A stretch of DNA of 64,000 bases from an uncultured Cohaesibacter sp. (GTDB lineage Bacteria; Pseudomonadota; Alphaproteobacteria; Rhizobiales; Cohaesibacteraceae), in assembly GCF_963667045.1 (NCBI RefSeq), contig NZ_OY762934.1, forward strand, positions 744,001-808,000, written 5' to 3'. The notes beneath the pieces are model-generated. The model was given only the letters and a program-made list of their open reading frames with translations. It searched no databases and had not been told where the DNA came from. The position numbers and the translations under genes were made by a program. This document shows, one piece after another, positions 1-64,000 of this stretch (position 1 is its first letter; every line of letters begins with the position of its first letter).

Positions 1-344
1 ATGACAGTGACTTCAGGATCATTGAGGGTCACCAGGATCCGGTTGGCAGCAAGAGCTTCCCCCTCGGCAAAGAAGCGCCGGGAAATGCCACCGGCAACCA
101 TTCTCGTGTCCACCAGAATGGTCGTTCCCTGCCTGAGGGCGGCAATGCCCGCATCGGCAGCGTCGGGCGTGAAGCGCAGGTCGGCGACGAGATCGGTCAT
201 GCCGACAGAGTGCATCAGGCGCACGGCGATGGGTTCCAAGGCTGCAGGCAAAGTGGCCAGCGCATCGCCAGCCTCCTGCCGGATGATATTGAAGGAACCG
301 GCATAGATCGCAGCCGGATCCTTCTCATAGCGATAGAAGGTCAT
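1..344 (-). CDS. cobH: Precorrin-8X methylmutase, N-terminal part
   Basis: This enzyme moves the C11 methyl group of precorrin-8X to C12, giving hydrogenobyrinate in the aerobic corrin pathway. Only the first 114 codons are visible; the gene runs off the left edge. The start reads MTFYRYEKDPAAIYAGSF, and the RLMHSVGM segment carries His45, in the place of the catalytic histidine of the CobH/CbiC family. The ATG at 344 was chosen because it opens the conserved part; an ATG at 354 is in another frame. It lies 59 bp downstream of the CbiX-like gene on the same strand, so it is probably the next member of the riboswitch-led cobalt operon. Family assignment is by recognition of the N-terminal motifs. 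Confidence 0.85.
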   Translation of the reverse strand, partial: MTFYRYEKDPAAIYAGSFNIIRQEAGDALATLPAALEPIAVRLMHSVGMTDLVADLRFTPDAADAGIAALRQGTTILVDTRMVAGGISRRFFAEGEALAANRILVTLNDPEVTV

Positions 345-403
345 CTGTTTCCATCCACTCTGATCCGGGCGCGCCAAGGACCGGGTCCCGGCGCGCAGAG
401 GGA

Positions 404-1591
404 TTAGTCCTTTTTGTACATGCTCTTGGGACCAAGCGGATGATCCGCCTGCGGGTATGGATGGTGATGATGATCGTGGCCTTCGCCATGGTCGTGATGA
501 TGGTCATGCCCGTGATCATGATCATGGTGGTGGTGATCGTGGTCATGATCGTGAGAGTGTCCATGATCATGGCCGTGACCATGGGAGTGAACCTGGCCGT
601 GGCCATGATCATGGTGAGAATGCTCCGACGAAGGGTGATGCTTGAGACATTCGTTGGTGCATTTGTTGTCTTCGCAATATTCGCAGTCCTTGGTGTCCAC
701 CCCTTCCACATGGTGGTGGTGGCTTTCCTGCCTGAGGCCGACCTCGGCCTCGAAGCCCAGAACCTGTGCGCGGTATTTGCACATCTGGCAGTTCATGTTG
801 TTGGTTCCCTCAAGGATCTCGGCAACGCGATCCTCAAAGGTTTCAATAACATAGTCCTGATCGTTCAAGTAGGTGGCCTTGACGAACTGGATGGCGGGAT
901 GACGTGCGGCAACCTCATCTGTGAAGTTATAGATGCGGCGCACGAGGATGCCGGTGAAGAGGAAATACGGGAACACGATGATGCGCTTGTAGCCAAGCTT
1001 GGCGGCATGTTCGAGGCCCGGCTCGACCAGCGGGAATGTGACGCCCGAATAGCAGACCTCGCCCCAGCCAAAACCCATGCCTTCCCAAAGCATCCGCATC
1101 AGCTTGTTGACGTTGGAGTTGGCATCCGGATCGGAGGCGCCGCGGCCAACGACCATCAGCAGCGTATCAGTGATGGCGACCTCGCCATGCTCGGCGTCGG
1201 CGGCATCCATTGCTTCCTTGATGCGGGCTGCTGCGGCCTTGATCATCTTGAGGTCAAGGCCGAGTTCGCGGCCATATTCGATGGTTATACCCGCCGTCTT
1301 GGCCTGATAGGCGTTCAGAACGGAGGGAATGTCATTCTTGGCGTGACCGGCAGCAAACAGCATGCCCGGCACGGCCAGAATGCGGGTGCAGCCCTGGGCC
1401 ACGAGATTGTCGAGCCCTCTGGACAGCACCGGGTTGGCAAATTCGAGATAGCCATAGTCGACGGGCCAATCGGGGAACCGTGGCCGCAGCCGTTCTGCCA
1501 GCTTTGCGAACTGGTCCACGGCCTCCTTGTTGCGGCTGCCATGGCCGCAAATCATCAGGCCTAGTTTTTCTTGCTTGTCGGAACTGGTCAT
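404..1591 (-). CDS. cbiX: CbiX-type sirohydrochlorin cobaltochelatase with Cys- and His-rich tail
   Basis: Long-form CbiX, predicted to insert Co2+ into sirohydrochlorin or to handle cobalt for corrin synthesis. Two chelatase domains cover roughly residues 8-130 and 145-265; the first has CGHGSR with candidate catalytic His17. After them comes CQMC (about 270), then a Cys cluster (CEYC, CTNEC) and a tail of about 65 residues made mostly of His and Asp with some Gly. Bacillus megaterium CbiX is known to have an Fe-S site and a His-rich tail, which supports the call. The ATG at 1591 has GGGGA five bases upstream; an in-frame ATG at 1615 has no ribosome site. Early-insertion chelatases are not expected beside CobN, so the role may be cobalt storage or delivery. 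Confidence 0.85.
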   Translation of the reverse strand: MTSSDKQEKLGLMICGHGSRNKEAVDQFAKLAERLRPRFPDWPVDYGYLEFANPVLSRGLDNLVAQGCTRILAVPGMLFAAGHAKNDIPSVLNAYQAKTAGITIEYGRELGLDLKMIKAAAARIKEAMDAADAEHGEVAITDTLLMVVGRGASDPDANSNVNKLMRMLWEGMGFGWGEVCYSGVTFPLVEPGLEHAAKLGYKRIIVFPYFLFTGILVRRIYNFTDEVAARHPAIQFVKATYLNDQDYVIETFEDRVAEILEGTNNMNCQMCKYRAQVLGFEAEVGLRQESHHHHVEGVDTKDCEYCEDNKCTNECLKHHPSSEHSHHDHGHGQVHSHGHGHDHGHSHDHDHDHHHHDHDHGHDHHHDHGEGHDHHHHPYPQADHPLGPKSMYKKD

Positions 1592-1824
1592 TCTGGTCCC
1601 CTGTGGTTCTTTCATCTGGAGCCGCTTGGGCTCACGGGTTGATCATCAGCAGGGAAAAAGACCTCGGCCATGGTGACCGGAAAGCTCTTTCGTCCTGCAG
1701 GTCAGTCTTGGCCTCCGGATTGGATCTGCCGCACTGACGTGGTTTTCAGCTTCCGTCACGGGGAAGCACTGCATAGTCTGTCTTGGCCGGCAGCCTCAAG
1801 GCCACCGGTGTCGGGAATGGCCGG

Positions 1825-2472
1825 TCAACTGATCCGGCCACTCTCCATGGTTACGGTCCTTGTCACGACCTGCTCACGGAAGGCCCTGTCGTGGCTGACA
1901 ATGATCATGGCCTGCGGCAGGGTCTGCAAAATCGTCACGAGGCGATGCCGCGTGTCTTCATCGAGATCATTGGTCGGTTCATCCAGCAACAGGATATCCG
2001 GCTTCATGGCCATCACGGTGGCCAGTGCCACCAGCCTTTTCTGGCCGCCGGACAGGCGATGGGTGATGCTGTCCTTGAGCGCAGTCAGATTGAGCAGTGC
2101 CAGCGTCTCCTCGACAATCATGCGCGCATCTGCCCGGCTGTAGCCAAGGTTGAGCGGACCGAAGGCGACGTCTTCCTCCACCGTCGGGCAGAAGAGCTGA
2201 TCATCCGGATCCTGAAACACCAGCCCCACCCGCCGCCGCAACAGGCGGAAATCCTCTTCGGTCTCGAAGCCGCGCCCGAAAGCAGAGATTGTCCCAGCTT
2301 CGGCCTTGTAAAGACCGACGAGCAGGTGCAGCAGCGTGCTTTTGCCGGCACCATTCGCCCCCACCAGGCCCAGCCGTTCGCCGGCCCTCAGGGTCAGCGA
2401 GACACCGTCAAGACAGCGCTCCCGGCCAAGATAGGCATACCCCAGCTCGTTTATCTCAAGCAGCACTGACAT
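1825..2472 (-). CDS. cbiO: Cobalt ECF transporter ATPase
   Basis: ATP-binding subunit of an energy-coupling-factor importer for Co2+ (or Ni2+). It shows a Walker A GANGAGKST, the Q-loop region VFQDPDDQLF, signature LSGGQKR and Walker B ILLLDEPTNDLD. At 215 residues it is a compact CbiO. The ATG at 2472 follows GGAGG by six bases; the in-frame TTG two codons upstream is unlikely. The start lies inside the end of cbiQ, so the two are translationally coupled. The neighbours define a full K-M-L-Q-O transporter, and the upstream cobalamin riboswitch favours cobalt as substrate. Confidence 0.92.
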   Translation of the reverse strand: MSVLLEINELGYAYLGRERCLDGVSLTLRAGERLGLVGANGAGKSTLLHLLVGLYKAEAGTISAFGRGFETEEDFRLLRRRVGLVFQDPDDQLFCPTVEEDVAFGPLNLGYSRADARMIVEETLALLNLTALKDSITHRLSGGQKRLVALATVMAMKPDILLLDEPTNDLDEDTRHRLVTILQTLPQAMIIVSHDRAFREQVVTRTVTMESGRIS

Positions 2473-3277
2473 GCACAACCTCCAGCGCCACGAGAGACAG
2501 GATGAACAGGAAGGACAGAAGCGCGAAGACGCAATCCTTCCGCGTCAGTGAGAATTCCTTCAGCAGATGAAACTGCCCGTTAAAGCCCCGGCATTTCATC
2601 GCCATCAGAATGCGTTCTGACCGCTCGAAGGAACGGATCAGCAGCATGCCCACCAGATAACCGACACTCTTGTAGGTGTGCAGGCTGTTGCTCGGGGCAA
2701 AGGCGCGGCATTTCATGGCGGTCCGCAGGCGCTTGTATTCGGTGTGCAATACCTCGATATAGCGCACGGTGAACAGCAACAGATGCACCAGACGTTCGGG
2801 CACCCTGAGGCTTGCCAGCGCGTGACCAAAGGTGACCGCATCGATGGTCGCGATGAGCGGCAGGGTCGCCATGACAATGGCATTGGCCCTCAGCAGGATA
2901 ACAACCGCCTGCAATAGCCCTTCATAGCTGGCAGGCCAGCCGAACAGGCTGAAGATCTCCGTGCCCGACGTCGTGAAAGGCAGCATGACAAGCAGCAGGA
3001 TGATGAAGCTGTCGACCGTCATCACGCGCCTGATCGTCGGCAGGAAAGGAAGCTGTGCCTGCAGCAGCAGGAACAGCGAAGCACAAAGAGAGGCAACCAG
3101 AAGAGGCAGTTGGTCCAGTTGCACGACACAGATCGAAAAGACCAGCACCGTGACAATCCGGACACGTGGATCCAGCTCGCGGATCCACATGCGCCGCGAG
3201 AACAGCACAGTTTCCGCCTGCTCAGCATCCGAGGCCAGCGCCCGCGCCCTGCCTGCCTCTTCCAGCAGATCACTCAT
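2456..3277 (-). CDS. cbiQ: Cobalt ECF transporter transmembrane protein
   Basis: CbiQ-family T component that couples the ATPase to the metal-binding membrane subunit. The N-terminal 30 residues are hydrophilic, followed by several hydrophobic helices. Two conserved coupling motifs of the family are visible: an AMKCRAF-type segment near residue 188 and an AMKCRGF segment near 226. The start overlaps the upstream gene's stop by four bases (ATGA), and the 3' end overlaps cbiO. The 273-residue length is normal for CbiQ. Confidence 0.9.
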   Translation of the reverse strand: MSDLLEEAGRARALASDAEQAETVLFSRRMWIRELDPRVRIVTVLVFSICVVQLDQLPLLVASLCASLFLLLQAQLPFLPTIRRVMTVDSFIILLLVMLPFTTSGTEIFSLFGWPASYEGLLQAVVILLRANAIVMATLPLIATIDAVTFGHALASLRVPERLVHLLLFTVRYIEVLHTEYKRLRTAMKCRAFAPSNSLHTYKSVGYLVGMLLIRSFERSERILMAMKCRGFNGQFHLLKEFSLTRKDCVFALLSFLFILSLVALEVVHVSAA

Positions 3278-3993
3278 GCAGCTTCCTTTTCACGGCCGGT
3301 CTGTTTCCTGCGATCCCTTACAGCAGCGACATAGAAGCCAATGCCGAACAGACCACAAATATAGCCGATACCGCCGAGAATTGCCTGCAGGTCATTCTTC
3401 TCCATATATTCGGCAACAACCTTGCGCAGGGGCTTGATCTCGTTGCGCATTTCCGTTGCGATTTCCGGCTTGAAGGCTTCAAGCTGCTGGCCCACCTCGG
3501 CCGCGATCAGCTTCTGCAGCATCGCCGGGTCAAGCCCCGCGGCGACGGACGAGGCCTTACCGGCCGAACCATCCCCATTAACAGCCTTGGCGGCGTCCAT
3601 CTGCGCGACCACCTCGTTAACAGCTGCCGCAGCAACAGCGCTCTTTTCATCGCCGCCGATGCCCTCGGGCAGTTCATCCACCCCCATGTGATAGGTGGCA
3701 ACGTGCCCTGCCCCAAGATTGGCCCGAAATGTCAGTGGCATCTTTTTAGTTGGCGTATAACGGAAGATGCCATCGTCGTCGGTTTTGGTCGTAGCCAGAA
3801 TGTTGCCGTCATCGTCGAGGATGTAGACCTCTGTCTGCACCGCCATGTCGCCGTTGGAGAAGCCGATTTCGCCCTCGATGTCAGCCCCGTCGGCATAGGC
3901 GGATACGATCACCTTGTGGGCCGATGCCGGAGCAGCAAAGGCGCAGGCCAGAACAAGCATCAGGCCTGCCAGGATTTTACCAAACTCTCTCAT
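3274..3993 (-). CDS. Periplasmic component of cobalt ECF transporter (NikL/CbiL-like)
   Basis: Predicted secreted or membrane-anchored accessory subunit that replaces CbiN in K-M-L-Q-O type importers. It has a signal peptide (hydrophobic stretch ending at ASAHKV, about residue 25), an Ig/carboxypeptidase-regulatory-like beta domain up to about residue 105 with a YHMGVDELP segment, a variable helical linker, and one C-terminal transmembrane helix (about 208-226) followed by a basic tail. This is the layout of NikL proteins known from nickel importers. It overlaps cbiM by four bases upstream and cbiQ by four bases downstream. The role is inferred from position and architecture. Confidence 0.72.
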   Translation of the reverse strand: MREFGKILAGLMLVLACAFAAPASAHKVIVSAYADGADIEGEIGFSNGDMAVQTEVYILDDDGNILATTKTDDDGIFRYTPTKKMPLTFRANLGAGHVATYHMGVDELPEGIGGDEKSAVAAAAVNEVVAQMDAAKAVNGDGSAGKASSVAAGLDPAMLQKLIAAEVGQQLEAFKPEIATEMRNEIKPLRKVVAEYMEKNDLQAILGGIGYICGLFGIGFYVAAVRDRRKQTGREKEAA

Positions 3994-4640
3994 TTCTCAT
4001 TCCTTTCCCGGCTCTTTTGGCCGCTAGAATTGCGGCTCATGACATGGAGCAGTTCGGGCTTCACCTTGAAAACCAGATAGATCGCGGCTGCCGACAACAG
4101 CCCTTCAATGATCATGATCGGGATATGCGCCAGAAACACCAGCTTGGCCTGGGCGACGAAGTTGTAACCCGACAGGGCCAGAGACAGCGCCACGCAGAGC
4201 GTTGTCAGGGCAATCGCCATGGCTCCCGCCACACCACCAGCAAGAGCCGCAGAGCGTGCACTGGAGGCCTTTGTGATGAAGGGACGAACCATCAGGCCAA
4301 CCAATACCGCCGGTGCCGCTATGTTGAAGGTATTGACGCCCAGCACCGAGATGCCGCCAAAGGCGAAGAAAACCGCCTGCAGAAGCAGCCCGACGAACAG
4401 GGCAGGAAAGGCTGCCCAACCGAGAATGATCCCGGCCAGGCCATTGAGAATGAGGTGCACGCTGGAAAAGCCCAGCGGCACATGGATGAGAGACGCAACA
4501 AAAAATGTTGCACTGAGCACACCCGCAGCCGGGATCCGCTCCATTTCCAGCTTTCGCAAGCCCATGACGAGGCCGCAGGCGCTGAGAGCAGCTCCAGCTA
4601 TCACAACCTCGCTGGACAATGCTCCATCTACAATATGCAT
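3990..4640 (-). CDS. cbiM: Cobalt ECF transporter substrate-binding membrane protein
   Basis: S component that binds the metal ion. It begins MHIVDGALS, the conserved N-terminus in which the free amine and His2 coordinate Co2+ or Ni2+ in CbiM/NikM. About six hydrophobic segments follow, with the conserved SSVHLILNGLAGIILGW motif near residues 59-75. The hydrophilic tail carries no CbiN fusion; the separate L-type protein downstream fills that place. It starts 29 bp after the K-type gene and overlaps the L-type gene by four bases. Confidence 0.92.
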   Translation of the reverse strand: MHIVDGALSSEVVIAGAALSACGLVMGLRKLEMERIPAAGVLSATFFVASLIHVPLGFSSVHLILNGLAGIILGWAAFPALFVGLLLQAVFFAFGGISVLGVNTFNIAAPAVLVGLMVRPFITKASSARSAALAGGVAGAMAIALTTLCVALSLALSGYNFVAQAKLVFLAHIPIMIIEGLLSAAAIYLVFKVKPELLHVMSRNSSGQKSRERNEK

Positions 4641-4669
4641 GTGAGGTCCTCCCGACCTTTCAAGTAGGA

Positions 4670-5461
4670 TTACTTGAGGTCGTAGGCCCGGATCCAGATC
4701 ACAGCATCCTGCGAGAGATCCTTGCCTTCATGCGCGGTGTCCGGCCCGGAACCGAGAGCGGCAAAGCCCCAGAATCCTGCCTTGGGAATACCGAAGGTGA
4801 AGACGCCATTGTCATCGGTTATGGCCGAAAGGGTGCCGCCTTCGGCAGGCTCAGCCGTCACCGCACCGGCAGCATTGGCCGCCATGTCGGGCTCGGCAGA
4901 CATATATTCGATTTCCAGCTCGGCACCGACAACGGGCTTGCCCTCGGAGAGCACCCGTCCGGAGAAAGTGGACCCGGTCAGAATGTTTGTCGGCTTGTTG
5001 AGCGGCACGATTTCGGTTTTGAGGCCAGCGGGCTCGTTCCAGTCGGTCGGTACCATGCCCTTGTTGATGTAGCTCTTGGTGATCTGCTGGATGTAGATAT
5101 CCTCGCTACCCTCATAATAGGGCGCAGGCTCCAGCACCACCGTATAGTCGCCGTTTCGCTTGACCTTCAGTGCGCCTTCAAAGGCGTCGGCCTCATTGCT
5201 GGCACCCTTGAAGCGAATAGGCTTGAGGCTATCCATCAGGTCGATCTTTTCGCCCTTGTAGAGCGCATAGAATGCAGCAGGCTTACCCATGTCCATGACA
5301 TGGCCGTTTTCGAACGGGTGCCAGAAAATCAGCTTGAAAGGAACATCGCCAGCCTTGGCGAGGTTTACCTCGGGCGTATAGACCAGCTGGAAGTGGGCGC
5401 TGGCGGCAGTCGATGCCACGAGCGCTGCAGCCAGAACGGCTCCGGACAGAAATTGTTTCAT
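4670..5461 (-). CDS. DUF4198 periplasmic protein of cobalt transporter (NikK/CbiK-like)
   Basis: Predicted periplasmic cobalt or nickel binding protein. The N-terminus is a signal peptide of about 23 residues ending before HFQLVYTPE; the mature N-terminal His is typical of DUF4198 proteins. Two beta-rich parts follow, with the C-terminal one (about 170-260) resembling a carboxypeptidase-regulatory fold. The ATG at 5461 has GGGAGA just upstream; the longer reading to 5593 would run into the riboswitch leader. It is the first gene after the cobalamin riboswitch at 5612-5790. The same K-M-L-Q-O order is known from nickel systems, so metal choice rests on the riboswitch. Confidence 0.78.
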   Translation of the reverse strand: MKQFLSGAVLAAALVASTAASAHFQLVYTPEVNLAKAGDVPFKLIFWHPFENGHVMDMGKPAAFYALYKGEKIDLMDSLKPIRFKGASNEADAFEGALKVKRNGDYTVVLEPAPYYEGSEDIYIQQITKSYINKGMVPTDWNEPAGLKTEIVPLNKPTNILTGSTFSGRVLSEGKPVVGAELEIEYMSAEPDMAANAAGAVTAEPAEGGTLSAITDDNGVFTFGIPKAGFWGFAALGSGPDTAHEGKDLSQDAVIWIRAYDLK

Positions 5462-5611
5462 AATCATCTCCCTCAGACAAAGCCTGGTTGGAGACGCTTT
5501 GGGAATGGAGGCAAGGGATTTGCTGGGGCATGAAGAAAACCACCAGACCATCTCCACCAAACGCACACCCCGGCGTCTTGTTAAGAGCAGCAACGGCTGA
5601 AGAATTCAGCA

Positions 5612-5790
5612 CGCGCCTATCTGATGGCAGGTCTCCTGGCTTGCGGGTCTTGGCTGTCCATCCGTACCTTCCCAGCGCATCACGCCAGTGGCATATTTCG
5701 GGTGGAAGCTCACCGCTCACAGTTGCGGGGGCAGCCATGGTCTTGGTCCCAGTTTGGTCGACCTCACCATGTTCCCTTTTTCATTTTCAC
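5612..5790 (-). promoter_or_regulatory. Cobalamin riboswitch 1
   Basis: On the minus strand the conserved B12 box (complement of TGGCAGGTCTCCTGGC, 5625-5640) lies about 165 bp upstream of the K-type cobalt gene. The rest of the expected cobalamin aptamer is present: the GCCACTGGCGTGATGCGCTGG-like core (near 5680), a CCGCAAC-type segment near 5723, and the 5' GGGAACATGG element near 5768. A second copy of the same elements occurs at 12013-12172. It should repress the cobalt transporter, cbiX and cobH when B12 is plentiful. The remaining bases of the 5462-5916 gap hold only the promoter and leader. Confidence 0.9.
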
Positions 5791-5826
5791 GTCATGTCAA
5801 GACGAGAAAAACCATCGAACACACTC

Positions 5827-5855
5827 TGTCTATGGGTGTCTTGAAGCCATGTCAA
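5827..5855 (-). promoter_or_regulatory. Possible sigma-70 promoter for riboswitch 1 leader
   Basis: The minus strand has a perfect TTGACA (5855-5850) 17 bases before TAGACA (5832-5827), placing transcription start near 5820, a little upstream of the aptamer. The -10 match is only partial. Position relative to the riboswitch is the main support. Confidence 0.4.
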
Positions 5856-5916
5856 CTCGGCTCAAAGATCCATCAACCCTTGGGCACAGAAAAGCGACCG
5901 CACCTCCGCATTTCTT

Positions 5917-6546
5917 CTAATACTCAATGCCTTCCTGAGCCTTGATGCCGGACCGGAACGGATGCTTGATGAGCGTCATTTCGGTGACCAGATCGGCAAT
6001 CTCGATGAGTTCATCCTTGGCATTGCGACCGGTGATGACGACATGTGTCTGTTCCGGCTTGTGATCCCTTAGGAAGGAGACCACCTCGTCGATGGGCAGA
6101 TAGTCATAGCGCAGCACGATGTTGAGCTCATCAAGCAGAACGAACCGGATCTCCGGGTCGAGGATGGCTTCCTTGGCTGCATCCCATGCCGCACGGGCGT
6201 TGGCGATGTCCTTGTTGCGATCCTGGGTTTCCCATGTGAAGCCCTCTCCCATCGCCTTGATGGTCACCAGCTCGGAGAATTTCTCCAGCATACGCTTCTC
6301 GCCTGAATCCCATGCGCCCTTGACGAACTGGATGACGGCAATCCTGTGGCCGTGACCGAGCGAGCGGAAGGCCATGCCGAAGGCAGCTGTGGATTTGCCC
6401 TTGCCCTTGCCGGTATGGACGATGATCAGCCCCTTCTCTTCGGTCTTGGTCGCCAGAATCTTGTCCCGCGCCGCCTTCTTCTTCTTCATCTTCTCGGCGT
6501 GGTAGGCATTCTGCTCTTCTTCGGTCATGGCTTCGGTCTTCTTCAT
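5917..6546 (-). CDS. cobO: Cob(I)alamin adenosyltransferase (corrinoid adenosyltransferase)
   Basis: Transfers the adenosyl group of ATP to the cobalt of corrinoids such as cob(I)yrinic acid diamide. The P-loop HTGKGKGKS sits near residues 44-52, and the family's IQFVKG, FTWETQD and VLLDELN motifs are all present. An N-terminal 40-residue Lys/Glu-rich helix is typical of CobO. The start overlaps the cobN stop by four bases. It ends the cobW-cobN-cobO unit; the next operon starts behind its own riboswitch. Confidence 0.95.
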   Translation of the reverse strand: MKKTEAMTEEEQNAYHAEKMKKKKAARDKILATKTEEKGLIIVHTGKGKGKSTAAFGMAFRSLGHGHRIAVIQFVKGAWDSGEKRMLEKFSELVTIKAMGEGFTWETQDRNKDIANARAAWDAAKEAILDPEIRFVLLDELNIVLRYDYLPIDEVVSFLRDHKPEQTHVVITGRNAKDELIEIADLVTEMTLIKHPFRSGIKAQEGIEY

Positions 6547-9500
6547 AGGAACTCCCCTTCCTTGTGAGTGGCCTTGGTCTTGTTGTCTAAAAGATTGAAC
6601 CGGGCGCTGTTGGATCGGGGAGTCCAGAGCCCGCGATCCAGCGCTTCGAGAAACCGGTCGATCATGTCGTCATAGGCGGGTCGGTTCTTGTCCTTGAGGA
6701 AGTCCGCCACAGCTTGATCCTCGATGTAGGCCTCATAAAGTTGGTCGAAATGGTGATCGCCAACCGCATTGGTCGTTGCCGCAAAGGCAAACAGATAGTC
6801 GAGCGTTGCCGCCATTTCAAACGCCCCCTTGTAGCCGTGGCGCATGACGCCGGCAATCCACTTGGGGTTCGCCGCCCGTCCACGCACGACGCGAGCAATC
6901 TCTTCGTCGAGCGTGCGAATGACGGGGCGCTCGGCGCGGGAATGGTCGTTGTGATAAACCTTGGGGGCGCTTCCCCGGAAGGTCTCGACGCTGGCTGCCA
7001 GACCGCCCTCGAACTGGTAGTAATCGTCCGAGTCCAGCAGATCATGTTCGCGGTTGTCCTGATTCTGGATCACGGCATCCACTTGCGAGAGCCTGCGCTT
7101 GAGACTGTCTGCTGCGCGGTCGCCATAGTCGCCCGCCCCATAGGCAAAGCCACCCCACGCAACAAAAGCTTCGGCAAAATCGGCGCGCCTGTCCCAGATC
7201 TTTTCATCGATCAGCGCCTGCAATCCGGCCCCGTAGGCGCCCGGCATGGAGCCGAAGACACGGAAGGTGGATTGCCGTCTGGCAAGCTCGGCATCAATCC
7301 CTTTGGCTTCCGCCTCGGCCCGCTCGCACCGCACCCGCGCGGCCAATGGATTGGCTTCTTCGTCCTCATCAAGCTCGGACACCTGCCGGACAGCGCTGTC
7401 AAACAGTTCGATCTGATGGGGGAAGGCATCGCGGAAGAAGCCGGAAATGCGCAGTGTCACATCCACACGCGGGCGGCGCAGCTCTTCAAGGCGCAGGATT
7501 TCAACCCCCGTCACACGCCCCGACGCGGCCTCCCAAACGGGACGCGCACCAAGCAACGCCAGCGCCTGAGCTATATCATCCCCACCGGTGCGCATGTTGG
7601 AAGTACCCCAACAGGTCAGCACGATGGCCTGCAGCCATTCGCCCTCATCCTGAAAGTGGCGCTCCATCAACCGCTGGGCAGACAGTTCACCGATGGCCCA
7701 GGCCGTCTTTGACGGCACCGAGCGCACATCGACGGCGAAGAAATTGCGTCCGGTGGGCAGAACATCGGGACGCCCTCTGGTCGGCGCGCCCGATGGGCCG
7801 GGCGGCACGAAGCGCCCCGCAAGTCCGGCAAGCAGATGTCGTGTTTCCTGTCGTCCACAGGCATCGATTGCCGCAGTCAGATCGGAACCGATCCAGTCAA
7901 GCACAGTCCTTGTTGCCTCCATGCTGGCGGGGCAATCTATTTCCCCGGCGACCAATGCCTTGGCCAACAGCTCAATCCGCTCGATGGTATCGCCACAATG
8001 ACGCCAGAGGGCTCCAGACTGTTCGGCAAGCAGGTCTGGCCGCGCGCCATCCCATGCCTGCGCAAAGAAGCAATCCAGCGGGTCAAACGCCTCTCCTGCC
8101 ACAGTCAGACCGAGATCCTGACTGATGGCCCGGTGCAGTGATTGCTGGGCGGGCAAAGAGCCTCGCGGCACACGGGCAATGGCAACCAGCAAATCGGTTC
8201 GATAACCGCCTTGCGGCGAAACGCCGAGTACATGCAGGCCATCGCGGATCTGCAGCTCCTTGATGTCGCAGAGATGTGCATCGAGCTGCTGGAGAGCTGT
8301 CCGGTTGTCGTCGTCACTGCCGACACCAGCGTCCTTGTCGAGGCCAGTCCGGCTGGCCAGAAAGCGGATTTCCTCCATCAGCTTGTCCGAGCGGCGCGGG
8401 TCGACCCCTTGCGCGGTGTAGAACTCATCCACCAGCGCCTCAAGCTCTTCCCCAGCCCCATGGCTCTCGGCCCGCGTCAATGGCGGGGTCAGGTGATCAA
8501 TGATCACGGCACTGGTGCGGCGCTTGGCCTGACATCCCTCGCCCGGATCATTGACAATGAAAGGATAGAGATGAGGCACCGGGCCCAGCACGGCCTCGGG
8601 ATAACAGGCCGCGCTCAGCGCCAGCGCCTTGCCCGGCAACCATTCCAGATTGCCATGCTTGCCCGCATGAATGACGGCATGCACGCCATGGACCTGCCGG
8701 AGCCAGAAATAGAAGGCGAAATAGTTGTGCGGCGGCACCAGATCCGGGTCGTGATAGGTATCCTTGGGGTCGATGTTGTAACCACGGGCGGGCTGTACGC
8801 CGACCACCAGATTGCCAAATCCGAGAATGGCAAGCTGGAAGGCATCCTCCCTGACCATCGGATCCGCTTCAGGCGCCCCCCAGCGGGTTTCCACACCTGC
8901 CCTGACTGCTTCAGGTAGCGTTGCGAACATCTGCCTGTAGAGGCTTAGGTCCAACCGGTGGTCGCTTTGCCGGGTAGCTGCGCCTAACGCGTTGGTCGGA
9001 CCGGAGAGTATAATCTGCATCAGGGCGTCTGAGTCGGCGGGAATGCCATCGACGCAATATCCGTCCGCCAGCATGGCCTGCATCAGGCCAATGACGGACC
9101 GAGGGCTATCAAGGCCGACGCCATTGGCAATGCGGCTGTCCTTGTTGGGGTAGTTGGCCAGAATGATGCCGACCTTGCGGTCGCTGGCCTTTGTGTGGCG
9201 CAACGTGGCCCAACCGTTTGCCAGATTGGCAACAAAGGCGATCCGATCCGCATGGGGAACGAGTTCCACGGGCCGATATTGCGTCCGCTCGTCAAGCGCG
9301 CCCTCTTCCTTGAAGGCGACTGCGCGGCTCAGAATGCGGCCATCCAGTTCCGGCAACACCACATGCATTGCCAGATCACGGGCCGACAGGCCACGCGGGC
9401 TGTCTTCCCATGCCTTGCGGCTGGAGCCGGACAGGATCACCTGCAACACCGGGCAGTCATAGCGATCGAGAATGGTTGGCTCATGAGCCTGCCCGGCCTT

Positions 9501-10331
9501 CGAAAGGGCAAAGGCCGTGCAATTGAGGATGACCGACGGCGGAAGCGCAGCCAGCGCTGCAGCAAGGAACTCCTGCGCCTCCAGGTCCTTGAGACTGGGC
9601 ACGAAAATCGGCAGGGCATGAAGCCCCTTTGCTGCCAGAGCCTCGGCCAATGCCTCGACAGGAGCCGTCATGGCGCTCTGCACATAGGAGCGATAGAAAA
9701 GGATCGGCACCACCATGCGGGTCGTTTCATTGGCAATGGTGGCAAGATATCTCTCAAGGCCTTCCTCGCCACTGAAGCTTTCATTGCCCGCAAGGATACC
9801 GACGCGGGGCAATGGCACCGGATGGGGCACGGATGCACTATCCCCCGACAGCAAGGCATCGGCAAAGCGCAGGGCCAGCGCCATGTTCTCGGCGCCACCC
9901 TCGACGCAATAGCGCCAAAACTGACGGACGATGGCGACGGGTTCGCTGGACCAGTCAGCAAGGCTTTCATCCCACTTGTCGTCTCCCGGCATGACCAGCA
10001 GCTTGACGCCATAGCCACGGGACAGCTTTCTGAGTTGCTCAAGCCCGTAGCGCCAATATTCCACGCCCCCCAACAGCCTCAGGATGATGAGGCGAGCGTG
10101 GCTGGCGGTCTGGTCGACATAGAGATCGACCGAATAGGGATGACCAAGCGCCATGAGATTGGCAAGGCGCAGCGAGGGAGCGTCGTCTGAGCGGCCACGG
10201 GCCGACAGGGCAAAGGCGGACAGCTCGCTGTCGGCGGACGACAGGATAAGGATGTCTCCGGCGCTCTGCCCCAGATCCACCGCCTCCTGTCCATCATCAA
10301 TCCGCCCCGCATCGGGCGCCAGAATATGCAT
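6543..10331 (-). CDS. cobN: Cobaltochelatase large subunit
   Basis: Large subunit of the ATP-dependent aerobic cobaltochelatase (CobNST), which inserts Co2+ into hydrogenobyrinic acid a,c-diamide. At 1262 residues it matches the usual CobN length, and typical motifs such as LVVGVQPARGYNIDPK, HAGKHGNLEWLPGKA, CWGTSNMRTGGDD and MRHGYKGAFEMAAT are intact. It starts 33 bp after cobW and overlaps cobO by four bases. The partner subunits CobS and CobT are not in the window, so they must be encoded elsewhere. The presence of CobN shows that the organism uses the late-insertion (aerobic) corrin pathway. Confidence 0.97.
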   Translation of the reverse strand: MHILAPDAGRIDDGQEAVDLGQSAGDILILSSADSELSAFALSARGRSDDAPSLRLANLMALGHPYSVDLYVDQTASHARLIILRLLGGVEYWRYGLEQLRKLSRGYGVKLLVMPGDDKWDESLADWSSEPVAIVRQFWRYCVEGGAENMALALRFADALLSGDSASVPHPVPLPRVGILAGNESFSGEEGLERYLATIANETTRMVVPILFYRSYVQSAMTAPVEALAEALAAKGLHALPIFVPSLKDLEAQEFLAAALAALPPSVILNCTAFALSKAGQAHEPTILDRYDCPVLQVILSGSSRKAWEDSPRGLSARDLAMHVVLPELDGRILSRAVAFKEEGALDERTQYRPVELVPHADRIAFVANLANGWATLRHTKASDRKVGIILANYPNKDSRIANGVGLDSPRSVIGLMQAMLADGYCVDGIPADSDALMQIILSGPTNALGAATRQSDHRLDLSLYRQMFATLPEAVRAGVETRWGAPEADPMVREDAFQLAILGFGNLVVGVQPARGYNIDPKDTYHDPDLVPPHNYFAFYFWLRQVHGVHAVIHAGKHGNLEWLPGKALALSAACYPEAVLGPVPHLYPFIVNDPGEGCQAKRRTSAVIIDHLTPPLTRAESHGAGEELEALVDEFYTAQGVDPRRSDKLMEEIRFLASRTGLDKDAGVGSDDDNRTALQQLDAHLCDIKELQIRDGLHVLGVSPQGGYRTDLLVAIARVPRGSLPAQQSLHRAISQDLGLTVAGEAFDPLDCFFAQAWDGARPDLLAEQSGALWRHCGDTIERIELLAKALVAGEIDCPASMEATRTVLDWIGSDLTAAIDACGRQETRHLLAGLAGRFVPPGPSGAPTRGRPDVLPTGRNFFAVDVRSVPSKTAWAIGELSAQRLMERHFQDEGEWLQAIVLTCWGTSNMRTGGDDIAQALALLGARPVWEAASGRVTGVEILRLEELRRPRVDVTLRISGFFRDAFPHQIELFDSAVRQVSELDEDEEANPLAARVRCERAEAEAKGIDAELARRQSTFRVFGSMPGAYGAGLQALIDEKIWDRRADFAEAFVAWGGFAYGAGDYGDRAADSLKRRLSQVDAVIQNQDNREHDLLDSDDYYQFEGGLAASVETFRGSAPKVYHNDHSRAERPVIRTLDEEIARVVRGRAANPKWIAGVMRHGYKGAFEMAATLDYLFAFAATTNAVGDHHFDQLYEAYIEDQAVADFLKDKNRPAYDDMIDRFLEALDRGLWTPRSNSARFNLLDNKTKATHKEGEFL

Positions 10332-10364
10332 GTCATCCCTATCCCGTTCGTCTCTTGAGCCGCC

Positions 10365-11462
10365 TCAGGCCAGCTTTTCGTTGGCGCTTGCCAGATCGAA
10401 ATCCTTGAGGCCAATGACGACCAGGCCGGTCTTGACGTCAGCTCCCGTATCGAACCAGCTTTCGACGCGACGGCCCACGGCCTGCACGACGACACGTGCC
10501 TTCTTGCCCTCGACCGCGGCATAGCCCTTCACGCGCAACACACCGGGCTGCGCCAAAACATCGGCAACCGCTTCCTTCAATGCCTCAACCGATGCAAAGG
10601 TGCGTGGTGGGACGACCGCAGAATGGAAGTCATCATGGTCATGATGATGGTGGTGATGCCCTTCATCATGGTCATCATCGTGATCATGGTCATCATCATC
10701 ATCGTGATGGTGGTGATGGCCATGGGCGGCTTCCCGACCATCGAGATTGTCCTCCGCCCCGGCCTCCAGACCGAGCAGAACGGCGGCAGAGACATTGCCA
10801 TTGGCAGAGTGGATGATCTTGACCCCCTCACGCATATGCTCGGCAATGAGGGTCTCGACGCGGCCCATAGCCTCGTCATCAACCAGATCGGCCTTGGAAA
10901 TCACGATCATGTCGGCGCATTTGAGCTGGTCGGTGAACAGCTCGTCAATCGGGCTGTCGTGGTCGATGGTCTCGTCCATCTGGCGCTGGCGGGCAATGGC
11001 CTCTTCATCGGCGCTATAGTGGCCTTCGCTGAGGGCGGCCGCGTCGGCGATGGTGATCACCCCATCCACAGTGACGGATGCGCGGACGCTTGGCCACTGG
11101 AATGCCTGTACCAGCGGCTGCGGCAAGGCAAGGCCGGAGGTCTCGATGACAATGTGATCCGGGCGCGGTTCGCGCTTCAGCAGCATCTCCATTGTCGGCA
11201 GGAACTCGTCCGCCACCGTGCAGCAGATGCAGCCGTTCTTGAGTTCCACCACATCGTCTTCGGTGCAGTTGGGATTGCCGCAGCTGGCGAGCAGTTCGCC
11301 ATCAAACCCCATATCGCCAAACTCGTTGACGATGAGTGCAATCTTCCTGTCTCCTGCCCCTTCGATCAGGTGTCGGATAAGGGTGGTTTTTCCCGAGCCG
11401 AGAAAGCCGGTCACGACAGTGGCGGGAATTTTTTTCGTCATCACAGGGGGCTGATAAGACAT
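10365..11462 (-). CDS. cobW: CobW, COG0523 GTPase metallochaperone
   Basis: G3E GTPase that is thought to deliver cobalt to CobN. The P-loop GFLGSGKT is at residues 19-26, the metal-binding CxCC at Cys78-Cys81, the GTP base-recognition segment SKADL near residue 190, and a C-terminal CobW_C domain from about residue 280. Between the domains lies a run rich in His and Asp (about 241-272), a probable metal-storage loop. GAGG precedes the ATG at 11462 by six bases, so this start was kept over Met8. It lies nine bases after the DUF1636 gene, in riboswitch operon 2. Confidence 0.93.
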   Translation of the reverse strand: MSYQPPVMTKKIPATVVTGFLGSGKTTLIRHLIEGAGDRKIALIVNEFGDMGFDGELLASCGNPNCTEDDVVELKNGCICCTVADEFLPTMEMLLKREPRPDHIVIETSGLALPQPLVQAFQWPSVRASVTVDGVITIADAAALSEGHYSADEEAIARQRQMDETIDHDSPIDELFTDQLKCADMIVISKADLVDDEAMGRVETLIAEHMREGVKIIHSANGNVSAAVLLGLEAGAEDNLDGREAAHGHHHHHDDDDDHDHDDDHDEGHHHHHHDHDDFHSAVVPPRTFASVEALKEAVADVLAQPGVLRVKGYAAVEGKKARVVVQAVGRRVESWFDTGADVKTGLVVIGLKDFDLASANEKLA

Positions 11463-11471
11463 GATGTGCCT

Positions 11472-11894
11472 CTAGCTTTCAGTTGAAGGGACGGAGGGAA
11501 CCGGATGCAGGCGGGCGATGGTGTTCTTGCGGATATGCTGGGGGCGCAGGCGCCATTCGGGCAAGCCGTCCTCCGCCTCGACATAGCTTCTGGCAAAGGC
11601 GACAAGATCGTCCACCCGCTCGGCGCTGCTGTCGAGTTCTCCGATGACGAACTGATATTTGCTGGCATCCATCAGGGCGGCCACGCAGCTGCGCGTGCAA
11701 CCGCTCATGCAGCGGGCGGGCTGGACTGTCAGCTTGCTGCAAAGGCCTTCGTCAGCGGCCACAAGGGCTTCGACGGCCTTCAGAAGCTGTTCGCCTTCGG
11801 GGCGTTCGGTTGCCAGTCTTTCGGGATTTTTCTTGACAGCAGCACTGTTGCAGGTGCTGCAGATCTGCAAGATTGCCTTGTTTTTCAACGCCAT
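11472..11894 (-). CDS. DUF1636 small cysteine-rich protein of the cobalamin operon
   Basis: A 140-residue protein with two groups of cysteines: CSTC at residues 12-15 and CMSGCTRSC near 62-70. This pattern suggests a thioredoxin-fold [2Fe-2S] or metal-binding protein. DUF1636 genes are known next to cobW and cobN under B12 control in alphaproteobacteria, but their exact task is unknown; cobalt handling or electron supply to corrin reduction are guesses. It is the first gene after riboswitch 2. The start codon is close to its AGGAA sequence, so translation initiation may be weak. Confidence 0.75.
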   Translation of the reverse strand: MALKNKAILQICSTCNSAAVKKNPERLATERPEGEQLLKAVEALVAADEGLCSKLTVQPARCMSGCTRSCVAALMDASKYQFVIGELDSSAERVDDLVAFARSYVEAEDGLPEWRLRPQHIRKNTIARLHPVPSVPSTES

Positions 11895-12012
11895 TTCCTA
11901 GCTTCGCCCAAAGGGTCGCATTCGTCAAAACGCCGATAGCAGGGAGAAACAGGCAGGGAAGCAAATCAGATTTGCCTCATCTCCGATACACCCCGACCGG
12001 TTAGTGAGATTC

Positions 12013-12172
12013 AGTGCGGCTGGCAGGTCTCCTGGCTCACGGTATTACGCCCTGTTCCCTTCCCAAACCCGTTGGTTCAGTGGTTCACAAACAAGGCAAT
12101 CCGCTTACAGTTGCGGGGGCAGCCATGGCATAGGCCCCGAGTTGGGTCGTCCGCACCATGTTCCCTTTTCAT
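12013..12172 (-). promoter_or_regulatory. Cobalamin riboswitch 2
   Basis: The minus strand carries the B12 box (complement of GGCTGGCAGGTCTCCTGG, 12019-12036), a GCAAC-type core near 12112 and the 5' GGGAACATGG element near 12157-12165, closely matching riboswitch 1. It precedes DUF1636-cobW-cobN-cobO by about 120 bp. A perfect TTGACA at 12240-12235 with a poor -10 could be its promoter. The rest of the 11895-12373 gap holds a terminator for the isomerase gene. Confidence 0.9.
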
Positions 12173-12273
12173 CTTTCCAGATACGATCGTGGAAAGAACC
12201 ATCCGTTGAGTGTTGTGCGTGATTGGCCGGTCGTTGTCAATCTTGTTCAAAATGATTTCAAACTGCCGACCGA

Positions 12274-12312
12274 CAAAAAGGCCCGGACCACAAGGGGGAC
12301 CGGGCCTCTTTT
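12274..12312 (-). terminator. Rho-independent terminator of the isomerase gene
   Basis: AGGCCCGG (12279-12286) pairs with CCGGGCCT (12300-12307) around a short loop. On the minus strand the stem is followed by five T residues, about 65 bp after the rpiB-like stop codon. The plus strand also ends in CTCTTTT, so it could work both ways. Confidence 0.8.
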
Positions 12313-12373
12313 GAAGCTTGAATTTCTGGTGGACGAAAGCTGCAGCCCTCGGTCCCAGCTAGACAGCAGAAGC

Positions 12374-12835
12374 CTAGCTGTTGCGGGCGTCGAGATCATC
12401 GACTGCCTTGACGTTGCCTGCAGAACGGCCGTTTTCGTCAAAATTCTCGGTGTTGGCAAAGAAGGTGTCAGCGATGGCCTTTGCCAGTTCCGTACCGATG
12501 ACGCGCGCCCCCATGGTAATGATCTGGGCGTTGTTGGAAAGCGCCGCACGCTCGGCAGAATAGGTGTCGTGGCACTGGGCTGCGCGGATGCCATGGACCT
12601 TGTTGGCAGACATGGCAACGCCGATACCGGTGCCGCAGCACAGGATTGCACGGTCATAGTCACCCTTCACGACGCCCGTGGCGACGCGTTCGGCCATGTT
12701 GGCATAAAAGTCATCGGCCTTGCCCTCGACACGGGAAACCTCATGGACTTCCATGGTTCCCTTGCTGGCAAGGTATTCAGCCAGAATGTGAGCCAGGCCT
12801 TCGCCTGCGCTGTCACCAGCTACTGCAATTTTCAT
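12374..12835 (-). CDS. rpiB: RpiB/LacAB-family sugar-phosphate isomerase
   Basis: Interconverts an aldose phosphate and a ketose phosphate; ribose-5-P/ribulose-5-P and erythrose-4-P/erythrulose-4-P are known substrates in the family. The active-site segment [14 protein letters not shown] (about 67-80) has the catalytic cysteine, followed by [13 protein letters not shown]. The ATG at 12835 has GGGAG seven bases upstream; seven extra codons upstream lack a site. It follows a DeoR repressor and a small open frame on the same strand, divergent from transketolase. Rhizobial erythritol clusters have a similar DeoR-RpiB pairing, which hints at tetrose metabolism but does not prove it. Confidence 0.85.
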
Positions 12836-12846
12836 GTTTCTACTCC

Positions 12847-13071
12847 CTATTTGCAACCGTGGTTAAGATAAGCGGCACATTCCCCCGCGGTTCGGAAAGC
12901 GCCGAAACCGGGAAGGATGGCAAGGTCCATCAGGGGCCCGTCAATATGTGAACGCTGAATTGGAAACTGGCATTTGCCGACACCAGTGAGCGCGCTGGCG
13001 CAAACCCCAGCCCCGCGCCTCTTGATGCCTCGCTGGCAAATGGCCGCAAGAAATGAACAGACCGCCCTCAT
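12847..13071 (-). CDS. Small open frame between DeoR and isomerase genes
   Basis: A 74-codon frame whose ATG overlaps the DeoR stop (ATGA) and whose stop lies 11 bases before the isomerase ATG. This packing is what a real operon gene would show. The product is not recognised: a basic, Cys-containing N-terminal half and a hydrophobic end ([21 protein letters not shown]). It may be a remnant of a larger gene, such as a second isomerase, or a chance frame. Confidence 0.3.
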
Positions 13072-13850
13072 GACGGCTCCTCGCTGTCCTGCTGGGCGAT
13101 GGTCAGGGTCAGACCGGCATTCTCGATGATTGCGAGCGCGCTTTTGGAGGGCGCCTTGTCGGTGATGATATAGTCGAACTCATCAAGCGTCGCGAGCTTG
13201 TGCAAGGCAGTGTGATCAAACCGGTTATGGTTGACCAGCAGGCAGCGTCTGGTGCCACATGGCATCATCGCGCGCTTGGTCTTGACCACCATGTCATCCA
13301 TATGGAAGACCTCTAGCCCCGAAATGGCCGGGGTCGAGATGAAGGAGATGTCGGCGCGCAGATTGGCCAGCCCCACCTCAGTGACGCTACCGAAGTAGGC
13401 ATTGAACTTGCTGGAATAGCACCCGCCGAGCGAGATCAGGGTGATGCCGGATTCATTGCGCAGCGCATCCATGATCGCGGCATTGTTGGTAATGACCGTG
13501 AGCGGACGTTTCTTGATCAGGAATTTGCCCAGAAAAGCCGCCATGGAGCCGTCGTTGATGATGACGCTCATACCCGGATCGATCAGCTTCAGAGCCGCTT
13601 CGGCCATTGCCACCTTGGCATCCTGGCTCTGGCGTTCACGAAAGCGGAAATCACTCTCGAAGCGGGTGCCCGACTCGATCGTCGCCCCGCCGCGAATCTT
13701 GCGGATCACGCCTTCTGATTCCAGATCATCCAGGTCCCGGTGAATGGTCATTTTCGATACAGAAAACTGCTCTGCCAGATTGTCGACCTCAACCTCTCCA
13801 TGGGTTACCAGAAGGTCCATGATCGCCTTTTGGCGGTCCTCGCGCTTCAT
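13068..13850 (-). CDS. DeoR-family transcriptional repressor
   Basis: Sugar-responsive repressor. The N-terminal helix-turn-helix spans about residues 6-55, with the DeoR signature VDNLAEQFSVSKMTIHRDLDDLE followed by the usual RKIRGGA segment; residues 75-230 form the DeoR sensor domain that binds a phosphorylated sugar. It is transcribed away from the transketolase gene across a 179-bp AT-rich region with a candidate operator, so it probably controls both directions. The effector is unknown. Confidence 0.88.
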   Translation of the reverse strand: MKREDRQKAIMDLLVTHGEVEVDNLAEQFSVSKMTIHRDLDDLESEGVIRKIRGGATIESGTRFESDFRFRERQSQDAKVAMAEAALKLIDPGMSVIINDGSMAAFLGKFLIKKRPLTVITNNAAIMDALRNESGITLISLGGCYSSKFNAYFGSVTEVGLANLRADISFISTPAISGLEVFHMDDMVVKTKRAMMPCGTRRCLLVNHNRFDHTALHKLATLDEFDYIITDKAPSKSALAIIENAGLTLTIAQQDSEEPS

Positions 13851-13933
13851 GAAGTCTCCTTTCGACCCTGCCCCGTTTCCGACACCATAGCGCCATCGGA
13901 CAGGTTCGATAAAATTTCAATATCACATTTATT

Positions 13934-13970
13934 TCACAACAATTATAACATAACAAGTGTTATTTTGTGA
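13934..13970. promoter_or_regulatory. Candidate DeoR operator between divergent genes
   Basis: TCACAA (13934-13939) and TTGTGA (13965-13970) form widely spaced inverted arms. Inside them TAACA-AG-TGTTA (13951-13962) is a second inverted repeat. The site lies 60-95 bp upstream of the transketolase start, in the only AT-rich part of this region. Confidence 0.4.
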
Positions 13971-14029
13971 TTTTCCGTTGCGTTTTTTGTTGCAAAGGTG
14001 TACCCCAAAACCAACATGGAGGAGAAAAC

Positions 14030-16060
14030 ATGTCAGACTATTCTTCAGAAACAGCTCTTGAGCACGCCAAGCGTGATGCCACCAACTTCGCTCTTGCCAA
14101 TTGCATCCGCGCCTTGAGCATCGATGCCGTGGAAGCGGCCAATTCCGGCCACCCCGGCGCCCCGATGGGCATGGCCGACGCTGCTACGGTTCTTTTCAAA
14201 AATCACCTGAAATTTGATGCCTCCGCGCCAGACTGGCCCGACAGGGACCGTGTTGTCCTGTCCAACGGCCACGCCTCTGCGATGCTTTACAGCCTGTTGC
14301 ACCTGACCGGCTACGCCGACATGACGATCGATCAGCTGCGCAACTTCCGCCAGATGGGCTCCATTACGGCCGGTCACCCGGAATATGGTCATGCCAAGGG
14401 TATCGAGACAACCACCGGCCCGCTTGGTCAGGGCATCGCCACCGCGGTCGGCATGGTCCTTGCCGAACAGATCATGGCCAAGGACTTTGGCACCGACCTC
14501 GTCGACCATCACACCTATGTCTTCATGGGTGACGGTTGCCTTGAGGAAGGTATCGGTCAGGAAGCGATCTCGCTCGCCGGTCACCTCGGCCTTGGCAAGC
14601 TGATCGTGCTTTATGACGACAACGCCATCACCATCGACGGACCAACATCGGTTTCCTTCTCGGACAACATCCCACAGCGTCTTTCTGCCTGTGGCTGGCA
14701 TGTCCAGTCCTGCGACGGCCACGATGCCGCGGCTCTGGATGCTGCGCTGACTGCGGCCAAGTCGGTGACCGACAAGCCGTCGCTGATTGCCATGAAAACC
14801 GTGATCGGTCTTGGCGCCCCGACCAAGGCGGGCAAGGAATCCTCCCACGGCGCACCGCTTGGCAAGGAAGAAGCCGCAGGCGCAAAGGCCGCTCTTGGCT
14901 GGACTGCCGCGCCATTTGAAATACCTGCCGACCTGCTGGCCCAGTGGCGAGCCATCGGCAGCAAGGGCAAGGCTGACCGGAGCGCATGGGAAACCCGTCT
15001 GGCAAAATCGGACGAGGCCCTGCAGGCCGAGTTCCTGCGTCGCGTCGCCCATACCCTGCCAGCAGAATTCAAGGGTGCCGTCGCCGAGGCCCGCAAGGCC
15101 CTGTTTGCCAAGCCGCAGAAAGTGGCCACCCGCAAGGCCAGTCAGATGGCGCTTGAGGCTCTTGCCCCTGCCCTGCCTGAAATGATTGGCGGTTCGGCCG
15201 ACCTCACCGGCTCCAACCTGACCCGCGTGGCAGCCGTTGACAGCCAGTATAAGAAAGGTCAGCCGGGACGCTATATCGGCTACGGCGTACGCGAATTTGC
15301 AATGGCAGCCGCGATGAACGGCATGATGACCCACGGCGGCATCATTCCTTACGGCGGCACCTTCATGGTCTTTTCCGACTACGCCCGCAACGGCATTCGC
15401 CTGTCGGCCCTGATGGGCATTGGCACCATCTATGTGATGACCCACGATTCCATCGGCCTTGGCGAAGACGGACCGACCCACCAGCCGGTCGAGCATCTGG
15501 CCTCCCTGCGCGCCATCCCCAACCTTCTGACCTTCCGCCCGGCTGACGCGCTGGAGACCCTGGAATGCTGGGAACTGGCAATCCGCTCGCGCAACCGGCC
15601 ATCGCTGCTGGCGCTGTCCAGACAGGCTGTACCACAGTTGCGGCTGGAAGAAACCGGCGAGAATCTCTCGGCCCGCGGTGCCTATGTGCTGCGCAGCTTT
15701 GGCGAGGGCGATCGTGCCCTGACGCTGCTGTCCACCGGCACCGAGGTCAGCCTCGCCATGGAAGCTGCGGAAAAGCTGGCCACGGAAAAGGGTATTTCCG
15801 TTGCCGTTGTATCAATGCCAAGCTGGGAGCTTTTCAAAGAGCAGGATCGGGACTATCGTATGTCCGTTCTTGGTGACTGCCCACGGATTGCCGTGGAAGC
15901 GGCCTCGAAGTTCGGCTGGGCTACCTTTGTTGGTGATGAAGACAATGTCATCGGCATGGATGGGTTTGGCGCATCCGCTCCGGCTGAAGAACTCTATGAG
16001 AAATTCGGCATCACGAGCGACGCAATCATTGCGCGCGCCTGTCATCTTCTCAAACTCTAG
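14030..16060 (+). CDS. tkt: Transketolase
   Basis: TPP-dependent transfer of two-carbon ketol units between sugar phosphates. The 676-residue product is full length: substrate-binding NSGHPGAPMGMA near residue 38, GHASAMLY, TPP motif GDGCLEEG followed by the NAI segment, the pyrimidine domain with GVREFAMAAAMNGM, and LGEDGPTHQP. The ATG at 14030 follows GGAGGAG by six bases; the upstream in-frame codons to 13967 were discarded. It is followed by the transaldolase gene 115 bp downstream, and the pair probably serves the local sugar pathway rather than being the sole housekeeping copy. Confidence 0.95.
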   Translation: MSDYSSETALEHAKRDATNFALANCIRALSIDAVEAANSGHPGAPMGMADAATVLFKNHLKFDASAPDWPDRDRVVLSNGHASAMLYSLLHLTGYADMTIDQLRNFRQMGSITAGHPEYGHAKGIETTTGPLGQGIATAVGMVLAEQIMAKDFGTDLVDHHTYVFMGDGCLEEGIGQEAISLAGHLGLGKLIVLYDDNAITIDGPTSVSFSDNIPQRLSACGWHVQSCDGHDAAALDAALTAAKSVTDKPSLIAMKTVIGLGAPTKAGKESSHGAPLGKEEAAGAKAALGWTAAPFEIPADLLAQWRAIGSKGKADRSAWETRLAKSDEALQAEFLRRVAHTLPAEFKGAVAEARKALFAKPQKVATRKASQMALEALAPALPEMIGGSADLTGSNLTRVAAVDSQYKKGQPGRYIGYGVREFAMAAAMNGMMTHGGIIPYGGTFMVFSDYARNGIRLSALMGIGTIYVMTHDSIGLGEDGPTHQPVEHLASLRAIPNLLTFRPADALETLECWELAIRSRNRPSLLALSRQAVPQLRLEETGENLSARGAYVLRSFGEGDRALTLLSTGTEVSLAMEAAEKLATEKGISVAVVSMPSWELFKEQDRDYRMSVLGDCPRIAVEAASKFGWATFVGDEDNVIGMDGFGASAPAEELYEKFGITSDAIIARACHLLKL

Positions 16061-16175
16061 GAGCCAACGGTCGAGTGGACCTTCCACTCGGCCCGCCCCA
16101 ATATTGTAATGAATGCATGTCCAATCCCCCGAAAGACCTTTCACCAATGGGAGACATGCGCAAGGGAGAGAAAAA

Positions 16176-16829
16176 ATGAAATTTTTCGTCGATACCGCCA
16201 TCATCAAAGACATTGTTGAACTGAACGACTACGGTCTTCTGGACGGTGTGACCACCAACCCCAGCCTGATCGCCAAGTCCGGACGCGATTTCAAGGAAGT
16301 CATCGCAGAAATCTGCGGCGTTGTGACCGGTCCGGTTTCCGCCGAAGTTGCTTCGATGGACTATGACACGATGATGGCTGAAGCCGATTGCCTGAGCAAG
16401 ATCGCTTCCAACGTGGTCATCAAGCTGCCGCTGACGCTCAATGGCCTCAAAGCCTGCCGCAGCCTCACCGACAAGGGCATCAAGACCAACGTCACCCTGT
16501 GCTTTGCCGCCAATCAGGCGCTGCTGGCCGCCAAAGCCGGTGCTACCTACATTTCTCCGTTCATCGGTCGACTTGACGACCTCAACCTCGATGGCATGGA
16601 TCTGATCCGCGACATTCGCGACATCTATGACAACTACGACTTCAAGACCGAAATTCTGGCAGCCTCCATCCGTTCTGCCAACCACGTCAAGGAAGCCGCT
16701 CTCGCCGGTGCCGATGTTGCCACCATTCCACCTTCTGTCATCAAGAGCCTGGCAAACCACGCTCTGACCGACAAGGGTCTTGACCAGTTTGCCAAGGATT
16801 GGGCTGCCACCGGCCAGTCTATCCTCTGA
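16176..16829 (+). CDS. tal: Small transaldolase / fructose-6-phosphate aldolase family
   Basis: A 217-residue member of the compact TalC/FSA group, which moves or splits off dihydroxyacetone units. It starts MKFFVDTA, has GVTTNPSL near residue 24, the Schiff-base lysine Lys83 in [24 protein letters not shown], and [10 protein letters not shown] near the end. The ATG at 16176 follows AAGGGAGAG; a longer frame from 16113 lacks a site. Small forms can be true transaldolases or F6P aldolases; pairing with transketolase favours transaldolase. A strong terminator follows at 16976. Confidence 0.9.
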
Positions 16830-16975
16830 TCGAACATCACCGAATCCGGGCATTAATGAAAATCCTCCGGAAAGAAGAGTGAAAGCGGAGGAACGCAGCC
16901 TCTTCCCCCACTTTTCAAATTTGGGCTCCTTCAATCCTATCCAGCAGAGCCCCACCTCTCCTCATTAGCAACCAA

Positions 16976-17013
16976 CCCAATTGTCGTTCCGTACGGCAAT
17001 TGGGCTTTTTTTT
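16976..17013 (+). terminator. Rho-independent terminator after transaldolase
   Basis: CCCAATTG (16976-16983) pairs with CAATTGGG (16997-17004), then a C and eight T residues follow on the plus strand, 147 bp after the transaldolase stop. Confidence 0.9.
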
Positions 17014-17096
17014 CGGGCCACGCCTTGAGCCGGAGGATTGGCAACATATGCAGCCGTGCGAAATGGCAGCGCCACCTTCAGCATTGAACCAGCACA

Positions 17097-17138
17097 AAAA
17101 AGCCGGTGAGATCCTGAAACAGGAGCCCTCCGGCTTTT
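17097..17138 (-). terminator. Terminator of the leftward sugar operon
   Basis: AAAAGCCGG (17098-17106) pairs with CCGGCTTTT (17130-17138), with an inner stem TCCTG-AAA-CAGGA. On the minus strand the stem ends in a run of six T residues. It lies after the aldolase gene and the dhaK remnant, and could also work on the plus strand. Confidence 0.8.
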
Positions 17139-17311
17139 CAATCTGCCATGGCTAACAGATTTCTTCATGGAGAAGAGGCTTGCTCAGGCAACCATGCGTT
17201 CCCTGATGCCCTTGGCGCTCGTCTGAAGGATGAGGCAAAAGGACGTGGCCCCGGCATAAGGCACTCCGCGAGCCCCCTCACCGAGACGAAAGGCCCGGCC
17301 AGACGATCAAG

Positions 17312-17395
17312 CTAACTGTCGAGACGCATCATGGTCAGGGTAACGCCCCGCATCTCAAGGGACGTGAAATAGTTGCCGATGAAGAGATGGCGCCC
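17312..17395 (-). pseudogene. Remnant of dihydroxyacetone kinase C-terminus (DhaK)
   Basis: The minus strand encodes GRHLFIGNYFTSLEMRG followed by VTLTMMRLDS and a TAG stop at 17312-17314. This closely matches the end of DhaK-type kinases, which read VGNYMTSLDMAG-SLTLLKLD. Upstream in the same frame the sequence no longer resembles the family, and no start or catalytic region is present before the aldolase gene. It appears to be what is left after deletion of a kinase gene that once closed this operon. Identification rests on about 27 residues. Confidence 0.6.
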
Positions 17396-17472
17396 TTCAT
17401 GCCGTGTCTCAGCGGGGGAGCTCAACATCGCCGAGGCAATCACCAAGGCGTGTTGGCCTGCACGTTCATCAT

Positions 17473-18126
17473 TCAGGACGGGCTTCGGGTCACCCCATAA
17501 TGCATCTGGTTCATCTGGTTCATGACACGCCCCATTTCCTCTTCGCTCAGAACAGGCGGCTCGCCCATCTGGCGGGCAATGATATACATCTTGGCCAATG
17601 TCTCGACCTCGATGGCCAGCGCCAGCGCCTGCTTCAGCGTCGAGCCAAGGGCGATCTGGCCATGTTGGCCGAGCAGACAGGCCTTGCGCCCTTCAAGCGC
17701 CTTGAGCGCAGAGTCTGACAGGGCTTGAGTGCCGAAGGTCGCGTAGGGAGCGCAGCGGATATTGGTTCCGCCCGCAACAGCAACCATGTAGTGGAAGCTG
17801 TTGATGTCGAGCTGGTGGCAGGCCATTGCGGCAGCATGGGTCGAGTGGCAATGCAGAACAGCGTTGACGTCCCGCCGATTGGAGAGAATGTCGTGATGGA
17901 AGCGCCATTCCGACGATGGCTTGCGCTGGCCTTCAAAATGTCCGTCAGCGTCCATTGCGACGATGTCTTCGGGCTGCATCTCGTCATATGGCAGCGAAGT
18001 CGGCGTCACCAGGATCTTGTCACCACACCGCGCCGACACGTTCCCCGAAGTTCCCTGATTGAGGCCTATGTCATTCATTCGACGGCAGGCCGCAACCATC
18101 TCACGCCGCAGCTCAAATTCTTCCAT
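17473..18126 (-). CDS. Class II aldolase (L-fuculose-phosphate aldolase type)
   Basis: Zinc-dependent aldolase of the FucA/AraD group, splitting a ketose-1-phosphate to dihydroxyacetone phosphate and an aldehyde, or acting as a 4-epimerase. With the start at 18126 the zinc ligands fall at Glu73, His92, His94 and His155, the same numbering as E. coli FucA; the motif HCHSTHAAAMA is clear. GGAGGAAGG precedes this ATG; the 38 upstream codons were discarded. It is the last intact gene of the ABC importer-kinase-aldolase operon, so it should act on the phosphorylated imported sugar. Confidence 0.88.
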   Translation of the reverse strand: MEEFELRREMVAACRRMNDIGLNQGTSGNVSARCGDKILVTPTSLPYDEMQPEDIVAMDADGHFEGQRKPSSEWRFHHDILSNRRDVNAVLHCHSTHAAAMACHQLDINSFHYMVAVAGGTNIRCAPYATFGTQALSDSALKALEGRKACLLGQHGQIALGSTLKQALALAIEVETLAKMYIIARQMGEPPVLSEEEMGRVMNQMNQMHYGVTRSPS

Positions 18127-18288
18127 CGTCCCTTCCTCCAGTTTTGGACGGAGCGGCTGGTCTTCAAGAAAATCAGCACAATTCTCCCGGGTCTGGCGCA
18201 AGGCAATCCCTTGTCTCATGCGCCAGATTGATTGGTTCAAGTCTTTTTGGTTCGAAGTCGGTCCTGTCCGTTCTTCTCTAGCGGCCGT

Positions 18289-19239
18289 TCAGCCAGCCAT
18301 CGGCAGAGTGGGTGCCGTGTTCATCAGCGCTTCGGTTTCCTCGAAATTGACGATCCCGGCGTCAGAGCCCAGCCCCGTGGACACCAGCGCGCCACAGGCG
18401 GACGCAAATCGTGCCGATTTCTCGATATCCCAGCCATGGTTGAGACCTGCGATGAGGCCAGCGGTGAATGCGTCGCCACAGCCAGTCGTGTCCTTGACAT
18501 CGATCTTGAATGCCGGCAGCCGGAACATGGTGTCCTGCGTTGCCACGATGCAGCCATCGCCACCCATCGTCAAAAGACAATTCGTTGCCCCTGCGTCGAG
18601 GAAGAATTTCGCGGCATCTTCCGGTACACTGAGGCCGGACATGGCTTCGGCGTCTTCGATGCTTGGCACGAAATAGTCGACGAATGGCAGTGAAGGCTTC
18701 AGAACACCAAGCGTTTCTGCTGTTGCCGACAGAAGGTCGAACGTCGTCTGGCAACCGGCGGCCTTGGCAGCCTTGAGCAGAGCGGTTGTCGGTGCGCCAT
18801 CGAGCTTGGCCAGCAGCGGCATGCCGCCAACGTGCACGAACCTGGCATCCAGAATGGCCGGATAGTCCTTGTCGCCAAGGGTCAGTTCATCGGATGCACC
18901 GCGGCGATGCAAGGCCGGGCGTTCGCCGTTCGGGCGCACGTTGAGGATGGTTGAAGAGGTCGGGACGCCCTTGAGCTTGCGCATCTCGGCAATATCGACG
19001 CCGAAGCCGGTGAGCGTATGCAGGATGAAATCGCCCTTCTCGTCGTCACCGATGGCCCCGACCGCACGGGTCTTGAGGCCAAGCTTGGCGCAGTCAATGG
19101 CAGACCCTCCGGCTGTACCGGCAACCGTCAGACGGATCTCATCGATGAAGCGAAGCTGTCCTCCCGGCGGAATTTCATCAACAGGGCGTCCCAGAATGTC
19201 CAGAATATACAGCCCAACCACACTTACATCAAAAGTCAT
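18289..19239 (-). CDS. PfkB-family sugar kinase
   Basis: ATP-dependent kinase of the ribokinase fold. The N-terminal half has the AGTAGGSAIDCAKLG motif (near 42-56), and the C-terminal DTTGCGDAFTAGLIAGL motif (near 248-264) holds the catalytic Asp and anion hole. Length 316 is normal. The ATG at 19239 follows GGAGTGAGG; the GTG three codons upstream is less likely. It lies between the importer genes and the class II aldolase and presumably makes the aldolase substrate. The sugar cannot be named from sequence. Confidence 0.88.
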   Translation of the reverse strand: MTFDVSVVGLYILDILGRPVDEIPPGGQLRFIDEIRLTVAGTAGGSAIDCAKLGLKTRAVGAIGDDEKGDFILHTLTGFGVDIAEMRKLKGVPTSSTILNVRPNGERPALHRRGASDELTLGDKDYPAILDARFVHVGGMPLLAKLDGAPTTALLKAAKAAGCQTTFDLLSATAETLGVLKPSLPFVDYFVPSIEDAEAMSGLSVPEDAAKFFLDAGATNCLLTMGGDGCIVATQDTMFRLPAFKIDVKDTTGCGDAFTAGLIAGLNHGWDIEKSARFASACGALVSTGLGSDAGIVNFEETEALMNTAPTLPMAG

Positions 19240-19411
19240 GATCCTCACTCCTTGCAGTATATTGATCGATCAGACCGCAGGCGAATTGTTCAGCCTCCCG
19301 CACCGCAGGCCTGGTCCTTGTTTCATGGGGCCCAGGTCACCGCACAATCCGACGTAGCTGGCAAGACCCGGGTAGATTTGCGTGCTGGCTCAGCGCCTTC
19401 GCCCGGCCGCC

Positions 19412-20443
19412 TTAGCGGTTGGACGAGTTGGCGAAGAGTGCGCCAGCCAGAATGATGAAGCAGCCGATGACAAAGGTCTGCCAAGTGCTGGGGATGCCAG
19501 CCAGGATGAGAACGTTGTCAATCAGGGTAATCAGGATGACGCCCAGAACCGCGCCGATGACCGTTCCGCCACCGCCGGTGATCCTTGCACCGCCCAGAAC
19601 CACGGCCGCAATGACATTCAATTCATTGCCCGACAGGTCGAAGGGGTTGGCAAGACGGTTGCTGGCGACATGGATGACACCTGCGATACCGGCCAGAAGC
19701 CCGGCATAGGCGAAGACGAACATCTGAACCTTGCGGTGGTCATAGCCAAGCCGTTCGGCGATTTCGGCGCTGCCGCCAACCGCGAAGATGGCACGCCCCA
19801 TCAGGGTCCGGTTGAGGATCCACCAAGTCACGAGGGCCGCGACAACCAACACCAGAACATAGGCTGGCAAGATGGCAATGGACCCGCTCTGGGCGCTGAC
19901 CCGCATCAGCTCGGCCTTGCCGAAATTCTCCATGGAAAGCGGAATGTTGACGAACAGCTCGGTTCCGATGAAGGTCAACAGGAAGCCATGGATCACATAT
20001 TGCGTGCCGATGGTCACGATCAGGGCCGGAGCCTTGAGAGCATGAACCAGAAGGCCATTGCCGATACCGATGACCATGCCCCCGAGAGCTGCCAACAGGA
20101 TGATGACCGGGATAGGCATCCACGGCGCATAGGCGGCAACGGCCGTGGTGATCCAGTACATCATCAGACCGGCGATCGCCGCAAAGGACATGTCGATGCC
20201 ACCGGCGGCCAGCACCACAAGGAAGCCAAGGCCGAACAGACCGGTGACCACTGAGGCACGGGCAATATCGAAGATGTTAGAAATCTGCCAGAACTCAGGC
20301 GAGATCGTGCCGATGACCACACAGACGATGACGATCAGAAGCAGGGTAAAAATCGGCGGATAACGGATCATCCAGCTTGCAATACGGGAGATCTGGCTTT
20401 CGCCCTTCCCCCCGTTGATGCCGTCCAGTGTAAAATCGCTCAT
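19412..20443 (-). CDS. Ribose-type ABC sugar transporter permease
   Basis: Membrane subunit of the RbsC/AraH family, with about ten hydrophobic segments and the typical AAGGIDMSFAAIAGLM and GNELNVIAAVVLGGARITGGGGTVIGA-like segment near its C-terminal part. It overlaps the upstream ATPase gene by four bases. The importer has a second, separate permease at 23477, so it is probably a heterodimer, as in the Lsr and rhamnose systems. Confidence 0.92.
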   Translation of the reverse strand: MSDFTLDGINGGKGESQISRIASWMIRYPPIFTLLLIVIVCVVIGTISPEFWQISNIFDIARASVVTGLFGLGFLVVLAAGGIDMSFAAIAGLMMYWITTAVAAYAPWMPIPVIILLAALGGMVIGIGNGLLVHALKAPALIVTIGTQYVIHGFLLTFIGTELFVNIPLSMENFGKAELMRVSAQSGSIAILPAYVLVLVVAALVTWWILNRTLMGRAIFAVGGSAEIAERLGYDHRKVQMFVFAYAGLLAGIAGVIHVASNRLANPFDLSGNELNVIAAVVLGGARITGGGGTVIGAVLGVILITLIDNVLILAGIPSTWQTFVIGCFIILAGALFANSSNR

Positions 20444-22035
20444 GACTGTTTCCCCGTCGAGTTTTCCGCCACCATTGCCCGGTAAAGGGTATTTTCTTCT
20501 AGTTTCTCTGCGTCGAAGGTCTCAACGATGCGGCCACGGCGCATGACGATGATCCGGTCACAATTCTGAAGCAGTTCCGGCAGGTCATCGCTGACGATGA
20601 TGACGCCCATGCCCTGACTGGAGAGCTTCTGGATGATGCGGAAGATCGTATCCTTGGACCCAACGTCCACGCCGACGGTGGGGCCGTGCAAGACGAAGAC
20701 CTTGGGAACGATGGTCAGCCCTCGCCCGATAAGGACACGCTGCTGATTGCCCCCCGAAAGGGACTGAACCGGGTTGTTGAGGTCGGCGACCACGATCTGC
20801 AGGTCCTTGACCAGCCGCTCTGCCATCTTACGGCTGCGGACCTTGCTGATCATGCCGAACTTGTCGCGCAGGTCATCAAGAATCTGGGCAACGATGTTGG
20901 ACTGGATCGGCTTGGCAAGGAACAGACCTTCGGAAAGGCGGTCCTCGGGCACATAACCAATCTGCTCGTTGATGGCATCAACCGGGCGGCGCAGATGCAG
21001 GGACTTGCCGTCAAGCAGGATCGAACCGCCATCGGCTGGTTCTACCCCGGCAAGGGCACGGGCCAGTTCGTTGCGGCCGGAATCGAGCAGCCCCGTGACA
21101 CCGACAATCTCGCCATGGGCAAGCGAGAAGGATACATCGGCAAACGCGTTCTTGCGCTTTAGCCCTTCGACGACCAGCAGGTTCTCCGTCCCGATTTCAG
21201 TCGTCCGGTAACGGACAACATCGATCTTGCGGCCGGTCATCCAGAAACTGAGATCGGTTTTCTGATAGTCAGCGACATCGCCTTCCTGCACTTTTTCGCC
21301 ATCGCGCATGATGATGAAATGACCGCCGATTGACATGACTTCATCAAGCTTGTGGGTCACGAACAGCACAGCCACACCGCGACTGCGCAACTGGTCCACG
21401 ATCTCGATCAGATTGTCGACTTCGCGCTTGGTCAGCGCGGCGGTCGGCTCGTCCATGATCACGAGGCGGGCATCGGAGGCAATCGCACGGGCAATCGCCA
21501 CTAGCTGACGCGTCGCAATCGGAAGCCTGGCCACTTCGGTAGAGCAGAAGCGCTTGTCTGTCGGCAGGTTGACCGACTTGAGGGCACGCGTTGCAGTCTC
21601 GGTCAACTTGCCAAGATCAAGGCTACGCGCCAATTTTCCATCGGCGGCCACCAACTGCTCGGAAAGGGCAATATTCTCTGTCACCGAAAGGTTCGGCAGC
21701 AACGAGAGATCCTGATACACGGTTTCGATACCGGCTCTCAGCGCGCCCAACGGGTCAAGCGAGGTCACCGGTTCGCCGTTGATCCTTATCTCGCCTTCAT
21801 CCGCAGGCTGTGCGCCGGAAATGATCTTGATGAGCGTGCTCTTGCCGCAGCCGTTCTCACCCATCAGGTGATAGATCTGACCCGGATTGATGCAGAGATC
21901 GACACCGCGCAAGGCATGCACGCCACCAAAGCGCTTGTGGATCCCACGCACCTCCAGAAATGGCGTTTCGACATCGCTCTGGGATGCCTCATCAGCGGCT
22001 TGAGAAAACTTGGGAATGGTGCCTATGCTATTCAT
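20440..22035 (-). CDS. Ribose-type ABC sugar transporter ATPase, tandem domains
   Basis: Double ATPase of the RbsA/MglA family. Domain 1 (about 25-255) has Walker A GENGCGKST and Walker B LVIMDEPTAAL; domain 2 (about 270-515) has the LSGGNQQ signature typical of the sugar group, with the Walker A replaced by GLLDSGRNE as is usual there. In domain 2 the Walker B region reads VFVLHGPTVGVDVGSK, with Gly where Glu is normal, again common in second domains. The start at 22035 (MNSIGTIP) is the last Met before the domain and follows GGGAT; longer frames to 22185 are unlikely. Confidence 0.9.
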   Translation of the reverse strand: MNSIGTIPKFSQAADEASQSDVETPFLEVRGIHKRFGGVHALRGVDLCINPGQIYHLMGENGCGKSTLIKIISGAQPADEGEIRINGEPVTSLDPLGALRAGIETVYQDLSLLPNLSVTENIALSEQLVAADGKLARSLDLGKLTETATRALKSVNLPTDKRFCSTEVARLPIATRQLVAIARAIASDARLVIMDEPTAALTKREVDNLIEIVDQLRSRGVAVLFVTHKLDEVMSIGGHFIIMRDGEKVQEGDVADYQKTDLSFWMTGRKIDVVRYRTTEIGTENLLVVEGLKRKNAFADVSFSLAHGEIVGVTGLLDSGRNELARALAGVEPADGGSILLDGKSLHLRRPVDAINEQIGYVPEDRLSEGLFLAKPIQSNIVAQILDDLRDKFGMISKVRSRKMAERLVKDLQIVVADLNNPVQSLSGGNQQRVLIGRGLTIVPKVFVLHGPTVGVDVGSKDTIFRIIQKLSSQGMGVIIVSDDLPELLQNCDRIIVMRRGRIVETFDAEKLEENTLYRAMVAENSTGKQS

Positions 22036-22265
22036 GCTATATCCCGCAAACCCCCGGTTCCCTCGCTCATCTCCCATTGCCCGTAAGGGCTGGATCTGAA
22101 CGGAGTGACGACCGTTTGACACAGACCAGGAGGGTTTTGTGTCCATGAGTAAATCTTGGCGCCGGATTCTGTAGGCGGGCGCCAATTGAGATGCAGACCG
22201 TCTGTCAGCCTGTTGGTTCGATTATGTTCCACAAGGACGCCTATCGGGCCTGCATCGCTTGGCAT

Positions 22266-22299
22266 GGAGGACGAGATCCGTTGCCGGATGCCGTCCTCC
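22266..22299 (-). other. Hairpin between binding-protein and ATPase genes
   Basis: GGAGGACG (22266-22273) pairs with CGTCCTCC (22292-22299), with an inner ATCCG/CGGAT stem. No T-run follows on the minus strand, so it looks like an RNA-stabilising or partial-stop element that keeps binding-protein mRNA more abundant than the rest. The remainder of the 22036-22377 gap shows nothing else clear. Confidence 0.6.
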
Positions 22300-22377
22300 T
22301 CGGGAGATTTTCACAAAGGAAACGCACATAGTCCGTTCACTAGGGAAAAAAGCTCCTTCAACCTTCATGACAGTGTC

Positions 22378-23382
22378 TTAGAACTGATACTGATCGACAT
22401 TGTCCTTGTTGATGTCGAGCCAGGCCTGACCAACAAGGAGAACGCCCTTGCCCGGGCCCTTTTTCAGCTGCATGTTGGTATAGCCAGGAACACCAAGATC
22501 CATGCCGTCCTTGAGCTCTTCGCCATTGAGAACCATGTGGGCAATCTTGTTCATGATGAAGCCGGCATCTTTCGGATCCCAGAGACTGATGCCGGTAACG
22601 GCGCCACTCTTGAGGTAACGGCTCGTATCGGTTGGCATGCCGATACCATAGACGCAAACCTTGCCAGTCAGACCGGCTTCTTCGATGGCGCGACCGATAC
22701 CGATCACGTCAACAGCAGAACCGCCCTGGAAGCCTTTGATATCAGGATACTTTTTCAGAAGTTCCTTGGCTTTGTTATAAGCGGTGTTTGCGTCGTTGAA
22801 CGACTCATTCTTTGCGGAGACGAGTTTCATTTTCGGGTATTTTGCTTCAGCGTTGGCAGCGGAAGCGTCAGCCCACTGAACATGGGTCAAGCTGCCCAGA
22901 GACCCGACGAACGAGGTCCAGGTGCCTTCTTCGCCCATGCATTTGGCGATCTGGTCGTTGAAGTGAGCGCCGAAAGCGTCGTTGTCGAAGGCTTCCATGT
23001 CAACCTGGGTGTTTTTCAGGTTGGAAGCTTCATGCGTGATGACCGTGATGCCACGATCCATGGCGCGTTTCAGAGCACCTTCCATCATCGGAGGGTCGAA
23101 CGGAACGACTGCGATAGCGTCAACTCCCTTGGCGATAAGGTCTTCAACCAGACGTACCTGCTGGGCAGCGTCGCCCTTGCCCGGTCCGATTTCCTTGGTG
23201 GTTACACCTTCGGTGACCTTGCCATATTCCGTGACACCCACATCCATGCGGCGGAACCAGGTTTCACCAAGCAGCTTCACAACAGTGACGATTTCCTTGT
23301 CGTCCTGTGCAATAGCCTGGCTTCCCGTGAACATGGTACCAACCATCAGGGCGCACATTGCGATTTTGTTAAGCTTAGACAT
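22378..23382 (-). CDS. Sugar ABC transporter periplasmic binding protein
   Basis: Type I periplasmic binding protein of the LsrB/RhaS group. A signal peptide ends at about residue 25 (GSQAIAQ). The mature part has VVKLLGETWFRRMDVGV near the start, VDAIAVVPFDPP near residue 88, and KVCVYGIGMPTDTSRYLKSG in the hinge region. It lies between the two permease genes, unlike the usual order, and a hairpin separates it from the ATPase. Ligand unknown; LsrB-type proteins bind AI-2, rhamnose or related polyols. Confidence 0.9.
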   Translation of the reverse strand: MSKLNKIAMCALMVGTMFTGSQAIAQDDKEIVTVVKLLGETWFRRMDVGVTEYGKVTEGVTTKEIGPGKGDAAQQVRLVEDLIAKGVDAIAVVPFDPPMMEGALKRAMDRGITVITHEASNLKNTQVDMEAFDNDAFGAHFNDQIAKCMGEEGTWTSFVGSLGSLTHVQWADASAANAEAKYPKMKLVSAKNESFNDANTAYNKAKELLKKYPDIKGFQGGSAVDVIGIGRAIEEAGLTGKVCVYGIGMPTDTSRYLKSGAVTGISLWDPKDAGFIMNKIAHMVLNGEELKDGMDLGVPGYTNMQLKKGPGKGVLLVGQAWLDINKDNVDQYQF

Positions 23383-23476
23383 TGCGGTAGTTCCTTTCTC
23401 TCCCTAAAACCTTAAAGAACTCCCTCTGGATCAAACGTCCGACAGCGAGGGTGCCTGCCGGACCGGGCCTTCCCTG

Positions 23477-24493
23477 TCAGGACTTGGTCAGACGCCAAAC
23501 CCGAAGATCGAATTTGGATACAGCCAAGAAGATCAGCAAAAGCAGACCCCAGGCGAAGTCCCGGAAAAAGTTCGAGATATTCAAGAAGTTGAACATGCTC
23601 GAGAGAACCTGCAGCGCAGCAGCCGAGAGGAGGACGCAGGAAATGCGACCATACCCGCCATCCGGCTTCACGCCAGCCATCACGACAATCAGGATGGCGA
23701 TGAGGACATAGGATGTCCCGTAATCCCATTTCACGGAGGAAATACGCGCTGCAATGATGAAGCCTGCAACCGAGGCCAGAACACCGGAAATGGTGTAGGC
23801 GGTCAGAAACAGTCTCTTTTCATCAAAGCCGGCAAAGCGAGCCGCTTTCGGATTGCTCCCCAAGAGATAGAGACGTGTACCAAATGGGGTGAAGCGCAGA
23901 ACCGCCCCGATGATCACGGCAATGATCAGGAACAGGGCAAAGCACATCGGCACCCCCAGAATGGGCGAATGTCCGAAGGCATCCAGGGGCTCGATATAGC
24001 CCAGACGAACGCCGGAGCCATTGGTCAACACCACACTCACGCCAGTAAAGGCGAGCGAAGTCCCGAGGGTGGCGATGATTGGCGTAAGGTTGGCGCGTGA
24101 GACCAGCAGACCATTGACGATGCCGCCGACAAAGCCCACGCAGACGCAGACAAAGGCAAAGACAAAGACATAGGTCATTGGATTGTCGTCGGGCGAAATA
24201 TATTGCGGCACCAGCAGGGCCGCCGAAATACCCGAAAGGTTGGCCAACGCGATGCCCGACAGGTCAATGCCGCCATTGCCCGAGATCATTGCCAGGGTCA
24301 CGCCAATTGCAAGAAGCCCGAGCTCGGGGATCTGGATAGCCATCGATTGAAGGTTGTAGGCGTTGACAAAGTCAATTCCAGAAATGGAGACAGCGGCTGC
24401 AAGAACCAGCAGATTGACCACAACAAGAAAATTGAACTGGCGGTCGGACGTGGCACGACGCCACACGGACCCGTTCGACACGGTATTGGACAT
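23477..24493 (-). CDS. Ribose-type ABC sugar transporter permease, first gene
   Basis: Second permease of the importer, about nine to ten hydrophobic helices, with ISGNGGIDLSGIALANLSG (near 69-87) and the GTSLAFTGVSVVLTNGSG segment. The ATG at 24493 follows GGGAGGAA. It is the first gene of the leftward operon and faces the SorC regulator gene over a 416-bp region that holds the operators. Confidence 0.9.
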   Translation of the reverse strand: MSNTVSNGSVWRRATSDRQFNFLVVVNLLVLAAAVSISGIDFVNAYNLQSMAIQIPELGLLAIGVTLAMISGNGGIDLSGIALANLSGISAALLVPQYISPDDNPMTYVFVFAFVCVCVGFVGGIVNGLLVSRANLTPIIATLGTSLAFTGVSVVLTNGSGVRLGYIEPLDAFGHSPILGVPMCFALFLIIAVIIGAVLRFTPFGTRLYLLGSNPKAARFAGFDEKRLFLTAYTISGVLASVAGFIIAARISSVKWDYGTSYVLIAILIVVMAGVKPDGGYGRISCVLLSAAALQVLSSMFNFLNISNFFRDFAWGLLLLIFLAVSKFDLRVWRLTKS

Positions 24494-24836
24494 ATATTCC
24501 TCCCTTATTGTGTCGCAGACAACCCAACATGTCCGCGGCCCAATAATTTGCTTCGATCAGACCTCACACCGACCGAACCAGCCTCCGTCCACCACCAAAC
24601 GCCCTATCCCAGATTGCAACTTGGACAAAGAAATCCCATTGACTCGCAAGCATCTCTACCTGGAGCCGAAATCCCCTCGTTCAAACTTGGGCAAAACACC
24701 TGACTGGATTACGAAAGCACAATTGACACCAGCAAATAGCCTCCCGGTGTCGTGTAGAATTTAACATTTGTCAGAGAATGGTGTCAAGTGTCAAATTCCG
24801 TCTTGCAAACAACGAAAAATGGCTGTTATTTGCCAA

Positions 24837-24864
24837 TTGAAACACAAATGACATTTGCTATAAT
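24837..24864 (+). promoter_or_regulatory. Promoter with palindromic operator upstream of the SorC gene
   Basis: TTGAAA (24837-24842), 16-bp spacer and TATAAT (24859-24864) make a good sigma-70 promoter. The spacer contains the perfect palindrome CAAATG-A-CATTTG (24845-24857). Related words (CATTTGTCA at 24765, TGTCAAGTGTCAAATT at 24782, TTTGACAATTG at 24867) repeat on both sides. This is what autoregulation by the SorC protein would look like. The rest of the gap (24494-24836) must hold the leftward importer promoter, which was not resolved. Confidence 0.6.
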
Positions 24865-24909
24865 AATTTGACAATTGAAATTAAAGGACATGGAAAGGCT
24901 GTCGGGACA

Positions 24910-25926
24910 ATGAAATCTCCGAAGACACTGGCAGGCAAAGCGTCAACGACAGCAAAACTGTCTACATCAAACGGAGTAACAGCTCCTGCAATGTATCAGA
25001 ACGACCCCAGACTCTGGGCTGCATGGCTTTACTACCACGATGAACTGAACCAGAATCAGATCGCCGCGCTATTAGGTGTGTCCCGAGCCTCCGTTGTCAA
25101 TTACCTACAAGAAGCACGTGCAAACCACTACATAAAGATCTCCGTACGCAGTGACCTGCTGACCAGCATCAAGCTGGCAGAGAAGCTCAAGGAGACATTC
25201 GGCCTCAGGGAGTGCATGGTCATTCCGGATGATGGCGGATTGCTCACCCCAACCCAGCGGATCGGCAAGGCCGGAGCCAGTTTTCTTGAAGGAGCCCTGG
25301 CCCCCGATGATGTCGTGGGGGTTGCCTGGGGGCGCACCATTCAGGCGCTCGCCAACAATCTGACAGAACAGTACCTTTCGAACATGTGTGTGGTTCAGGT
25401 GGTGGGAAGCCAGCGAAGCACATCCGACGGCTTCAGCTCCGAAGAGTGCGTTTCGCTCATTTCGTTGAAATTGCATGCAAAAGCCGCCAATCTTCATGCG
25501 CCTGCGGCCCTGAGCAACAGGGAGTTGCGCGATGCCCTTCTCCGCGAAACCATCATTCAGGAACAGTTCGCACGCATCCGCTCCTGCAACAAGATCCTGT
25601 TCGGCGTCTGCTCGATCAAGGATAACAGCCTCGTGTTCGCCAGCGGACTGACCAGTGTCGAAGAGAGCAAATACTACATTTCCAAGGGAGCAGTCGGTGT
25701 CATCGCCGGTCGCTTCTATGATGCGGACGGCATCTGGATTCAGGGACCGCTTGACGATCGGCTGGTCGGCATAACCCTCGACGAGGTCAGACAGATCCCG
25801 ACCCGTATCGCGGTTGCTGGCGGCACCGACAAGACTGCTTCGATGCTGGGGGCGTTGCGGGGCAATTACATCAACATGTTGATCACAGACGAACAGACTG
25901 CACTCCGCATATTGGAGCGGGTGTAG
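24910..25926 (+). CDS. SorC/DeoR-type sugar-binding transcriptional regulator
   Basis: Regulator of the SorC family (relatives: LsrR, EryD, SorC). The helix-turn-helix is at about residues 32-70 (AAWLYYHDELNQNQIAALLG then VSRASVVNYL), and residues 85-335 form the sugar-phosphate-binding domain with GVAWGRTIQALA near 138 and AGGTDKTASMLGALRGNYIN near its end. The ATG at 24910 was preferred; the in-frame TTG at 24868 is possible. It is divergent from the sugar importer operon and is the obvious candidate regulator. Confidence 0.88.
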   Translation: MKSPKTLAGKASTTAKLSTSNGVTAPAMYQNDPRLWAAWLYYHDELNQNQIAALLGVSRASVVNYLQEARANHYIKISVRSDLLTSIKLAEKLKETFGLRECMVIPDDGGLLTPTQRIGKAGASFLEGALAPDDVVGVAWGRTIQALANNLTEQYLSNMCVVQVVGSQRSTSDGFSSEECVSLISLKLHAKAANLHAPAALSNRELRDALLRETIIQEQFARIRSCNKILFGVCSIKDNSLVFASGLTSVEESKYYISKGAVGVIAGRFYDADGIWIQGPLDDRLVGITLDEVRQIPTRIAVAGGTDKTASMLGALRGNYINMLITDEQTALRILERV

Positions 25927-25981
25927 CCTCCTGCTCTCTCCACGCCACAGCCTTAGTGTTCCATACCTAACCTACTCTGGC

Positions 25982-26935
25982 CTAGCCGAACGTCCGTTCC
26001 GACAGGGGCAGGGTGAAGATTTTCTCCCTGCAAAGACGCAAAAACTCGACCTCGGCCTCGGAAAAGCGCCGCTTGGGATTTGAGACCAGGTGCACATCCA
26101 CCACCGGCAGGCCCTCATAGGGCGGCAACTGGAACAGCATCCCGCGCTCCACTTCCCTGCGCGCAACGTGGATCGGCAAGGCACCGATACCGATGTTGGC
26201 GATGATCATGCGACGAACTTCCACCAGATTGGATGATACGCCGTGCCATCGGGTTGCCGCCTGAACACGGGCCCTGAGATTGGCAACCGGCTCCAGCGCA
26301 CCGCCTTCCACTTCGGTCTGGAACGACACGCTCGGCTCGCCAATCAACTCAGCCACATCAATGTCCTTCTTGCCGAAAAGCCTGTGGCTCGGCCCACAAT
26401 AGAGTGCAAAGAACTCCCGGTACATGATCTCTGCCGTAAGAGCGCTGAGCGGCTTGTTGACCAGGCAGACACCAAAACTGGCCCGGTTCTGCCCGACGCG
26501 CCCGACGATCTCCTCACTATCAGCCACCGCAATGGAGAAGGTCACCTTGTCGTGCAGCCGGGCATACTCGGCAAGAACATCATCAAACTGCGGACAGACC
26601 ACATGGCTGGCCACAACGAGCGTGATGTGGCCGCGCAGCTCATCTTCCCCGCGGTCCAGCAAAGAAGGCAGTTGCGACACACTGCCAAAGATGGTCGAGC
26701 ACTCATAATAGAGGACATCGCCCGAGCGGGTGACACGGAACTGGTTCGGCTTGCGGACAATGAGCTTATGCCCTGTTATTTCCTCGAGCCGCTTGAGCGC
26801 CGCACTGACCGTCGGTTGCTTCAACCCCAGAAAATCAGCAGCCTTGGTAATGCTTTTCTGTTCAACGACAACCATGAATGTTCGAAGCAGGTTCCAGTCC
26901 AGATTCCATGGAAACCTCTGTTCATAAGGCCTCAT
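25982..26935 (-). CDS. LysR-family regulator of the amino-acid operon
   Basis: LysR-type regulator: winged helix at about residues 14-73 with FMVVVEQKSITKAADFLG then LKQPTVSAALKRLE, and a LysR substrate-binding domain from about residue 100. It is transcribed away from the ABC importer at 27088. A 17-bp palindrome lies directly against its start codon, suggesting that it blocks its own transcription and activates the importer operon. Confidence 0.9.
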   Translation of the reverse strand: MRPYEQRFPWNLDWNLLRTFMVVVEQKSITKAADFLGLKQPTVSAALKRLEEITGHKLIVRKPNQFRVTRSGDVLYYECSTIFGSVSQLPSLLDRGEDELRGHITLVVASHVVCPQFDDVLAEYARLHDKVTFSIAVADSEEIVGRVGQNRASFGVCLVNKPLSALTAEIMYREFFALYCGPSHRLFGKKDIDVAELIGEPSVSFQTEVEGGALEPVANLRARVQAATRWHGVSSNLVEVRRMIIANIGIGALPIHVARREVERGMLFQLPPYEGLPVVDVHLVSNPKRRFSEAEVEFLRLCREKIFTLPLSERTFG

Positions 26936-26952
26936 TATAGATCCAATCTATA
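26936..26952. promoter_or_regulatory. LysR-type operator palindrome
   Basis: TATAGAT-CCA-ATCTATA is a perfect 17-bp inverted repeat containing the T-N11-A core of LysR sites. It touches the LysR start codon and is about 135 bp upstream of the divergent binding-protein gene. Confidence 0.6.
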
Positions 26953-27087
26953 TCAAACATTGGAATTATTTATTTGCTTGATGGTACATCCCATGCAACC
27001 TTCAGCACAAGGTGGCAAAAAATTAGTCACTGCTAAAAATTAGGCAAAACGCCAGGGAACAGTTTTCGCTTCAAACAGGAGATATTC

Positions 27088-27873
27088 ATGATCAACCGTC
27101 GCAACTTGTTGAAGTTTGTCGCAGCCACCGGCACCCTCGTGCTGGCAAGCCTTAGCATTTCCGCTCCGGTTCTCGCTGACGAACTCGATACCATCAAGGA
27201 AAAAGGCGAGCTTCGCATTGCCATGAGCGGGGCCTATCCTCCGTTCAACTTCGTCAACGATGCCAATGAAGTGGTCGGCTTCGACCCCTCGATCGGTGCA
27301 GAAATCGCCAAGCGTATGGGGGTGGATGTCAAGATCATCACGACCGCGTGGGACGGCATCATCGGTGGCCTGCTGGCCAACAAATATGACGCCATCGTCG
27401 GTTCCATGACCATCACCGACGAACGGGCGAAGGTTGTCGACTTCGTAGGCCCATACTACAGCACCCAGCGCGCGATCTTCACCCAGAAAGATTCGCCGAT
27501 CAAGGATCTGGCCGGTCTCAAGGATGCCACGCTCGGCGTTACCCTTGGCGAAACCCATGAGCAGTGGGCCCGTGACGAAGGCTACAAGATCCGTACCTAC
27601 AAGGGCCTGCCGGAGCTGATGCTCGAACTCAAGAGCGGCCGCGTCGACGCGATTGTCAACGACCGCATCGCCGCGATGTTGGCGATGAAGGAAAACGGCT
27701 ATGACTTCGTCGAAGTGCCGGTGCCTGCAGCCGAGAAATATGACCAGGGCATTGCCATCCGCAAGGGCAACCCGGAGCTCAAGGCCGCCATGCAGAAGGC
27801 TCTTGAAGAGGTTATGGCCGACGGCACCTATCTCGAGATTGCCAACAAGTGGGTTGGCGGCGATATCCGCTAG
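27088..27873 (+). CDS. Amino-acid ABC transporter binding protein
   Basis: Type II (family 3) periplasmic binding protein for polar amino acids or opine-like compounds. A signal peptide covers the first 30 residues (cleavage near VLADEL). The mature protein shows LRIAMSGAYPPFNFV, GFDPSIGAEIAKRMGV and DAIVGSMTITDERAKVVDFVGPYY, all typical of the family. GGAGATATTC precedes the ATG. It opens the nine-gene operon that ends with thiolase. Ligand not determinable. Confidence 0.92.
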   Translation: MINRRNLLKFVAATGTLVLASLSISAPVLADELDTIKEKGELRIAMSGAYPPFNFVNDANEVVGFDPSIGAEIAKRMGVDVKIITTAWDGIIGGLLANKYDAIVGSMTITDERAKVVDFVGPYYSTQRAIFTQKDSPIKDLAGLKDATLGVTLGETHEQWARDEGYKIRTYKGLPELMLELKSGRVDAIVNDRIAAMLAMKENGYDFVEVPVPAAEKYDQGIAIRKGNPELKAAMQKALEEVMADGTYLEIANKWVGGDIR

Positions 27874-27889
27874 TCCCCGACGCAATCAC

Positions 27890-27941
27890 TTGAAAGGCCC
27901 GCCATCCGCCTGCCTCACGCCGTGTATGGCGGACCTTTCAA
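27890..27941 (+). other. Hairpin after the binding-protein gene
   Basis: TTGAAAGG (27890-27897) pairs with CCTTTCAA (27934-27941), extended by CCGCCAT/ATGGCGG inside. A pyrimidine-rich stretch but no clean T-run follows. It probably stabilises binding-protein mRNA or partly stops transcription before the permease genes. Confidence 0.6.
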
Positions 27942-28023
27942 ACCTCTTTCCTCCCACTCTTTGCGGATTGCTGGCGCGCGTTTATTGCCGCGCATCCGGC
28001 CCCGTCATTGAGGACTGCTCTTT

Positions 28024-28671
28024 ATGGATATCGATCTCATCCTCCGGGTCTATCCCCATTTTCTCAAGGCGGCGGTACTGACCATCGAGCTGTCGGTGCT
28101 GACGGCGATACTGGGCCTTGTCTGCGGCTCACTGGGAGCTGTGGCGCGGTTGTCGCGCTTTCAGGCGCTGCGCTTCCTCGGAGCGGCCTATGTCAGCCTG
28201 TTTCGCGGCACCCCTGCCCTCATCCAGCTGTTCCTGCTCTATTTTGGCGGACCGCAGATCGGCATTCAGCTTGATGCCTTCGAGGCTGGCGTCATCGGGC
28301 TCGGCGTCAACATCGGCGCCTACATGACAGAAACCATTCGCGGCGCGATCATCTCGGTACACAAGGGCCAGAAGGAAGCAGCCAGAACGCTGGGCATGAG
28401 CCGCTGGCAGGCTACGCGCTACGTCATCCTGCCGCAGGCCTTTCGCCTGATGGTGCGTCCGCTCGGGGTCAACATCAACGCCCTCATCAAGGGCACGGCT
28501 CTGGTCGCCGCCATCTCGGTTGTCGAGCTCACCTACACGGCGCAGCGCTACATCGGCTCCACCTACAAGCCATTCGAGATGTTCCTGCTGGCCGGGGTTC
28601 TCTACATGGTCATCATCTATATAACCGGTCGCGGCATCAGCTGGCTCGACAGGAAGGTGCGGATCCAATGA
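28024..28671 (+). CDS. Amino-acid ABC transporter permease 1
   Basis: HisM/GlnP-type inner-membrane subunit of 215 residues. It has the family's N-terminal SLFRGTPALIQLFLLYFGGPQ segment in two parts and the EAA loop GQKEAARTLGMSRWQATRYVILPQAFR near residues 117-143. About five membrane helices are visible. It lies 27 bp before the second permease, with which it should form a heterodimer. Confidence 0.92.
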   Translation: MDIDLILRVYPHFLKAAVLTIELSVLTAILGLVCGSLGAVARLSRFQALRFLGAAYVSLFRGTPALIQLFLLYFGGPQIGIQLDAFEAGVIGLGVNIGAYMTETIRGAIISVHKGQKEAARTLGMSRWQATRYVILPQAFRLMVRPLGVNINALIKGTALVAAISVVELTYTAQRYIGSTYKPFEMFLLAGVLYMVIIYITGRGISWLDRKVRIQ

Positions 28672-28698
28672 CCAATCCAGCAATGAAAGGACGTCGTC

Positions 28699-29355
28699 AT
28701 GGGACTTGATTTCTCGGTCGTACCCGACTTTTTCGACGTCATCCTGCAAGGCGTCTTCTGGACTATTGCCATCACCGTTTCCGCTGCGGTCCTCAGTTTC
28801 TTCGGCGGTATCTTCTTTGCCGTGATCGCCCTTTATGCCCCACGCGCCATCAGTTGGCCGATGAAGGGCTTCGAGTGGCTGTTCATGGGCACGCCGCTGC
28901 TGCTGCAGTTGTTCCTCATCTATTTCGGGCTGATCCAGATCGGCATCGATCTGCCTGCTTTTGTCGCAGGCTTCGTGGGGCTGGGATTGCATTTCGCGGT
29001 GTATAATTCCGAGCTGATCCAGACCGCCATTCTGGCCGTCGACAAGGGACAGATGGAAGCGGCACGGACCCTTGGCCTCAGCCGCGGGCAGGCCCTGCGC
29101 TACATCGTCATCCCACAGGCCGTGCGCGACGTCATTCCGCCGATCGGCAACAACATGATCGCGCTGTTGAAGGACTCGGCGCTGGTATCGGTGATCGGCG
29201 TAAGCGAGTTGACCCTGTCGGCGCAGCTGGCCATTGGCCGGACCTATCGCCCGTTTGAGTTCTACGCGGTCGTGGCGGTCTGCTACTACATCATCAATAT
29301 GGGTATGGAAGCGGTGTTGCGTCGCCTCGAACGCCGCGTTCAAGCCTCCCGTTAA
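28699..29355 (+). CDS. Amino-acid ABC transporter permease 2
   Basis: HisM/GlnP-type permease of 218 residues, paralogous to its neighbour. The EAA loop reads [20 protein letters not shown] then [29 protein letters not shown] near residue 71 is the conserved entry segment. A GGACGTCGTC stretch precedes the ATG. It ends 20 bp before the ATPase gene. Confidence 0.92.
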
Positions 29356-29375
29356 GCCTGTCGAAGGATCATTCC

Positions 29376-30146
29376 ATGACGCACCACCGTCCCTTTGTCG
29401 ATATCTGCCACGCCCAGAAGTGCTATGGCGAGCTGGAGGTTCTCAAGGATATCAGCCTTCAGGTCAACCAGAAGCAGATCGTGGCCATCATCGGCCCCAG
29501 CGGCTCGGGCAAGTCGACCCTGCTGCGCGCCATCAACGATCTCGACCCGCTCACCTCGGGCGAGGTCTGGCTTGATGGCGTACAGGTCAACAAGCTGTTG
29601 CCACACACGCAATATGAAAAGCATATCAACCAAATCCGCCAACAGATCGGCATGGTGTTCCAGCATTTCAACCTGTTCCCCCATTTGACGGTGAGAGAGA
29701 ACATCACGCTGGCCCCCAAGCTGCTCAAGGGCATTTCGGATGATGAAGCCAATGCGCTGGCCGAACAGCAACTGGAGCATGTCGGCCTGATCGACCGGAT
29801 CGACTATCATCCTTCCCAGCTCTCCGGCGGCCAGAAGCAGCGCGTTGCCATCGCGCGCGCGCTGGCCATGAAACCCAAGCTGATGCTGTTTGACGAAGCA
29901 ACATCAGCCCTTGACCCGGAACTCGTGGAAGAGGTCAACCAGGTCATGAAAATGCTGGCTGAGGAAGCCATGACCATGATCATTGTCACCCATGAAATGG
30001 GCTTTGCCGAAAGCGTCTGCGATCGGGTCCTGTTCATGGACGGCGGTGTCGTCGTCGAGGAAGGTGCCCCTGAGGTAATCTTCCGCAATCCGACACAAGA
30101 AAGAACAAAGAATTTCCTTAGAAAACATCTTGAAGGCGTAAAATGA
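29376..30146 (+). CDS. Amino-acid ABC transporter ATPase
   Basis: GlnQ/HisP-type ATPase of 256 residues. Walker [10 protein letters not shown] near residue 41, the Q-loop [13 protein letters not shown] near 93, signature [16 protein letters not shown] and Walker [15 protein letters not shown] are all intact. Its stop overlaps the aminotransferase ATG by four bases, tying transport and catabolism into one transcript. Confidence 0.94.
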
Positions 30147-31492
30147 GCAAAGAAGCGTCTCACCTCTTCTATCAGTCCCGAGCCCCCCGTCCGTTTCTGG
30201 ACCGCGCTGAAGGGATCTACATGTATGACCAGTCCGGCAAGCGCTATATCGATGGCTCTTCCGGTGCCATGGTTTCCAACATTGGCCATTCCAACCCCAA
30301 TGTGCTGGCGGCCATGAAGGCCCAGATGGACAAGTCCACCTTCGGCTATCGCCTGCATTTCCGCACCGAACCCTCCGAGGATCTGGCGACGATGGTGGCC
30401 GAGCGGATGCCGGGCAACCTAGACCGGGTATTCTTTGTCTCCGGTGGCTCAGAAGCCGTGGAGAGCGCCATCAAGCTGGCGCGGCAATATGCGATCACAC
30501 AAGGGCAAGCCAGCCGCTGGAAGGTGATCTCGCGCTTTCCGTCCTATCACGGCAGCACTTTCGGGGCACTGGCGCTCACCGGCTATGATCCGCTCGCCCG
30601 GCCGTTTGACCCGATGATGCGCGACATGCCAAAGATCGCCGCGCCTGCCTGCTACCTCGACCGGGACAATCTCAGCGACGAACAGCGCGGCCTCAAATAT
30701 GCCGAGCTGCTGCGCGACGAGATCCTCAGGCAAGGCCCGGAAACCGTCCTTGCCTTCATCATGGAGCCGATTGGCGGCGCCTCTACCGGCGCGCTCGTCG
30801 CCCCGGACAGCTATTACGGGCGCATCGCGGAGATCTGCAAGGAATTCGGCATTCTCCTCATCTATGACGAGGTGATGACCGGTGTCGGGCGAACCGGCGC
30901 CTTCCTTGCGGCCAATCACTGGGATATTGAACCGGACATCGTGGCGATGTCCAAAGGCTTTGCCGCCGGCTATGCACCGCTCGGGGCCGTGGTTGCCCGC
31001 GAAACCATGGTCGAGGCGCTGCTGGACGCCGGCGGCTTCCTGCATGGCTACACCTATGCAGGCAACCCACTTGCCTGCGCTGCCGGTGTGGCGGTGCTCA
31101 GGGAAATCGACCGGCTCGACCTCATCGGCAATTGCGCCGCCATGGGCGACCTCCTCAAGGCACGCCTTGAAGGGTTGATGGAGCGCTATCCCTTCATCGG
31201 CGATGTCCGCGGCAAGGGCCTGTTGCTGGCCTTCGAGCTTGTCAGCGACAAGGAAACCATGAAGCCGCTGCCCAAGGAGTACAACTGCTATCTCGAGCTG
31301 GTGGAAATGGCCTATGAGCGCGGTCTGATCATCTATTCCCGGCGGACACGTGGTGGCATCGAGGGCGATCATTTCCTCGTGGCACCGGCAATGATCGTCA
31401 CGGCATCGCAGATCGATGAAATCATGGCGATCCTCATCGACAGCCTTGATGCCCTCGCGGCAAAATACAATCTGCCCGTGAATGCCTCATGA
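30143..31492 (+). CDS. Class III pyridoxal-phosphate aminotransferase
   Basis: Omega/beta-amino-acid type aminotransferase of 449 residues. It shows [17 protein letters not shown] (near 109), [16 protein letters not shown] (near 134), the PLP-binding [12 protein letters not shown] (near 241), and [10 protein letters not shown] with the Schiff-base lysine near residue 272. It overlaps both neighbours by four bases. With CoA-transferase and thiolase downstream, its product is probably a 3-oxo acid, which would make a beta-amino acid the substrate; annotation as a beta-alanine:pyruvate aminotransferase is an alternative. Confidence 0.9.
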
Positions 31493-32181
31493 GACTGCCG
31501 CAGAAAAACCGATCCATCGAGGAGGCCGTCGCCCATATCGGCGACGGAGCCTCGATCATGGTGGGCGGGTTCGGGGTGCCCGGAACCCCGTTCAACCTGA
31601 TTGCCGAACTGGTGCGTCAGGGCCAGAAGGATCTGACCATCATCAAGAATGACGCCAACGAGGCAGGCATGGGCATCGACCATCTACTGGCCAATGGTCA
31701 GGTGCGCAAGCTCATCGTCACCCACCTCGGCCTCAATGCCCACGCCATAGACCTGATGAACCGGGGTGTCATCGAGGTTGAATTCTGTGCTCAGGGCATT
31801 CTGGCCGAACGGATCCGGGCTGGAGGCGCCGGTCTTGCCGGCTTCATCTCGGACATCGGCATCGGCACAGAGCTTGCCGAGGGCAAGCAGATGGTCTCGC
31901 TCGACGGCAGTGACTATGTGCTGGAAACTGCCCTGCGCACTGATGCCGCGCTCATACATGCGGAACGGTGCGACGGGTTTGGCAACCTCTGCTTTGCCAA
32001 GACAGCACGCAACTTCAGCCCGCTGATGGCAATGGCTGCCGATTGCGTCATTGTCCAGAGCCGCAATTGCCTGCCGATCGGCGATCTTGATCCGGACGCC
32101 ATTCACACACCCGGGCCGTTTGTCGATCATGTGGTTGCCCTCGATCAGTTGCACAAGGAATATGCCATTGTCCGACGCTAG
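31489..32181 (+). CDS. 3-oxoacid CoA-transferase subunit A
   Basis: Alpha subunit of a type I CoA-transferase (AtoD/PcaI/ScoA family), 230 residues. GASIMVGGFGVPGTPFNLI near residue 16 and GGAGLAGF near residue 110 are the typical CoA-binding glycine segments. The start overlaps the aminotransferase stop and its own 3' end overlaps subunit B by 20 bp. It would transfer CoA from succinyl- or acetyl-CoA to a 3-oxo acid. Confidence 0.92.
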   Translation: MRLPQKNRSIEEAVAHIGDGASIMVGGFGVPGTPFNLIAELVRQGQKDLTIIKNDANEAGMGIDHLLANGQVRKLIVTHLGLNAHAIDLMNRGVIEVEFCAQGILAERIRAGGAGLAGFISDIGIGTELAEGKQMVSLDGSDYVLETALRTDAALIHAERCDGFGNLCFAKTARNFSPLMAMAADCVIVQSRNCLPIGDLDPDAIHTPGPFVDHVVALDQLHKEYAIVRR

Positions 32182-32821
32182 AGAGAGATTGGTCGCCCGC
32201 GCTGCCCGCGACGTCCAACCAGGCATGCTGGTCAATCTCGGGATTGGCCTTCCAACCCGTGTGGTCAATTTCCTGCCGACCGGCATGGAGGTTGGCCTTC
32301 ATACCGAAAACGGTCTCGTCGGCGTTGGCCCGACCATGGACTATGACCACGCCGATTGCGATCTCATCGACGCTGGCGGTGCCTATATCAGCGCCCTGCC
32401 CGGCGGTGCCTTCATCGATAGCGCCACGTCCTTTGCCATCGTCCGGTCTGGACGGCTGGATCTGACGATGCTTGGGGCCTTCGAAGTGGCACAGAATGGC
32501 GATCTCGCCAACTGGAAGATTCCGGGCAAATTCTCCCCCGGCGTTGGCGGTGGCATCGAGCTGGCCCAGAAGGCCGCCCATGTGATGGTGCTGACGACCC
32601 ACACCGACCGCAAGGGCAATCCCAAACTGCTCGAGCGCTGCACGCTGCCGCTGACGGCAATAGGATCAGTCGAGCGCATTTTCACCGACATGGCGGTGGT
32701 CGATGTGACACCACAAGGCTTTGCCTTGCGCGAATTGGCCGAGGGGATATCTGTTGCCGAGGTCAAATCCGCGACCGGAGCGCCACTGATGATCCCGGAT
32801 GGTGACATCCCGACCTTCTGA
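32162..32821 (+). CDS. 3-oxoacid CoA-transferase subunit B
   Basis: Beta subunit of 219 residues. The catalytic glutamate lies in HTENGLVGVGP near residue 48, and VNLGIGLPTRVV and GKFSPGVGGGIELAQKA are typical of the family. The ATG at 32162 sits inside subunit A; longer frames from 32051 are out of keeping with the family. The next gene begins 29 bp later. Confidence 0.92.
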   Translation: MPLSDARERLVARAARDVQPGMLVNLGIGLPTRVVNFLPTGMEVGLHTENGLVGVGPTMDYDHADCDLIDAGGAYISALPGGAFIDSATSFAIVRSGRLDLTMLGAFEVAQNGDLANWKIPGKFSPGVGGGIELAQKAAHVMVLTTHTDRKGNPKLLERCTLPLTAIGSVERIFTDMAVVDVTPQGFALRELAEGISVAEVKSATGAPLMIPDGDIPTF

Positions 32822-32850
32822 GCGATCAGGACTATTTGGAGAGAGCAACC

Positions 32851-34143
32851 ATGGACAAGAGCATTGAACGCCGGATCCTTGCCGCTGTGGACGACAATTC
32901 CGCCCAGCAGACCGCCTTTCTGGCAGATCTCGTCAGCCATCCCTCGACACGGGGACAGGAACAGTCCGCACAGGCCCATATGGCCGACGCGCTTGCCGAG
33001 CGTGGCTATGCGGTTGATCGCTGGCAGATTGATGTCGATGCCATTCGCCATCTACCGGGTTTTTCGCCGGTCATCGGCTCCTATGCCGATGCGGTCAATG
33101 TGGTCGGCACACACAGGAGCAGGACGAACAAGGGCCGTTCGCTGATCCTCAATGGCCACATCGATGTCGTGCCGGCTGGACCGCTGGAAATGTGGGAGAC
33201 CCCTCCCTTCTCGCCCAAGGTCGATGGCGACTGGCTCTATGGCCGGGGGGCTGGCGACATGAAGGCCGGGCTGGTGGCCAACCTGTTTGCGCTTGATGCC
33301 CTGCGTTCTGCCGGGTTTGCCCCGGCGGCGGACCTGTTCTTCCAGTCGGTCGTCGAGGAAGAATGCACGGGCAACGGTGCGCTTGCCTGCCTTGAACGCG
33401 GCTACAAGGCGGACGCCGTGCTCATTCCCGAACCGTTCGATGAGACGCTGGTGAAGGCCCAGACGGGCGTGATCTGGTTTCAGGTGCATCTGCAGGGGCT
33501 GCCAACCCACGTGGCCTATGCAGGCGACGGGGCCAATGCCATCGAGGCAGCCGTGCCGTTGATCAACGCCCTGCACAATCTTGAGAAGCGCTGGAACGCA
33601 TCCGAGAACCGCCATCATGCCTTTGCCCACCATGAACATGCGCTCAATCTCAATGTCGGCAAGATCGTCGGCGGCGACTGGCCAAGCTCGGTTCCAGCCT
33701 GGTGCGTGTTCGATGTGCGCATGGGGATCTTCCCTGGTCAGGACATGGCAGCAGCGCGCGCCGACATCGAAACCACGCTTATGCAGGCCGCCGAGGAAAA
33801 CAGCTTCCTCAGGACCAATAAACCCAAGGTTGTTTACCACGGATTCATGGCTGAGGGGTATGCTCTGTCTGATGACAGGAGCGAACCGGCGATGAGCGCC
33901 ATCAAGACTCTGGGCGACGCCCACAGGGCGGTCAACGACAGGGAACTGGAACAGATGGCCATCACCTGCACGACGGACACCCGTTTCTTTGGCCTCTATG
34001 CCAATACACCGGCTCTTGTCTACGGACCACATGCCGAAGCCATTCATGGCTTCAACGAACGGGTATCGCTGGAAAGCGTCAATCGGGTCACCAAGGCCAC
34101 GGCCCTGTTCATCGCAAACTGGTGCGGACTGGAACCCATTTAG
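32851..34143 (+). CDS. M20-family deacylase (ArgE/DapE type)
   Basis: Zinc-dependent amidohydrolase of 430 residues. Metal ligand motifs are present: NGHIDVVPAG (His and Asp), GRGAGDMKAG, and VVEEECTGNGA with the catalytic Glu pair. The dimerisation domain spans about 215-325. GGAGAGAG precedes the ATG at 32851; the TTG five codons upstream is rejected. In this operon it probably removes an N-acyl group from the imported compound before transamination; the acyl group is unknown. Confidence 0.88.
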   Translation: MDKSIERRILAAVDDNSAQQTAFLADLVSHPSTRGQEQSAQAHMADALAERGYAVDRWQIDVDAIRHLPGFSPVIGSYADAVNVVGTHRSRTNKGRSLILNGHIDVVPAGPLEMWETPPFSPKVDGDWLYGRGAGDMKAGLVANLFALDALRSAGFAPAADLFFQSVVEEECTGNGALACLERGYKADAVLIPEPFDETLVKAQTGVIWFQVHLQGLPTHVAYAGDGANAIEAAVPLINALHNLEKRWNASENRHHAFAHHEHALNLNVGKIVGGDWPSSVPAWCVFDVRMGIFPGQDMAAARADIETTLMQAAEENSFLRTNKPKVVYHGFMAEGYALSDDRSEPAMSAIKTLGDAHRAVNDRELEQMAITCTTDTRFFGLYANTPALVYGPHAEAIHGFNERVSLESVNRVTKATALFIANWCGLEPI

Positions 34144-34236
34144 GGTGCTCTGAGTCCGCGCTTGCAGGATGGCTCAGACGCAGGATCGCATGCCGAGCGG
34201 CAGGCAGGAGCCAAACGAGCGACCGAGGAGAAAGAA

Positions 34237-35421
34237 ATGCGCCAAGCCGTCATCGTTTCAACCGCCCGCACCCCCATCGGCAAGGCCTATCGGGGTGCCT
34301 TCAACAATCTCGAAGGCCCCAGTCTTGCTGCCCACGCCGTGCGTGCCGCGATGGAGCGGGTTTCTCTGGAGGGAGACGCCGTCGAGGAGATCACCTTCGG
34401 CTCGGCCCTGACGCAGGGCTCCACCGGCATCAACGTCGGACGTCACATCGTGCTTGCCTCCGGTCTGCCGGACACGGTTGCCGGGTCCACCATTGATCGG
34501 CAGTGTGCCTCCGGCCTCAATGCCATTGCCATTGCCTCGCACATGATCGCCAATGAAGGGGTCGATGTTGCCATCGGTGGCGGCCTTGACAGCATCTCGC
34601 TGGTGCAACTGGAGCAATATTGGAACCAGTATCGATACCGTGACCCGAATGTGCGAGACAGCTACTACATGTCGATGATCGAAACCGCCGAGCGGGTTGC
34701 CGAACACTATGGCGTCAGCCGCGAAGCGCAGGACGCCTACGCCCTGCAAAGCCAGCAACGCACGGCTGCGGCACAACAGGCCGGTCGCTTCGATGCCGAG
34801 ATCATTCCCGTGCAGACACAGAAGCTGGTCTGGGACAAGGGAGCGGGAACCAATTGCGAAGAAACTGTCACCCTCAGCCGTGACGAATGCAACAGGCCGC
34901 AGACGACCGCCGAGGGGCTGGCGCGCCTCAAACCGGTGCTCGGGCCGGACAAATGCGTGACCGCCGGCAACGCCAGCCAACTGTCGGATGGGGCTTCGGC
35001 CTGTGTTCTGATGGAAGCGCAAGAGGCCAATCGCCGCGGCCTCACCCCACTTGGCACCCTGCGCGGCTTCGCCGTTGCCGGATGCGCTGCGGAGGAAATG
35101 GGGATCGGGCCGGTACGGGCCATCCCCAAACTGCTCGCCCGCAATGGCCTCAAGGTTGATGACATCGACATTTGGGAAATCAATGAGGCCTTCGCGGCGC
35201 AGCTTCTCTATTGTCGCGATGCGCTCGGCATCGACAATGACCGGCTCAATGTGAACGGCGGCGCCATTTCCATCGGCCACCCCTATGGCATGTCGGGGGC
35301 ACGGATGGCAGGGCATATCCTCATCGAAGGCCGCAGACGTGGCGCGAAATATGGCGTCGTCAGCATGTGCATCGGCGGCGGTCAAGGAGCGGCCGGGCTG
35401 TTCGAGATCTTCCCCGAGTAA
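34237..35421 (+). CDS. Acetyl-CoA acetyltransferase (thiolase)
   Basis: Degradative thiolase of 394 residues. Catalytic Cys in [12 protein letters not shown] (about residue 88), His in [16 protein letters not shown], and the second Cys in [12 protein letters not shown] are intact, as is NEAFAAQ. The ATG at 34237 follows GAGGAGAAAG; upstream codons to 34162 are discarded. It would cleave the 3-oxoacyl-CoA made by the CoA-transferase. It is the last gene of the rightward operon and converges on the F420 operon. Confidence 0.93.
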
Positions 35422-35449
35422 CGCGCCGTTCTCGCCTTCCACGCCAGGT

Positions 35450-35481
35450 AAAAAAGGGGCTGGATCACAAGGATCCGCCCC
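35450..35481 (-). terminator. Terminator of the F420 operon
   Basis: GGGGC-TGGATC-ACAAG-GATCC-GCCCC folds to a hairpin (35456-35481); on the minus strand it is followed by six T residues, 50 bp after the oxidoreductase stop. It lies between converging operons and may also slow rightward transcription. Confidence 0.8.
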
Positions 35482-35530
35482 ATCAAGTTTAACCAGCTCT
35501 TACCGAACCAGTGCGCGTTGATGATTGGTC

Positions 35531-36535
35531 TCAGGCTGTGAAAGCCGGGATGATCTTTTCGCCATATTCGGCGATGATCTGTTCTTCCTTGCCGTTGTCG
35601 AGATAGATGTTGAACTGGGTGACACCGGCGTCTTTAAGGACGTTGAGTTTGGCAACCTGCTGCTCTGCCGGGCCCAGCACGCTGAAGCCCTCAATAATTT
35701 CATCGGTAATGAAATCAAGATAGGGATTGTCGCTCTGGCCGTGCTTGGAATAGTCGTAGCCCTTACGATCCTTGATATAGGCGGTCAACGCTGGCGGAAT
35801 ATCGTCCCGCTCGGTGCCGTATTTCTCGACGATGTCAGCAACGTGGTTGCCCACCATGGCCGGGAACCAGCGCGTTGCGGCGATGCATTCTTCCCTGGTG
35901 CCAAAATAGGCAGGCGCAGCCGACATGACCTTGTAGTTGGACATGTCGCGGCCAGCCTTGTTGCCCTCTTCAATGGCAGTGCTGGCGAGCCACTTGACGA
36001 TGCTCGGCTCGGCAATCTGCAGAATGAGGCCATCGCCGACACGCCCAGCAGAGCTCAGCGCCTTGGGACCATAGGCGGCCACCCAGACCGGCAGCTCATA
36101 GCCCTCGGCCCAAGGAAATTTCACCGGCTCGGGGCATTCGCCATACTGGGCCTCGTCGCCACGCACCAGCGCCTTGACCACGTGGGTGAATTCTTCCAGA
36201 CGTTTCAGCGGCGCCGGTTTAAGGCCCATGACCCGCACCGCGCTGTCGCCACGGCCAAGGCCGATGTCAAAGCGTCCTTCGGACTGCTTGGCCAGCGAGC
36301 CGAACATCGAGGCTGCCAGCGACCAGTCGCGGGTGTTCGGGTTGGTCACGCAAGGGCCAAAGCGCATTTTGGTGGTGTGTTCCATGCACATGGCCATGGC
36401 CATGTAGCTCTCCCGCCAGAGAATGTGGCTGTCATAGAACCAGCAGTAGGTGAAGCCGGCATTTTCGGCCTGTCGCACAAGGGCGCGGGCGCGTTTGGGC
36501 TCAACAAAGCCCTTAAAGCAAATAGCGAATTCCAT
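35531..36535 (-). CDS. Luciferase-like (LLM) class F420-dependent oxidoreductase
   Basis: A 334-residue TIM-barrel protein of the bacterial luciferase superfamily, in the branch related to Mer and F420-dependent dehydrogenases. Visible features: MEFAICFKGFVEPKRA at the N-terminus, FYDSHILWRE, GPCVTNPNTRDWSLAASMFGSL, and GRFDIGLGRGDSAVRVMGLKP, typical of F420-binding members. It stands 72 bp downstream of the F420:NADP oxidoreductase gene and is the final gene of the cofactor operon, so F420 use is well supported by context. The substrate is unknown; the upstream pyrimidine-ring hydrolase genes on the same strand make a pyrimidine or hydantoin step plausible. Confidence 0.85.
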   Translation of the reverse strand: MEFAICFKGFVEPKRARALVRQAENAGFTYCWFYDSHILWRESYMAMAMCMEHTTKMRFGPCVTNPNTRDWSLAASMFGSLAKQSEGRFDIGLGRGDSAVRVMGLKPAPLKRLEEFTHVVKALVRGDEAQYGECPEPVKFPWAEGYELPVWVAAYGPKALSSAGRVGDGLILQIAEPSIVKWLASTAIEEGNKAGRDMSNYKVMSAAPAYFGTREECIAATRWFPAMVGNHVADIVEKYGTERDDIPPALTAYIKDRKGYDYSKHGQSDNPYLDFITDEIIEGFSVLGPAEQQVAKLNVLKDAGVTQFNIYLDNGKEEQIIAEYGEKIIPAFTA

Positions 36536-36607
36536 CTCTCTCTCCTGTCCTTGTTCTTCAAGTCTTTTCGGTTGTTCAGTTGGTGACTGTTCTGTCAGTC
36601 ACTTGGA

Positions 36608-37276
36608 TCAATGATCCGGGGCCCAGATCTTCAACCCGGCATGGGTGAACGGCACCTGTTTGGATATGTTGATGCGAATGAGAATCGGGGTAATGGCCTC
36701 TATGCAACGGGCTGCCTCGGCGTCTCCGGCGTTGTAGGCCGTGACCCCGAGTTTCTCGATGAGATCCATGACGGTCTTGCGGGCTGCCAGCGAATTGCCA
36801 CAGACCAGAATGTCACAGTTGATGTCCCATTCGAGGGTCTTCAGTGTTGTTGCAGAGACATTGTGAAGCGCACCAACGACTGGGATTTCCGGCCCCAGCA
36901 GCGCCTGCGCAGCTTCCGTTGCCGAGCCTTCCGGCGGCATCTCAACCTTTTTGGGATCGCCCTCCTTCAGGGGTACGACGATGTCGACGAGGATCTTGCC
37001 CTCAAGATGTGGCTTTAGGGCACAGAGCGTTGCGTTGTGGCCGGAGAACGGCACCGCGAGAATGACGATCTCGTCGGCCATCCGCACAGCCTCCTCGTTG
37101 GCCACGCCGGTGATCGGAGCACAGTCGTCCGCCAGCTGCTGCTGCAACGCCAACCCGATTTCGACGGCGCGTGCTGCATCACGCGAGCCCAGGGCGACCG
37201 GTACACCGGCACGGGCAAATCTCAGCGCCAGCCCCTGTCCTTGCGGTCCTGTACCACCAATGATTGCAATCGTCAT
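36608..37276 (-). CDS. npdG: F420H2:NADP+ oxidoreductase
   Basis: Hydride transfer between F420 and NADP(H). The 222-residue product starts [20 protein letters not shown], a Rossmann loop with the Fno-type GGTGPQG motif, then GSRDAARA for the NADP phosphate. [10 protein letters not shown] and [13 protein letters not shown] are typical of the family. The start overlaps the cofE stop by four bases. In this operon it probably feeds reduced F420 from NADPH to the LLM enzyme. Confidence 0.9.
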
Positions 37277-38043
37277 TTGAACATGTCCTCTTGTTTTCCT
37301 CTCAACAGATCTCCCGCTCGACTTTCGGTAGGGCTCCAGTCGAGCCCACGAAACAGCACGAGGGGTGTTTTGGCGGCCTTCTTGACCACCAGTCCGGAGG
37401 CGGCGGCCAGTTCATCGGCGAAGGCGGCTTCTGTCACCTTCATGGTGCGCCCCCAGGCGTCCGGATTGCCCTGCTCGCGGATGGTGGCGGGCACCCCGGC
37501 GAGCCCTATGGCCACGTTGACCTGAGCGATACGCCAGGGCCTGCCGAAGGTGTCGGTCATCACCACACCGATGCGGCAGCCGAACCGCGCTTCGAGCGCC
37601 TCACGCATGGCGCGAACGCTGGCGTCCGGATCAGGTGGCAATGTCATGGCGGCGTCGGTTTCCGCGATGTTGGATTCATCAACCGCGGCATTGGCCGAGA
37701 TGAACCCCAGCCGGTGGCGGCAAATCATTGTCCCTTCGCTCTGGCCGGGATGGCGGAAGGCTCGTACGACCTCGACGCTTTCCCGCAGCACGATCTCGAC
37801 CTTGCGCGCATCCTTGCCCAACTCTTCGGCATAGCGCAGCGCCTCCGCTGACGGCGTGATGCTGGCGAGAGGATAGATGCAGCCCTCGGCCTTTGAGAAC
37901 ACCTTCTGGGCCACGCAGAGGATATCGCCCTCGACAGGCGCATTGCCGCTCGCCACAAGACAATCACCAAGAATGGCGGCAAGGTCATCGCCTGCCACGA
38001 TATCGGGAACGCCGGAAATGGCCGTGATCGTCAGGCTGGTCAT
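37273..38043 (-). CDS. cofE: Coenzyme F420-0:L-glutamate ligase
   Basis: GTP-dependent addition of L-glutamate to F420-0. The 256-residue protein has the CofE features [13 protein letters not shown] near residue 43, [20 protein letters not shown] near 164 and [17 protein letters not shown]. It has the stand-alone CofE length and lacks the nitroreductase-like C-terminal domain found in mycobacterial FbiB. It abuts cofC (one-base overlap) and npdG (four-base overlap). Confidence 0.92.
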
Positions 38044-38705
38044 TACGCGCCCTCCCCGCCACTGGCGATCGCTGCCGTCTGGACTGCATCGAGATAGCTC
38101 AGATCCGCCATCGTATCGATGTCACGGCGCAGGCTCTTGAGCGGCAGAATGACCGGCATCAAACCAAGATCGGCGGCCTGACCGAAGTGCCGCGAGAAGG
38201 AGTCCGGACCGAAGGAAAATGGTATCGGGCTCGGTAGTGGCAGAACAAGGGCGTTGGTGCCAAGATCCTCTGACGGGCAAACAATGATCGTTCTGGCATC
38301 GAGCGGATAGGACAGCAGGCTAATGATATCCTGCGCCGTTGGATCGGCCAGATCTCCCGGCAGGATGCAGAGCCGCCCGTAACCCTGCTTGAGGGCGCAT
38401 TCAGAGGCAGCCTGCAAGGCATCATTGAGGCCTCTGTCTCCAGCTTCCGGCAGAAAGAGGATGTTCAGCTCCTCGGCCAGCTGCCGGATGACATTGCTGC
38501 TGGATACCACCGCGATATCAATCACATCGATCTGAGCCTTCAAATGATCCGCGCTCGCAAGAGCGGCCTTGATCCGTTCGACCACAGCCTTGAACAGCAT
38601 CAGCGAGAGGCTGGACCGTTCGCCTTCCGAAAGGCCGGATGCCAGCCGCGATTTCGCCCGGGACGGGTCTTTCATCGGGATGAGGATCAGCAGCTTTTCG
38701 GTCAT
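38043..38705 (-). CDS. cofC: F420 side-chain guanylyltransferase
   Basis: Activates a three-carbon phosphoacid (2-phospholactate, PEP or 3-phosphoglycerate depending on the organism) with GTP for F420-0 synthesis. N-terminal LILIPMKDPSRAKSRLA is the nucleotide-binding signature; GDRGLNDALQAA and LCILPGDLADPT near residue 118 are typical. Length 220. Overlaps cofD by four bases upstream. The sequence does not show which phosphoacid is used. Confidence 0.9.
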   Translation of the reverse strand: MTEKLLILIPMKDPSRAKSRLASGLSEGERSSLSLMLFKAVVERIKAALASADHLKAQIDVIDIAVVSSSNVIRQLAEELNILFLPEAGDRGLNDALQAASECALKQGYGRLCILPGDLADPTAQDIISLLSYPLDARTIIVCPSEDLGTNALVLPLPSPIPFSFGPDSFSRHFGQAADLGLMPVILPLKSLRRDIDTMADLSYLDAVQTAAIASGGEGA

Positions 38706-39682
38706 GCGGCAGCTCCGTTGTGGTCTTTATCTGCCGCAAGCGCCAGACCAAGATCGACAACAGCACGGGCCAGCCGCGCCTTGTCGGTGGTGTCCTTCAT
38801 CAGAATGTCGTCGCAATGGGGCCGGATCGACAGGCTGGCAATCTCCTCGGCGAGCAAGCTGTCCTGATGATCGATCAGCAGGGCATCGATCAACCCAACA
38901 TAGTGCGAGGCCACGCCAACGGCATCGGCGCGCATACCGAGTGCCGCCATCATCCTGTCGGCGGGGCCCTTGACGACCTTGCCGGCGATCAGCGGGCTGA
39001 CAGCGATCCTTGGCACGCGAGCCTCTTTCACCGCATCACGGATGCCCTTGACGGCAAGGATCGGCTCGATGCTGACCAGTGGATTGGACGGGGCGATGAC
39101 GAGCAGATCTGCGCTGGCGATGGCCTCCTGCGCTTCCGGGGTCGCCACGGCTGCCTCGATGCCCACCAACTCGAGGGCCTCGATAGTGGGGGCGCATTTC
39201 TCGCGCACGAAATATTCCTGAAAGCTCAGCCAGCCCTTTTCCGTCTTCACCCGGGTCTGCACCCGATCATCGGTCGGCAACAGAATGCGCGGCTTGACAC
39301 CAAAGGCCGCAGCAACATCGGCTGCGATGTCTAAGGGGCGATCACCTTTCGTCCGCCGCATGGTGCGATAGATGTGGAGGCCGAAATCCTTGTCCCCGAG
39401 CGTCATCCATGTGTCCTGCCCTAGCGTCGTCAGGATATCGAGCGCACGGGTGCCCTCGTCGGCCAGCCCCCAGCCCTGCTGGCGGTTGATGCGGCCAGAC
39501 AGGGTGTAGGTCATGGTGTCGATGTCCGGCGACACCCAAAGACCATGGAAGTCGTCATCATCGGCGATATTGCCGATGATCGTCAGCTCCACATCCTCAA
39601 GCGCGGCGAGGCCTTCGGCCATCTTTGCGCCGCCAACCCCTCCGGCCAGCAAGGTAACCTTCCGCTTCTGTGTTTTGCTCAT
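38702..39682 (-). CDS. cofD: 2-phospho-L-lactate transferase
   Basis: Joins the activated phosphoacid to the deazaflavin Fo, giving F420-0 or dehydro-F420-0. The N-terminal LLAGGVGGAKMAEGLA motif, IGNIADDDDFHGLWVSPDIDTMTY and the LGDKDFGLHIYR segment are characteristic, and VIAPSNPLVSIEPILAVKGIRDA is well conserved. 326 residues, as usual. Starts within the cofH stop (ATGA). Confidence 0.94.
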   Translation of the reverse strand: MSKTQKRKVTLLAGGVGGAKMAEGLAALEDVELTIIGNIADDDDFHGLWVSPDIDTMTYTLSGRINRQQGWGLADEGTRALDILTTLGQDTWMTLGDKDFGLHIYRTMRRTKGDRPLDIAADVAAAFGVKPRILLPTDDRVQTRVKTEKGWLSFQEYFVREKCAPTIEALELVGIEAAVATPEAQEAIASADLLVIAPSNPLVSIEPILAVKGIRDAVKEARVPRIAVSPLIAGKVVKGPADRMMAALGMRADAVGVASHYVGLIDALLIDHQDSLLAEEIASLSIRPHCDDILMKDTTDKARLARAVVDLGLALAADKDHNGAAA

Positions 39683-40956
39683 TCGGCAGCCTCCAGCTTG
39701 GCTGCGGTCGCCGGGAACATCTTGAGAAAGTCGAGCGGGTCCTTGCCACCACGGTCGATCAATGGCGCAAGCGGCTGCGGATCATGGTCATCATAGATGT
39801 CGAGAATACGATAGTCGCTCGACCGGCGTGCAGGCATGCGGCCCGAGGCGCGGACGATCTGCGTCAGTTCATAGGCCGTGATCTCCTGCCCATGATCCGC
39901 CCCGGCTGAGCGGGAGATGCTTTCTTCCATCAGCGTGCCGCCCAGATCGTTGGCACCGCGATTGAGCATCGCCATGGCGTGATCGGGGCCGAGCTTGGTC
40001 CAGGAAACCTGGATATTGTCGATCAATCCATGGAGCATGATGCGGGAGACGGCATGCATCTTGTCGATTTCATCGATGCTCGGCCCCTTGCGCACCGTGC
40101 CCGGATTTTCCGTATAAAGCGCCGTTCCGACATGCTGATAGGACAGCGGCACGAATTCGGTAAAGCCACCGGTGTCCTTCTGGATCGAGCGCAACAGATC
40201 GATATGGGCGGCCCAATGCTCCGGGGCATCGATATGACCGTACATGATTGTCGCTGTCGTCCGGATTCCCACCTCATGAGCGGTGCGGATGATCTCGACC
40301 CATTTCTCGGTGCTGAGCTTGTCCTTGGTCAGTTGCTTGCGAATGTCCGTATCGAGGATCTCGGCGGCCGTTCCCGGCATGGTGCCAAGACCGGCGTCCT
40401 TGAGGCCTTGCAGGAAATCGCGGTAGGTCTTCCGCGTCTTGGACGCGCCGTACCAGACCTCGAAGGGTGAGAAGGCGTGCAGGTGCATGTCGGGCAACTC
40501 CGCCTTGATGGCGCGGCAAAGCTCCTCATAGTAACTGCCGGGCAGTTTGGGGTGCAGCCCGCCCTGAATGCATACCTCGGTCGCGCCCCGGTCCCATGCC
40601 TCGTGGCAACGGCGCAGCACCTCGCCCACCGAATGCCAATGGGCATCCTCCTCCTCGGCCCGCTTGGCGAAGTTGCAGAATTTGCAGCCCATGTAGCAGA
40701 CATTGGTGAAGTTGATGTTGCGGTTGACCGTGAAGGTCACCAGATCCCCGTTGGTCCGCTGGCGCAGCTGGTCGGCGACATGATAGATCGCCTGCAAGTC
40801 TGCGGGAGCTTCGGCCTTGAACAGCAACACGGCATCCGCCTGTGAAATCTCACGTCCCTCAAGCGCCTTGTCGAGAATTTTTCGAACAGGAACATCGACA
40901 TTTTGAGCGTCAAAAGCAATGGTATTACCGAATGTTGGTTCTGCTTCGTTGGACAT
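39679..40956 (-). CDS. cofH: Fo synthase subunit 2 (radical SAM)
   Basis: Radical SAM enzyme that joins tyrosine-derived hydroxybenzyl to 5-amino-6-ribitylaminouracil. The Fe-S motif CYMGCKFC is near residue 88, preceded by NRNINFTNV; GGLHPKL, FSPFEVWYGA and the C-terminal GGTLMEESISRSAGA are CofH hallmarks. The ATG at 40956 has GGAGA ten bases upstream; an ATG at 40965 that overlaps the cofG stop is the alternative. CofG and CofH are separate, unlike the fused FbiC of actinobacteria. Confidence 0.94.
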   Translation of the reverse strand: MSNEAEPTFGNTIAFDAQNVDVPVRKILDKALEGREISQADAVLLFKAEAPADLQAIYHVADQLRQRTNGDLVTFTVNRNINFTNVCYMGCKFCNFAKRAEEEDAHWHSVGEVLRRCHEAWDRGATEVCIQGGLHPKLPGSYYEELCRAIKAELPDMHLHAFSPFEVWYGASKTRKTYRDFLQGLKDAGLGTMPGTAAEILDTDIRKQLTKDKLSTEKWVEIIRTAHEVGIRTTATIMYGHIDAPEHWAAHIDLLRSIQKDTGGFTEFVPLSYQHVGTALYTENPGTVRKGPSIDEIDKMHAVSRIMLHGLIDNIQVSWTKLGPDHAMAMLNRGANDLGGTLMEESISRSAGADHGQEITAYELTQIVRASGRMPARRSSDYRILDIYDDHDPQPLAPLIDRGGKDPLDFLKMFPATAAKLEAAE

Positions 40957-40961
40957 GATAA

Positions 40962-42173
40962 TCATTCTCCTTGCGTCAGATGGCGCTGTTCGCTGGCAAG
41001 ACCGTTGCTGGCCGACATACGGGCAACGCGTCCCTGCAGCTGGGGGCTCAGAAATTCAGATCCCGCCCGAAGATAGGCCGGATAGACGGGCAGTCGTTCC
41101 CTGAGTGAGAAGCCCGCCTTGTCACAGCTCGCCGCAAGCGCATCAATCTGCGGCCAGGCGTGCTGGGGGTTGATGAAATCGATGGTGACCGGAGAAATTC
41201 CGCCCCAGTCATTGATGCCAGCATCGAGATAGGCGATATGGCGGGCACTGAGATTGGGCGGCGCCTGCAGGCTGATCTCCGGGGCAAGGATGATGCGCGC
41301 GGCCGCGATGGTGCGTAGCATGTCCTCAAGGCTCGGCTCGGGGTGGTTGGCCATGGCGATATCGGGCTTGGTCTGGAAATTCTGGATGATGACTTCCTGA
41401 ATGTGACCGTGGCGCTTGTGGCTGTCATTGATGGCGTGGAGGGCCTCGATCCGCTCCTCCCACTTTTCGCCAATGCCGATCAGCAGGCCGGTGGTGAATG
41501 GAACCTTGTGCTCCCCTGCCCGTTCCAGCGTGCGCAACCGTTGCAACGGCACCTTGTCCGGACAGGCATGGTGGGCCTCACCCTTGCCGATCAGGCGGCG
41601 GGAGACGGTTTCGAGCATCATGCCCATGGAAACGGAAACGGGACGCAGTTTGGCAAGCTCTTCGTCGCTGAGGGTGCCCGCGTTGACATGGGGCAACATG
41701 GTGGTTTCTTCGAGCACCAGCGCGCACATGACGGCCAGATAATCCGTCATGCTGTGATAGCCAAGCAAAGCCAACGCAGCCCTTGCCCGCTCATAACGCA
41801 GCTCGGGCTTTTCCCCGAGGCTGAACAGCAGTTCCTTGCAGCCCTGAGCCTCGCCCTTGCGGGCCGTGGCAAGAACCTGATCGGGCGACATGATGTTAGC
41901 ATCTGGGTGATCGGGGTGCTTGACGAAGGTGCAATAGGCGCAGGTATCGCGGCACATGTTGGTCAGTGGCACGAAGGCCTTGCGCGAATAGGTCACGGTG
42001 CGGCCCCAACGGGCATCGCGGATGCTACTTGCCCGCGCCATCAGACCCGTCAGATCCGCTTTCTGCAGGTGGCGGGCCTGATCATGGAGCTCACGCGCCC
42101 CGGACGGCAAGCGTGCGGCGCTCTCCGACATGGTGTCGGCGGATCGACTGTTGCGTTCGCTTTCTACCAGCAT
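40962..42173 (-). CDS. cofG: Fo synthase subunit 1 (radical SAM)
   Basis: Radical SAM enzyme completing the deazaflavin ring of Fo. The Fe-S motif CRDTCAYC and TYSRKAFVPLTNM come near residue 65; FSLGEKPELRY, HVNAGTLS, TTGLLIGIGEKWEERIEAL and NDWGGISPVTIDFINP are typical CofG segments. The ATG at 42173 follows GAAGG by seven bases, giving 403 residues; the frame continues open to 42374 but that part is unlike CofG. It is the first gene of the cofactor unit; 244 bp separate it from the importer gene upstream. Confidence 0.92.
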   Translation of the reverse strand: MLVESERNSRSADTMSESAARLPSGARELHDQARHLQKADLTGLMARASSIRDARWGRTVTYSRKAFVPLTNMCRDTCAYCTFVKHPDHPDANIMSPDQVLATARKGEAQGCKELLFSLGEKPELRYERARAALALLGYHSMTDYLAVMCALVLEETTMLPHVNAGTLSDEELAKLRPVSVSMGMMLETVSRRLIGKGEAHHACPDKVPLQRLRTLERAGEHKVPFTTGLLIGIGEKWEERIEALHAINDSHKRHGHIQEVIIQNFQTKPDIAMANHPEPSLEDMLRTIAAARIILAPEISLQAPPNLSARHIAYLDAGINDWGGISPVTIDFINPQHAWPQIDALAASCDKAGFSLRERLPVYPAYLRAGSEFLSPQLQGRVARMSASNGLASEQRHLTQGE

Positions 42174-42375
42174 CCTGTTGCCTTCAGCCGTTGTGAAAAT
42201 ATCTGCCCTTCGGGGCCGACTTTTGCGCATTCGATGGCATACCCAACGGGAAATCGGCGCAAAGGGACCCTGTTCGCGCCAAACGGTGTTTGCGCGGTGC
42301 AAGACATTTTCGTGAATTGTTCGGTTACCTTGGGGTTGGCTCCGCCGAACGAGCCGGCGGGCCAGGGTCGTCATC

Positions 42376-42403
42376 CCGCACCCGAAGCGCTGTCCGGGTG
42401 CGG
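42376..42403 (-). other. Hairpin between importer and cofG
   Basis: CCGCACCCG (42376-42384) pairs with CGGGTGCGG (42395-42403), 15 bp after the binding-protein stop on the minus strand. There is no T-run, so it may stabilise the binding-protein mRNA or stop only part of transcription into the F420 genes. Confidence 0.55.
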
Positions 42404-42417
42404 AGAATGGGACGGGC

Positions 42418-43419
42418 CTATTTCAGGGCCAAATCGGTGATCTTGTGGGTCCAGGCGCCTTCCGGCTCCTTGGAAATGACAGGAGCGGAACCGCCGCTCA
42501 TCAGCGTCTTGACGGTACGCTCATAGTCGGCCGTATCCAGAGCGCCATTGGAACCGGCGGTCAGCTTTGCAACTTCAGCCATCATGCGCTTCTGGTGCTT
42601 TTCGGTCTGGGCCCCGGTTTCGTCATATTCAAGCACGATGTCTGCGGCTTCATCCGGGTTGGCTTCAGCGTATTTCCAGCCTTTCATGGACGCACGGACG
42701 AAGCGGACCAGTTTATCGACTTCTTTCTCGTCAGCCAGCTTGTCTTCCAGCACATAGAGGCCGTCCTCCAGCGTAGCCACGCCCTGATCTTCATATTTGA
42801 AGGTGATCAGATCGTCAGCAGAGATACCGGCGTCAATAACCTGCCAATATTCGTTGTAGGTCATGGTGGAGATGCAGGCAGCCTGCTTCTGAAGCAGCGG
42901 ATCAACATTGAAACCCTGCTTGAGAACGGTCACGCCCTTGTCGCCGCCTTCGGTCGGAATACCAAGAATGCTCATCCAGCTCAGAAACGGATATTCGTTG
43001 CCGAAGAACCAGACTCCAAGGGTCTTGCCGAGGAAGTCTTCAGGCGATTTGACGCCACTTTCCTTGAGGCACGTCAGCATCATGCCCGAGGACTTGTAAG
43101 GCTGGGCGATATTGACCAGCGGCAGGCCCTTTTCACGGGCGGCCAGCGCCGAAGGCATCCAGTCGACAACCACATCCGCGCCACCACCGGCCAGGATCTG
43201 GGTCGGGGCAATATCCGGACCGCCCGGCTTGATGGTGACATTGAGGTCTTCAGCCTCGTAATAGCCCTTTTCCAGAGCAACATAATAGCCGGCGAACTGG
43301 GCCTGCGTCACCCATTTCAGCTGAAGGGTAAAGTCATCTGCCGCGTTGGCTCCGGTGGCTGCAAAGATCGAGGCAGCTGCACATGCGCCAATCGCAATTT
43401 TCTTGAAAGTGTCTCTCAT
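42418..43419 (-). CDS. NMT1/THI5-like ABC transporter binding protein
   Basis: Periplasmic binding protein with the NMT1/THI5 fold, known for pyrimidines, thiamine precursors and sulfonates. A signal peptide ends near residue 26 (TGANAADD). LQLKWVTQAQFAGYYVALEKGYYEAEDLNVTI at the N-terminus (in two overlapping parts) is the classic THI5-like beginning. Position among dihydropyrimidinase pathway genes suggests a pyrimidine or hydantoin ligand. It follows the two permease and ATPase genes in the same direction. Confidence 0.88.
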   Translation of the reverse strand: MRDTFKKIAIGACAAASIFAATGANAADDFTLQLKWVTQAQFAGYYVALEKGYYEAEDLNVTIKPGGPDIAPTQILAGGGADVVVDWMPSALAAREKGLPLVNIAQPYKSSGMMLTCLKESGVKSPEDFLGKTLGVWFFGNEYPFLSWMSILGIPTEGGDKGVTVLKQGFNVDPLLQKQAACISTMTYNEYWQVIDAGISADDLITFKYEDQGVATLEDGLYVLEDKLADEKEVDKLVRFVRASMKGWKYAEANPDEAADIVLEYDETGAQTEKHQKRMMAEVAKLTAGSNGALDTADYERTVKTLMSGGSAPVISKEPEGAWTHKITDLALK

Positions 43420-43499
43420 CTTCTATTCCCTTTGGTAGTCCGTAAAGGATTATGGTTAAGGTGTTGCTTTGTTTTCTTTTGGTTATTGAATGGGGTCTT

Positions 43500-44345
43500 T
43501 TAGCCCCTTTGCGAGGGGTGCCAGAAGGTCACCCCTTTTTCGATTGCGGCCACCGCCCCGTAAAACAGGGAGCCGGCAATAGCCGCAACCGTGATTTCCG
43601 CCCAGACCATGTCGAGCCCAAGCTTGCCGACCTCGGTGGAGATGCGGAAGCCCATGCCGACGATGGGAGAGCCAAAGAACTCGGCGACGATCGCACCGAT
43701 CAGCGCCGACGTGGTTGAAATCTTGAGGCCGTTGAAAATGAACGGCATCGCGGCAGGCAACCGCAGCTTGAGCAAGGTGTCGGAATAGCTCGCCGCATAG
43801 GTCTTCATCAGATCGCGCTGCATGTGATCGGTATCAGCCAATCCCTGCACGCAATTGACCAGCATCGGAAAGAAAACCATCACCACGACAACGGCGGCCT
43901 TGGAATGCCAGTCGAAGCCGAACCACATCACGAGGATCGGGGCGATGCCGACGATGGGCAGCGCGGCAACGAAGTTGCCAACCGGCAGCAGGCCCAATTG
44001 CAGGAAGGGCACGCGGTCGATGAGGATCGCCGTCAGAAACGCCGCGCCGCAGCCGATGATATAGCCACTGAGCGCGCCCTTGGCGAAGGTCTGCAGGAAG
44101 TCGAGCCAGAGGATATTGGTGGAAGCGGCAAATCGCGTTGCGATGGCGGATGGCGGCGGCAGGATGACACCGGGAATGTTTAGCCCGCGCACCAGCAGCT
44201 CCCAGGCAACAAGGATTGTCACCCCGAAAATGAAGGGCACCAGAAAGCGCACCAGCAGCGTTTTGTGGGCCTTCGACCGGGAGAGTTTGACGTTGACCCA
44301 CGAGGCCACAATCCAGACGACAAGTGCAGCAAGAACAAGGGTCAT
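43500..44345 (-). CDS. ABC transporter permease (NitT/TauT type) 2
   Basis: Inner-membrane subunit of 281 residues with about six helices and an EAA-type loop around RDLMKTYAASYSDTLLKLRLPAAMPFIF. The ATG at 44345 overlaps the preceding permease stop (ATGA), so the longer frame to 44444 is rejected. Together with its neighbour it forms the importer's membrane channel. Confidence 0.88.
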   Translation of the reverse strand: MTLVLAALVVWIVASWVNVKLSRSKAHKTLLVRFLVPFIFGVTILVAWELLVRGLNIPGVILPPPSAIATRFAASTNILWLDFLQTFAKGALSGYIIGCGAAFLTAILIDRVPFLQLGLLPVGNFVAALPIVGIAPILVMWFGFDWHSKAAVVVVMVFFPMLVNCVQGLADTDHMQRDLMKTYAASYSDTLLKLRLPAAMPFIFNGLKISTTSALIGAIVAEFFGSPIVGMGFRISTEVGKLGLDMVWAEITVAAIAGSLFYGAVAAIEKGVTFWHPSQRG

Positions 44346-45205
44346 CGCACCATCCCCATTTTCTTCAGAACAGATTTCTCGGCAAGCCCCACCAGTGCCA
44401 CGAGGCCAGCAGCCAACAGGGCGGCAGCAAAGAGAGCGGCCCACATCTGGATCGTCTGGCCATAGTAGGAACCGGTCAGCAGCCGGGCGCCCAACCCGCG
44501 AATGGCGCCGGTTGGCAGCTCGCCGACGATGGTGCCGACGAGCGAGGCGGCAATGCCCACCTTCATTGAGGTGAAGAGATAGGGCACGGAGGATGGCAGG
44601 CGCAGCTTGTAGAAGGCGTCACTTCTTGAGGCGTTGTAGGTTTTCAAGAGATCCAACTGCATGTGATCGGGTGCTCTCAGACCCTTCACCATACCGACCA
44701 GAACCGGGAAGAAGCTCAAATAGGCCGAAATGATCGCCTTGGGGATCAGCCCCTGAATGCCGACCGAGTTCAGGACCACGATGATCATTGGCGCAATGGC
44801 GAGAATGGGAATGGTCTGGGAAGCAATGGCCCATGGCATGACGCTCATGTCCATGGCGCGAATATAGATGATGCCGACAGACAGCAGGATTCCGAGCAGT
44901 GTGCCGACCAGGAAGCCCAGCAGGGTCGCCTCAAGCGTGATCCAGCCGTGAAAGATCAGCGAGCGCTTGGAGGTGACCTTCTTCATCACCGTGCTGTCCC
45001 ACAGTTCCGCCGCCACCTGATGCGGCGCAGGTAGAACCGGGCGCTCCTGCGCCCAGGTGTCCTTGACCAGATCGGAAAAGGATAGCTCCACCTTGGCGCG
45101 GGCCGCCTGGTCATAGGCCCATTTGGCATTCATCCTGATAGCAGCGCCATACCAGAGCACCACAATCACCAGCACGACCGTGCAAACGGCAAAGAGCTTA
45201 CGCAT
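44342..45205 (-). CDS. ABC transporter permease (NitT/TauT type) 1
   Basis: Permease of 287 residues, with an N-terminal helix, a periplasmic segment (about 30-75), and the EAA-type loop LDLLKTYNASRSDAFYKLRL then PSSVPYLF. The ATG at 45205 follows CGGAG by six bases and lies inside the ATPase 3' end; an ATG at 45223 is possible. Paralogous to the next gene. Confidence 0.87.
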   Translation of the reverse strand: MRKLFAVCTVVLVIVVLWYGAAIRMNAKWAYDQAARAKVELSFSDLVKDTWAQERPVLPAPHQVAAELWDSTVMKKVTSKRSLIFHGWITLEATLLGFLVGTLLGILLSVGIIYIRAMDMSVMPWAIASQTIPILAIAPMIIVVLNSVGIQGLIPKAIISAYLSFFPVLVGMVKGLRAPDHMQLDLLKTYNASRSDAFYKLRLPSSVPYLFTSMKVGIAASLVGTIVGELPTGAIRGLGARLLTGSYYGQTIQMWAALFAAALLAAGLVALVGLAEKSVLKKMGMVR

Positions 45206-45983
45206 TGTCTGCTCCGTCGCCATGCCCGGCCCTCAGGCCCTCGCGAACACGATGGGCGATATCGATGAAGTCCTTGCTGTCACGAATGGACAGCGGGCGT
45301 TCCTTGGGCAGTGTGCTGTCGATCACGTCGGTGATGCAACCCGGACGCGGGCTCATGACCACAATCTTGGTGGAGAGATAGACGGCCTCGGGGATGGAAT
45401 GGGTAACGAAGCCGATGGTCTTGCCGGTGCTGGACCAGAGTTTCAAAAGCTGTTCGTTGAGGTGGTCGCGGACGATTTCATCGAGCGCCCCGAAAGGCTC
45501 ATCCATCAGCAGGATATCGGCATCAAACGACAGTGCCCGGGCGATCGACGCTCGCTGCTGCATGCCGCCCGACAGCTGCCATGGAAACTTGTTGCCAAAG
45601 CCTTCCAGATCCACCAGCTTGAGCACCCGTTCGACGCGCTTCTTCTGCTCGGCCTTGGTGAAGCCCATGATCTCCAGTGGCAGCTTGATGTTGCGGGCAA
45701 TGGTCCGCCACGGATAGAGCCCGGCAGCCTGAAAGACATAGCCATAGGCACGATCCTTGCGCGCCAGCTCTGGCGTGGTTCCATTGACCCTCAACTCGCC
45801 CGATGTGGGATTTTCCAAGGCAGCGATGGCGCGCAGAAAGGTCGTCTTGCCGCAGCCGGACGGGCCGATGAAACTGACAAAGTCGCCCTTGTCGATCTGA
45901 AGGTTGACATCCTTGAGCGCATGGACCGGTCCATCATTGGTCTGAAACGTCAGACAGAGGTCCTTGGCAGAAATAACTTTCAT
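45198..45983 (-). CDS. ABC transporter ATPase (NitT/TauT type)
   Basis: ATPase of the SsuB/TauB/ThiZ group, 261 residues. Walker A GPSGCGKTT near 40, VFQAAGLYPWRTI, signature LSGGMQQRASIARAL and Walker B ILLMDEPFGALDEIVRD are intact. The ATG at 45983 overlaps the stop of the unknown gene upstream by four bases; no strong ribosome site is seen, so translation probably relies on coupling to that gene. Confidence 0.9.
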   Translation of the reverse strand: MKVISAKDLCLTFQTNDGPVHALKDVNLQIDKGDFVSFIGPSGCGKTTFLRAIAALENPTSGELRVNGTTPELARKDRAYGYVFQAAGLYPWRTIARNIKLPLEIMGFTKAEQKKRVERVLKLVDLEGFGNKFPWQLSGGMQQRASIARALSFDADILLMDEPFGALDEIVRDHLNEQLLKLWSSTGKTIGFVTHSIPEAVYLSTKIVVMSPRPGCITDVIDSTLPKERPLSIRDSKDFIDIAHRVREGLRAGHGDGADNA

Positions 45984-46522
45984 GACGGCCAACTTTCAAG
46001 ATGTGCTGCAGCATCTGCATGTGTAATCACCCTCTGAAAGCACGCTATTCTCTTGTCCGACAAGGCCTCCTCGCCACAGAACAACACTGTCGTCCAATCG
46101 TCATGAGCATTGAGCGTGCGGCGAGCCGAATGCGTTTCGGAGAAGCATTTTGCACGCAAAGGATAGCCTTCGGGCTGACCGAATTCGAACTTCTCACCGC
46201 TTCTCTTAAACTCGACGTGAATTGCGAGTGTCCTATTGATAGAGACATTTCGGAGGAAAAAGATCGCATCAGATTCCAAGCTTTTGCTTCCTTCGATCCG
46301 GCACGTACAGTTTTTGTCTTTGCCACACCAATAGTTCGCCCAAAAGGGTTGGATGGTCGACTTCCGAACCTTGCGTTGCTCTTCGTGCAAAGGGAACGCT
46401 CCTGAGTATTTTTCGGAAACTGCGGTCCCGGCTATCATCCAGTCTCGAATCTCACTGGATCTAAAAAAGCCTTGTGCGATTGCATCGAGGTAAGGCTGTG
46501 CTTTAACTGAGTATCTGGCCAT
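45980..46522 (-). CDS. Unknown protein embedded in the pyrimidine operon
   Basis: A 180-residue protein of no recognised family. Its ATG overlaps the dihydropyrimidinase stop by one base (TAATG) and its stop overlaps the ABC ATPase start by four (ATGA), so it is translated with both. Base composition is clearly lower in GC than its neighbours. Cysteines cluster at WCGKDKNCTC near residue 65. The segment ESDAIFFLRN, then LAIHVEFKRSGEKFEF, has the spacing of a PD-(D/E)XK nuclease core (Asp, then Glu-x-Lys), but this is only a pattern match. No signal peptide or membrane helix is seen. Confidence 0.7.
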   Translation of the reverse strand: MARYSVKAQPYLDAIAQGFFRSSEIRDWMIAGTAVSEKYSGAFPLHEEQRKVRKSTIQPFWANYWCGKDKNCTCRIEGSKSLESDAIFFLRNVSINRTLAIHVEFKRSGEKFEFGQPEGYPLRAKCFSETHSARRTLNAHDDWTTVLFCGEEALSDKRIACFQRVITHADAAAHLESWPS

Positions 46523-47976
46523 TATACACCACTTGCCGGAATGCCAGCGCGGACGATCGGGCGTGGCGAGACCAGTTCCTTCCAGGTAGACAGTGCCTTG
46601 TTGACCGCGCCATAGGGCTTGCGCGCCACGAACTGGCCGTGCCCCTCTTCGGTCTTCAGCGTGCTTTCCTCGACCACGACCTTGCCTCGCGACAGGGTGA
46701 AGCGCGGCAGACCCGTGACTTCCTTGCCCTCAAAGACGCTATAGTCGATGGAGGAGACCTGGGTTGCTGCGGAAATGGTCTTCTTGAGTTTCGGATCCCA
46801 GACGACGATGTCGGCGTCCGCCCCTACAAGAATGGCCCCCTTCTTCGGGTATATGTTGAGGATCTTGGCGATGTTGGTGGAGGTAACCGCCACGAACTCG
46901 TTCATCGTCAACCGGCCAGTGCCGACGCCATAGGTCCAGAGCATCGGCAGCCGGTCTTCAAGACCGCCGGTGCCGTTCGGGATCTTGGTGAAATCACCGA
47001 CGCCATAGCGCTTCTGGTCGGTCGTGAAGGCGCAATGGTCGGTCGCCACGCAGGAAAGTGAACCTGCCTGAAGGCCAGCCCAGAGGCTGTCCTGATGCAT
47101 CTTGTTGCGGAACGGCGGGCTCATGACGCGGCGGGCGGCGTGATCCCAGTCCTTGTCGAAATATTCGCTTTCATCAAGGGTCAGATGCTGGATCAGCGGC
47201 TCGCCATAGACGCGCATGCCCTTCTGACGGGCACGACGGATGGCCTCATGGGCCTGTTCGCAGGATGTATGGACCACATAGAGCGGAACGCCTGCCATAT
47301 CGGCCAGCATGATGGCTCGGTTGGTGGCTTCCCCTTCCACTTCCGGCGGGCGGGAATAGGCGTGTGCTTCCGGGCCGGTGTTACCCTCGGACAGCAGCTT
47401 GGCAGACATGGAGGCAACCACGTCGCCATTCTCTGCGTGGACAAGCGGCATGGCGCCCAGTTCGGCACAGCGCTGGAAGGAGGCAAACAGCTCGTCGTCG
47501 TTGACCATCAACGAGCCCTTGTAGGCGAGGAAATGCTTGAAGGTGTTGATGCCCTTCTCGCGAACGACCGTTTCCATTTCCTCGAACACCTGCTTGTCCC
47601 ACCATGTGATGGCCATGTGGAAGGAATAGTCGCAGGTGGCGCGGGTCGACTTGTTGTCCCAACGCATCAGGGCGTCCAGCAGACTCTGGCCAGGATCGGG
47701 CAGACAGAAGTCGACCACCATCGTCGTGCCGCCCGCCACCGCAGCGCGGGTGCCTGAAGAAAAGTCATCTGCCGAATAGGTGCCCATGAAAGGCATTTCC
47801 AGATGCACATGGGGATCGATGCCACCCGGCATGACATAGCAGCCGGTGGCGTCCAGAATTTCACCGCCGGAGAGATCGGGGCCGATTTCGGTGATGACAC
47901 CATCCTCGATTTTCACATCGGCTTCATAAGTCAGATCGGCGGTGACAACAGTTCCGCCCTTAATCACTTTGCTCAT
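46522..47976 (-). CDS. hydA: Dihydropyrimidinase / D-hydantoinase
   Basis: Opens the ring of dihydrouracil, dihydrothymine or 5-substituted hydantoins. The binuclear zinc site is complete: His56 and His58 in DPHVHLEMP, carbamylated Lys153 in FLAYKG, His180 in HAENGD, His236 in VVHTSCE and Asp313 in TDHCAF. Length 484. The ATG at 47976 follows AAGGGAAC; the frame runs open to 48327 but overlaps no conserved sequence there. It follows the carbamoylase gene on the same strand, so together they give a beta-amino acid. Confidence 0.95.
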   Translation of the reverse strand: MSKVIKGGTVVTADLTYEADVKIEDGVITEIGPDLSGGEILDATGCYVMPGGIDPHVHLEMPFMGTYSADDFSSGTRAAVAGGTTMVVDFCLPDPGQSLLDALMRWDNKSTRATCDYSFHMAITWWDKQVFEEMETVVREKGINTFKHFLAYKGSLMVNDDELFASFQRCAELGAMPLVHAENGDVVASMSAKLLSEGNTGPEAHAYSRPPEVEGEATNRAIMLADMAGVPLYVVHTSCEQAHEAIRRARQKGMRVYGEPLIQHLTLDESEYFDKDWDHAARRVMSPPFRNKMHQDSLWAGLQAGSLSCVATDHCAFTTDQKRYGVGDFTKIPNGTGGLEDRLPMLWTYGVGTGRLTMNEFVAVTSTNIAKILNIYPKKGAILVGADADIVVWDPKLKKTISAATQVSSIDYSVFEGKEVTGLPRFTLSRGKVVVEESTLKTEEGHGQFVARKPYGAVNKALSTWKELVSPRPIVRAGIPASGV

Positions 47977-48220
47977 GTTACTGTTCCCTTCAAGTTTCAT
48001 GCCAAGAAGCGGGCACCGGACACAGTTCGGGCGTTCCCGGTAAGCGAACGATCTGCCTCTTGCCTTGGTGTCTTGAGCTCCGACCAAAGCGGTTGCCTCT
48101 GGCGGAGTTTTTGTCTTGTCTGGTAATTGCCGGGTCGGATTCCACCGGGCTTTGGCCCTGTTCATGGATCGGGAATCCGTGCCCCAGATCTTGTCGCCGT
48201 TCGGCGTCTTGTCCTGATCG

Positions 48221-49462
48221 CTACTCGACGATCTCGGCCGTTTCCAGAACCGCCTGCAGCAGCACGTCAGCCCCGGCGGTGGCCCATTCCTTGGAAATTT
48301 CCTCGGCTTCGTTGTGCGAGAGGCCATCGACGCACGGACACATGATCATCGTGGCCGGAGCGACCTTTGCGGCCCAGCATGCGTCATGGCCAGCGCCGGA
48401 GACGATGTCCATATGCGAGTAGCCAAGATCGATGGCGGCATTGCGCACGCGCTCGACAAGCGTCGGCTCGAAGGTCACCGGATCGAACTGGCCGACCTGC
48501 TCCACCGAGCAGCCGACACCGAGCTCTTCACAGATGACCGCCGCCTTTTCCTTGATGGCATCGCGCATGCCGTTGAGCTTGTCGATGTCGACGGTGCGGA
48601 TGTCGACCGTGAAGACCACCGTCCCGGGCAGCACGTTGCGCGAGTTCGGCGAGAAGGTCACCTGCCCGACACCGCCAACTGCGTTTGGCTGGGCTGCCAT
48701 GGTCACGTCCTGCACCATTTCGAAGATGCGGGCCATGGCCAGACCGGCGTTGACGCGCATGGCCATCGGAGTGGAGCCGGTATGGGCTTCCTTGCCGGTC
48801 AGCGTGAACTCCAGCCACCACAGCCCCTGACAATGGGTCACGACACCGATTTCCTTGTTTTCGGCTTCAAGGATCGGGCCCTGCTCGATGTGATATTCGA
48901 AATAGGCGTGCATCTTACGAGCGCCAACCTCTTCGTCCCCAACCCAGTTGATGCGCTTGAGCTCGTCACCGTAGGTCTTGCCCTCAAGGTCCTTGCGGCC
49001 ATAGGCATAGTCAAGCGAATGGACACCAGCAAAGACGCCGGAGGCCAGCATCGGCGGCGAGAAGCGGCCGCCCTCTTCGTTGGCCCAGTTGGTCACGACA
49101 ATCGGGTGTTTGGTCTTGATGTCGGCATCATTGAGCATGCGCACCAGTTCCAGAGCCGAAAGCACACCGAGCACGCCGTCATATTTGCCACCGGTTGGCT
49201 GGGTATCAAGGTGCGAACCGACATAGACCGGCAGTGCATCGGGGTCGGTCCCCGGACGGGTCATGAACATTGAGCCCATCTTGTCGACGCCCATGGCAAG
49301 GCCTGCGTCTTCGCACCATTTCTGGAACAGGGCGCGCCCCTCGGCATCCTCATCGGTCAGGGTCTGTCGATTATTGCCACCGGCAACGCCCGGCCCGATT
49401 TTTGCCATGTCCATCAGAGACTGCCAAAGACGGTCTCCATCCACTCGCAGATTCTTCTTCAT
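48221..49462 (-). CDS. N-carbamoyl-beta-alanine amidohydrolase (HyuC/allantoate family)
   Basis: M20-family zinc amidase that releases CO2 and NH3 from N-carbamoyl-beta-alanine or N-carbamoyl-amino acids. Ligand motifs: GSHLDTQPTGGKYDG with His84 and Asp95, NEEGGRF with the Glu129/Glu130 pair, YHIEQGP with His191, and GLSHNEAE near the C-terminus. 413 residues, usual for the family. Next to hydA, the beta-alanine form is favoured over the hydantoin L-carbamoylase form, which is very similar. Confidence 0.92.
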   Translation of the reverse strand: MKKNLRVDGDRLWQSLMDMAKIGPGVAGGNNRQTLTDEDAEGRALFQKWCEDAGLAMGVDKMGSMFMTRPGTDPDALPVYVGSHLDTQPTGGKYDGVLGVLSALELVRMLNDADIKTKHPIVVTNWANEEGGRFSPPMLASGVFAGVHSLDYAYGRKDLEGKTYGDELKRINWVGDEEVGARKMHAYFEYHIEQGPILEAENKEIGVVTHCQGLWWLEFTLTGKEAHTGSTPMAMRVNAGLAMARIFEMVQDVTMAAQPNAVGGVGQVTFSPNSRNVLPGTVVFTVDIRTVDIDKLNGMRDAIKEKAAVICEELGVGCSVEQVGQFDPVTFEPTLVERVRNAAIDLGYSHMDIVSGAGHDACWAAKVAPATMIMCPCVDGLSHNEAEEISKEWATAGADVLLQAVLETAEIVE

Positions 49463-49601
49463 GATCCGGTTCCCCTATCATATTCATCTGTCATAGGTCG
49501 TTTGCCCAAAGGGCTATTCTGGAAGTGCACCCGCCGGTTTTCCGGTCTGTCAGTGCTGAAATTCATTCTTCACATCAGGCGCGCAAGCCCACGCCGCTCC
49601 C

Positions 49602-51092
49602 CTAACTCGGGAAGGTAAACACAGCGCCCTCGGACAGTCCCTCGGGCCAGCGCGTCGTGGTGGTCTTCAATTTGGTATAGAAATGAATGGCTTCCGGCCC
49701 ATAGATGCCGTGAGAGCCGAAACTTGAGCGTTTCCAGCCGCCGAAGGAATGGAAGGCCACGGGCACCGGAATGGGCACGTTGATGCCGACCATACCGACC
49801 TCGATCTGGCTGGAGAATTTGCGGGCAGCGTCGCCGTTGCGCGTGAAGATCGCGGTGCCATTGCCATACTCGTGGACATTGATCAGCTCGACCGCGCTCT
49901 CGAAACTCTGAGGCGCCATGACAGACAGCACCGGCCCGAAAATTTCGGTCTTGTAGATGTCCATTTCCGGGGTCACCTTGTCAAACAGGGTGCCGCCGAC
50001 AAAATAGCCTCCCTCATAGCCCTGCAAGGTAAAGGCGCGACCGTCAACCACCAGATCTGCCCCCTGCTCAACGCCGCTGTCGATCAGCCCGCCAATGCGC
50101 TTCTTGGCGTCGGCGGTAATGACAGGGCCCATTTCGGCGGTCTCGTCACTGGAAGGGCCGATCCTCAGGGCCTCTACCTTTGGCTTGAGACTGGAGATGA
50201 GCCGCGTTGCTGTTTCCTCCCCGATGGGGACGGCAACCGAGACAGCCATGCACCGCTCACCGGCCGAGCCGAAAGCAGCGCCCATCAAGGCGTCGGCGGC
50301 CTGATCCATATCGGCATCGGGCATGATGATCATGTGGTTCTTGGCTCCGCCCAGAGCCTGCACGCGCTTGGCACTGTCGGTGCCACGGCGGTAGACATAT
50401 TCGGCAATCGGGGTCGATCCGACAAAGCTCACAGCCTTGACATCGGGATGATCGAGCAGGCAGTCAACGGCACTCTTGTCGCCATGCACCACGTTGATCA
50501 CGCCCTTGGGTAAACCGGCTTCCATCAGCAATTCGCAAACGAAATTGGCCGCAGACGGATCCCGTTCGGAAGGTTTCAACACGAAGGTGTTGCCACAGGC
50601 AATCGCCATCGGGAACATCCACATCGGCACCATGGCCGGGAAGTTGAAGGGGGTGATACCCGCCACGACACCAAGCGGCTGGCGCTCGGAATGGGTATCG
50701 ATGCCGGAGCCGACGTTGCGAGAGAACTCGCCCTTCAGCAGATGCGGAGCACCACAGGCGAACTCGATCACCTCAAGGGCACGGGCCACCTCGCCAAGGG
50801 CATCATCGTGGGTCTTGCCATGTTCGCGGCTGATCTCGCGGGCAATGTCGTCTGCCCGTTCGCGCACCAGCGCCTGATAGGCAAACATGACGCGGGCCCG
50901 CTTGGCCGGAGGCGTTGCCGCCCAGCCCGGCAGAGCCGCCTTTGCCGCAGCAACCGCCGCGTTGACCTCCTCATCACTCGACAGGCCCAGCGTAGCAATC
51001 TGTTCGCCTGTAGCCGGGTTGAAAATGGCCGCTGTGCGCCCGGATACTGAAGCGACTTTCTTTCCCTTGATGATATTGTCGACGTGATACAT
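49602..51092 (-). CDS. mmsA: (Methyl)malonate-semialdehyde dehydrogenase, CoA-acylating
   Basis: Converts malonate semialdehyde to acetyl-CoA and methylmalonate semialdehyde to propionyl-CoA. Features: GVVAGITPFNFPAMVPMWMF, the FVGSTPIAEYVY NAD site, catalytic Cys in GSAGERCMAVSV, and GWKRSSFGSHGIYGPEAI, which marks the MmsA branch. 496 residues. The ATG at 51092 follows GAGGGG; a GTG one codon upstream is possible. It would finish degradation of beta-alanine (from uracil) and 3-aminoisobutyrate (from thymine). No matching aminotransferase lies in this operon. Confidence 0.94.
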   Translation of the reverse strand: MYHVDNIIKGKKVASVSGRTAAIFNPATGEQIATLGLSSDEEVNAAVAAAKAALPGWAATPPAKRARVMFAYQALVRERADDIAREISREHGKTHDDALGEVARALEVIEFACGAPHLLKGEFSRNVGSGIDTHSERQPLGVVAGITPFNFPAMVPMWMFPMAIACGNTFVLKPSERDPSAANFVCELLMEAGLPKGVINVVHGDKSAVDCLLDHPDVKAVSFVGSTPIAEYVYRRGTDSAKRVQALGGAKNHMIIMPDADMDQAADALMGAAFGSAGERCMAVSVAVPIGEETATRLISSLKPKVEALRIGPSSDETAEMGPVITADAKKRIGGLIDSGVEQGADLVVDGRAFTLQGYEGGYFVGGTLFDKVTPEMDIYKTEIFGPVLSVMAPQSFESAVELINVHEYGNGTAIFTRNGDAARKFSSQIEVGMVGINVPIPVPVAFHSFGGWKRSSFGSHGIYGPEAIHFYTKLKTTTTRWPEGLSEGAVFTFPS

Positions 51093-51225
51093 CACGCTTC
51101 CCCTCGCCTCTGTTTGCGCCCCAGTTCCCCTTGGGTGCTATCTGCCGCGTGCGGTTTGGCCGGTGTATTTTTTGCGATTTTTTTTGCCAAACGCCTCTTT
51201 CGTGGTAAGAACGCTTGCACTATCC

Positions 51226-51262
51226 GCACGATCGGTCAATATTTTTTCTGCACGATCGGTCA
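51226..51262. promoter_or_regulatory. Direct-repeat operator for the TetR/RutR-like regulator
   Basis: GCACGATCGGTCA occurs exactly twice, at 51226-51238 and 51250-51262, with a 24-bp period, so both lie on nearly the same helix face. The reverse complement contains TTGACC, the half-site of E. coli RutR (TTGACCA...TGGTCAA). It lies 134 bp before mmsA and 177 bp before the regulator gene; the rest of the 51093-51439 gap is AT-rich with no further clear element. Confidence 0.6.
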
Positions 51263-51439
51263 GCTTTTTGAGTGTTTGCAAAATATTGGTGCAACTGCTC
51301 AAAAAACGAACAAGAAAAGTCAAAAATTGATGCAGGCGACTTTGCGTATGAAAGCGTTTATCTACAGGCCTCATACAAAAGTTCTTGTGATCGAAAAATA
51401 ACTACACTGCCCGCACAGACTAACTAGACAGGTAAGTTC

Positions 51440-52066
51440 ATGAGACCCCAGCAATACACGAAGCAGCAAAAAAACAGGGCACAGAATACCGAGAAAATAT
51501 TGTCTGCAGCCGAAATAGTTTTCGCGCAGTTCGGTTATAATGGTGCCTCGATCAGTCGTATTGCAGAAGAAGCCGGTCTACCCAAGTCCAACGTGGTTTA
51601 TTACTTTTCGACCAAAGAGTTACTATATCGCACGGTCGTTGAGGACATCTTCAATGTCTGGCGCGCGGCGGCAGATGAAATCGTCGAGGAAGCCGACCCG
51701 AGAGAGGCGCTTGGCAACTACATCGATACCAAGATGGAGCTGGCCAGAACGCGCCCCTATGGCTCGATGGTCTGGGCCAACGAAATCATTCAGGGCGCAC
51801 CGATCGTGCAGGACTATCTGGAAACCGAGCTGCGGTCATGGACCCAAGAGCGGGTCAACGTGATTCACAAATGGATTGCGGCAGGCAAGATTCGCCCGAT
51901 CAGCCCCAAGCACCTGCTCTTCACCATTTGGGCAACCACCCAGCATTACGCCGATTTCAAGCATCAGATCTCGACGCTCAACGAGGGCAGCGATCTCAAT
52001 GACGAGCAGTGGCAAGAAACCAAACAGGCAGTCAAGGAACTGCTGCTGTTTGGCATCTGTCACTAG
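51440..52066 (+). CDS. TetR-family regulator, RutR/YcdC-like
   Basis: Repressor of 208 residues. N-terminal TetR helix-turn-helix at about 15-60 (GYNGASISRIAEEAGLPKSN then VVYYFSTKELLY). The C-terminal part, with RPYGSMVWANEIIQGAPIV and IRPISPKHLLFTIWATTQHYADF, resembles the YcdC/RutR ligand domain, whose E. coli member senses uracil and thymine. It is divergent from mmsA and the pyrimidine genes, so it probably controls them. It converges with the next gene, only 18 bp away, with no visible terminator. Confidence 0.88.
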   Translation: MRPQQYTKQQKNRAQNTEKILSAAEIVFAQFGYNGASISRIAEEAGLPKSNVVYYFSTKELLYRTVVEDIFNVWRAAADEIVEEADPREALGNYIDTKMELARTRPYGSMVWANEIIQGAPIVQDYLETELRSWTQERVNVIHKWIAAGKIRPISPKHLLFTIWATTQHYADFKHQISTLNEGSDLNDEQWQETKQAVKELLLFGICH

Positions 52067-52084
52067 CGGCAAAGGCAGGGTTTC

Positions 52085-53761
52085 TCAGGGCCGGGGCCCT
52101 CTGCGGGTGCCATAATCAAGTTCGGCGGTCTTGGGCCCAAAGACCTTGAGCGGCTCGGGCGCATCAAACGGGTCGAGATGGATCTCGATGAAGGAGGCAC
52201 AATCCGCCTTCCCGCATGCATCAAGAGCGGCGACCAGTTCCCCTTCGGTCGAGACCGATGCGGTGAAGGATTCAACGCCGGGCGCGAACACCTTCATCAG
52301 GGCCGTATAATCCCAGTTCGCGACATCATTGTAGCTGGCTTTCATGCCCTGAATATAGCGCTCGATGGTGTAGCCACGGTTGTTGATGAGGAAAATGATC
52401 GGCTTCAACCCTTCCCGAAGGATGGTCGACAGCTCCTGCGCGGTGAGCTGGAACGAGCCGTCGCCAATGAACAGGATCTGCCGCCGGTCAGGCGCGGCCA
52501 TCATCGAGCCGAGCAGCGCGGGCAACGTGTAGCCAATGGCTCCCCAGACCATCTGGGAGAGATAGCTGACCCCAGCGGGCAGCCGGACACTGGTCATCGC
52601 AATGTTGGACGTGCCGTTTTCCGCCAGAATCACGTCGCCTTCTTCGAAGAAGCCTTCCATGATGGGCCAGAAGCGCTTTTGCGTCAGGGCGAGATCCGGC
52701 TCAATGGTCACCGGTTCGCCACCATGGGTCTCAAGACGAACGACAGACTCTGGGCGCGCATCAATGCAATCGACCAATCCGTTGATCAGTTCCTCGGCCA
52801 TGACACCTTCAAACACCTCGCCACCGATGGTGGCACTGTGGCCCCGGATCGAAACGATCTTTTCAGCAGGCATCTGGTCGATGAACTGCAGGGTGCTGGC
52901 TTCGACAAAGCTCGGAGCCGTCACGAACAGACAGTCTGATTTTTCAATGATATCACGCACATGCGGGGCAGAGGCGGCGCCGTTGTAGATGCCCGCGAAC
53001 AAAGGGGACGCTTCGCTGAGGATGGCCTTGCCAGAGCGGAAGGATGCATAGGGAATCCGGTATTTTTCCACCAGCCGCACAAGGGCGTCGGCGTAGCCGG
53101 TCCGGTCGACGTCCATGTCGATCAGGACTGCAGGCCGCCTAGCGTTTTCCAGATACTGCCTGACCAACGCGGTGGCGCTCTCAAGGCACTCGCTGTCACT
53201 TTCCGGCATCGCCAGATTCAGCGGCCGGGTCGGCGCATCGATCATGAGATAGGAAATATTGGAAGGGATCTGGATGAAAACCGGCTGCCGTTCAATCCAG
53301 CAGATGCTCAGGATCCGGTCGATCTCGAAGGCGGCATTGGCCGGGGTCAGACGGGTCTGCGCGACCGTAAATTCGCGTACGCTGTTCATGACATTGTCAA
53401 AGTTGCCTTCGGCCAGTGAATGATGAATTCTGAGGTGGCCTTCCATGGCATAGAGCGGCGGCGCACCGGAGATGAACACGATAGGCACATTCTCCGCACA
53501 GGCACCGGCGACGCCGCAGAGGGCAGACAGGTCGCCCACCCCGTAGGTGGTGATCATCGCCGCAATCCGGTTGAGCCGGGCATAGCCATCGGCAGCATAG
53601 GCCGAGTTCAGCTCGTTGCAGTTGCCCACGAAGGTGAGGCCTTCGACATCCTCGATCTGATCGAGCATTTGCAGGGTGAAATCGCCGGGAACGCCGAACA
53701 CATGTCCGATTCCCATTTCCTTCAAACGCGTGAAAAGATAGTTGCCAATGCTCGTCTTCAT
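52085..53761 (-). CDS. TPP-dependent 2-oxoacid decarboxylase (pyruvate/indolepyruvate type)
   Basis: Decarboxylates pyruvate, indolepyruvate or a related 2-oxo acid to an aldehyde. The 558-residue product has catalytic Glu in FVGNCNELNSAYAADGYAR, the HH pair in RIHHSLAEGN (near 113), and the TPP motif GDGSFQ...NNRGYTIE. This double His is a mark of the pyruvate decarboxylase branch. The ATG at 53761 follows GAGG; six upstream codons are optional. The gene could make aldehydes for redox balance or take part in auxin-like aromatic metabolism; substrate not determinable. Confidence 0.88.
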   Translation of the reverse strand: MKTSIGNYLFTRLKEMGIGHVFGVPGDFTLQMLDQIEDVEGLTFVGNCNELNSAYAADGYARLNRIAAMITTYGVGDLSALCGVAGACAENVPIVFISGAPPLYAMEGHLRIHHSLAEGNFDNVMNSVREFTVAQTRLTPANAAFEIDRILSICWIERQPVFIQIPSNISYLMIDAPTRPLNLAMPESDSECLESATALVRQYLENARRPAVLIDMDVDRTGYADALVRLVEKYRIPYASFRSGKAILSEASPLFAGIYNGAASAPHVRDIIEKSDCLFVTAPSFVEASTLQFIDQMPAEKIVSIRGHSATIGGEVFEGVMAEELINGLVDCIDARPESVVRLETHGGEPVTIEPDLALTQKRFWPIMEGFFEEGDVILAENGTSNIAMTSVRLPAGVSYLSQMVWGAIGYTLPALLGSMMAAPDRRQILFIGDGSFQLTAQELSTILREGLKPIIFLINNRGYTIERYIQGMKASYNDVANWDYTALMKVFAPGVESFTASVSTEGELVAALDACGKADCASFIEIHLDPFDAPEPLKVFGPKTAELDYGTRRGPRP

Positions 53762-53825
53762 GATTGCTCGCGGCCTCAAAGCTGGTTCCGTTACAAATGC
53801 TTAGTGATTGTCTAGCCAGAACGGC

Positions 53826-53880
53826 TGAAGCGATCATGGCCACTGGAGACTGATTTGTCCAGAACCATTCGATCGCTTCA
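53826..53880 (-). repeat. Inverted repeat between two genes
   Basis: TGAAGCGATC (53826-53835) and GATCGCTTCA (53871-53880) are perfect 10-bp inverted arms, with an inner CTGGA/TCCAG stem. It lies 24 bp after the glutathione-transferase stop on the minus strand, without a T-run. Function is unclear: mRNA stabiliser or regulator site. Confidence 0.5.
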
Positions 53881-53903
53881 GAGCCTTGATCAACGAGCCT
53901 GTT

Positions 53904-54872
53904 CTAAGAGGCGACGGACTTCAGGAGCGCCTCCACATGAGCCGGTCCGGTCGGGCGGATGCCGTTCGGGTTAAGCGCCTTGATGGAGTAGTAGCCGCGG
54001 GTGATGTGATCCATGTTGACAGTGTCGACAACACCCGGCAGACGCAGGATGCGCTCCATATAGGCCGACAGCTGCGGATAGTCCTTGATCTGCCTGCGGT
54101 TGGTCTTGAACAGGCCATGGTAGGCCGCATCAAAGCGGATCAAGGTCACGAAGATACGGATATCCGTCTCGGTGAAGCAATCCCCGAAGACAAAGCCGCC
54201 ATCAAGACGGGCTTCCAGCATGTCGAGCGTTTCGAATACCCCGTCAACGGCCTCGTCATAAGCAACCTGGGTTGTCGCGAACCCGGCCTTGTAGACCCCG
54301 TTGTTGAGCTTGTCGTAGATGACCGGATTGAGTGCGTCGATTTCCTCGTGAAGGTCTTCGGAATAAAGACGCACATCGGACGGTATCATGTGCTCGAAAG
54401 CGGCATCAAACATCCGGACGATATCGGCGCTCTCGTTGTTGACCATGACATTGCGCTTCATGTCCCACAACACGGGCACGGTGGCCCTGCCGGAAAAATG
54501 CGGGTCGGCGCGGGTGTAAAGCTCGTGGATATAGGTGGCGCCGAACAGCGGGTCTTCATCTGCACCGGGGTAGCCACCAAAGGCCCAGCCCCGATCGGTC
54601 AGGGTCGGGTTGACGACGGTGACCGGGATGATCTCCTCAAGGCCTTTCAACTTGCGGGCAATCAGAGTACGGGAGGCCCATGGACAGATGAGCGCCACAT
54701 AGAGGCGATAGCGCCCGGCTTCTGCTTCAAAGCCCCCTTCCCCGGTTGGACCAGAAGCACCGTCCGGCGTGATCCAGTTGCGGAAACTTGAAGTCTGGCG
54801 CACGAAGCGTCCATCCTTGTCGGATTTCTGTACGGGCTGCCAGTCCTTTGTCCATTTTCCATCGATCAGCAT
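53904..54872 (-). CDS. Glutathionyl-hydroquinone reductase (GST superfamily)
   Basis: Xi-class glutathione transferase that reduces glutathionyl-hydroquinones. The catalytic ALICPWASRTLIARKLKGLE segment (CPWA near residue 64) is diagnostic, followed by the C-terminal helical domain with FGDCFTETDIRIFVTLIRFD. 322 residues is normal. The extradiol dioxygenase gene lies directly upstream on the same strand; both may act on catechol- or quinone-type compounds. Confidence 0.93.
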   Translation of the reverse strand: MLIDGKWTKDWQPVQKSDKDGRFVRQTSSFRNWITPDGASGPTGEGGFEAEAGRYRLYVALICPWASRTLIARKLKGLEEIIPVTVVNPTLTDRGWAFGGYPGADEDPLFGATYIHELYTRADPHFSGRATVPVLWDMKRNVMVNNESADIVRMFDAAFEHMIPSDVRLYSEDLHEEIDALNPVIYDKLNNGVYKAGFATTQVAYDEAVDGVFETLDMLEARLDGGFVFGDCFTETDIRIFVTLIRFDAAYHGLFKTNRRQIKDYPQLSAYMERILRLPGVVDTVNMDHITRGYYSIKALNPNGIRPTGPAHVEALLKSVAS

Positions 54873-54934
54873 GGCCGTCTCCTGTCTTTCTTTGTTCTCT
54901 CTGTTTTTGTTATGGTTATGGCGTGTTACGGCCT

Positions 54935-55759
54935 TCAGGCGCTGTGGAAGATGAACGAGCGCATCGAGACCGAACCAAGATCGATCGACTCGGTCATGAA
55001 GGTCAGATCGTCCCGTTCGTCGGAAGCCCCGGCGATGGTCAGGGCCGGCAGATAATGGTCTACCGTCGGATGGGCCATGCGCAGCAGGGAGCCGAGCTGT
55101 TGCGGATCAGCCAACGCGCCGTAGTCGCGCTCAGACAGCTTGTCGGTAAACAGCTTGTCGAATTCCAGCGCAAAGTCCTGTGCCTTGCCACCCCAGCGCA
55201 TGGCGCGCAGGTTGTGCACCACGTTGCCGGACCCGAGGATCAGCACGCCCCGGTCACGCAACTGGGCAAGCGTCTTGCCGATTTCCATATGCCATTTGAG
55301 CGGCTTGGTCATGTCGATCGACAGCTGGAACACCGGCACATCGGCTTCGGGATAGAGATGCGTCAGAACCGACCATGCGCCATGGTCAAGGCCCCAGCGA
55401 TCATCCTCCTCGGCGTGATGGCTGGCCAGAATGGCGACCACATCACGTGCCAGAGCAGGATCGCCATGGGCGGGATACTGCTGGGCGAACAGCTCGTCGG
55501 GAAAGCCGTAGAAGTCATGAATGGTCTTGGGCAGCTTGGAAACATCGACCAGCGTCGAGCCCTGCGTCATCCAGTGGGCGGAAACCACGAGAATGGCTTG
55601 TGGACGCGGCAGGCTTTTACCGAGCTGGATCCAGCTCTTGCTGTAGACATTGTCCTCGATGGCGTTCATCGGGTTGCCATGGCCAAGAAAGACCAACGGC
55701 ATGCGATCGGATGCCTTCAGACTGTCGCGAAGGCTTTCAAGGGAATGGGTCACGCTCAT
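54935..55759 (-). CDS. ygiD: DODA-type extradiol aromatic ring-opening dioxygenase
   Basis: LigB/DODA-type metalloenzyme, 274 residues, similar to E. coli YgiD, which acts on DOPA. Metal-binding and catalytic histidines lie in FLGHGNPMNAI, VVSAHWMTQG, LDHGAWSVL and PTVDHYLPAL. AAGGAGAAAG precedes the ATG. It is followed, 62 bp on, by the glutathionyl-hydroquinone reductase. Physiological substrate unknown; many members are cryptic. Confidence 0.9.
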   Translation of the reverse strand: MSVTHSLESLRDSLKASDRMPLVFLGHGNPMNAIEDNVYSKSWIQLGKSLPRPQAILVVSAHWMTQGSTLVDVSKLPKTIHDFYGFPDELFAQQYPAHGDPALARDVVAILASHHAEEDDRWGLDHGAWSVLTHLYPEADVPVFQLSIDMTKPLKWHMEIGKTLAQLRDRGVLILGSGNVVHNLRAMRWGGKAQDFALEFDKLFTDKLSERDYGALADPQQLGSLLRMAHPTVDHYLPALTIAGASDERDDLTFMTESIDLGSVSMRSFIFHSA

Positions 55760-55923
55760 CGTCTTTCTCCTTCGATGCGAATTTCCATGCTGCGTCTTTT
55801 TGATTGGAGAGAGCCGATTGCCCGGCCCCCAGCCTGCTGGTTTGGATTTTTGCTATTGTTCTTATTGTTGTTTCAAATCCTGGGCCGATGGTTGGCCCGC
55901 TCTTCCGGGTGCGGGGTACCGGA

Positions 55924-56116
55924 TTATTCAGACAGCCACTTCGGAGCGATCAGCGTGCCGTAGCCAAGGATATAACCGAAGTTGATGTTCCTGAAGTTTT
56001 GTAGCGGCAGCGACCCCATTCTGTGCATCAACGATGGCGATGCTGTGGCTGGTTTTTGCCAGTACGTTTGCCAGACCGGATCCGATATTCCCTGCGCCTA
56101 CGATTGCAACGTTCAT
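55924..56116 (-). pseudogene. Truncated NAD(P)-binding (F420-reductase-like) oxidoreductase
   Basis: The start MNVAIVGAGNIGSGLANVLA, with GGGAGTG before its ATG, is a Rossmann NAD(P) loop of the family that includes F420:NADP reductases. After about 44 residues the frame ends in non-homologous sequence, but the shifted frame then reads NFRNINFGYILGYGTLIAPKW and ends at TAA 55924-55926, the usual C-terminus of such proteins. About 150 central codons are missing. This is a gene remnant with an internal deletion, lying between the dioxygenase and LysR genes. Confidence 0.65.
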
Positions 56117-56264
56117 TGCATTCACTCCCTGTTTTTGTTGCCGTCTGTTTTCTGGTCTGGAAGGCGGCTTGTTTTGTCTGAAGTGAATATGGGCATTTCT
56201 TTCCAGGAATGAAATGGACATTATATTGAATAACTATCCTCAATTCATTCCTAAACAGACTATC

Positions 56265-57161
56265 TCAGAAGGGGCTGTTTGTCTTGATGTCATCAAGGGC
56301 AAAATCGATGATGGCCCTCACCTTGCGCGGCAGGACCGTGCCATCGAGATAGACGGCACTGAGAGGCGTTGACAGGCCCTGATAATTGCCAAGCAACTGC
56401 ACGAGCCTGCCCTCGGCCAGATCATCGGCCACGATGAAGCGCGGACAATAGGCAATCGCGTCGCCCGCCACGGCCCAGTCGCGGGCCACCTTGGCGCTGT
56501 TGACCACGAAGCGTCGCTTGACCACAACATCAATGGTCTTGTCGCCCTGCACGAAGATCCAGCGGGTGGGATCGCGGCGGTTCGAATCGACCATGCAGAC
56601 ATGATCCAGCAGATCGTGGGGTTCGCTGGGCTCCCCATGCTTGCTGATATAGTCTGGCGAGGCGACGATCGCCGACCCCATGTCGCCGAGTTTGCGCGCC
56701 TTCAGGGAGGAAACGCTGGGGGTACCGATGCGGAAAGCGAGATCAATGCCGTCTCTGGCCAGATCGACATAGGCGTCGCTGAGGCGCAGGTCGACATTCA
56801 TCTGCGGATGGTTGCCAATGAAACGGCGGATCATGTCGCCCACGTAGATTTCACCGAAAGACACCGGAGCGGAGATGCGTACGAGACCCGAAAGACCACG
56901 GGATTCTTCACGCACCGATCCAATCAGGTCATCCAGTTCATCAAGCAGGGCCGGAGCACGCAGCAGAAGGTCCTCCCCCACCGGGGTCAGTCCAACCTTG
57001 CGCGTGGTTCTCTGCAACAGCCGAGCCCCGATCCGGGCTTCAAGCTCGGCGACATATTTGGATGTCAGCCGGTTGGAAATCCCCATGCGTTCGGCCGCAT
57101 CCGTGAATGAGCCGGTTTGCGCAGTGGCAACAAAGGCCTTCAAGCCATCAACAAGATCCAT
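56265..57161 (-). CDS. LysR-family transcriptional regulator
   Basis: A 298-residue LysR protein of the DsdC/PerR-like subgroup: helix-turn-helix at about 4-60 (FVATAQTGSFTDAAERMGIS then NRLTSKYVAELEARIGARLL), and a ligand domain from about residue 90. Such regulators often control a divergent quinone or NAD(P)-binding oxidoreductase gene; here the nearest one, on the same strand, is broken, so this may be an orphan. Its region has no clear operator. Confidence 0.88.
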   Translation of the reverse strand: MDLVDGLKAFVATAQTGSFTDAAERMGISNRLTSKYVAELEARIGARLLQRTTRKVGLTPVGEDLLLRAPALLDELDDLIGSVREESRGLSGLVRISAPVSFGEIYVGDMIRRFIGNHPQMNVDLRLSDAYVDLARDGIDLAFRIGTPSVSSLKARKLGDMGSAIVASPDYISKHGEPSEPHDLLDHVCMVDSNRRDPTRWIFVQGDKTIDVVVKRRFVVNSAKVARDWAVAGDAIAYCPRFIVADDLAEGRLVQLLGNYQGLSTPLSAVYLDGTVLPRKVRAIIDFALDDIKTNSPF

Positions 57162-57276
57162 GACGAATTTCCTTTAGCAACAGCTGGTGCTGGGGAGCAC
57201 TCATACTTTAAGAACGTTTGAGAGATAATAAGCCCAGATCGTCGTTACTATAAAGGAAATACTGATCGCGAACGGA

Positions 57277-58140
57277 TCAGCTACTGCTCTGCCCTGACTG
57301 GCTTTGCGACAGCAGATCGGCGATAAAGCGCTTTTGCGCCATGGCCTGTCGCTTGCCATCGATGGCGGCCCTTATCTTCAGTGCGGCTTCTGCAAAGCTG
57401 GCCGTCTCGGTGGGGTAGATCGCCTCGCAAAGGAGAATATGGAAGCCCGCCTCACTCTCCAGCACCTCGCTGACGCCACCAGCCGACATGGCAAAGAGTG
57501 CCGCGTCGAGACCGGCGTAGAGCTTGCCGCGCGGGACACGTCCGAGCGCACCGCCATTGAGGGCGCTGGGGCATTCCGAATGACGCAAGGCAGCATTCGC
57601 GAACTGATCCACATCGCCTGTCAGGCTTTTCTGAATTGCGCCGATCCTCTGCCATGCCACCTCACGACGGTTCTCGGCAATCTGCTCATTGATGGTAATC
57701 AGAATATGGCGGGTTTCGCGGCTCTCGCCAACGCAAAAGCGTTCGGGATGGGCATCGTAAAAGCTTCGTGCTTCTTCATCGGTCGCGGCCGGTTCTGCCT
57801 TGGCGACCAGATCGAGCACGGCATCCACCGCCAGCTCCCGTGCAAGTGCCTGTTCCAGCCCGGCCTCGGTCAGGCCGTTGGCTGCCAGATCATCGGCGAA
57901 AGCCGATGTGGTTTCATAGCGCGCCCTGATGCAATCTACCGACCGGTCCAGCATTTCCTGCGAGACAACAACCTTTTGTGCCACAGCACTCGCCAGAACC
58001 AGCCCTTCGAGCAACAGGGTGTGCCTTGCCTGAGCGCCAATCCGCTCCTGCGCTCTGGCGGACAGCTCATCATAACGGCACTCATGAGCCGCCAACGATG
58101 CGCTCATCAGATGATAGGCCAGAAGCGGATCGCCGGTCAT
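57277..58140 (-). CDS. nifM: NifM peptidyl-prolyl isomerase
   Basis: Parvulin-type isomerase needed for maturation of the nitrogenase Fe protein in Azotobacter and Klebsiella. The N-terminal helical part covers about 1-130; the parvulin domain (about 135-255) has ETRHILITINEQ, FANAALRHSECPSALNGGALG and FHILLCEAI. The gene overlaps nifZ by four bases, which makes the NifM call firmer than for a stray PPIase. It ends the nif operon. Confidence 0.85.
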   Translation of the reverse strand: MTGDPLLAYHLMSASLAAHECRYDELSARAQERIGAQARHTLLLEGLVLASAVAQKVVVSQEMLDRSVDCIRARYETTSAFADDLAANGLTEAGLEQALARELAVDAVLDLVAKAEPAATDEEARSFYDAHPERFCVGESRETRHILITINEQIAENRREVAWQRIGAIQKSLTGDVDQFANAALRHSECPSALNGGALGRVPRGKLYAGLDAALFAMSAGGVSEVLESEAGFHILLCEAIYPTETASFAEAALKIRAAIDGKRQAMAQKRFIADLLSQSQSGQSSS

Positions 58141-58643
58141 TCCGCCGCCCCCGACAGGTCCATATTGTCCGGCATCTCGAAAAGCGGGTCCAGCGCCTGT
58201 TCAGGCACCTGCAGGGTCCGCCCGGGAAAGCGCACATGGTAGGCAACGGAACCGATGGCCTTCATCATTGCCTCGTCGCGCACCACCTTGATCACCTCGC
58301 CGACCTCGCCAACCTCGGCCACAACCTGCCCGGCAACGCCAAGCGAAACGTGGGCTTTGACCTTGTCGCCATATTCATAGCGATTGGGCATCCATGGCGC
58401 TTCGGCGGCAATCAGCTCCCGGTCGCGACAGCCGACGATGATGTCTTCCTTCGTGAAATGAACCGTGTAGATGACCTGATCCTGCAGGAAGGTCCCAACG
58501 TCGCGAATGACGCCGATCGCCCCGCGCCGAACCAACAGCACCCCGGTATCGACGCCGGGATAAGTGCCATCATTGCGCAAATTGCGGATCACCCGAACCT
58601 CGGAGCCATAATCGAACCTTGGTGGTGGCAGACTGTCCAGCAT
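58137..58643 (-). CDS. nifZ: NifZ, tandem-domain
   Basis: Accessory protein for P-cluster formation in the MoFe protein. The 168-residue product has two copies of the NifZ fold, about 8-75 (FDYGSEVRVIRNLRNDGTYPG) and 85-150 (YEYGDKVKAHVSLGVAGQVVA), each with a short SH3-like beta barrel. The ATG follows directly on the nifW stop (TAGATG). Overlaps nifM by four bases. Confidence 0.92.
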   Translation of the reverse strand: MLDSLPPPRFDYGSEVRVIRNLRNDGTYPGVDTGVLLVRRGAIGVIRDVGTFLQDQVIYTVHFTKEDIIVGCRDRELIAAEAPWMPNRYEYGDKVKAHVSLGVAGQVVAEVGEVGEVIKVVRDEAMMKAIGSVAYHVRFPGRTLQVPEQALDPLFEMPDNMDLSGAAE

Positions 58644-58958
58644 CTATTTCAGCACCTCTTCGAGCGGAACAAAGGTCGGCTGGCCGGTCTTGAAAACCTT
58701 GAAGACCTTTTCGGTCAGGGCGTCGGAGCGCACAAAATCCAGATAGGCTTCTTTCAGCTCGGCGGTATAGAAATCCCACCAGGACTGCCCCTCTCCGGGT
58801 TTGCGGGTCCCGGCTTCCAGATAGTCATGGAAGCGTTGCAGGATATGGAGACGATTGACCATCACCACCTTGGGGTCGTAGTCGATTTCGAAATAGTCCA
58901 GAAACTCTTCTGCGCTTCCCAGATCGGAAAGATCGGCGTCCAATTCGTCATTTCTCAT
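58644..58958 (-). CDS. nifW: NifW, nitrogenase-stabilising protein
   Basis: Small helical protein that protects or helps assemble the MoFe protein. The 104-residue product has AEEFLDYFEIDYDPKVVMVN then RLHILQRFHDYL, both conserved in NifW. It lies between nifV and nifZ, as in many proteobacteria. Its ATG is 54 bp after the nifV stop. Confidence 0.92.
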   Translation of the reverse strand: MRNDELDADLSDLGSAEEFLDYFEIDYDPKVVMVNRLHILQRFHDYLEAGTRKPGEGQSWWDFYTAELKEAYLDFVRSDALTEKVFKVFKTGQPTFVPLEEVLK

Positions 58959-59012
58959 CGTCGTTACCCTTTCTGCCTTGGGCTCTTTGTGTTGTCTGAA
59001 GCGTTGATTGCA

Positions 59013-60155
59013 TCAGTGGCCGATTTCACTGGCCATGACCTGCCTGTGAAAATCCACGAGATCGTGGCGCTCTGGGGTGCGTTTGAAGGTTTCGGCAAAG
59101 ACGCGGACCTTTTCGAGGATGCCCCGAGCCTGAAGCGCCGTAAGCGCGATGCCCATGGTGCCGTAGATATGCAGCACGGCCTTTGTGCCGGAATGCTTGC
59201 CCAGCACCAGCTCGTGCTGCCGCCCCAGCCATTCAGGGTCGACCCCCTGATAGGTCTCCTTGTTCTTGACCAGCCCGTCGACATGGATGCCGCTCTCATG
59301 GGTGAAGACGCTGGAGCCAACAAGGCTCTTCTGGTGCGGAACCGGGCGGCCGGATGCGTTGGCAACCAGTTGCGACAGCGCATTGAACTGGCGCTGATCG
59401 ACGCCGGTGCGGATATTGTAGAGCCGGTCGATGGCAACGGCGAATTCCTCAAGTGACGCATTGCCAGCCCGCTCGCCAAGGCCGTTGACCGTGGTGTTGA
59501 CATGGCTTGCACCCCCCAGAACCGCAGCCAGAGAGTTGGCCGTCGCAAGGCCATAGTCGTCATGGGCGTGCATTTCCAGCTCCAGATCGGAGTTGGCCCG
59601 CAGCTGCCGGAAAATTTCTGCCGTGCCGAAGGGCTCCATGATGCCGACGGTATCGGCAAAGCGGAACCGACGCGCACCAAGCTTCCCGGCGACTTCCATG
59701 GCCTTCAGCACGAAGTCCAGATCAGCACGGGAGGAATCCTCGCCCCCGACCATGACATCGAACCCGGCGTCGAGCGCCTTGGGCACCATGGTGGCAATCT
59801 GGTCGAGCACATAGTCTCTGGTTTGCCCGAGCTTGTAGCGGATCTGCCCATCGGACATGGGGATGGACAAATCGATCAGATCAACGCCGAGGTCTCTTGA
59901 GGCATCAAGATCGAAATCGCACATGCGGCACCAGACGACCAGCCGGGCATCAAGCCCGAGGCTGGCAATCGAACGGATGGTTTCCTGCTCCACTTCCCCC
60001 ATCGCCGGAATACCGATTTCCAGTTCCGGCACCCCGGCGGCGACCAGTTCGCGCGCGATCTGGCATTTTTCGTCGCGGGTGAAGGCCACTCCGGCGCTCT
60101 GCTCTCCATCGCGCAGGGTGGTATCATTGATTGTGACTTGCCTTACCAAATTCAT
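59013..60155 (-). CDS. nifV: Homocitrate synthase
   Basis: Makes homocitrate, the organic ligand of FeMo-co, from 2-oxoglutarate and acetyl-CoA. The start reads MNLVRQVTINDTTLRDGEQS, with the catalytic Arg and metal-binding Asp of the DRE-TIM family; ELEMHAHDDYGLATANSLAA gives the two metal His residues, and VNGLGERAGNASLEE follows. 380 residues. The ATG at 60155 follows AAAGGGATG; an ATG at 60176 is possible. NifV rather than LeuA or lysine-type homocitrate synthase is chosen from sequence and nif context. Confidence 0.95.
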   Translation of the reverse strand: MNLVRQVTINDTTLRDGEQSAGVAFTRDEKCQIARELVAAGVPELEIGIPAMGEVEQETIRSIASLGLDARLVVWCRMCDFDLDASRDLGVDLIDLSIPMSDGQIRYKLGQTRDYVLDQIATMVPKALDAGFDVMVGGEDSSRADLDFVLKAMEVAGKLGARRFRFADTVGIMEPFGTAEIFRQLRANSDLELEMHAHDDYGLATANSLAAVLGGASHVNTTVNGLGERAGNASLEEFAVAIDRLYNIRTGVDQRQFNALSQLVANASGRPVPHQKSLVGSSVFTHESGIHVDGLVKNKETYQGVDPEWLGRQHELVLGKHSGTKAVLHIYGTMGIALTALQARGILEKVRVFAETFKRTPERHDLVDFHRQVMASEIGH

Positions 60156-60196
60156 CGCCCATCCCTTTCCAGACATATGCCACCCCGCCAAAAAGC

Positions 60197-60520
60197 TCAG
60201 GCGGCAAAGCTCTTGCCACAAGCGCACATGCCGGCGGTGTTGGGATTGTCGAAAGTGAAACCGGCGCCCTTGTCGGTCTCGGCAAAATCGATGGTCGTGC
60301 CGATCAGGATTTCGGCATTCTCGGGCACCACATAGAGGCTGATCCGGCCGCACTCAACGACATGGTCTTCCGGCTCTGGCCCGGCAACCAGCGCCATGCG
60401 ATATTTGACACCGGCACAGCCAGCCATGTCAGCGGCGATCCGAAGCCCGGTCAGCGGCTTCGACGATTTCTCGATCAGGCCTTGCAGCGCCTGTTGTGCT
60501 TTGTCGGTGAGTGTCAGCAT
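60197..60520 (-). CDS. HesB/IscA-family Fe-S scaffold, nif-associated
   Basis: A-type Fe-S carrier of 107 residues. The three conserved cysteines are present: GCAGVKY near residue 35 and MCACGKSF near the C-terminus. First gene behind the sigma-54 promoter, followed by nifV after 41 bp. It probably loads clusters on nitrogenase proteins when NifA is active. Confidence 0.92.
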   Translation of the reverse strand: MLTLTDKAQQALQGLIEKSSKPLTGLRIAADMAGCAGVKYRMALVAGPEPEDHVVECGRISLYVVPENAEILIGTTIDFAETDKGAGFTFDNPNTAGMCACGKSFAA

Positions 60521-60562
60521 TGTTCTACCCTCTGGCTTAAATCCAACTGTCCAATCGGAATT

Positions 60563-60578
60563 TGCAAGAGGTGTGCCA
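60563..60578 (-). promoter_or_regulatory. Sigma-54 promoter of the hesB-nifVWZM operon
   Basis: The minus strand reads TGGCACACCTCTTGCA, a full match to TGGCAC-N5-TTGCA (GG at -24, GC at -12). Transcription should start near 60552, about 30 bp before the hesB-like ATG. Confidence 0.92.
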
Positions 60579-60645
60579 ATGAATTTTTCCTCTACATACT
60601 ATTGATTTCAATATGTATTCTTAAAATTCAACACCAACAAGTGAA

Positions 60646-60661
60646 TGTCGGAAAGCTGACA
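60646..60661 (-). promoter_or_regulatory. NifA upstream activator sequence
   Basis: TGT-CAGCTTTCCG-ACA is a TGT-N10-ACA element centred about 100 bp upstream of the predicted start, the usual distance for NifA binding. Confidence 0.8.
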
Positions 60662-60682
60662 ATGTCGGGTTCGTCCGATCAT

Positions 60683-60706
60683 GAAAATGCCGCCCGGAAG
60701 GCGGCA
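60683..60706 (-). terminator. Terminator after fdxB
   Basis: On the minus strand ATGCCGCC and GGGCGGCAT pair around TTCC (60687-60706), followed by TTTTC. It lies 39 bp after the fdxB stop and separates the nifENX unit from the sigma-54 promoter. Confidence 0.75.
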
Positions 60707-60744
60707 TGCTGTTGCTTGTTGGCTTTGTAGCAAACCGGTCCCGT

Positions 60745-61086
60745 TCAGGCCGCTTGCTTTGTCATATGAGTAAAGCAGCCCTTGGGGCAGATTTTCGAGC
60801 AGGCTTCACAGCCGATGCAATCGCCGTTGTTCTTCACGGTCATGACCATGCTGGTGTCATCGGAAAAGCCGTCATCATCATCGTCATCGCCGAACGGATC
60901 GTCATCGTCGAGATCCTCTTCCTCGTCATCCAGATCAAGACTTTCGCGTTCCACCAGCTCAAAGACATTTCTGGCGCAAACGCGGAAGCAGCGGCCACAG
61001 CCAATGCATTTTCTGGCGTCCAGTGCCTCGACAAACTGGGGTGTCCATTCCGTGCCGTCCAGGGTCAGTCCGACAATTGCAGTCAT
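60745..61086 (-). CDS. fdxB: Nif-specific ferredoxin III with acidic linker
   Basis: Two-cluster [4Fe-4S] ferredoxin of 113 residues. The first motif is CIGCGRCFRVC near residue 27, the second CIGCEACSKIC near residue 90, each followed by a distant Cys-Pro partner (CARNVF; CPKGC). Between them is a 30-residue insert made almost only of Asp and Glu with a few Gly and Phe. FdxB of diazotrophs is a likely electron donor in FeMo-co synthesis. It closes the nifENX operon. Confidence 0.9.
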   Translation of the reverse strand: MTAIVGLTLDGTEWTPQFVEALDARKCIGCGRCFRVCARNVFELVERESLDLDDEEEDLDDDDPFGDDDDDDGFSDDTSMVMTVKNNGDCIGCEACSKICPKGCFTHMTKQAA

Positions 61087-61098
61087 CTTTGGTTCCTC

Positions 61099-61311
61099 TC
61101 ACAGATTGCTTTGAGCAGCCGCGCAGGCTGCTTCCGCCGCGGCCCAGGCCTTGCAGGCGGCATAGGTTTCCTCTGCCAGTCCGGGCAGTTCGGCATAGGC
61201 GGCGGGCAGACGATCCTCGACCAGATCATGCAGTTCCATTGCCTTCTCCGATGCGATCCGCTTTGCCTTTCTGGCGGCTTTGGTCAGTTGTTTCAGTTCG
61301 GTCTCGTCCAT
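61099..61311 (-). CDS. Small nif-associated helical protein (CCE_0567-like)
   Basis: A 70-residue, all-helical Ala-rich protein with LKQLTKAARKAKRIASEKAM near its start. Small proteins like this lie between the nifX-associated gene and fdxB in many diazotrophs and resemble the cyanobacterial CCE_0567 group, proposed to bind iron. The ATG at 61311 follows GGGACTGACC; eight upstream codons are discarded. Confidence 0.75.
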   Translation of the reverse strand: MDETELKQLTKAARKAKRIASEKAMELHDLVEDRLPAAYAELPGLAEETYAACKAWAAAEAACAAAQSNL

Positions 61312-61368
61312 GGTCAGTCCCCGATTGTTTTGCAAGTCAGCCCTTGCTGTGCGGCCATCCGGCCTAGT

Positions 61369-61845
61369 CTAAAGCTTTGCCACGTCCCGGTGAGCCTCAA
61401 CGAGCGCGACAGCTTTCGAGATGATCTTTTCGGCCTCATCCTGCATGTGATCGAGCGACTTGAAGCCGAAGCGATGGACGTCACGCAGATTCTTGTCGAA
61501 GACGATCAGCTTGCCAACGGCGATGATCACCCGCCCGAAGCCTTCATATGTGAGATGGATCAGCGGCACGGCCATCAGCCCGGTCCTTGCCTCGATGCTG
61601 GTGGCAAGGGCGTTGTACCAGGCCTTGACCCGGACAATGATGTCCTCGTCGGGATCACCGATGACCGGCACCTGCCGCTTGCGTTCCTTGGTCAGGATGA
61701 AGGGATCGATGATTTCGTGCTCACCGGACTTGTCCCAGATGCCGTAGGAATCGACCGCCCTGATCTGACGCAGCATTTCCTTGACGAAGGGCGCTGCCAG
61801 CGCGGCATCCCCCTCAGCAACCACCATTTCTTGCCAATCACTCAT
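61369..61845 (-). CDS. NifX-associated protein (DUF269)
   Basis: A 158-residue member of the DUF269 family, always found near nifX and nifN. VKEMLRQIRAVDSYGIWDKS and FGRVIIAVGKLIVFDKNLRD are recognisable. The ATG at 61845 follows GAGGTGAAA and is seven bases after the nifX stop. Function in FeMo-co handling is assumed, not shown. Confidence 0.9.
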   Translation of the reverse strand: MSDWQEMVVAEGDAALAAPFVKEMLRQIRAVDSYGIWDKSGEHEIIDPFILTKERKRQVPVIGDPDEDIIVRVKAWYNALATSIEARTGLMAVPLIHLTYEGFGRVIIAVGKLIVFDKNLRDVHRFGFKSLDHMQDEAEKIISKAVALVEAHRDVAKL

Positions 61846-61852
61846 TTTCACC

Positions 61853-62347
61853 TCACTCGTTCCAGCCTTCGGTTTCCATGTCATCAAACCTGCGCGGATC
61901 ATCGCGCAGCCCCCTTACGCCATCGAGTGCTCGCAGAACCCAGAAAGACGGGCTTCCGGCAAGCTCTTCCTGCAACACACCAAGCTGCAACTTGATCAGG
62001 GTTCCGTCGGCCACCTTGATCGGCTGCACCCCGGCCTGTTTGAGCTGGGCAATCGCCGAGGCCCCCACGGCCCGGCAATAGACGGCGGCAATGCCGGAAA
62101 GGGCGCCAATCCGCGCCTGAAGCTTGTCTTCACTGCCGTCCTGAACGGCCTCTTCGAAGGCAATGGTCTGATGGAAATGCACTTCGTCCCGCGTCACCAT
62201 GAAAATCGCAAAGCTCTCGCAGGTGCCGAAATGCTGGTCCACATGAATAAGGTCACTTGTCGCAAAGGCGATCTTCAACGCACAATCCATGAAACCATCC
62301 TCAATGCTGCCATCCACCAGCGTGAGCGTGCGGCTTATCTGGCCCAT
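61853..62347 (-). CDS. nifX: NifX, FeMo-co precursor carrier
   Basis: Carrier of NifB-co and the VK cluster between NifB, NifEN and apo-NifDK. The 164-residue product has the NifX/NifB-C fold: LIHVDQHFGTCESFAIFMV near residue 33, and AVYCRAVGASAIAQLKQAGV near residue 89. The ATG at 62347 follows GGAGGAGGGG and lies 47 bp inside nifN. Confidence 0.92.
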   Translation of the reverse strand: MGQISRTLTLVDGSIEDGFMDCALKIAFATSDLIHVDQHFGTCESFAIFMVTRDEVHFHQTIAFEEAVQDGSEDKLQARIGALSGIAAVYCRAVGASAIAQLKQAGVQPIKVADGTLIKLQLGVLQEELAGSPSFWVLRALDGVRGLRDDPRRFDDMETEGWNE

Positions 62348-63719
62348 GGTGCCCCTCCTCCAAATCCTGTACCTGAGCATAGATGGATCGATAGGGTTCG
62401 ACGGCCCCCTGCTCCGATGCGATGAGCAGATTGGCGAGATCGAACAAGGTCTGCCGCGACCCCCGATAGCCAACCCAGCAGCGGGCTGGCGCACCGATCC
62501 GGTCATATTGCGGAAAACCGGCGCGCAGCAGCGGCAAGCCAAGCCGTTCTGCGCTCGCAGCGCAGTGGGAATTGCCGATGATCAAATCGGCTTCCCCGGC
62601 CTGCGCATATTTCTCCAGCTCCTGCAGATCGCCAATCTTGACTTCCCGAGCCACGACATGCCTGAGGATCGCCGTGTTCGATGGTGAAATCGCAGCCACC
62701 AGATCGCAGCCCATGCTGGCCAGCAGATCGCCAAGCGCCTTGAGCAGATCAGGATCCGCAGCAATGGCTGCCCGCCCCATGCCCAGATTGAAGTGGGTGT
62801 CCAGCATGGCGTCCTGCAGTTGCTGACGCTGCCGCTCCAACCGTCGCGAAACCGGCTGACCGGTCAGCTCGTTCAGCATCGACAGGAAGGTATCGACAGC
62901 GTTGAGCCCCATCAGATGGTCAAACCGATAGTCCGGCACGCCGGTGCGTTCCTTGAGCAAGTCGGCGGCCGGGATCATGCTCGACCCGATGACAATGGTC
63001 GCCCGCGCCTTGTGCAAAATTTCGAAGTCGCCGATGCAGGTCCCGCCTGTGGTCAGGGGATTGAAGTCAAGCTCATTGAGATGGCCGTCAAGGCTGGTCG
63101 AGAGATCGGGAATGACAATCGGTAGCAGGCCGAAGGCCTCCACCATGTCCTTGATCTCGTCGAGGTCTGCCGGGGTCAGCGAGGCATTGACCAGAATGTT
63201 GACCTGCCGGTTGGTGGCAATCCCGCCCTTCGTCTCGGCCTCGGGCACCAGACGATTGATCATTTCATAGACGGCCTTGGCAAAACCGGTTTCCAGCGAA
63301 CCGACATAGTCCGGCGTCTCAACAGGTATAACGGCCGTCTTGAAGCATTCGGGATGGCTCTTGCGGAAGGTGGCAACCGCACCATTGACGTCCGACCCCT
63401 GGGTTTCAGATAGGCCCGTTGTCGGGATGCCGATGAGGGCCGGATTGAACTTGCTGCAGATCGTCTTCAGCCCCTCGACCACATTTTCATCCGCCCCCAT
63501 GATGGTGCTGACCTGATCCATCGCGGTGGTTTGCAGGGCCACCGGTTCGCGGAAATGACCGATGAGATAAATCTTGCCATAGGCGGTACAGCCCTGGGCA
63601 CCATGCAGCATGGCAATGGCGTCGCGGATGCCGAGGAATGCCAGGGACGCACCGAGCGAGCTGCTGGCCTTGAGCGGGCTGACGGACAGGGCCTTGTTGC
63701 GTTTGATGATGTCTGCCAT
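62301..63719 (-). CDS. nifN: NifN, FeMo-co scaffold beta subunit
   Basis: Beta subunit of the NifEN scaffold on which FeMo-co is completed. The 472-residue product has HGAQGCTAYGK near residue 39 with the P-cluster-type Cys, GLSETQGSDVNGA near 102, and VPVETPDYVGS-like TAVIPVETPDYVGSLETGFA. A His-rich end (GHHGPDKPHAHAGGWQH) is notable. It starts six bases after the nifE stop. Confidence 0.95.
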   Translation of the reverse strand: MADIIKRNKALSVSPLKASSSLGASLAFLGIRDAIAMLHGAQGCTAYGKIYLIGHFREPVALQTTAMDQVSTIMGADENVVEGLKTICSKFNPALIGIPTTGLSETQGSDVNGAVATFRKSHPECFKTAVIPVETPDYVGSLETGFAKAVYEMINRLVPEAETKGGIATNRQVNILVNASLTPADLDEIKDMVEAFGLLPIVIPDLSTSLDGHLNELDFNPLTTGGTCIGDFEILHKARATIVIGSSMIPAADLLKERTGVPDYRFDHLMGLNAVDTFLSMLNELTGQPVSRRLERQRQQLQDAMLDTHFNLGMGRAAIAADPDLLKALGDLLASMGCDLVAAISPSNTAILRHVVAREVKIGDLQELEKYAQAGEADLIIGNSHCAASAERLGLPLLRAGFPQYDRIGAPARCWVGYRGSRQTLFDLANLLIASEQGAVEPYRSIYAQVQDLEEGHHGPDKPHAHAGGWQH

Positions 63720-63724
63720 GGTTT

Positions 63725-64000
63725 TTACTCCGCTGCGGCCACACTGAGGGATTTGTGCCAGGGTGCGGGCGCGCGTACGGCCTTCCAGATCGGGCTTTCC
63801 ACCGCCTGCAAGATCTGCTCGGCAAAGGTGATCATGCCCTCATAGCCCGCGTAGGCGAGCTCTCGTTCCTGATTGATGTGCAGAAACGGAATGCGGGCCT
63901 TCAGAGCGGTATACATGTTGCGGCCACCGGCGATGAGGATGTCGGTTTTGGTCTCATTGACCATATCGATCAGGGCGCGGGCGCCCTGACTTTCATCGAG
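63725..64000 (-). CDS. nifE: NifE, FeMo-co scaffold alpha subunit, C-terminal part
   Basis: Only the last 91 codons are inside the window; the gene continues beyond the right edge. The visible part, [20 protein letters not shown] then [16 protein letters not shown], followed by MITFAEQI, is the C-terminal MoFe-fold domain of NifE with the conserved NQER. nifN follows at once. nifHDK are probably farther to the right. Confidence 0.93.

Follow-up and report, generated by a model that had tools for sequence, protein, structure and literature searches.

How does a locus that encodes the later enzymes of reductive pyrimidine catabolism carry out the first step when the usual reductase is missing? 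The window analysed here, a stretch of 64,000 nucleotides from an uncultured marine bacterium, Cohaesibacter sp. (contig NZ_OY762934.1), shares a dihydropyrimidinase, a carbamoyl-β-alanine amidase and a semialdehyde dehydrogenase with the known reductive pathway (PreTA or PydA, HydA/PydB, PydC), along with an NMT1 importer, a RutR-like regulator and, in many relatives, an operator. Unlike that pathway, it has no PreTA, and genes for F420 biosynthesis, an F420:NADP oxidoreductase (FNO) and an LLM-class oxidoreductase stand in its place. F420 is best known from methane-producing microbes. We consider it likely that the operon serves reductive pyrimidine catabolism, with an F420H2-dependent LLM enzyme instead of PreTA predicted to catalyze the first step. 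The features are as follows:

35531..36535, minus strand: LLM-class oxidoreductase, TIGR03842 (495 bits, cut-off 295); proposed F420H2-dependent uracil/thymine reductase
36608..37276, minus strand: F420:NADP oxidoreductase (npdG/FNO), TIGR01915 (188 bits, cut-off 150)
37273..38043, minus strand: cofE, TIGR01916 above cut-off
38043..38705, minus strand: cofC, TIGR03552 above cut-off
38702..39682, minus strand: cofD, TIGR01819 above cut-off
39679..40965, minus strand: cofH, TIGR03551 above cut-off
40962..42374 (listed start), minus strand: cofG, TIGR03550 above cut-off
42418..43419, minus strand: NMT1/THI5-type ABC substrate-binding protein, PF09084
43500..44444, minus strand: ABC permease (profile match and comparison with preTA stretches)
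44342..45223, minus strand: ABC permease (profile match and comparison with preTA stretches)
45198..45992, minus strand: ABC ATPase (profile match; 78-85% identity to the ATPase of 14 of 17 preTA stretches)
46522..47976, minus strand: hydA, dihydropyrimidinase, TIGR02033 (601 bits, cut-off 393)
48221..49462, minus strand: amaB-type N-carbamoyl-β-alanine amidohydrolase, NF006769; TIGR01879 (379 bits, cut-off 204)
49602..51095, minus strand: mmsA, (methyl)malonate-semialdehyde dehydrogenase, TIGR01722 (695 bits, cut-off 448)
51226..51262, no strand: two direct copies of GCACGATCGGTCA (51226, 51250), candidate TetR operator
51440..52066, plus strand, divergent: RutR-like TetR regulator, TIGR03613 (194 bits, below the RutR equivalog cut-off of 368), with a PF08362 C-terminal domain

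Every gene named in the first-pass annotation is there, on one strand and in the order it had given, with the core genes exceeding the curated cut-offs. The strand-wise set comprises mmsA, amaB, hydA, an NMT1-type ABC importer (one binding protein, two permeases and one ATPase), cofGHDCE, FNO and a single LLM enzyme of TIGR03842, and the F420 biosynthesis set (cofC, D, E, G and H) is complete in the operon by profile search. AmaB is a member of the hydantoinase/carbamoylase family, with carbamoyl-β-alanine as its putative substrate. By homology, hydA starts at 47976 and not at 48327. Translation of cofG probably begins downstream of the listed start, because the CofG profile alignments begin at residues 119-128. 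The gene initially described as unknown is a 180-aa ORF at 45980-46522 with no match in Pfam or NCBIfam; it occupies ~550 bp, the closest Cohaesibacter has ~130 bp without similarity at this position, and the ORF is outside the conserved system.

The absence of PreTA and RutA, initially noted for this stretch, was borne out across the genome. The only PF01180 match genome-wide lies in a quinone-type PyrD (TIGR01036, 360 bits, cut-off 200), and E. coli PreA, the positive control, is detectable by PF01180; the genome is therefore without PreA. Likewise, the single PF00296 match genome-wide is the operon's own TIGR03842 LLM protein, so the genome is without RutA, and the RutA family was not among the 20 NCBIfam families found. 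PF04075 had no match in the genome and likewise none in the controls, so its silence carries no weight.

The LLM protein is kin to F420 enzymes. A PDB sequence search returned F420 enzymes for the first eight of ten matches (one of the two others is a luciferase-type monooxygenase), and the first 19 fold matches in Foldseek are all F420 enzymes. This kinship by both sequence and fold suggests that the LLM uses F420 rather than FMN, and CofH is present in 19 of the 20 LLM-bearing genomes tested. The closest solved relative in sequence and fold is Mer, the F420-dependent methylene-H4MPT reductase (26% identity, E 1.8e-21). Both appear to be F420-dependent LLM-type barrels, but the LLM scores 124 and 121 bits on the Mer equivalogs, against cut-offs of 276 and 349, and its position 6, which we take to align with Mer E6, is non-acidic and variable among the aligned members.

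The first-pass annotation had read the locus as an NADPH–F420H2–LLM chain, and this reading is supported, having survived all the comparative tests run; the reaction itself we infer as follows. FNO, working in the direction of F420 reduction, would transfer hydride from NADPH to F420, and F420H2 would in turn be the hydride donor with which the LLM enzyme reduces the C5=C6 bond of uracil or thymine; C6 is the most likely hydride acceptor, and C5 would be protonated. Ring opening of the dihydropyrimidine by HydA would follow, and the AmaB step would yield β-alanine or β-aminoisobutyrate, which a transaminase would convert to the semialdehyde and MmsA to acetyl- or propionyl-CoA. The cofGHDCE genes, on the same strand and in the same cluster, would supply F420, presumably by cotranscription and under the control of the RutR-like regulator.

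Comparison with preTA operons shows an exchange of preTA for cof-FNO-LLM. Where the related amaB-hydA operon occurs in Rhodobacteraceae-type genomes, preTA is part of it, whereas the window has cof-FNO-LLM and no preTA. The arrangement preT-preA / tetR / amaB-hydA occurs in all 17 genomes that contain both PreA and LLM, and an ABC ATPase comes next after amaB-hydA in 14 of these 17 preTA stretches. Across the 17 preTA operons, identity to the window is 68-73% for amaB and 61-80% for hydA; the substrate-binding protein shares 77-81% identity in the seven stretches where a match was found. In a tree of 37 HydA sequences (from 60, after 97% identity removal), window HydA lies within the clade (98/99) of most preTA-linked HydA. 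Within this clade, preTA-linked HydA and HydA of genomes with LLM and no PreA are interspersed; whichever first enzyme is present, the hydrolases it works with are thus similar.

PreA and LLM anti-correlate across genomes. In a 236-genome sample of the Paracoccus family, scored at a PreA threshold of 1e-90 with at most seven candidates per genome, PreA occurs in 2 of 12 genomes with LLM versus 197 of 224 without (Fisher p = 1.5e-7, for genomes that share ancestry), and HydA is found in all 12 with LLM. These 12 were re-examined with all candidates scored (four of them by PF01180). Among the 22 HydA-containing genomes without a full PreA, 12 also have no LLM, and re-examination of these by PF01180 revealed a short PreA-like protein in seven and neither enzyme in five. 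The short proteins score ~280-299 bits on NF006183 (cut-off 335) and cover profile positions 1-334 of 422; we had considered such weak PF01180 matches as possibly unrelated and rejected this, as all seven scanned are short PreA-like proteins, which the 1e-90 threshold had masked. Counting them as PreA, with the search among LLM-negative genomes confined to those 12, gives 2/12 with LLM versus 204/224 without, and 2/12 versus 202/207 among HydA-containing genomes. A strict either/or rule was rejected, since both enzymes occur in two of the 12 LLM-bearing sample genomes. In a wider set of 86 LLM-bearing genomes (those of 80 named loci, the best 80 of 396 found, plus six more), PreA occurs in 17, and no short PreA-like proteins were seen at the 1e-60 threshold used, which would have shown them.

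Linkage of the LLM gene to the pathway was scored by tblastn gene maps of the 80 named loci, which as the best 80 of 396 lean to near relatives; 43 of them have at least 9 kb of flank on both sides. Within this subset of the best 80, cof genes lie near LLM in 39/43, some pathway gene in 31/43 and hydA in 29/43. Most of these homologues are thus linked to hydA, the count that the first-pass annotation had called for, and chance adjacency was rejected on the cof and hydA figures. Leisingera plasmids carry NCS1-hydA-amaB-aminotransferase-pntBA // cof-FNO-LLM-TetR, which by gene content is a self-contained set (NCS1 permease, hydA, amaB, aminotransferase, PntAB, cof, FNO and LLM). Two more distant Pseudomonadota have the same full cluster without PreA. 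A Streptomyces plasmid carries genes for a CN-hydrolase, a class-III aminotransferase and HydA (TIGR02033, 554 bits), the last of them beside the gene for an LLM with 45% identity to that of the window and 562 bits on TIGR03842.

The relatives also share an operator. We take the RutR-type consensus to be as used here; a literature search for it found none. With two duplicates and identical upstream regions left out, cofG is preceded in 34 of 61 loci by the RutR-type palindrome TTKACCANNTGGTMAA with at most two mismatches, a count that is partly post hoc because the K/M ambiguity was picked once sites in the two more distant Pseudomonadota were known. By comparison, 1.3% of 1830 random windows contain it, and none of 60 permuted palindromes with the same K/M ambiguity is found in more than 2/61. 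The same site also precedes amaB in 16 of the 17 preTA operons. At the same stringency it stands at cofG in all 11 hand-picked cof-LLM loci without hydA in reach, so these unlinked operons appear to carry the operator of preTA/hydA operons. In E. coli, the rutA-rutR gap has no site with fewer than three mismatches, a level that two intragenic sites of that region also reach, and the consensus is therefore not confirmed by it.

These comparisons bear on what else the LLM enzyme might do. It could be an F420H2-dependent pathway reductase whose natural substrate is another ring opened by HydA (a 5-substituted uracil, a cytosine derivative, or a hydantoin-like or xenobiotic pyrimidine), with uracil and thymine minor. 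The presence of PreA in 17 of the 86 LLM-bearing genomes leaves room for such a different or wider substrate, and in several of the genomes with both enzymes cof-LLM lies next to a further hydA-amaB set distinct from the first, as would be expected if the two routes differed in substrate. However, 15 of the 17 cases fall in a single LLM clade, to which the Leisingera plasmid sequences also belong, so a single acquisition may explain them; in genomes lacking PreA, the LLM accompanies a HydA, AmaB and importer closely related to the preTA-linked set, and many of these loci carry the same operator. We therefore judge another natural substrate unlikely.

A separate F420 function of cof-FNO-LLM, such as redox balance or detoxification, merely neighboring the pyrimidine genes, is more doubtful still. 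Twelve of the 43 full-flank loci had no pathway gene that passed the thresholds within 10 kb, but the 11 hand-picked loci share the RutR-type operator, LLM anti-correlates with PreA, and the linkage extends from alphaproteobacteria to the two more distant Pseudomonadota and the Streptomyces plasmid. RutA, too, is an LLM protein acting on uracil, and the window enzyme might by analogy be a flavin monooxygenase using O2 to open the uracil ring. This we rejected as highly improbable: no RutA profile matched, the nearest solved structures use F420 and not FMN/O2, the operon contains FNO and F420 synthesis genes, and the product of RutA would have no need of HydA. The Rut pathway (RutA-F) resembles the proposed F420H2-dependent route in having an LLM protein on uracil and a RutR-like regulator; the window differs in its predicted reduction rather than oxygenation, the lack of rutA and HydA downstream.

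Picrate and dinitrophenol hydride transferases, presumably paired with NpdG, offer a chemical parallel. There, an LLM enzyme together with FNO adds hydride to an electron-poor six-membered ring that becomes a C/N source. F420H2-dependent picrate reduction is described in PMC8498797. The window LLM would act on a natural nucleobase, not a nitroaromatic, and is linked to HydA/AmaB. Work on Chloroflexota uric acid clusters describes a putative F420-dependent luciferase-family reductase, an LLM put forward as the substitute for a dihydropyrimidine-dehydrogenase-like reductase ahead of hydantoinase-type ring opening; compared by description, it differs in belonging to a purine (yanthine) pathway (PMC12507026). 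In a mureidomycin study, genetic evidence showed that C5=C6 reduction of uracil depends on a putative F420/FMN oxidoreductase, and in vitro assays failed; this protein (SSGG-03002/NpsU, mureidomycin/napsamycin clusters), likened to the window LLM by description, serves antibiotic biosynthesis (PMC10714638). The known electron donors reported in PMC7332683 are NADPH, NADH and ferredoxin, all with PydA/PreA-type enzymes. In the open-licence literature, we found no F420-dependent pyrimidine reductase in pyrimidine catabolism, nothing joining F420-dependent with dihydropyrimidinase, and nothing on TIGR03842/CPS_4043.

It seems reasonably probable that many marine alphaproteobacteria, along with some other Pseudomonadota, make F420 as a catabolic cofactor mainly for pyrimidine reduction, with cof in a pyrimidine-controlled operon or regulon, PreTA replaced and, in Cohaesibacter, one LLM served only. 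A 2021 review states that Fgd, too, is encoded by the alphaproteobacteria predicted to produce F420, and F420 may therefore have other uses in some (PMC8498797). If the proposal is true, F420H2 would have a nucleobase as a natural substrate in primary metabolism, and a function could be assigned to the uncharacterised TIGR03842 family. F420-dependent dihydropyrimidine dehydrogenase would then be an EC activity not described before, and would provide an alternative to the iron-sulfur enzyme (the PreTA replaced is an iron-sulfur flavoenzyme). The LLM locus of Paracoccus denitrificans (L044) has NCS1-hydA-amaB beside cof-FNO-LLM-TetR and no PreA was found in the genome; a physiological role for F420 is therefore predicted in such organisms, which would also explain a scarcity of F420 there without pyrimidines.

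The window's own promoter differs from those of many relatives in operator type. Its best RutR-type site has four mismatches. A whole-window scan with TTGACCANNTGGTCAA at up to three mismatches gave 11 matches versus 2.2 expected; none lies in the mmsA-tetR gap, and those in the operon region (36174, 45063, 49081 and 51920) are all within genes, and the window's own operator thus departs from this exact type. The two GCACGATCGGTCA repeats are a possible TetR operator. The 12-mer CACGATCGGTCA also occurs upstream of amaB in two other loci (L076 and L161), whose TetR proteins share 66% identity with that of the window.

The operon comes from a genome represented by one contig of 5.24 Mb; among the matches listed, Cohaesibacter haloalkalitolerans is the nearest named relative at this locus (LLM identity 99%). 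Profile searches set the gene families and bear out the single-strand order read in the first-pass annotation: leftward from tetR come mmsA, amaB, hydA, a 180-aa ORF, an ABC importer that includes an NMT1 binding protein, cofG-H-D-C-E, F420:NADP oxidoreductase (FNO) and LLM. All core enzymes exceed curated family cut-offs, and the LLM is a member of TIGR03842, entered in NCBIfam as a hypothetical equivalog. Features discussed here are:

35531-36535, minus strand, LLM oxidoreductase
45980-46522, same strand as the operon, 180-aa ORF
51440-52066, divergent from the operon, RutR-like TetR gene
52085-53779, directly downstream of the TetR gene on the opposite strand, indolepyruvate/phenylpyruvate decarboxylase-like gene

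The 180-aa ORF (~550 bp) exactly fills the gap from the stop codon of hydA to the start of the ATPase gene of the importer and has no match in Pfam or NCBIfam. The closest Cohaesibacter has ~130 bp without similarity at this position, and a recent insertion is possible.

PreTA and RutA had been noted as absent from the window, and whole-genome searches extend this to the host. The sole PF01180 gene is a quinone-type PyrD; because E. coli PreA, our control, is detectable by this model (131 bits), PreA is absent, short form included. The sole PF00296 gene is the operon LLM, so RutA is also absent, and F420 consumption by a further enzyme of the LLM fold is ruled out in this genome. Since the pathway's one reductive step is also its one missing enzyme, we place FNO and LLM at ring reduction. 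In the most likely mechanism, FNO, presumably running in this direction, would use NADPH to reduce F420 to F420H2, from which LLM would deliver a hydride to the C5=C6 bond of a pyrimidine, the predicted position and substrate range; HydA, AmaB, a transaminase and MmsA would then act in turn.

The LLM resembles F420 enzymes in both sequence and predicted fold. Among 10 PDB sequence matches, the top eight belong to three F420 enzymes: Mer, hydroxymycolic acid dehydrogenase and an F420 alcohol dehydrogenase. A Foldseek search with its AlphaFold2 model (pLDDT 85.8) returned F420 enzymes as the first 19 matches, led by Mer (TM ~0.78), with flavin monooxygenases ranking behind them. Across 14 aligned members, including that of Streptomyces, the VTNP, GRGDS, YGP.AL and VGNH motifs are conserved and position 6 is variable.

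The pyrimidine pathway itself is known; the proposed F420 form of its first step is the new element. Known first-enzyme forms are described as using NADPH, NADH or ferredoxin (PMC7332683), and the literature searched, as far as its accessible passages go, yielded no description of one using F420. Hydride addition by an F420-LLM enzyme is described for picrate (PMC8498797), and a putative F420/FMN oxidoreductase is required for uracil reduction in mureidomycin formation, where in vitro assays failed and coenzyme shortage was one suspected cause (PMC10714638). The nearest published idea in the passages found concerns uric acid clusters of Chloroflexota, where a luciferase-family F420 enzyme is proposed to stand in for a DPD-like reductase, but that is a purine pathway (PMC12507026); it makes an F420 pyrimidine reductase slightly less surprising. 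The 2021 F420 review contains no word starting with uracil or hydantoin, and its mentions of pyrimidines, among the passages listed, deal with photolyase, with the synthesis of FO and with the title of a reference (PMC8498797). It also cites Ney et al. 2017 for trace F420 in Paracoccus denitrificans. Pyrimidine reduction would therefore be a testable role for F420 in alphaproteobacteria.

PreA, searched with NF006183 (picked via E. coli PreA), occurs in 17 of 50 LLM+ genomes and in 0 of 36 further ones. The order preT-preA, tetR, amaB, hydA holds in 17/17, and an ABC ATPase follows hydA in 14 of the 17 preTA stretches (16 kb each); two Limimaricola stretches long enough to show an ATPase have none, and the third stops near hydA. 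Identities to the window proteins are 68-73% for amaB, 61-80% for hydA and 78-85% for the ATPase. Given this match in arrangement and identity, the window operon is a swapped version: the same catabolic operon type, minus preTA, plus cof-FNO-LLM. The window HydA falls in a clade (support 98/99) where preTA-linked HydA and HydA of LLM+ PreA- genomes are interspersed, a pattern that suggests repeated exchange of the first enzyme over a single type of downstream operon.

Among 236 genomes from the Paracoccus denitrificans family, LLM occurs in 12, PreA in 199 and HydA in 219, including 12/12 LLM+ genomes. PreA is present in 2/12 LLM+ versus 197/224 LLM- genomes (Fisher p = 1.5e-7, kinship ignored) and, among HydA+ genomes only, in 2/12 versus 195/207 (p = 6.8e-10, kinship ignored). 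Twelve genomes have HydA with neither PreA nor LLM; six of the seven HydA stretches examined from them hold a complete, preA-free amaB-hydA-ABC operon, and the seventh is a 3.9-kb contig. A PF01180 search of these 12 genomes gave strong matches at PyrD level and one weaker match in each of seven, all short PreA-like proteins (L188-L194; genomes G309, G496, G512, G456, G522, G498 and G410) scoring 280-299 bits on NF006183 (cut-off 335). They cover profile positions 1-334 of 422, leaving the last 88 unmatched, and thus lack the C-terminal portion, where the Fe-S domain of E. coli PreA is located; by the listed coordinates, hydA adjoins none of these genes in the seven genomes. They may represent a third type of first enzyme, one in which the ferredoxin domain is missing. 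Counting them as PreA strengthens the anti-correlation, to 2/12 versus 204/224 (p = 1.4e-8) and, among HydA+ genomes, 2/12 versus 202/207 (p = 3.3e-12), kinship ignored in both. Of 15 HydA+ genomes without PreA of either type, 10 have LLM and 5 have neither enzyme. One genome with neither full or short PreA nor LLM, G452, carries a complete amaB-hydA-ABC operon (L173) with an exact RutR-type operator; it may work with some other first enzyme or act on imported dihydropyrimidines.

Linkage was counted in the 43 loci with at least 9 kb on each side from the best 80 of 396 LLM loci. Here cof lies near LLM in 39, FNO in 41 and hydA in 29; at least one pathway gene is present in 31 and preA in none, so that most of these loci are hydA-linked. 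The trait is rare, since LLM passes the cut-off in only 5/250 genomes of an even class sample and 3/397 of a phylum sample, the window's own genome counted in each. The other two phylum-sample genomes (LLM 71% identical) have hydA, NCS1 and amaB together with a tetR-cof-FNO-LLM block. Both also carry genes resembling mmsA, and one of them has an aminotransferase; NF006183 found no PreA in either. We take them for gammaproteobacteria by their tree position beside a Cellvibrionales record (L074), whose locus reads amaB-tetR-cof-FNO-LLM. Two alphaproteobacterial genomes each hold two divergent LLM relatives (L087, L088, L156, L157; 53-56% identical), some close to cof/FNO genes, which suggests paralogues with other substrates.

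The sequence TTGACCANNTGGTCAA, which we take to be the RutR-type palindrome consensus, matches exactly at amaB in several preTA operons. Within 2 mismatches, TTKACCANNTGGTMAA lies upstream of amaB in 16/17 preTA operons (L136 has none) and upstream of cofG in 34 of 61 distinct loci (19 within 1 mismatch), leaving 27 without. Background in 1830 random windows is 1.3% and 0.4%, respectively, and 60 permuted palindromes matched at most 2/61 cofG upstreams. The site is at cofG in 11/11 selected loci with no hydA in reach (10 within 1 mismatch), namely L026, L150 and nine of the dozen full-flank loci that lack any pathway gene; of the other three, two have no cofG in reach and L054 was omitted. In three genomes that lack PreA and whose operons are unlinked (G395, G272, G518), it occurs at both cof-LLM and the hydA operon. 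Independently of gene adjacency, these sites link F420 synthesis and LLM to the type of control seen for pyrimidine breakdown. The window's own tetR-mmsA gap lacks the palindrome upstream of the operon and contains GCACGATCGGTCA twice; a 12-mer of these repeats also occurs upstream of amaB in two other loci (L076, L161).

The system also occurs on plasmids. In Leisingera, plasmids 176 and 250 kb in size carry cofGHDCE-npdG-LLM-TetR divergent from genes for an NCS1 nucleobase symporter, hydA, amaB, an aminotransferase, pntB and pntA. PntAB could supply FNO with NADPH, so that an NADH-NADPH-F420H2 electron route would be encoded with the pathway. Fifteen of 17 LLM sequences from PreA+ genomes form one clade with two Leisingera plasmid sequences (support 100/98). 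Genomes G274 and G281 have two HydA each, and at L049 and L065 the hydA-amaB beside cof-LLM is distinct from the genome's own preTA-linked set; these look like cases in which a second full pathway was acquired. On a plasmid of Paracoccus alcaliphilus, cof-FNO-LLM is accompanied by an ABC importer, with no hydA nearby. An actinobacterial version of the LLM-hydA system is on a Streptomyces plasmid:

L144:2013-8963, CN-hydrolase, class-III aminotransferase, hydA and LLM

Its LLM, ~65 bp after hydA, is 45% identical to that of the window and scores higher on TIGR03842 (562 bits). The beta-ureidopropionase of this plasmid is of another type, the CN-hydrolase. L038 (JAHVJD010000013.1), titled Nocardioides marinus DP1N28-1, has an LLM within the Leisingera clade and a Rhodobacteraceae-type preTA operon in the genome, and is probably mislabelled. 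Many contigs among L038-L042, L056, L068 and L073 start ~400-600 bp upstream of cofG, near the pntA start in complete Leisingera plasmids; these assemblies may be interrupted there by an additional copy of pntAB.
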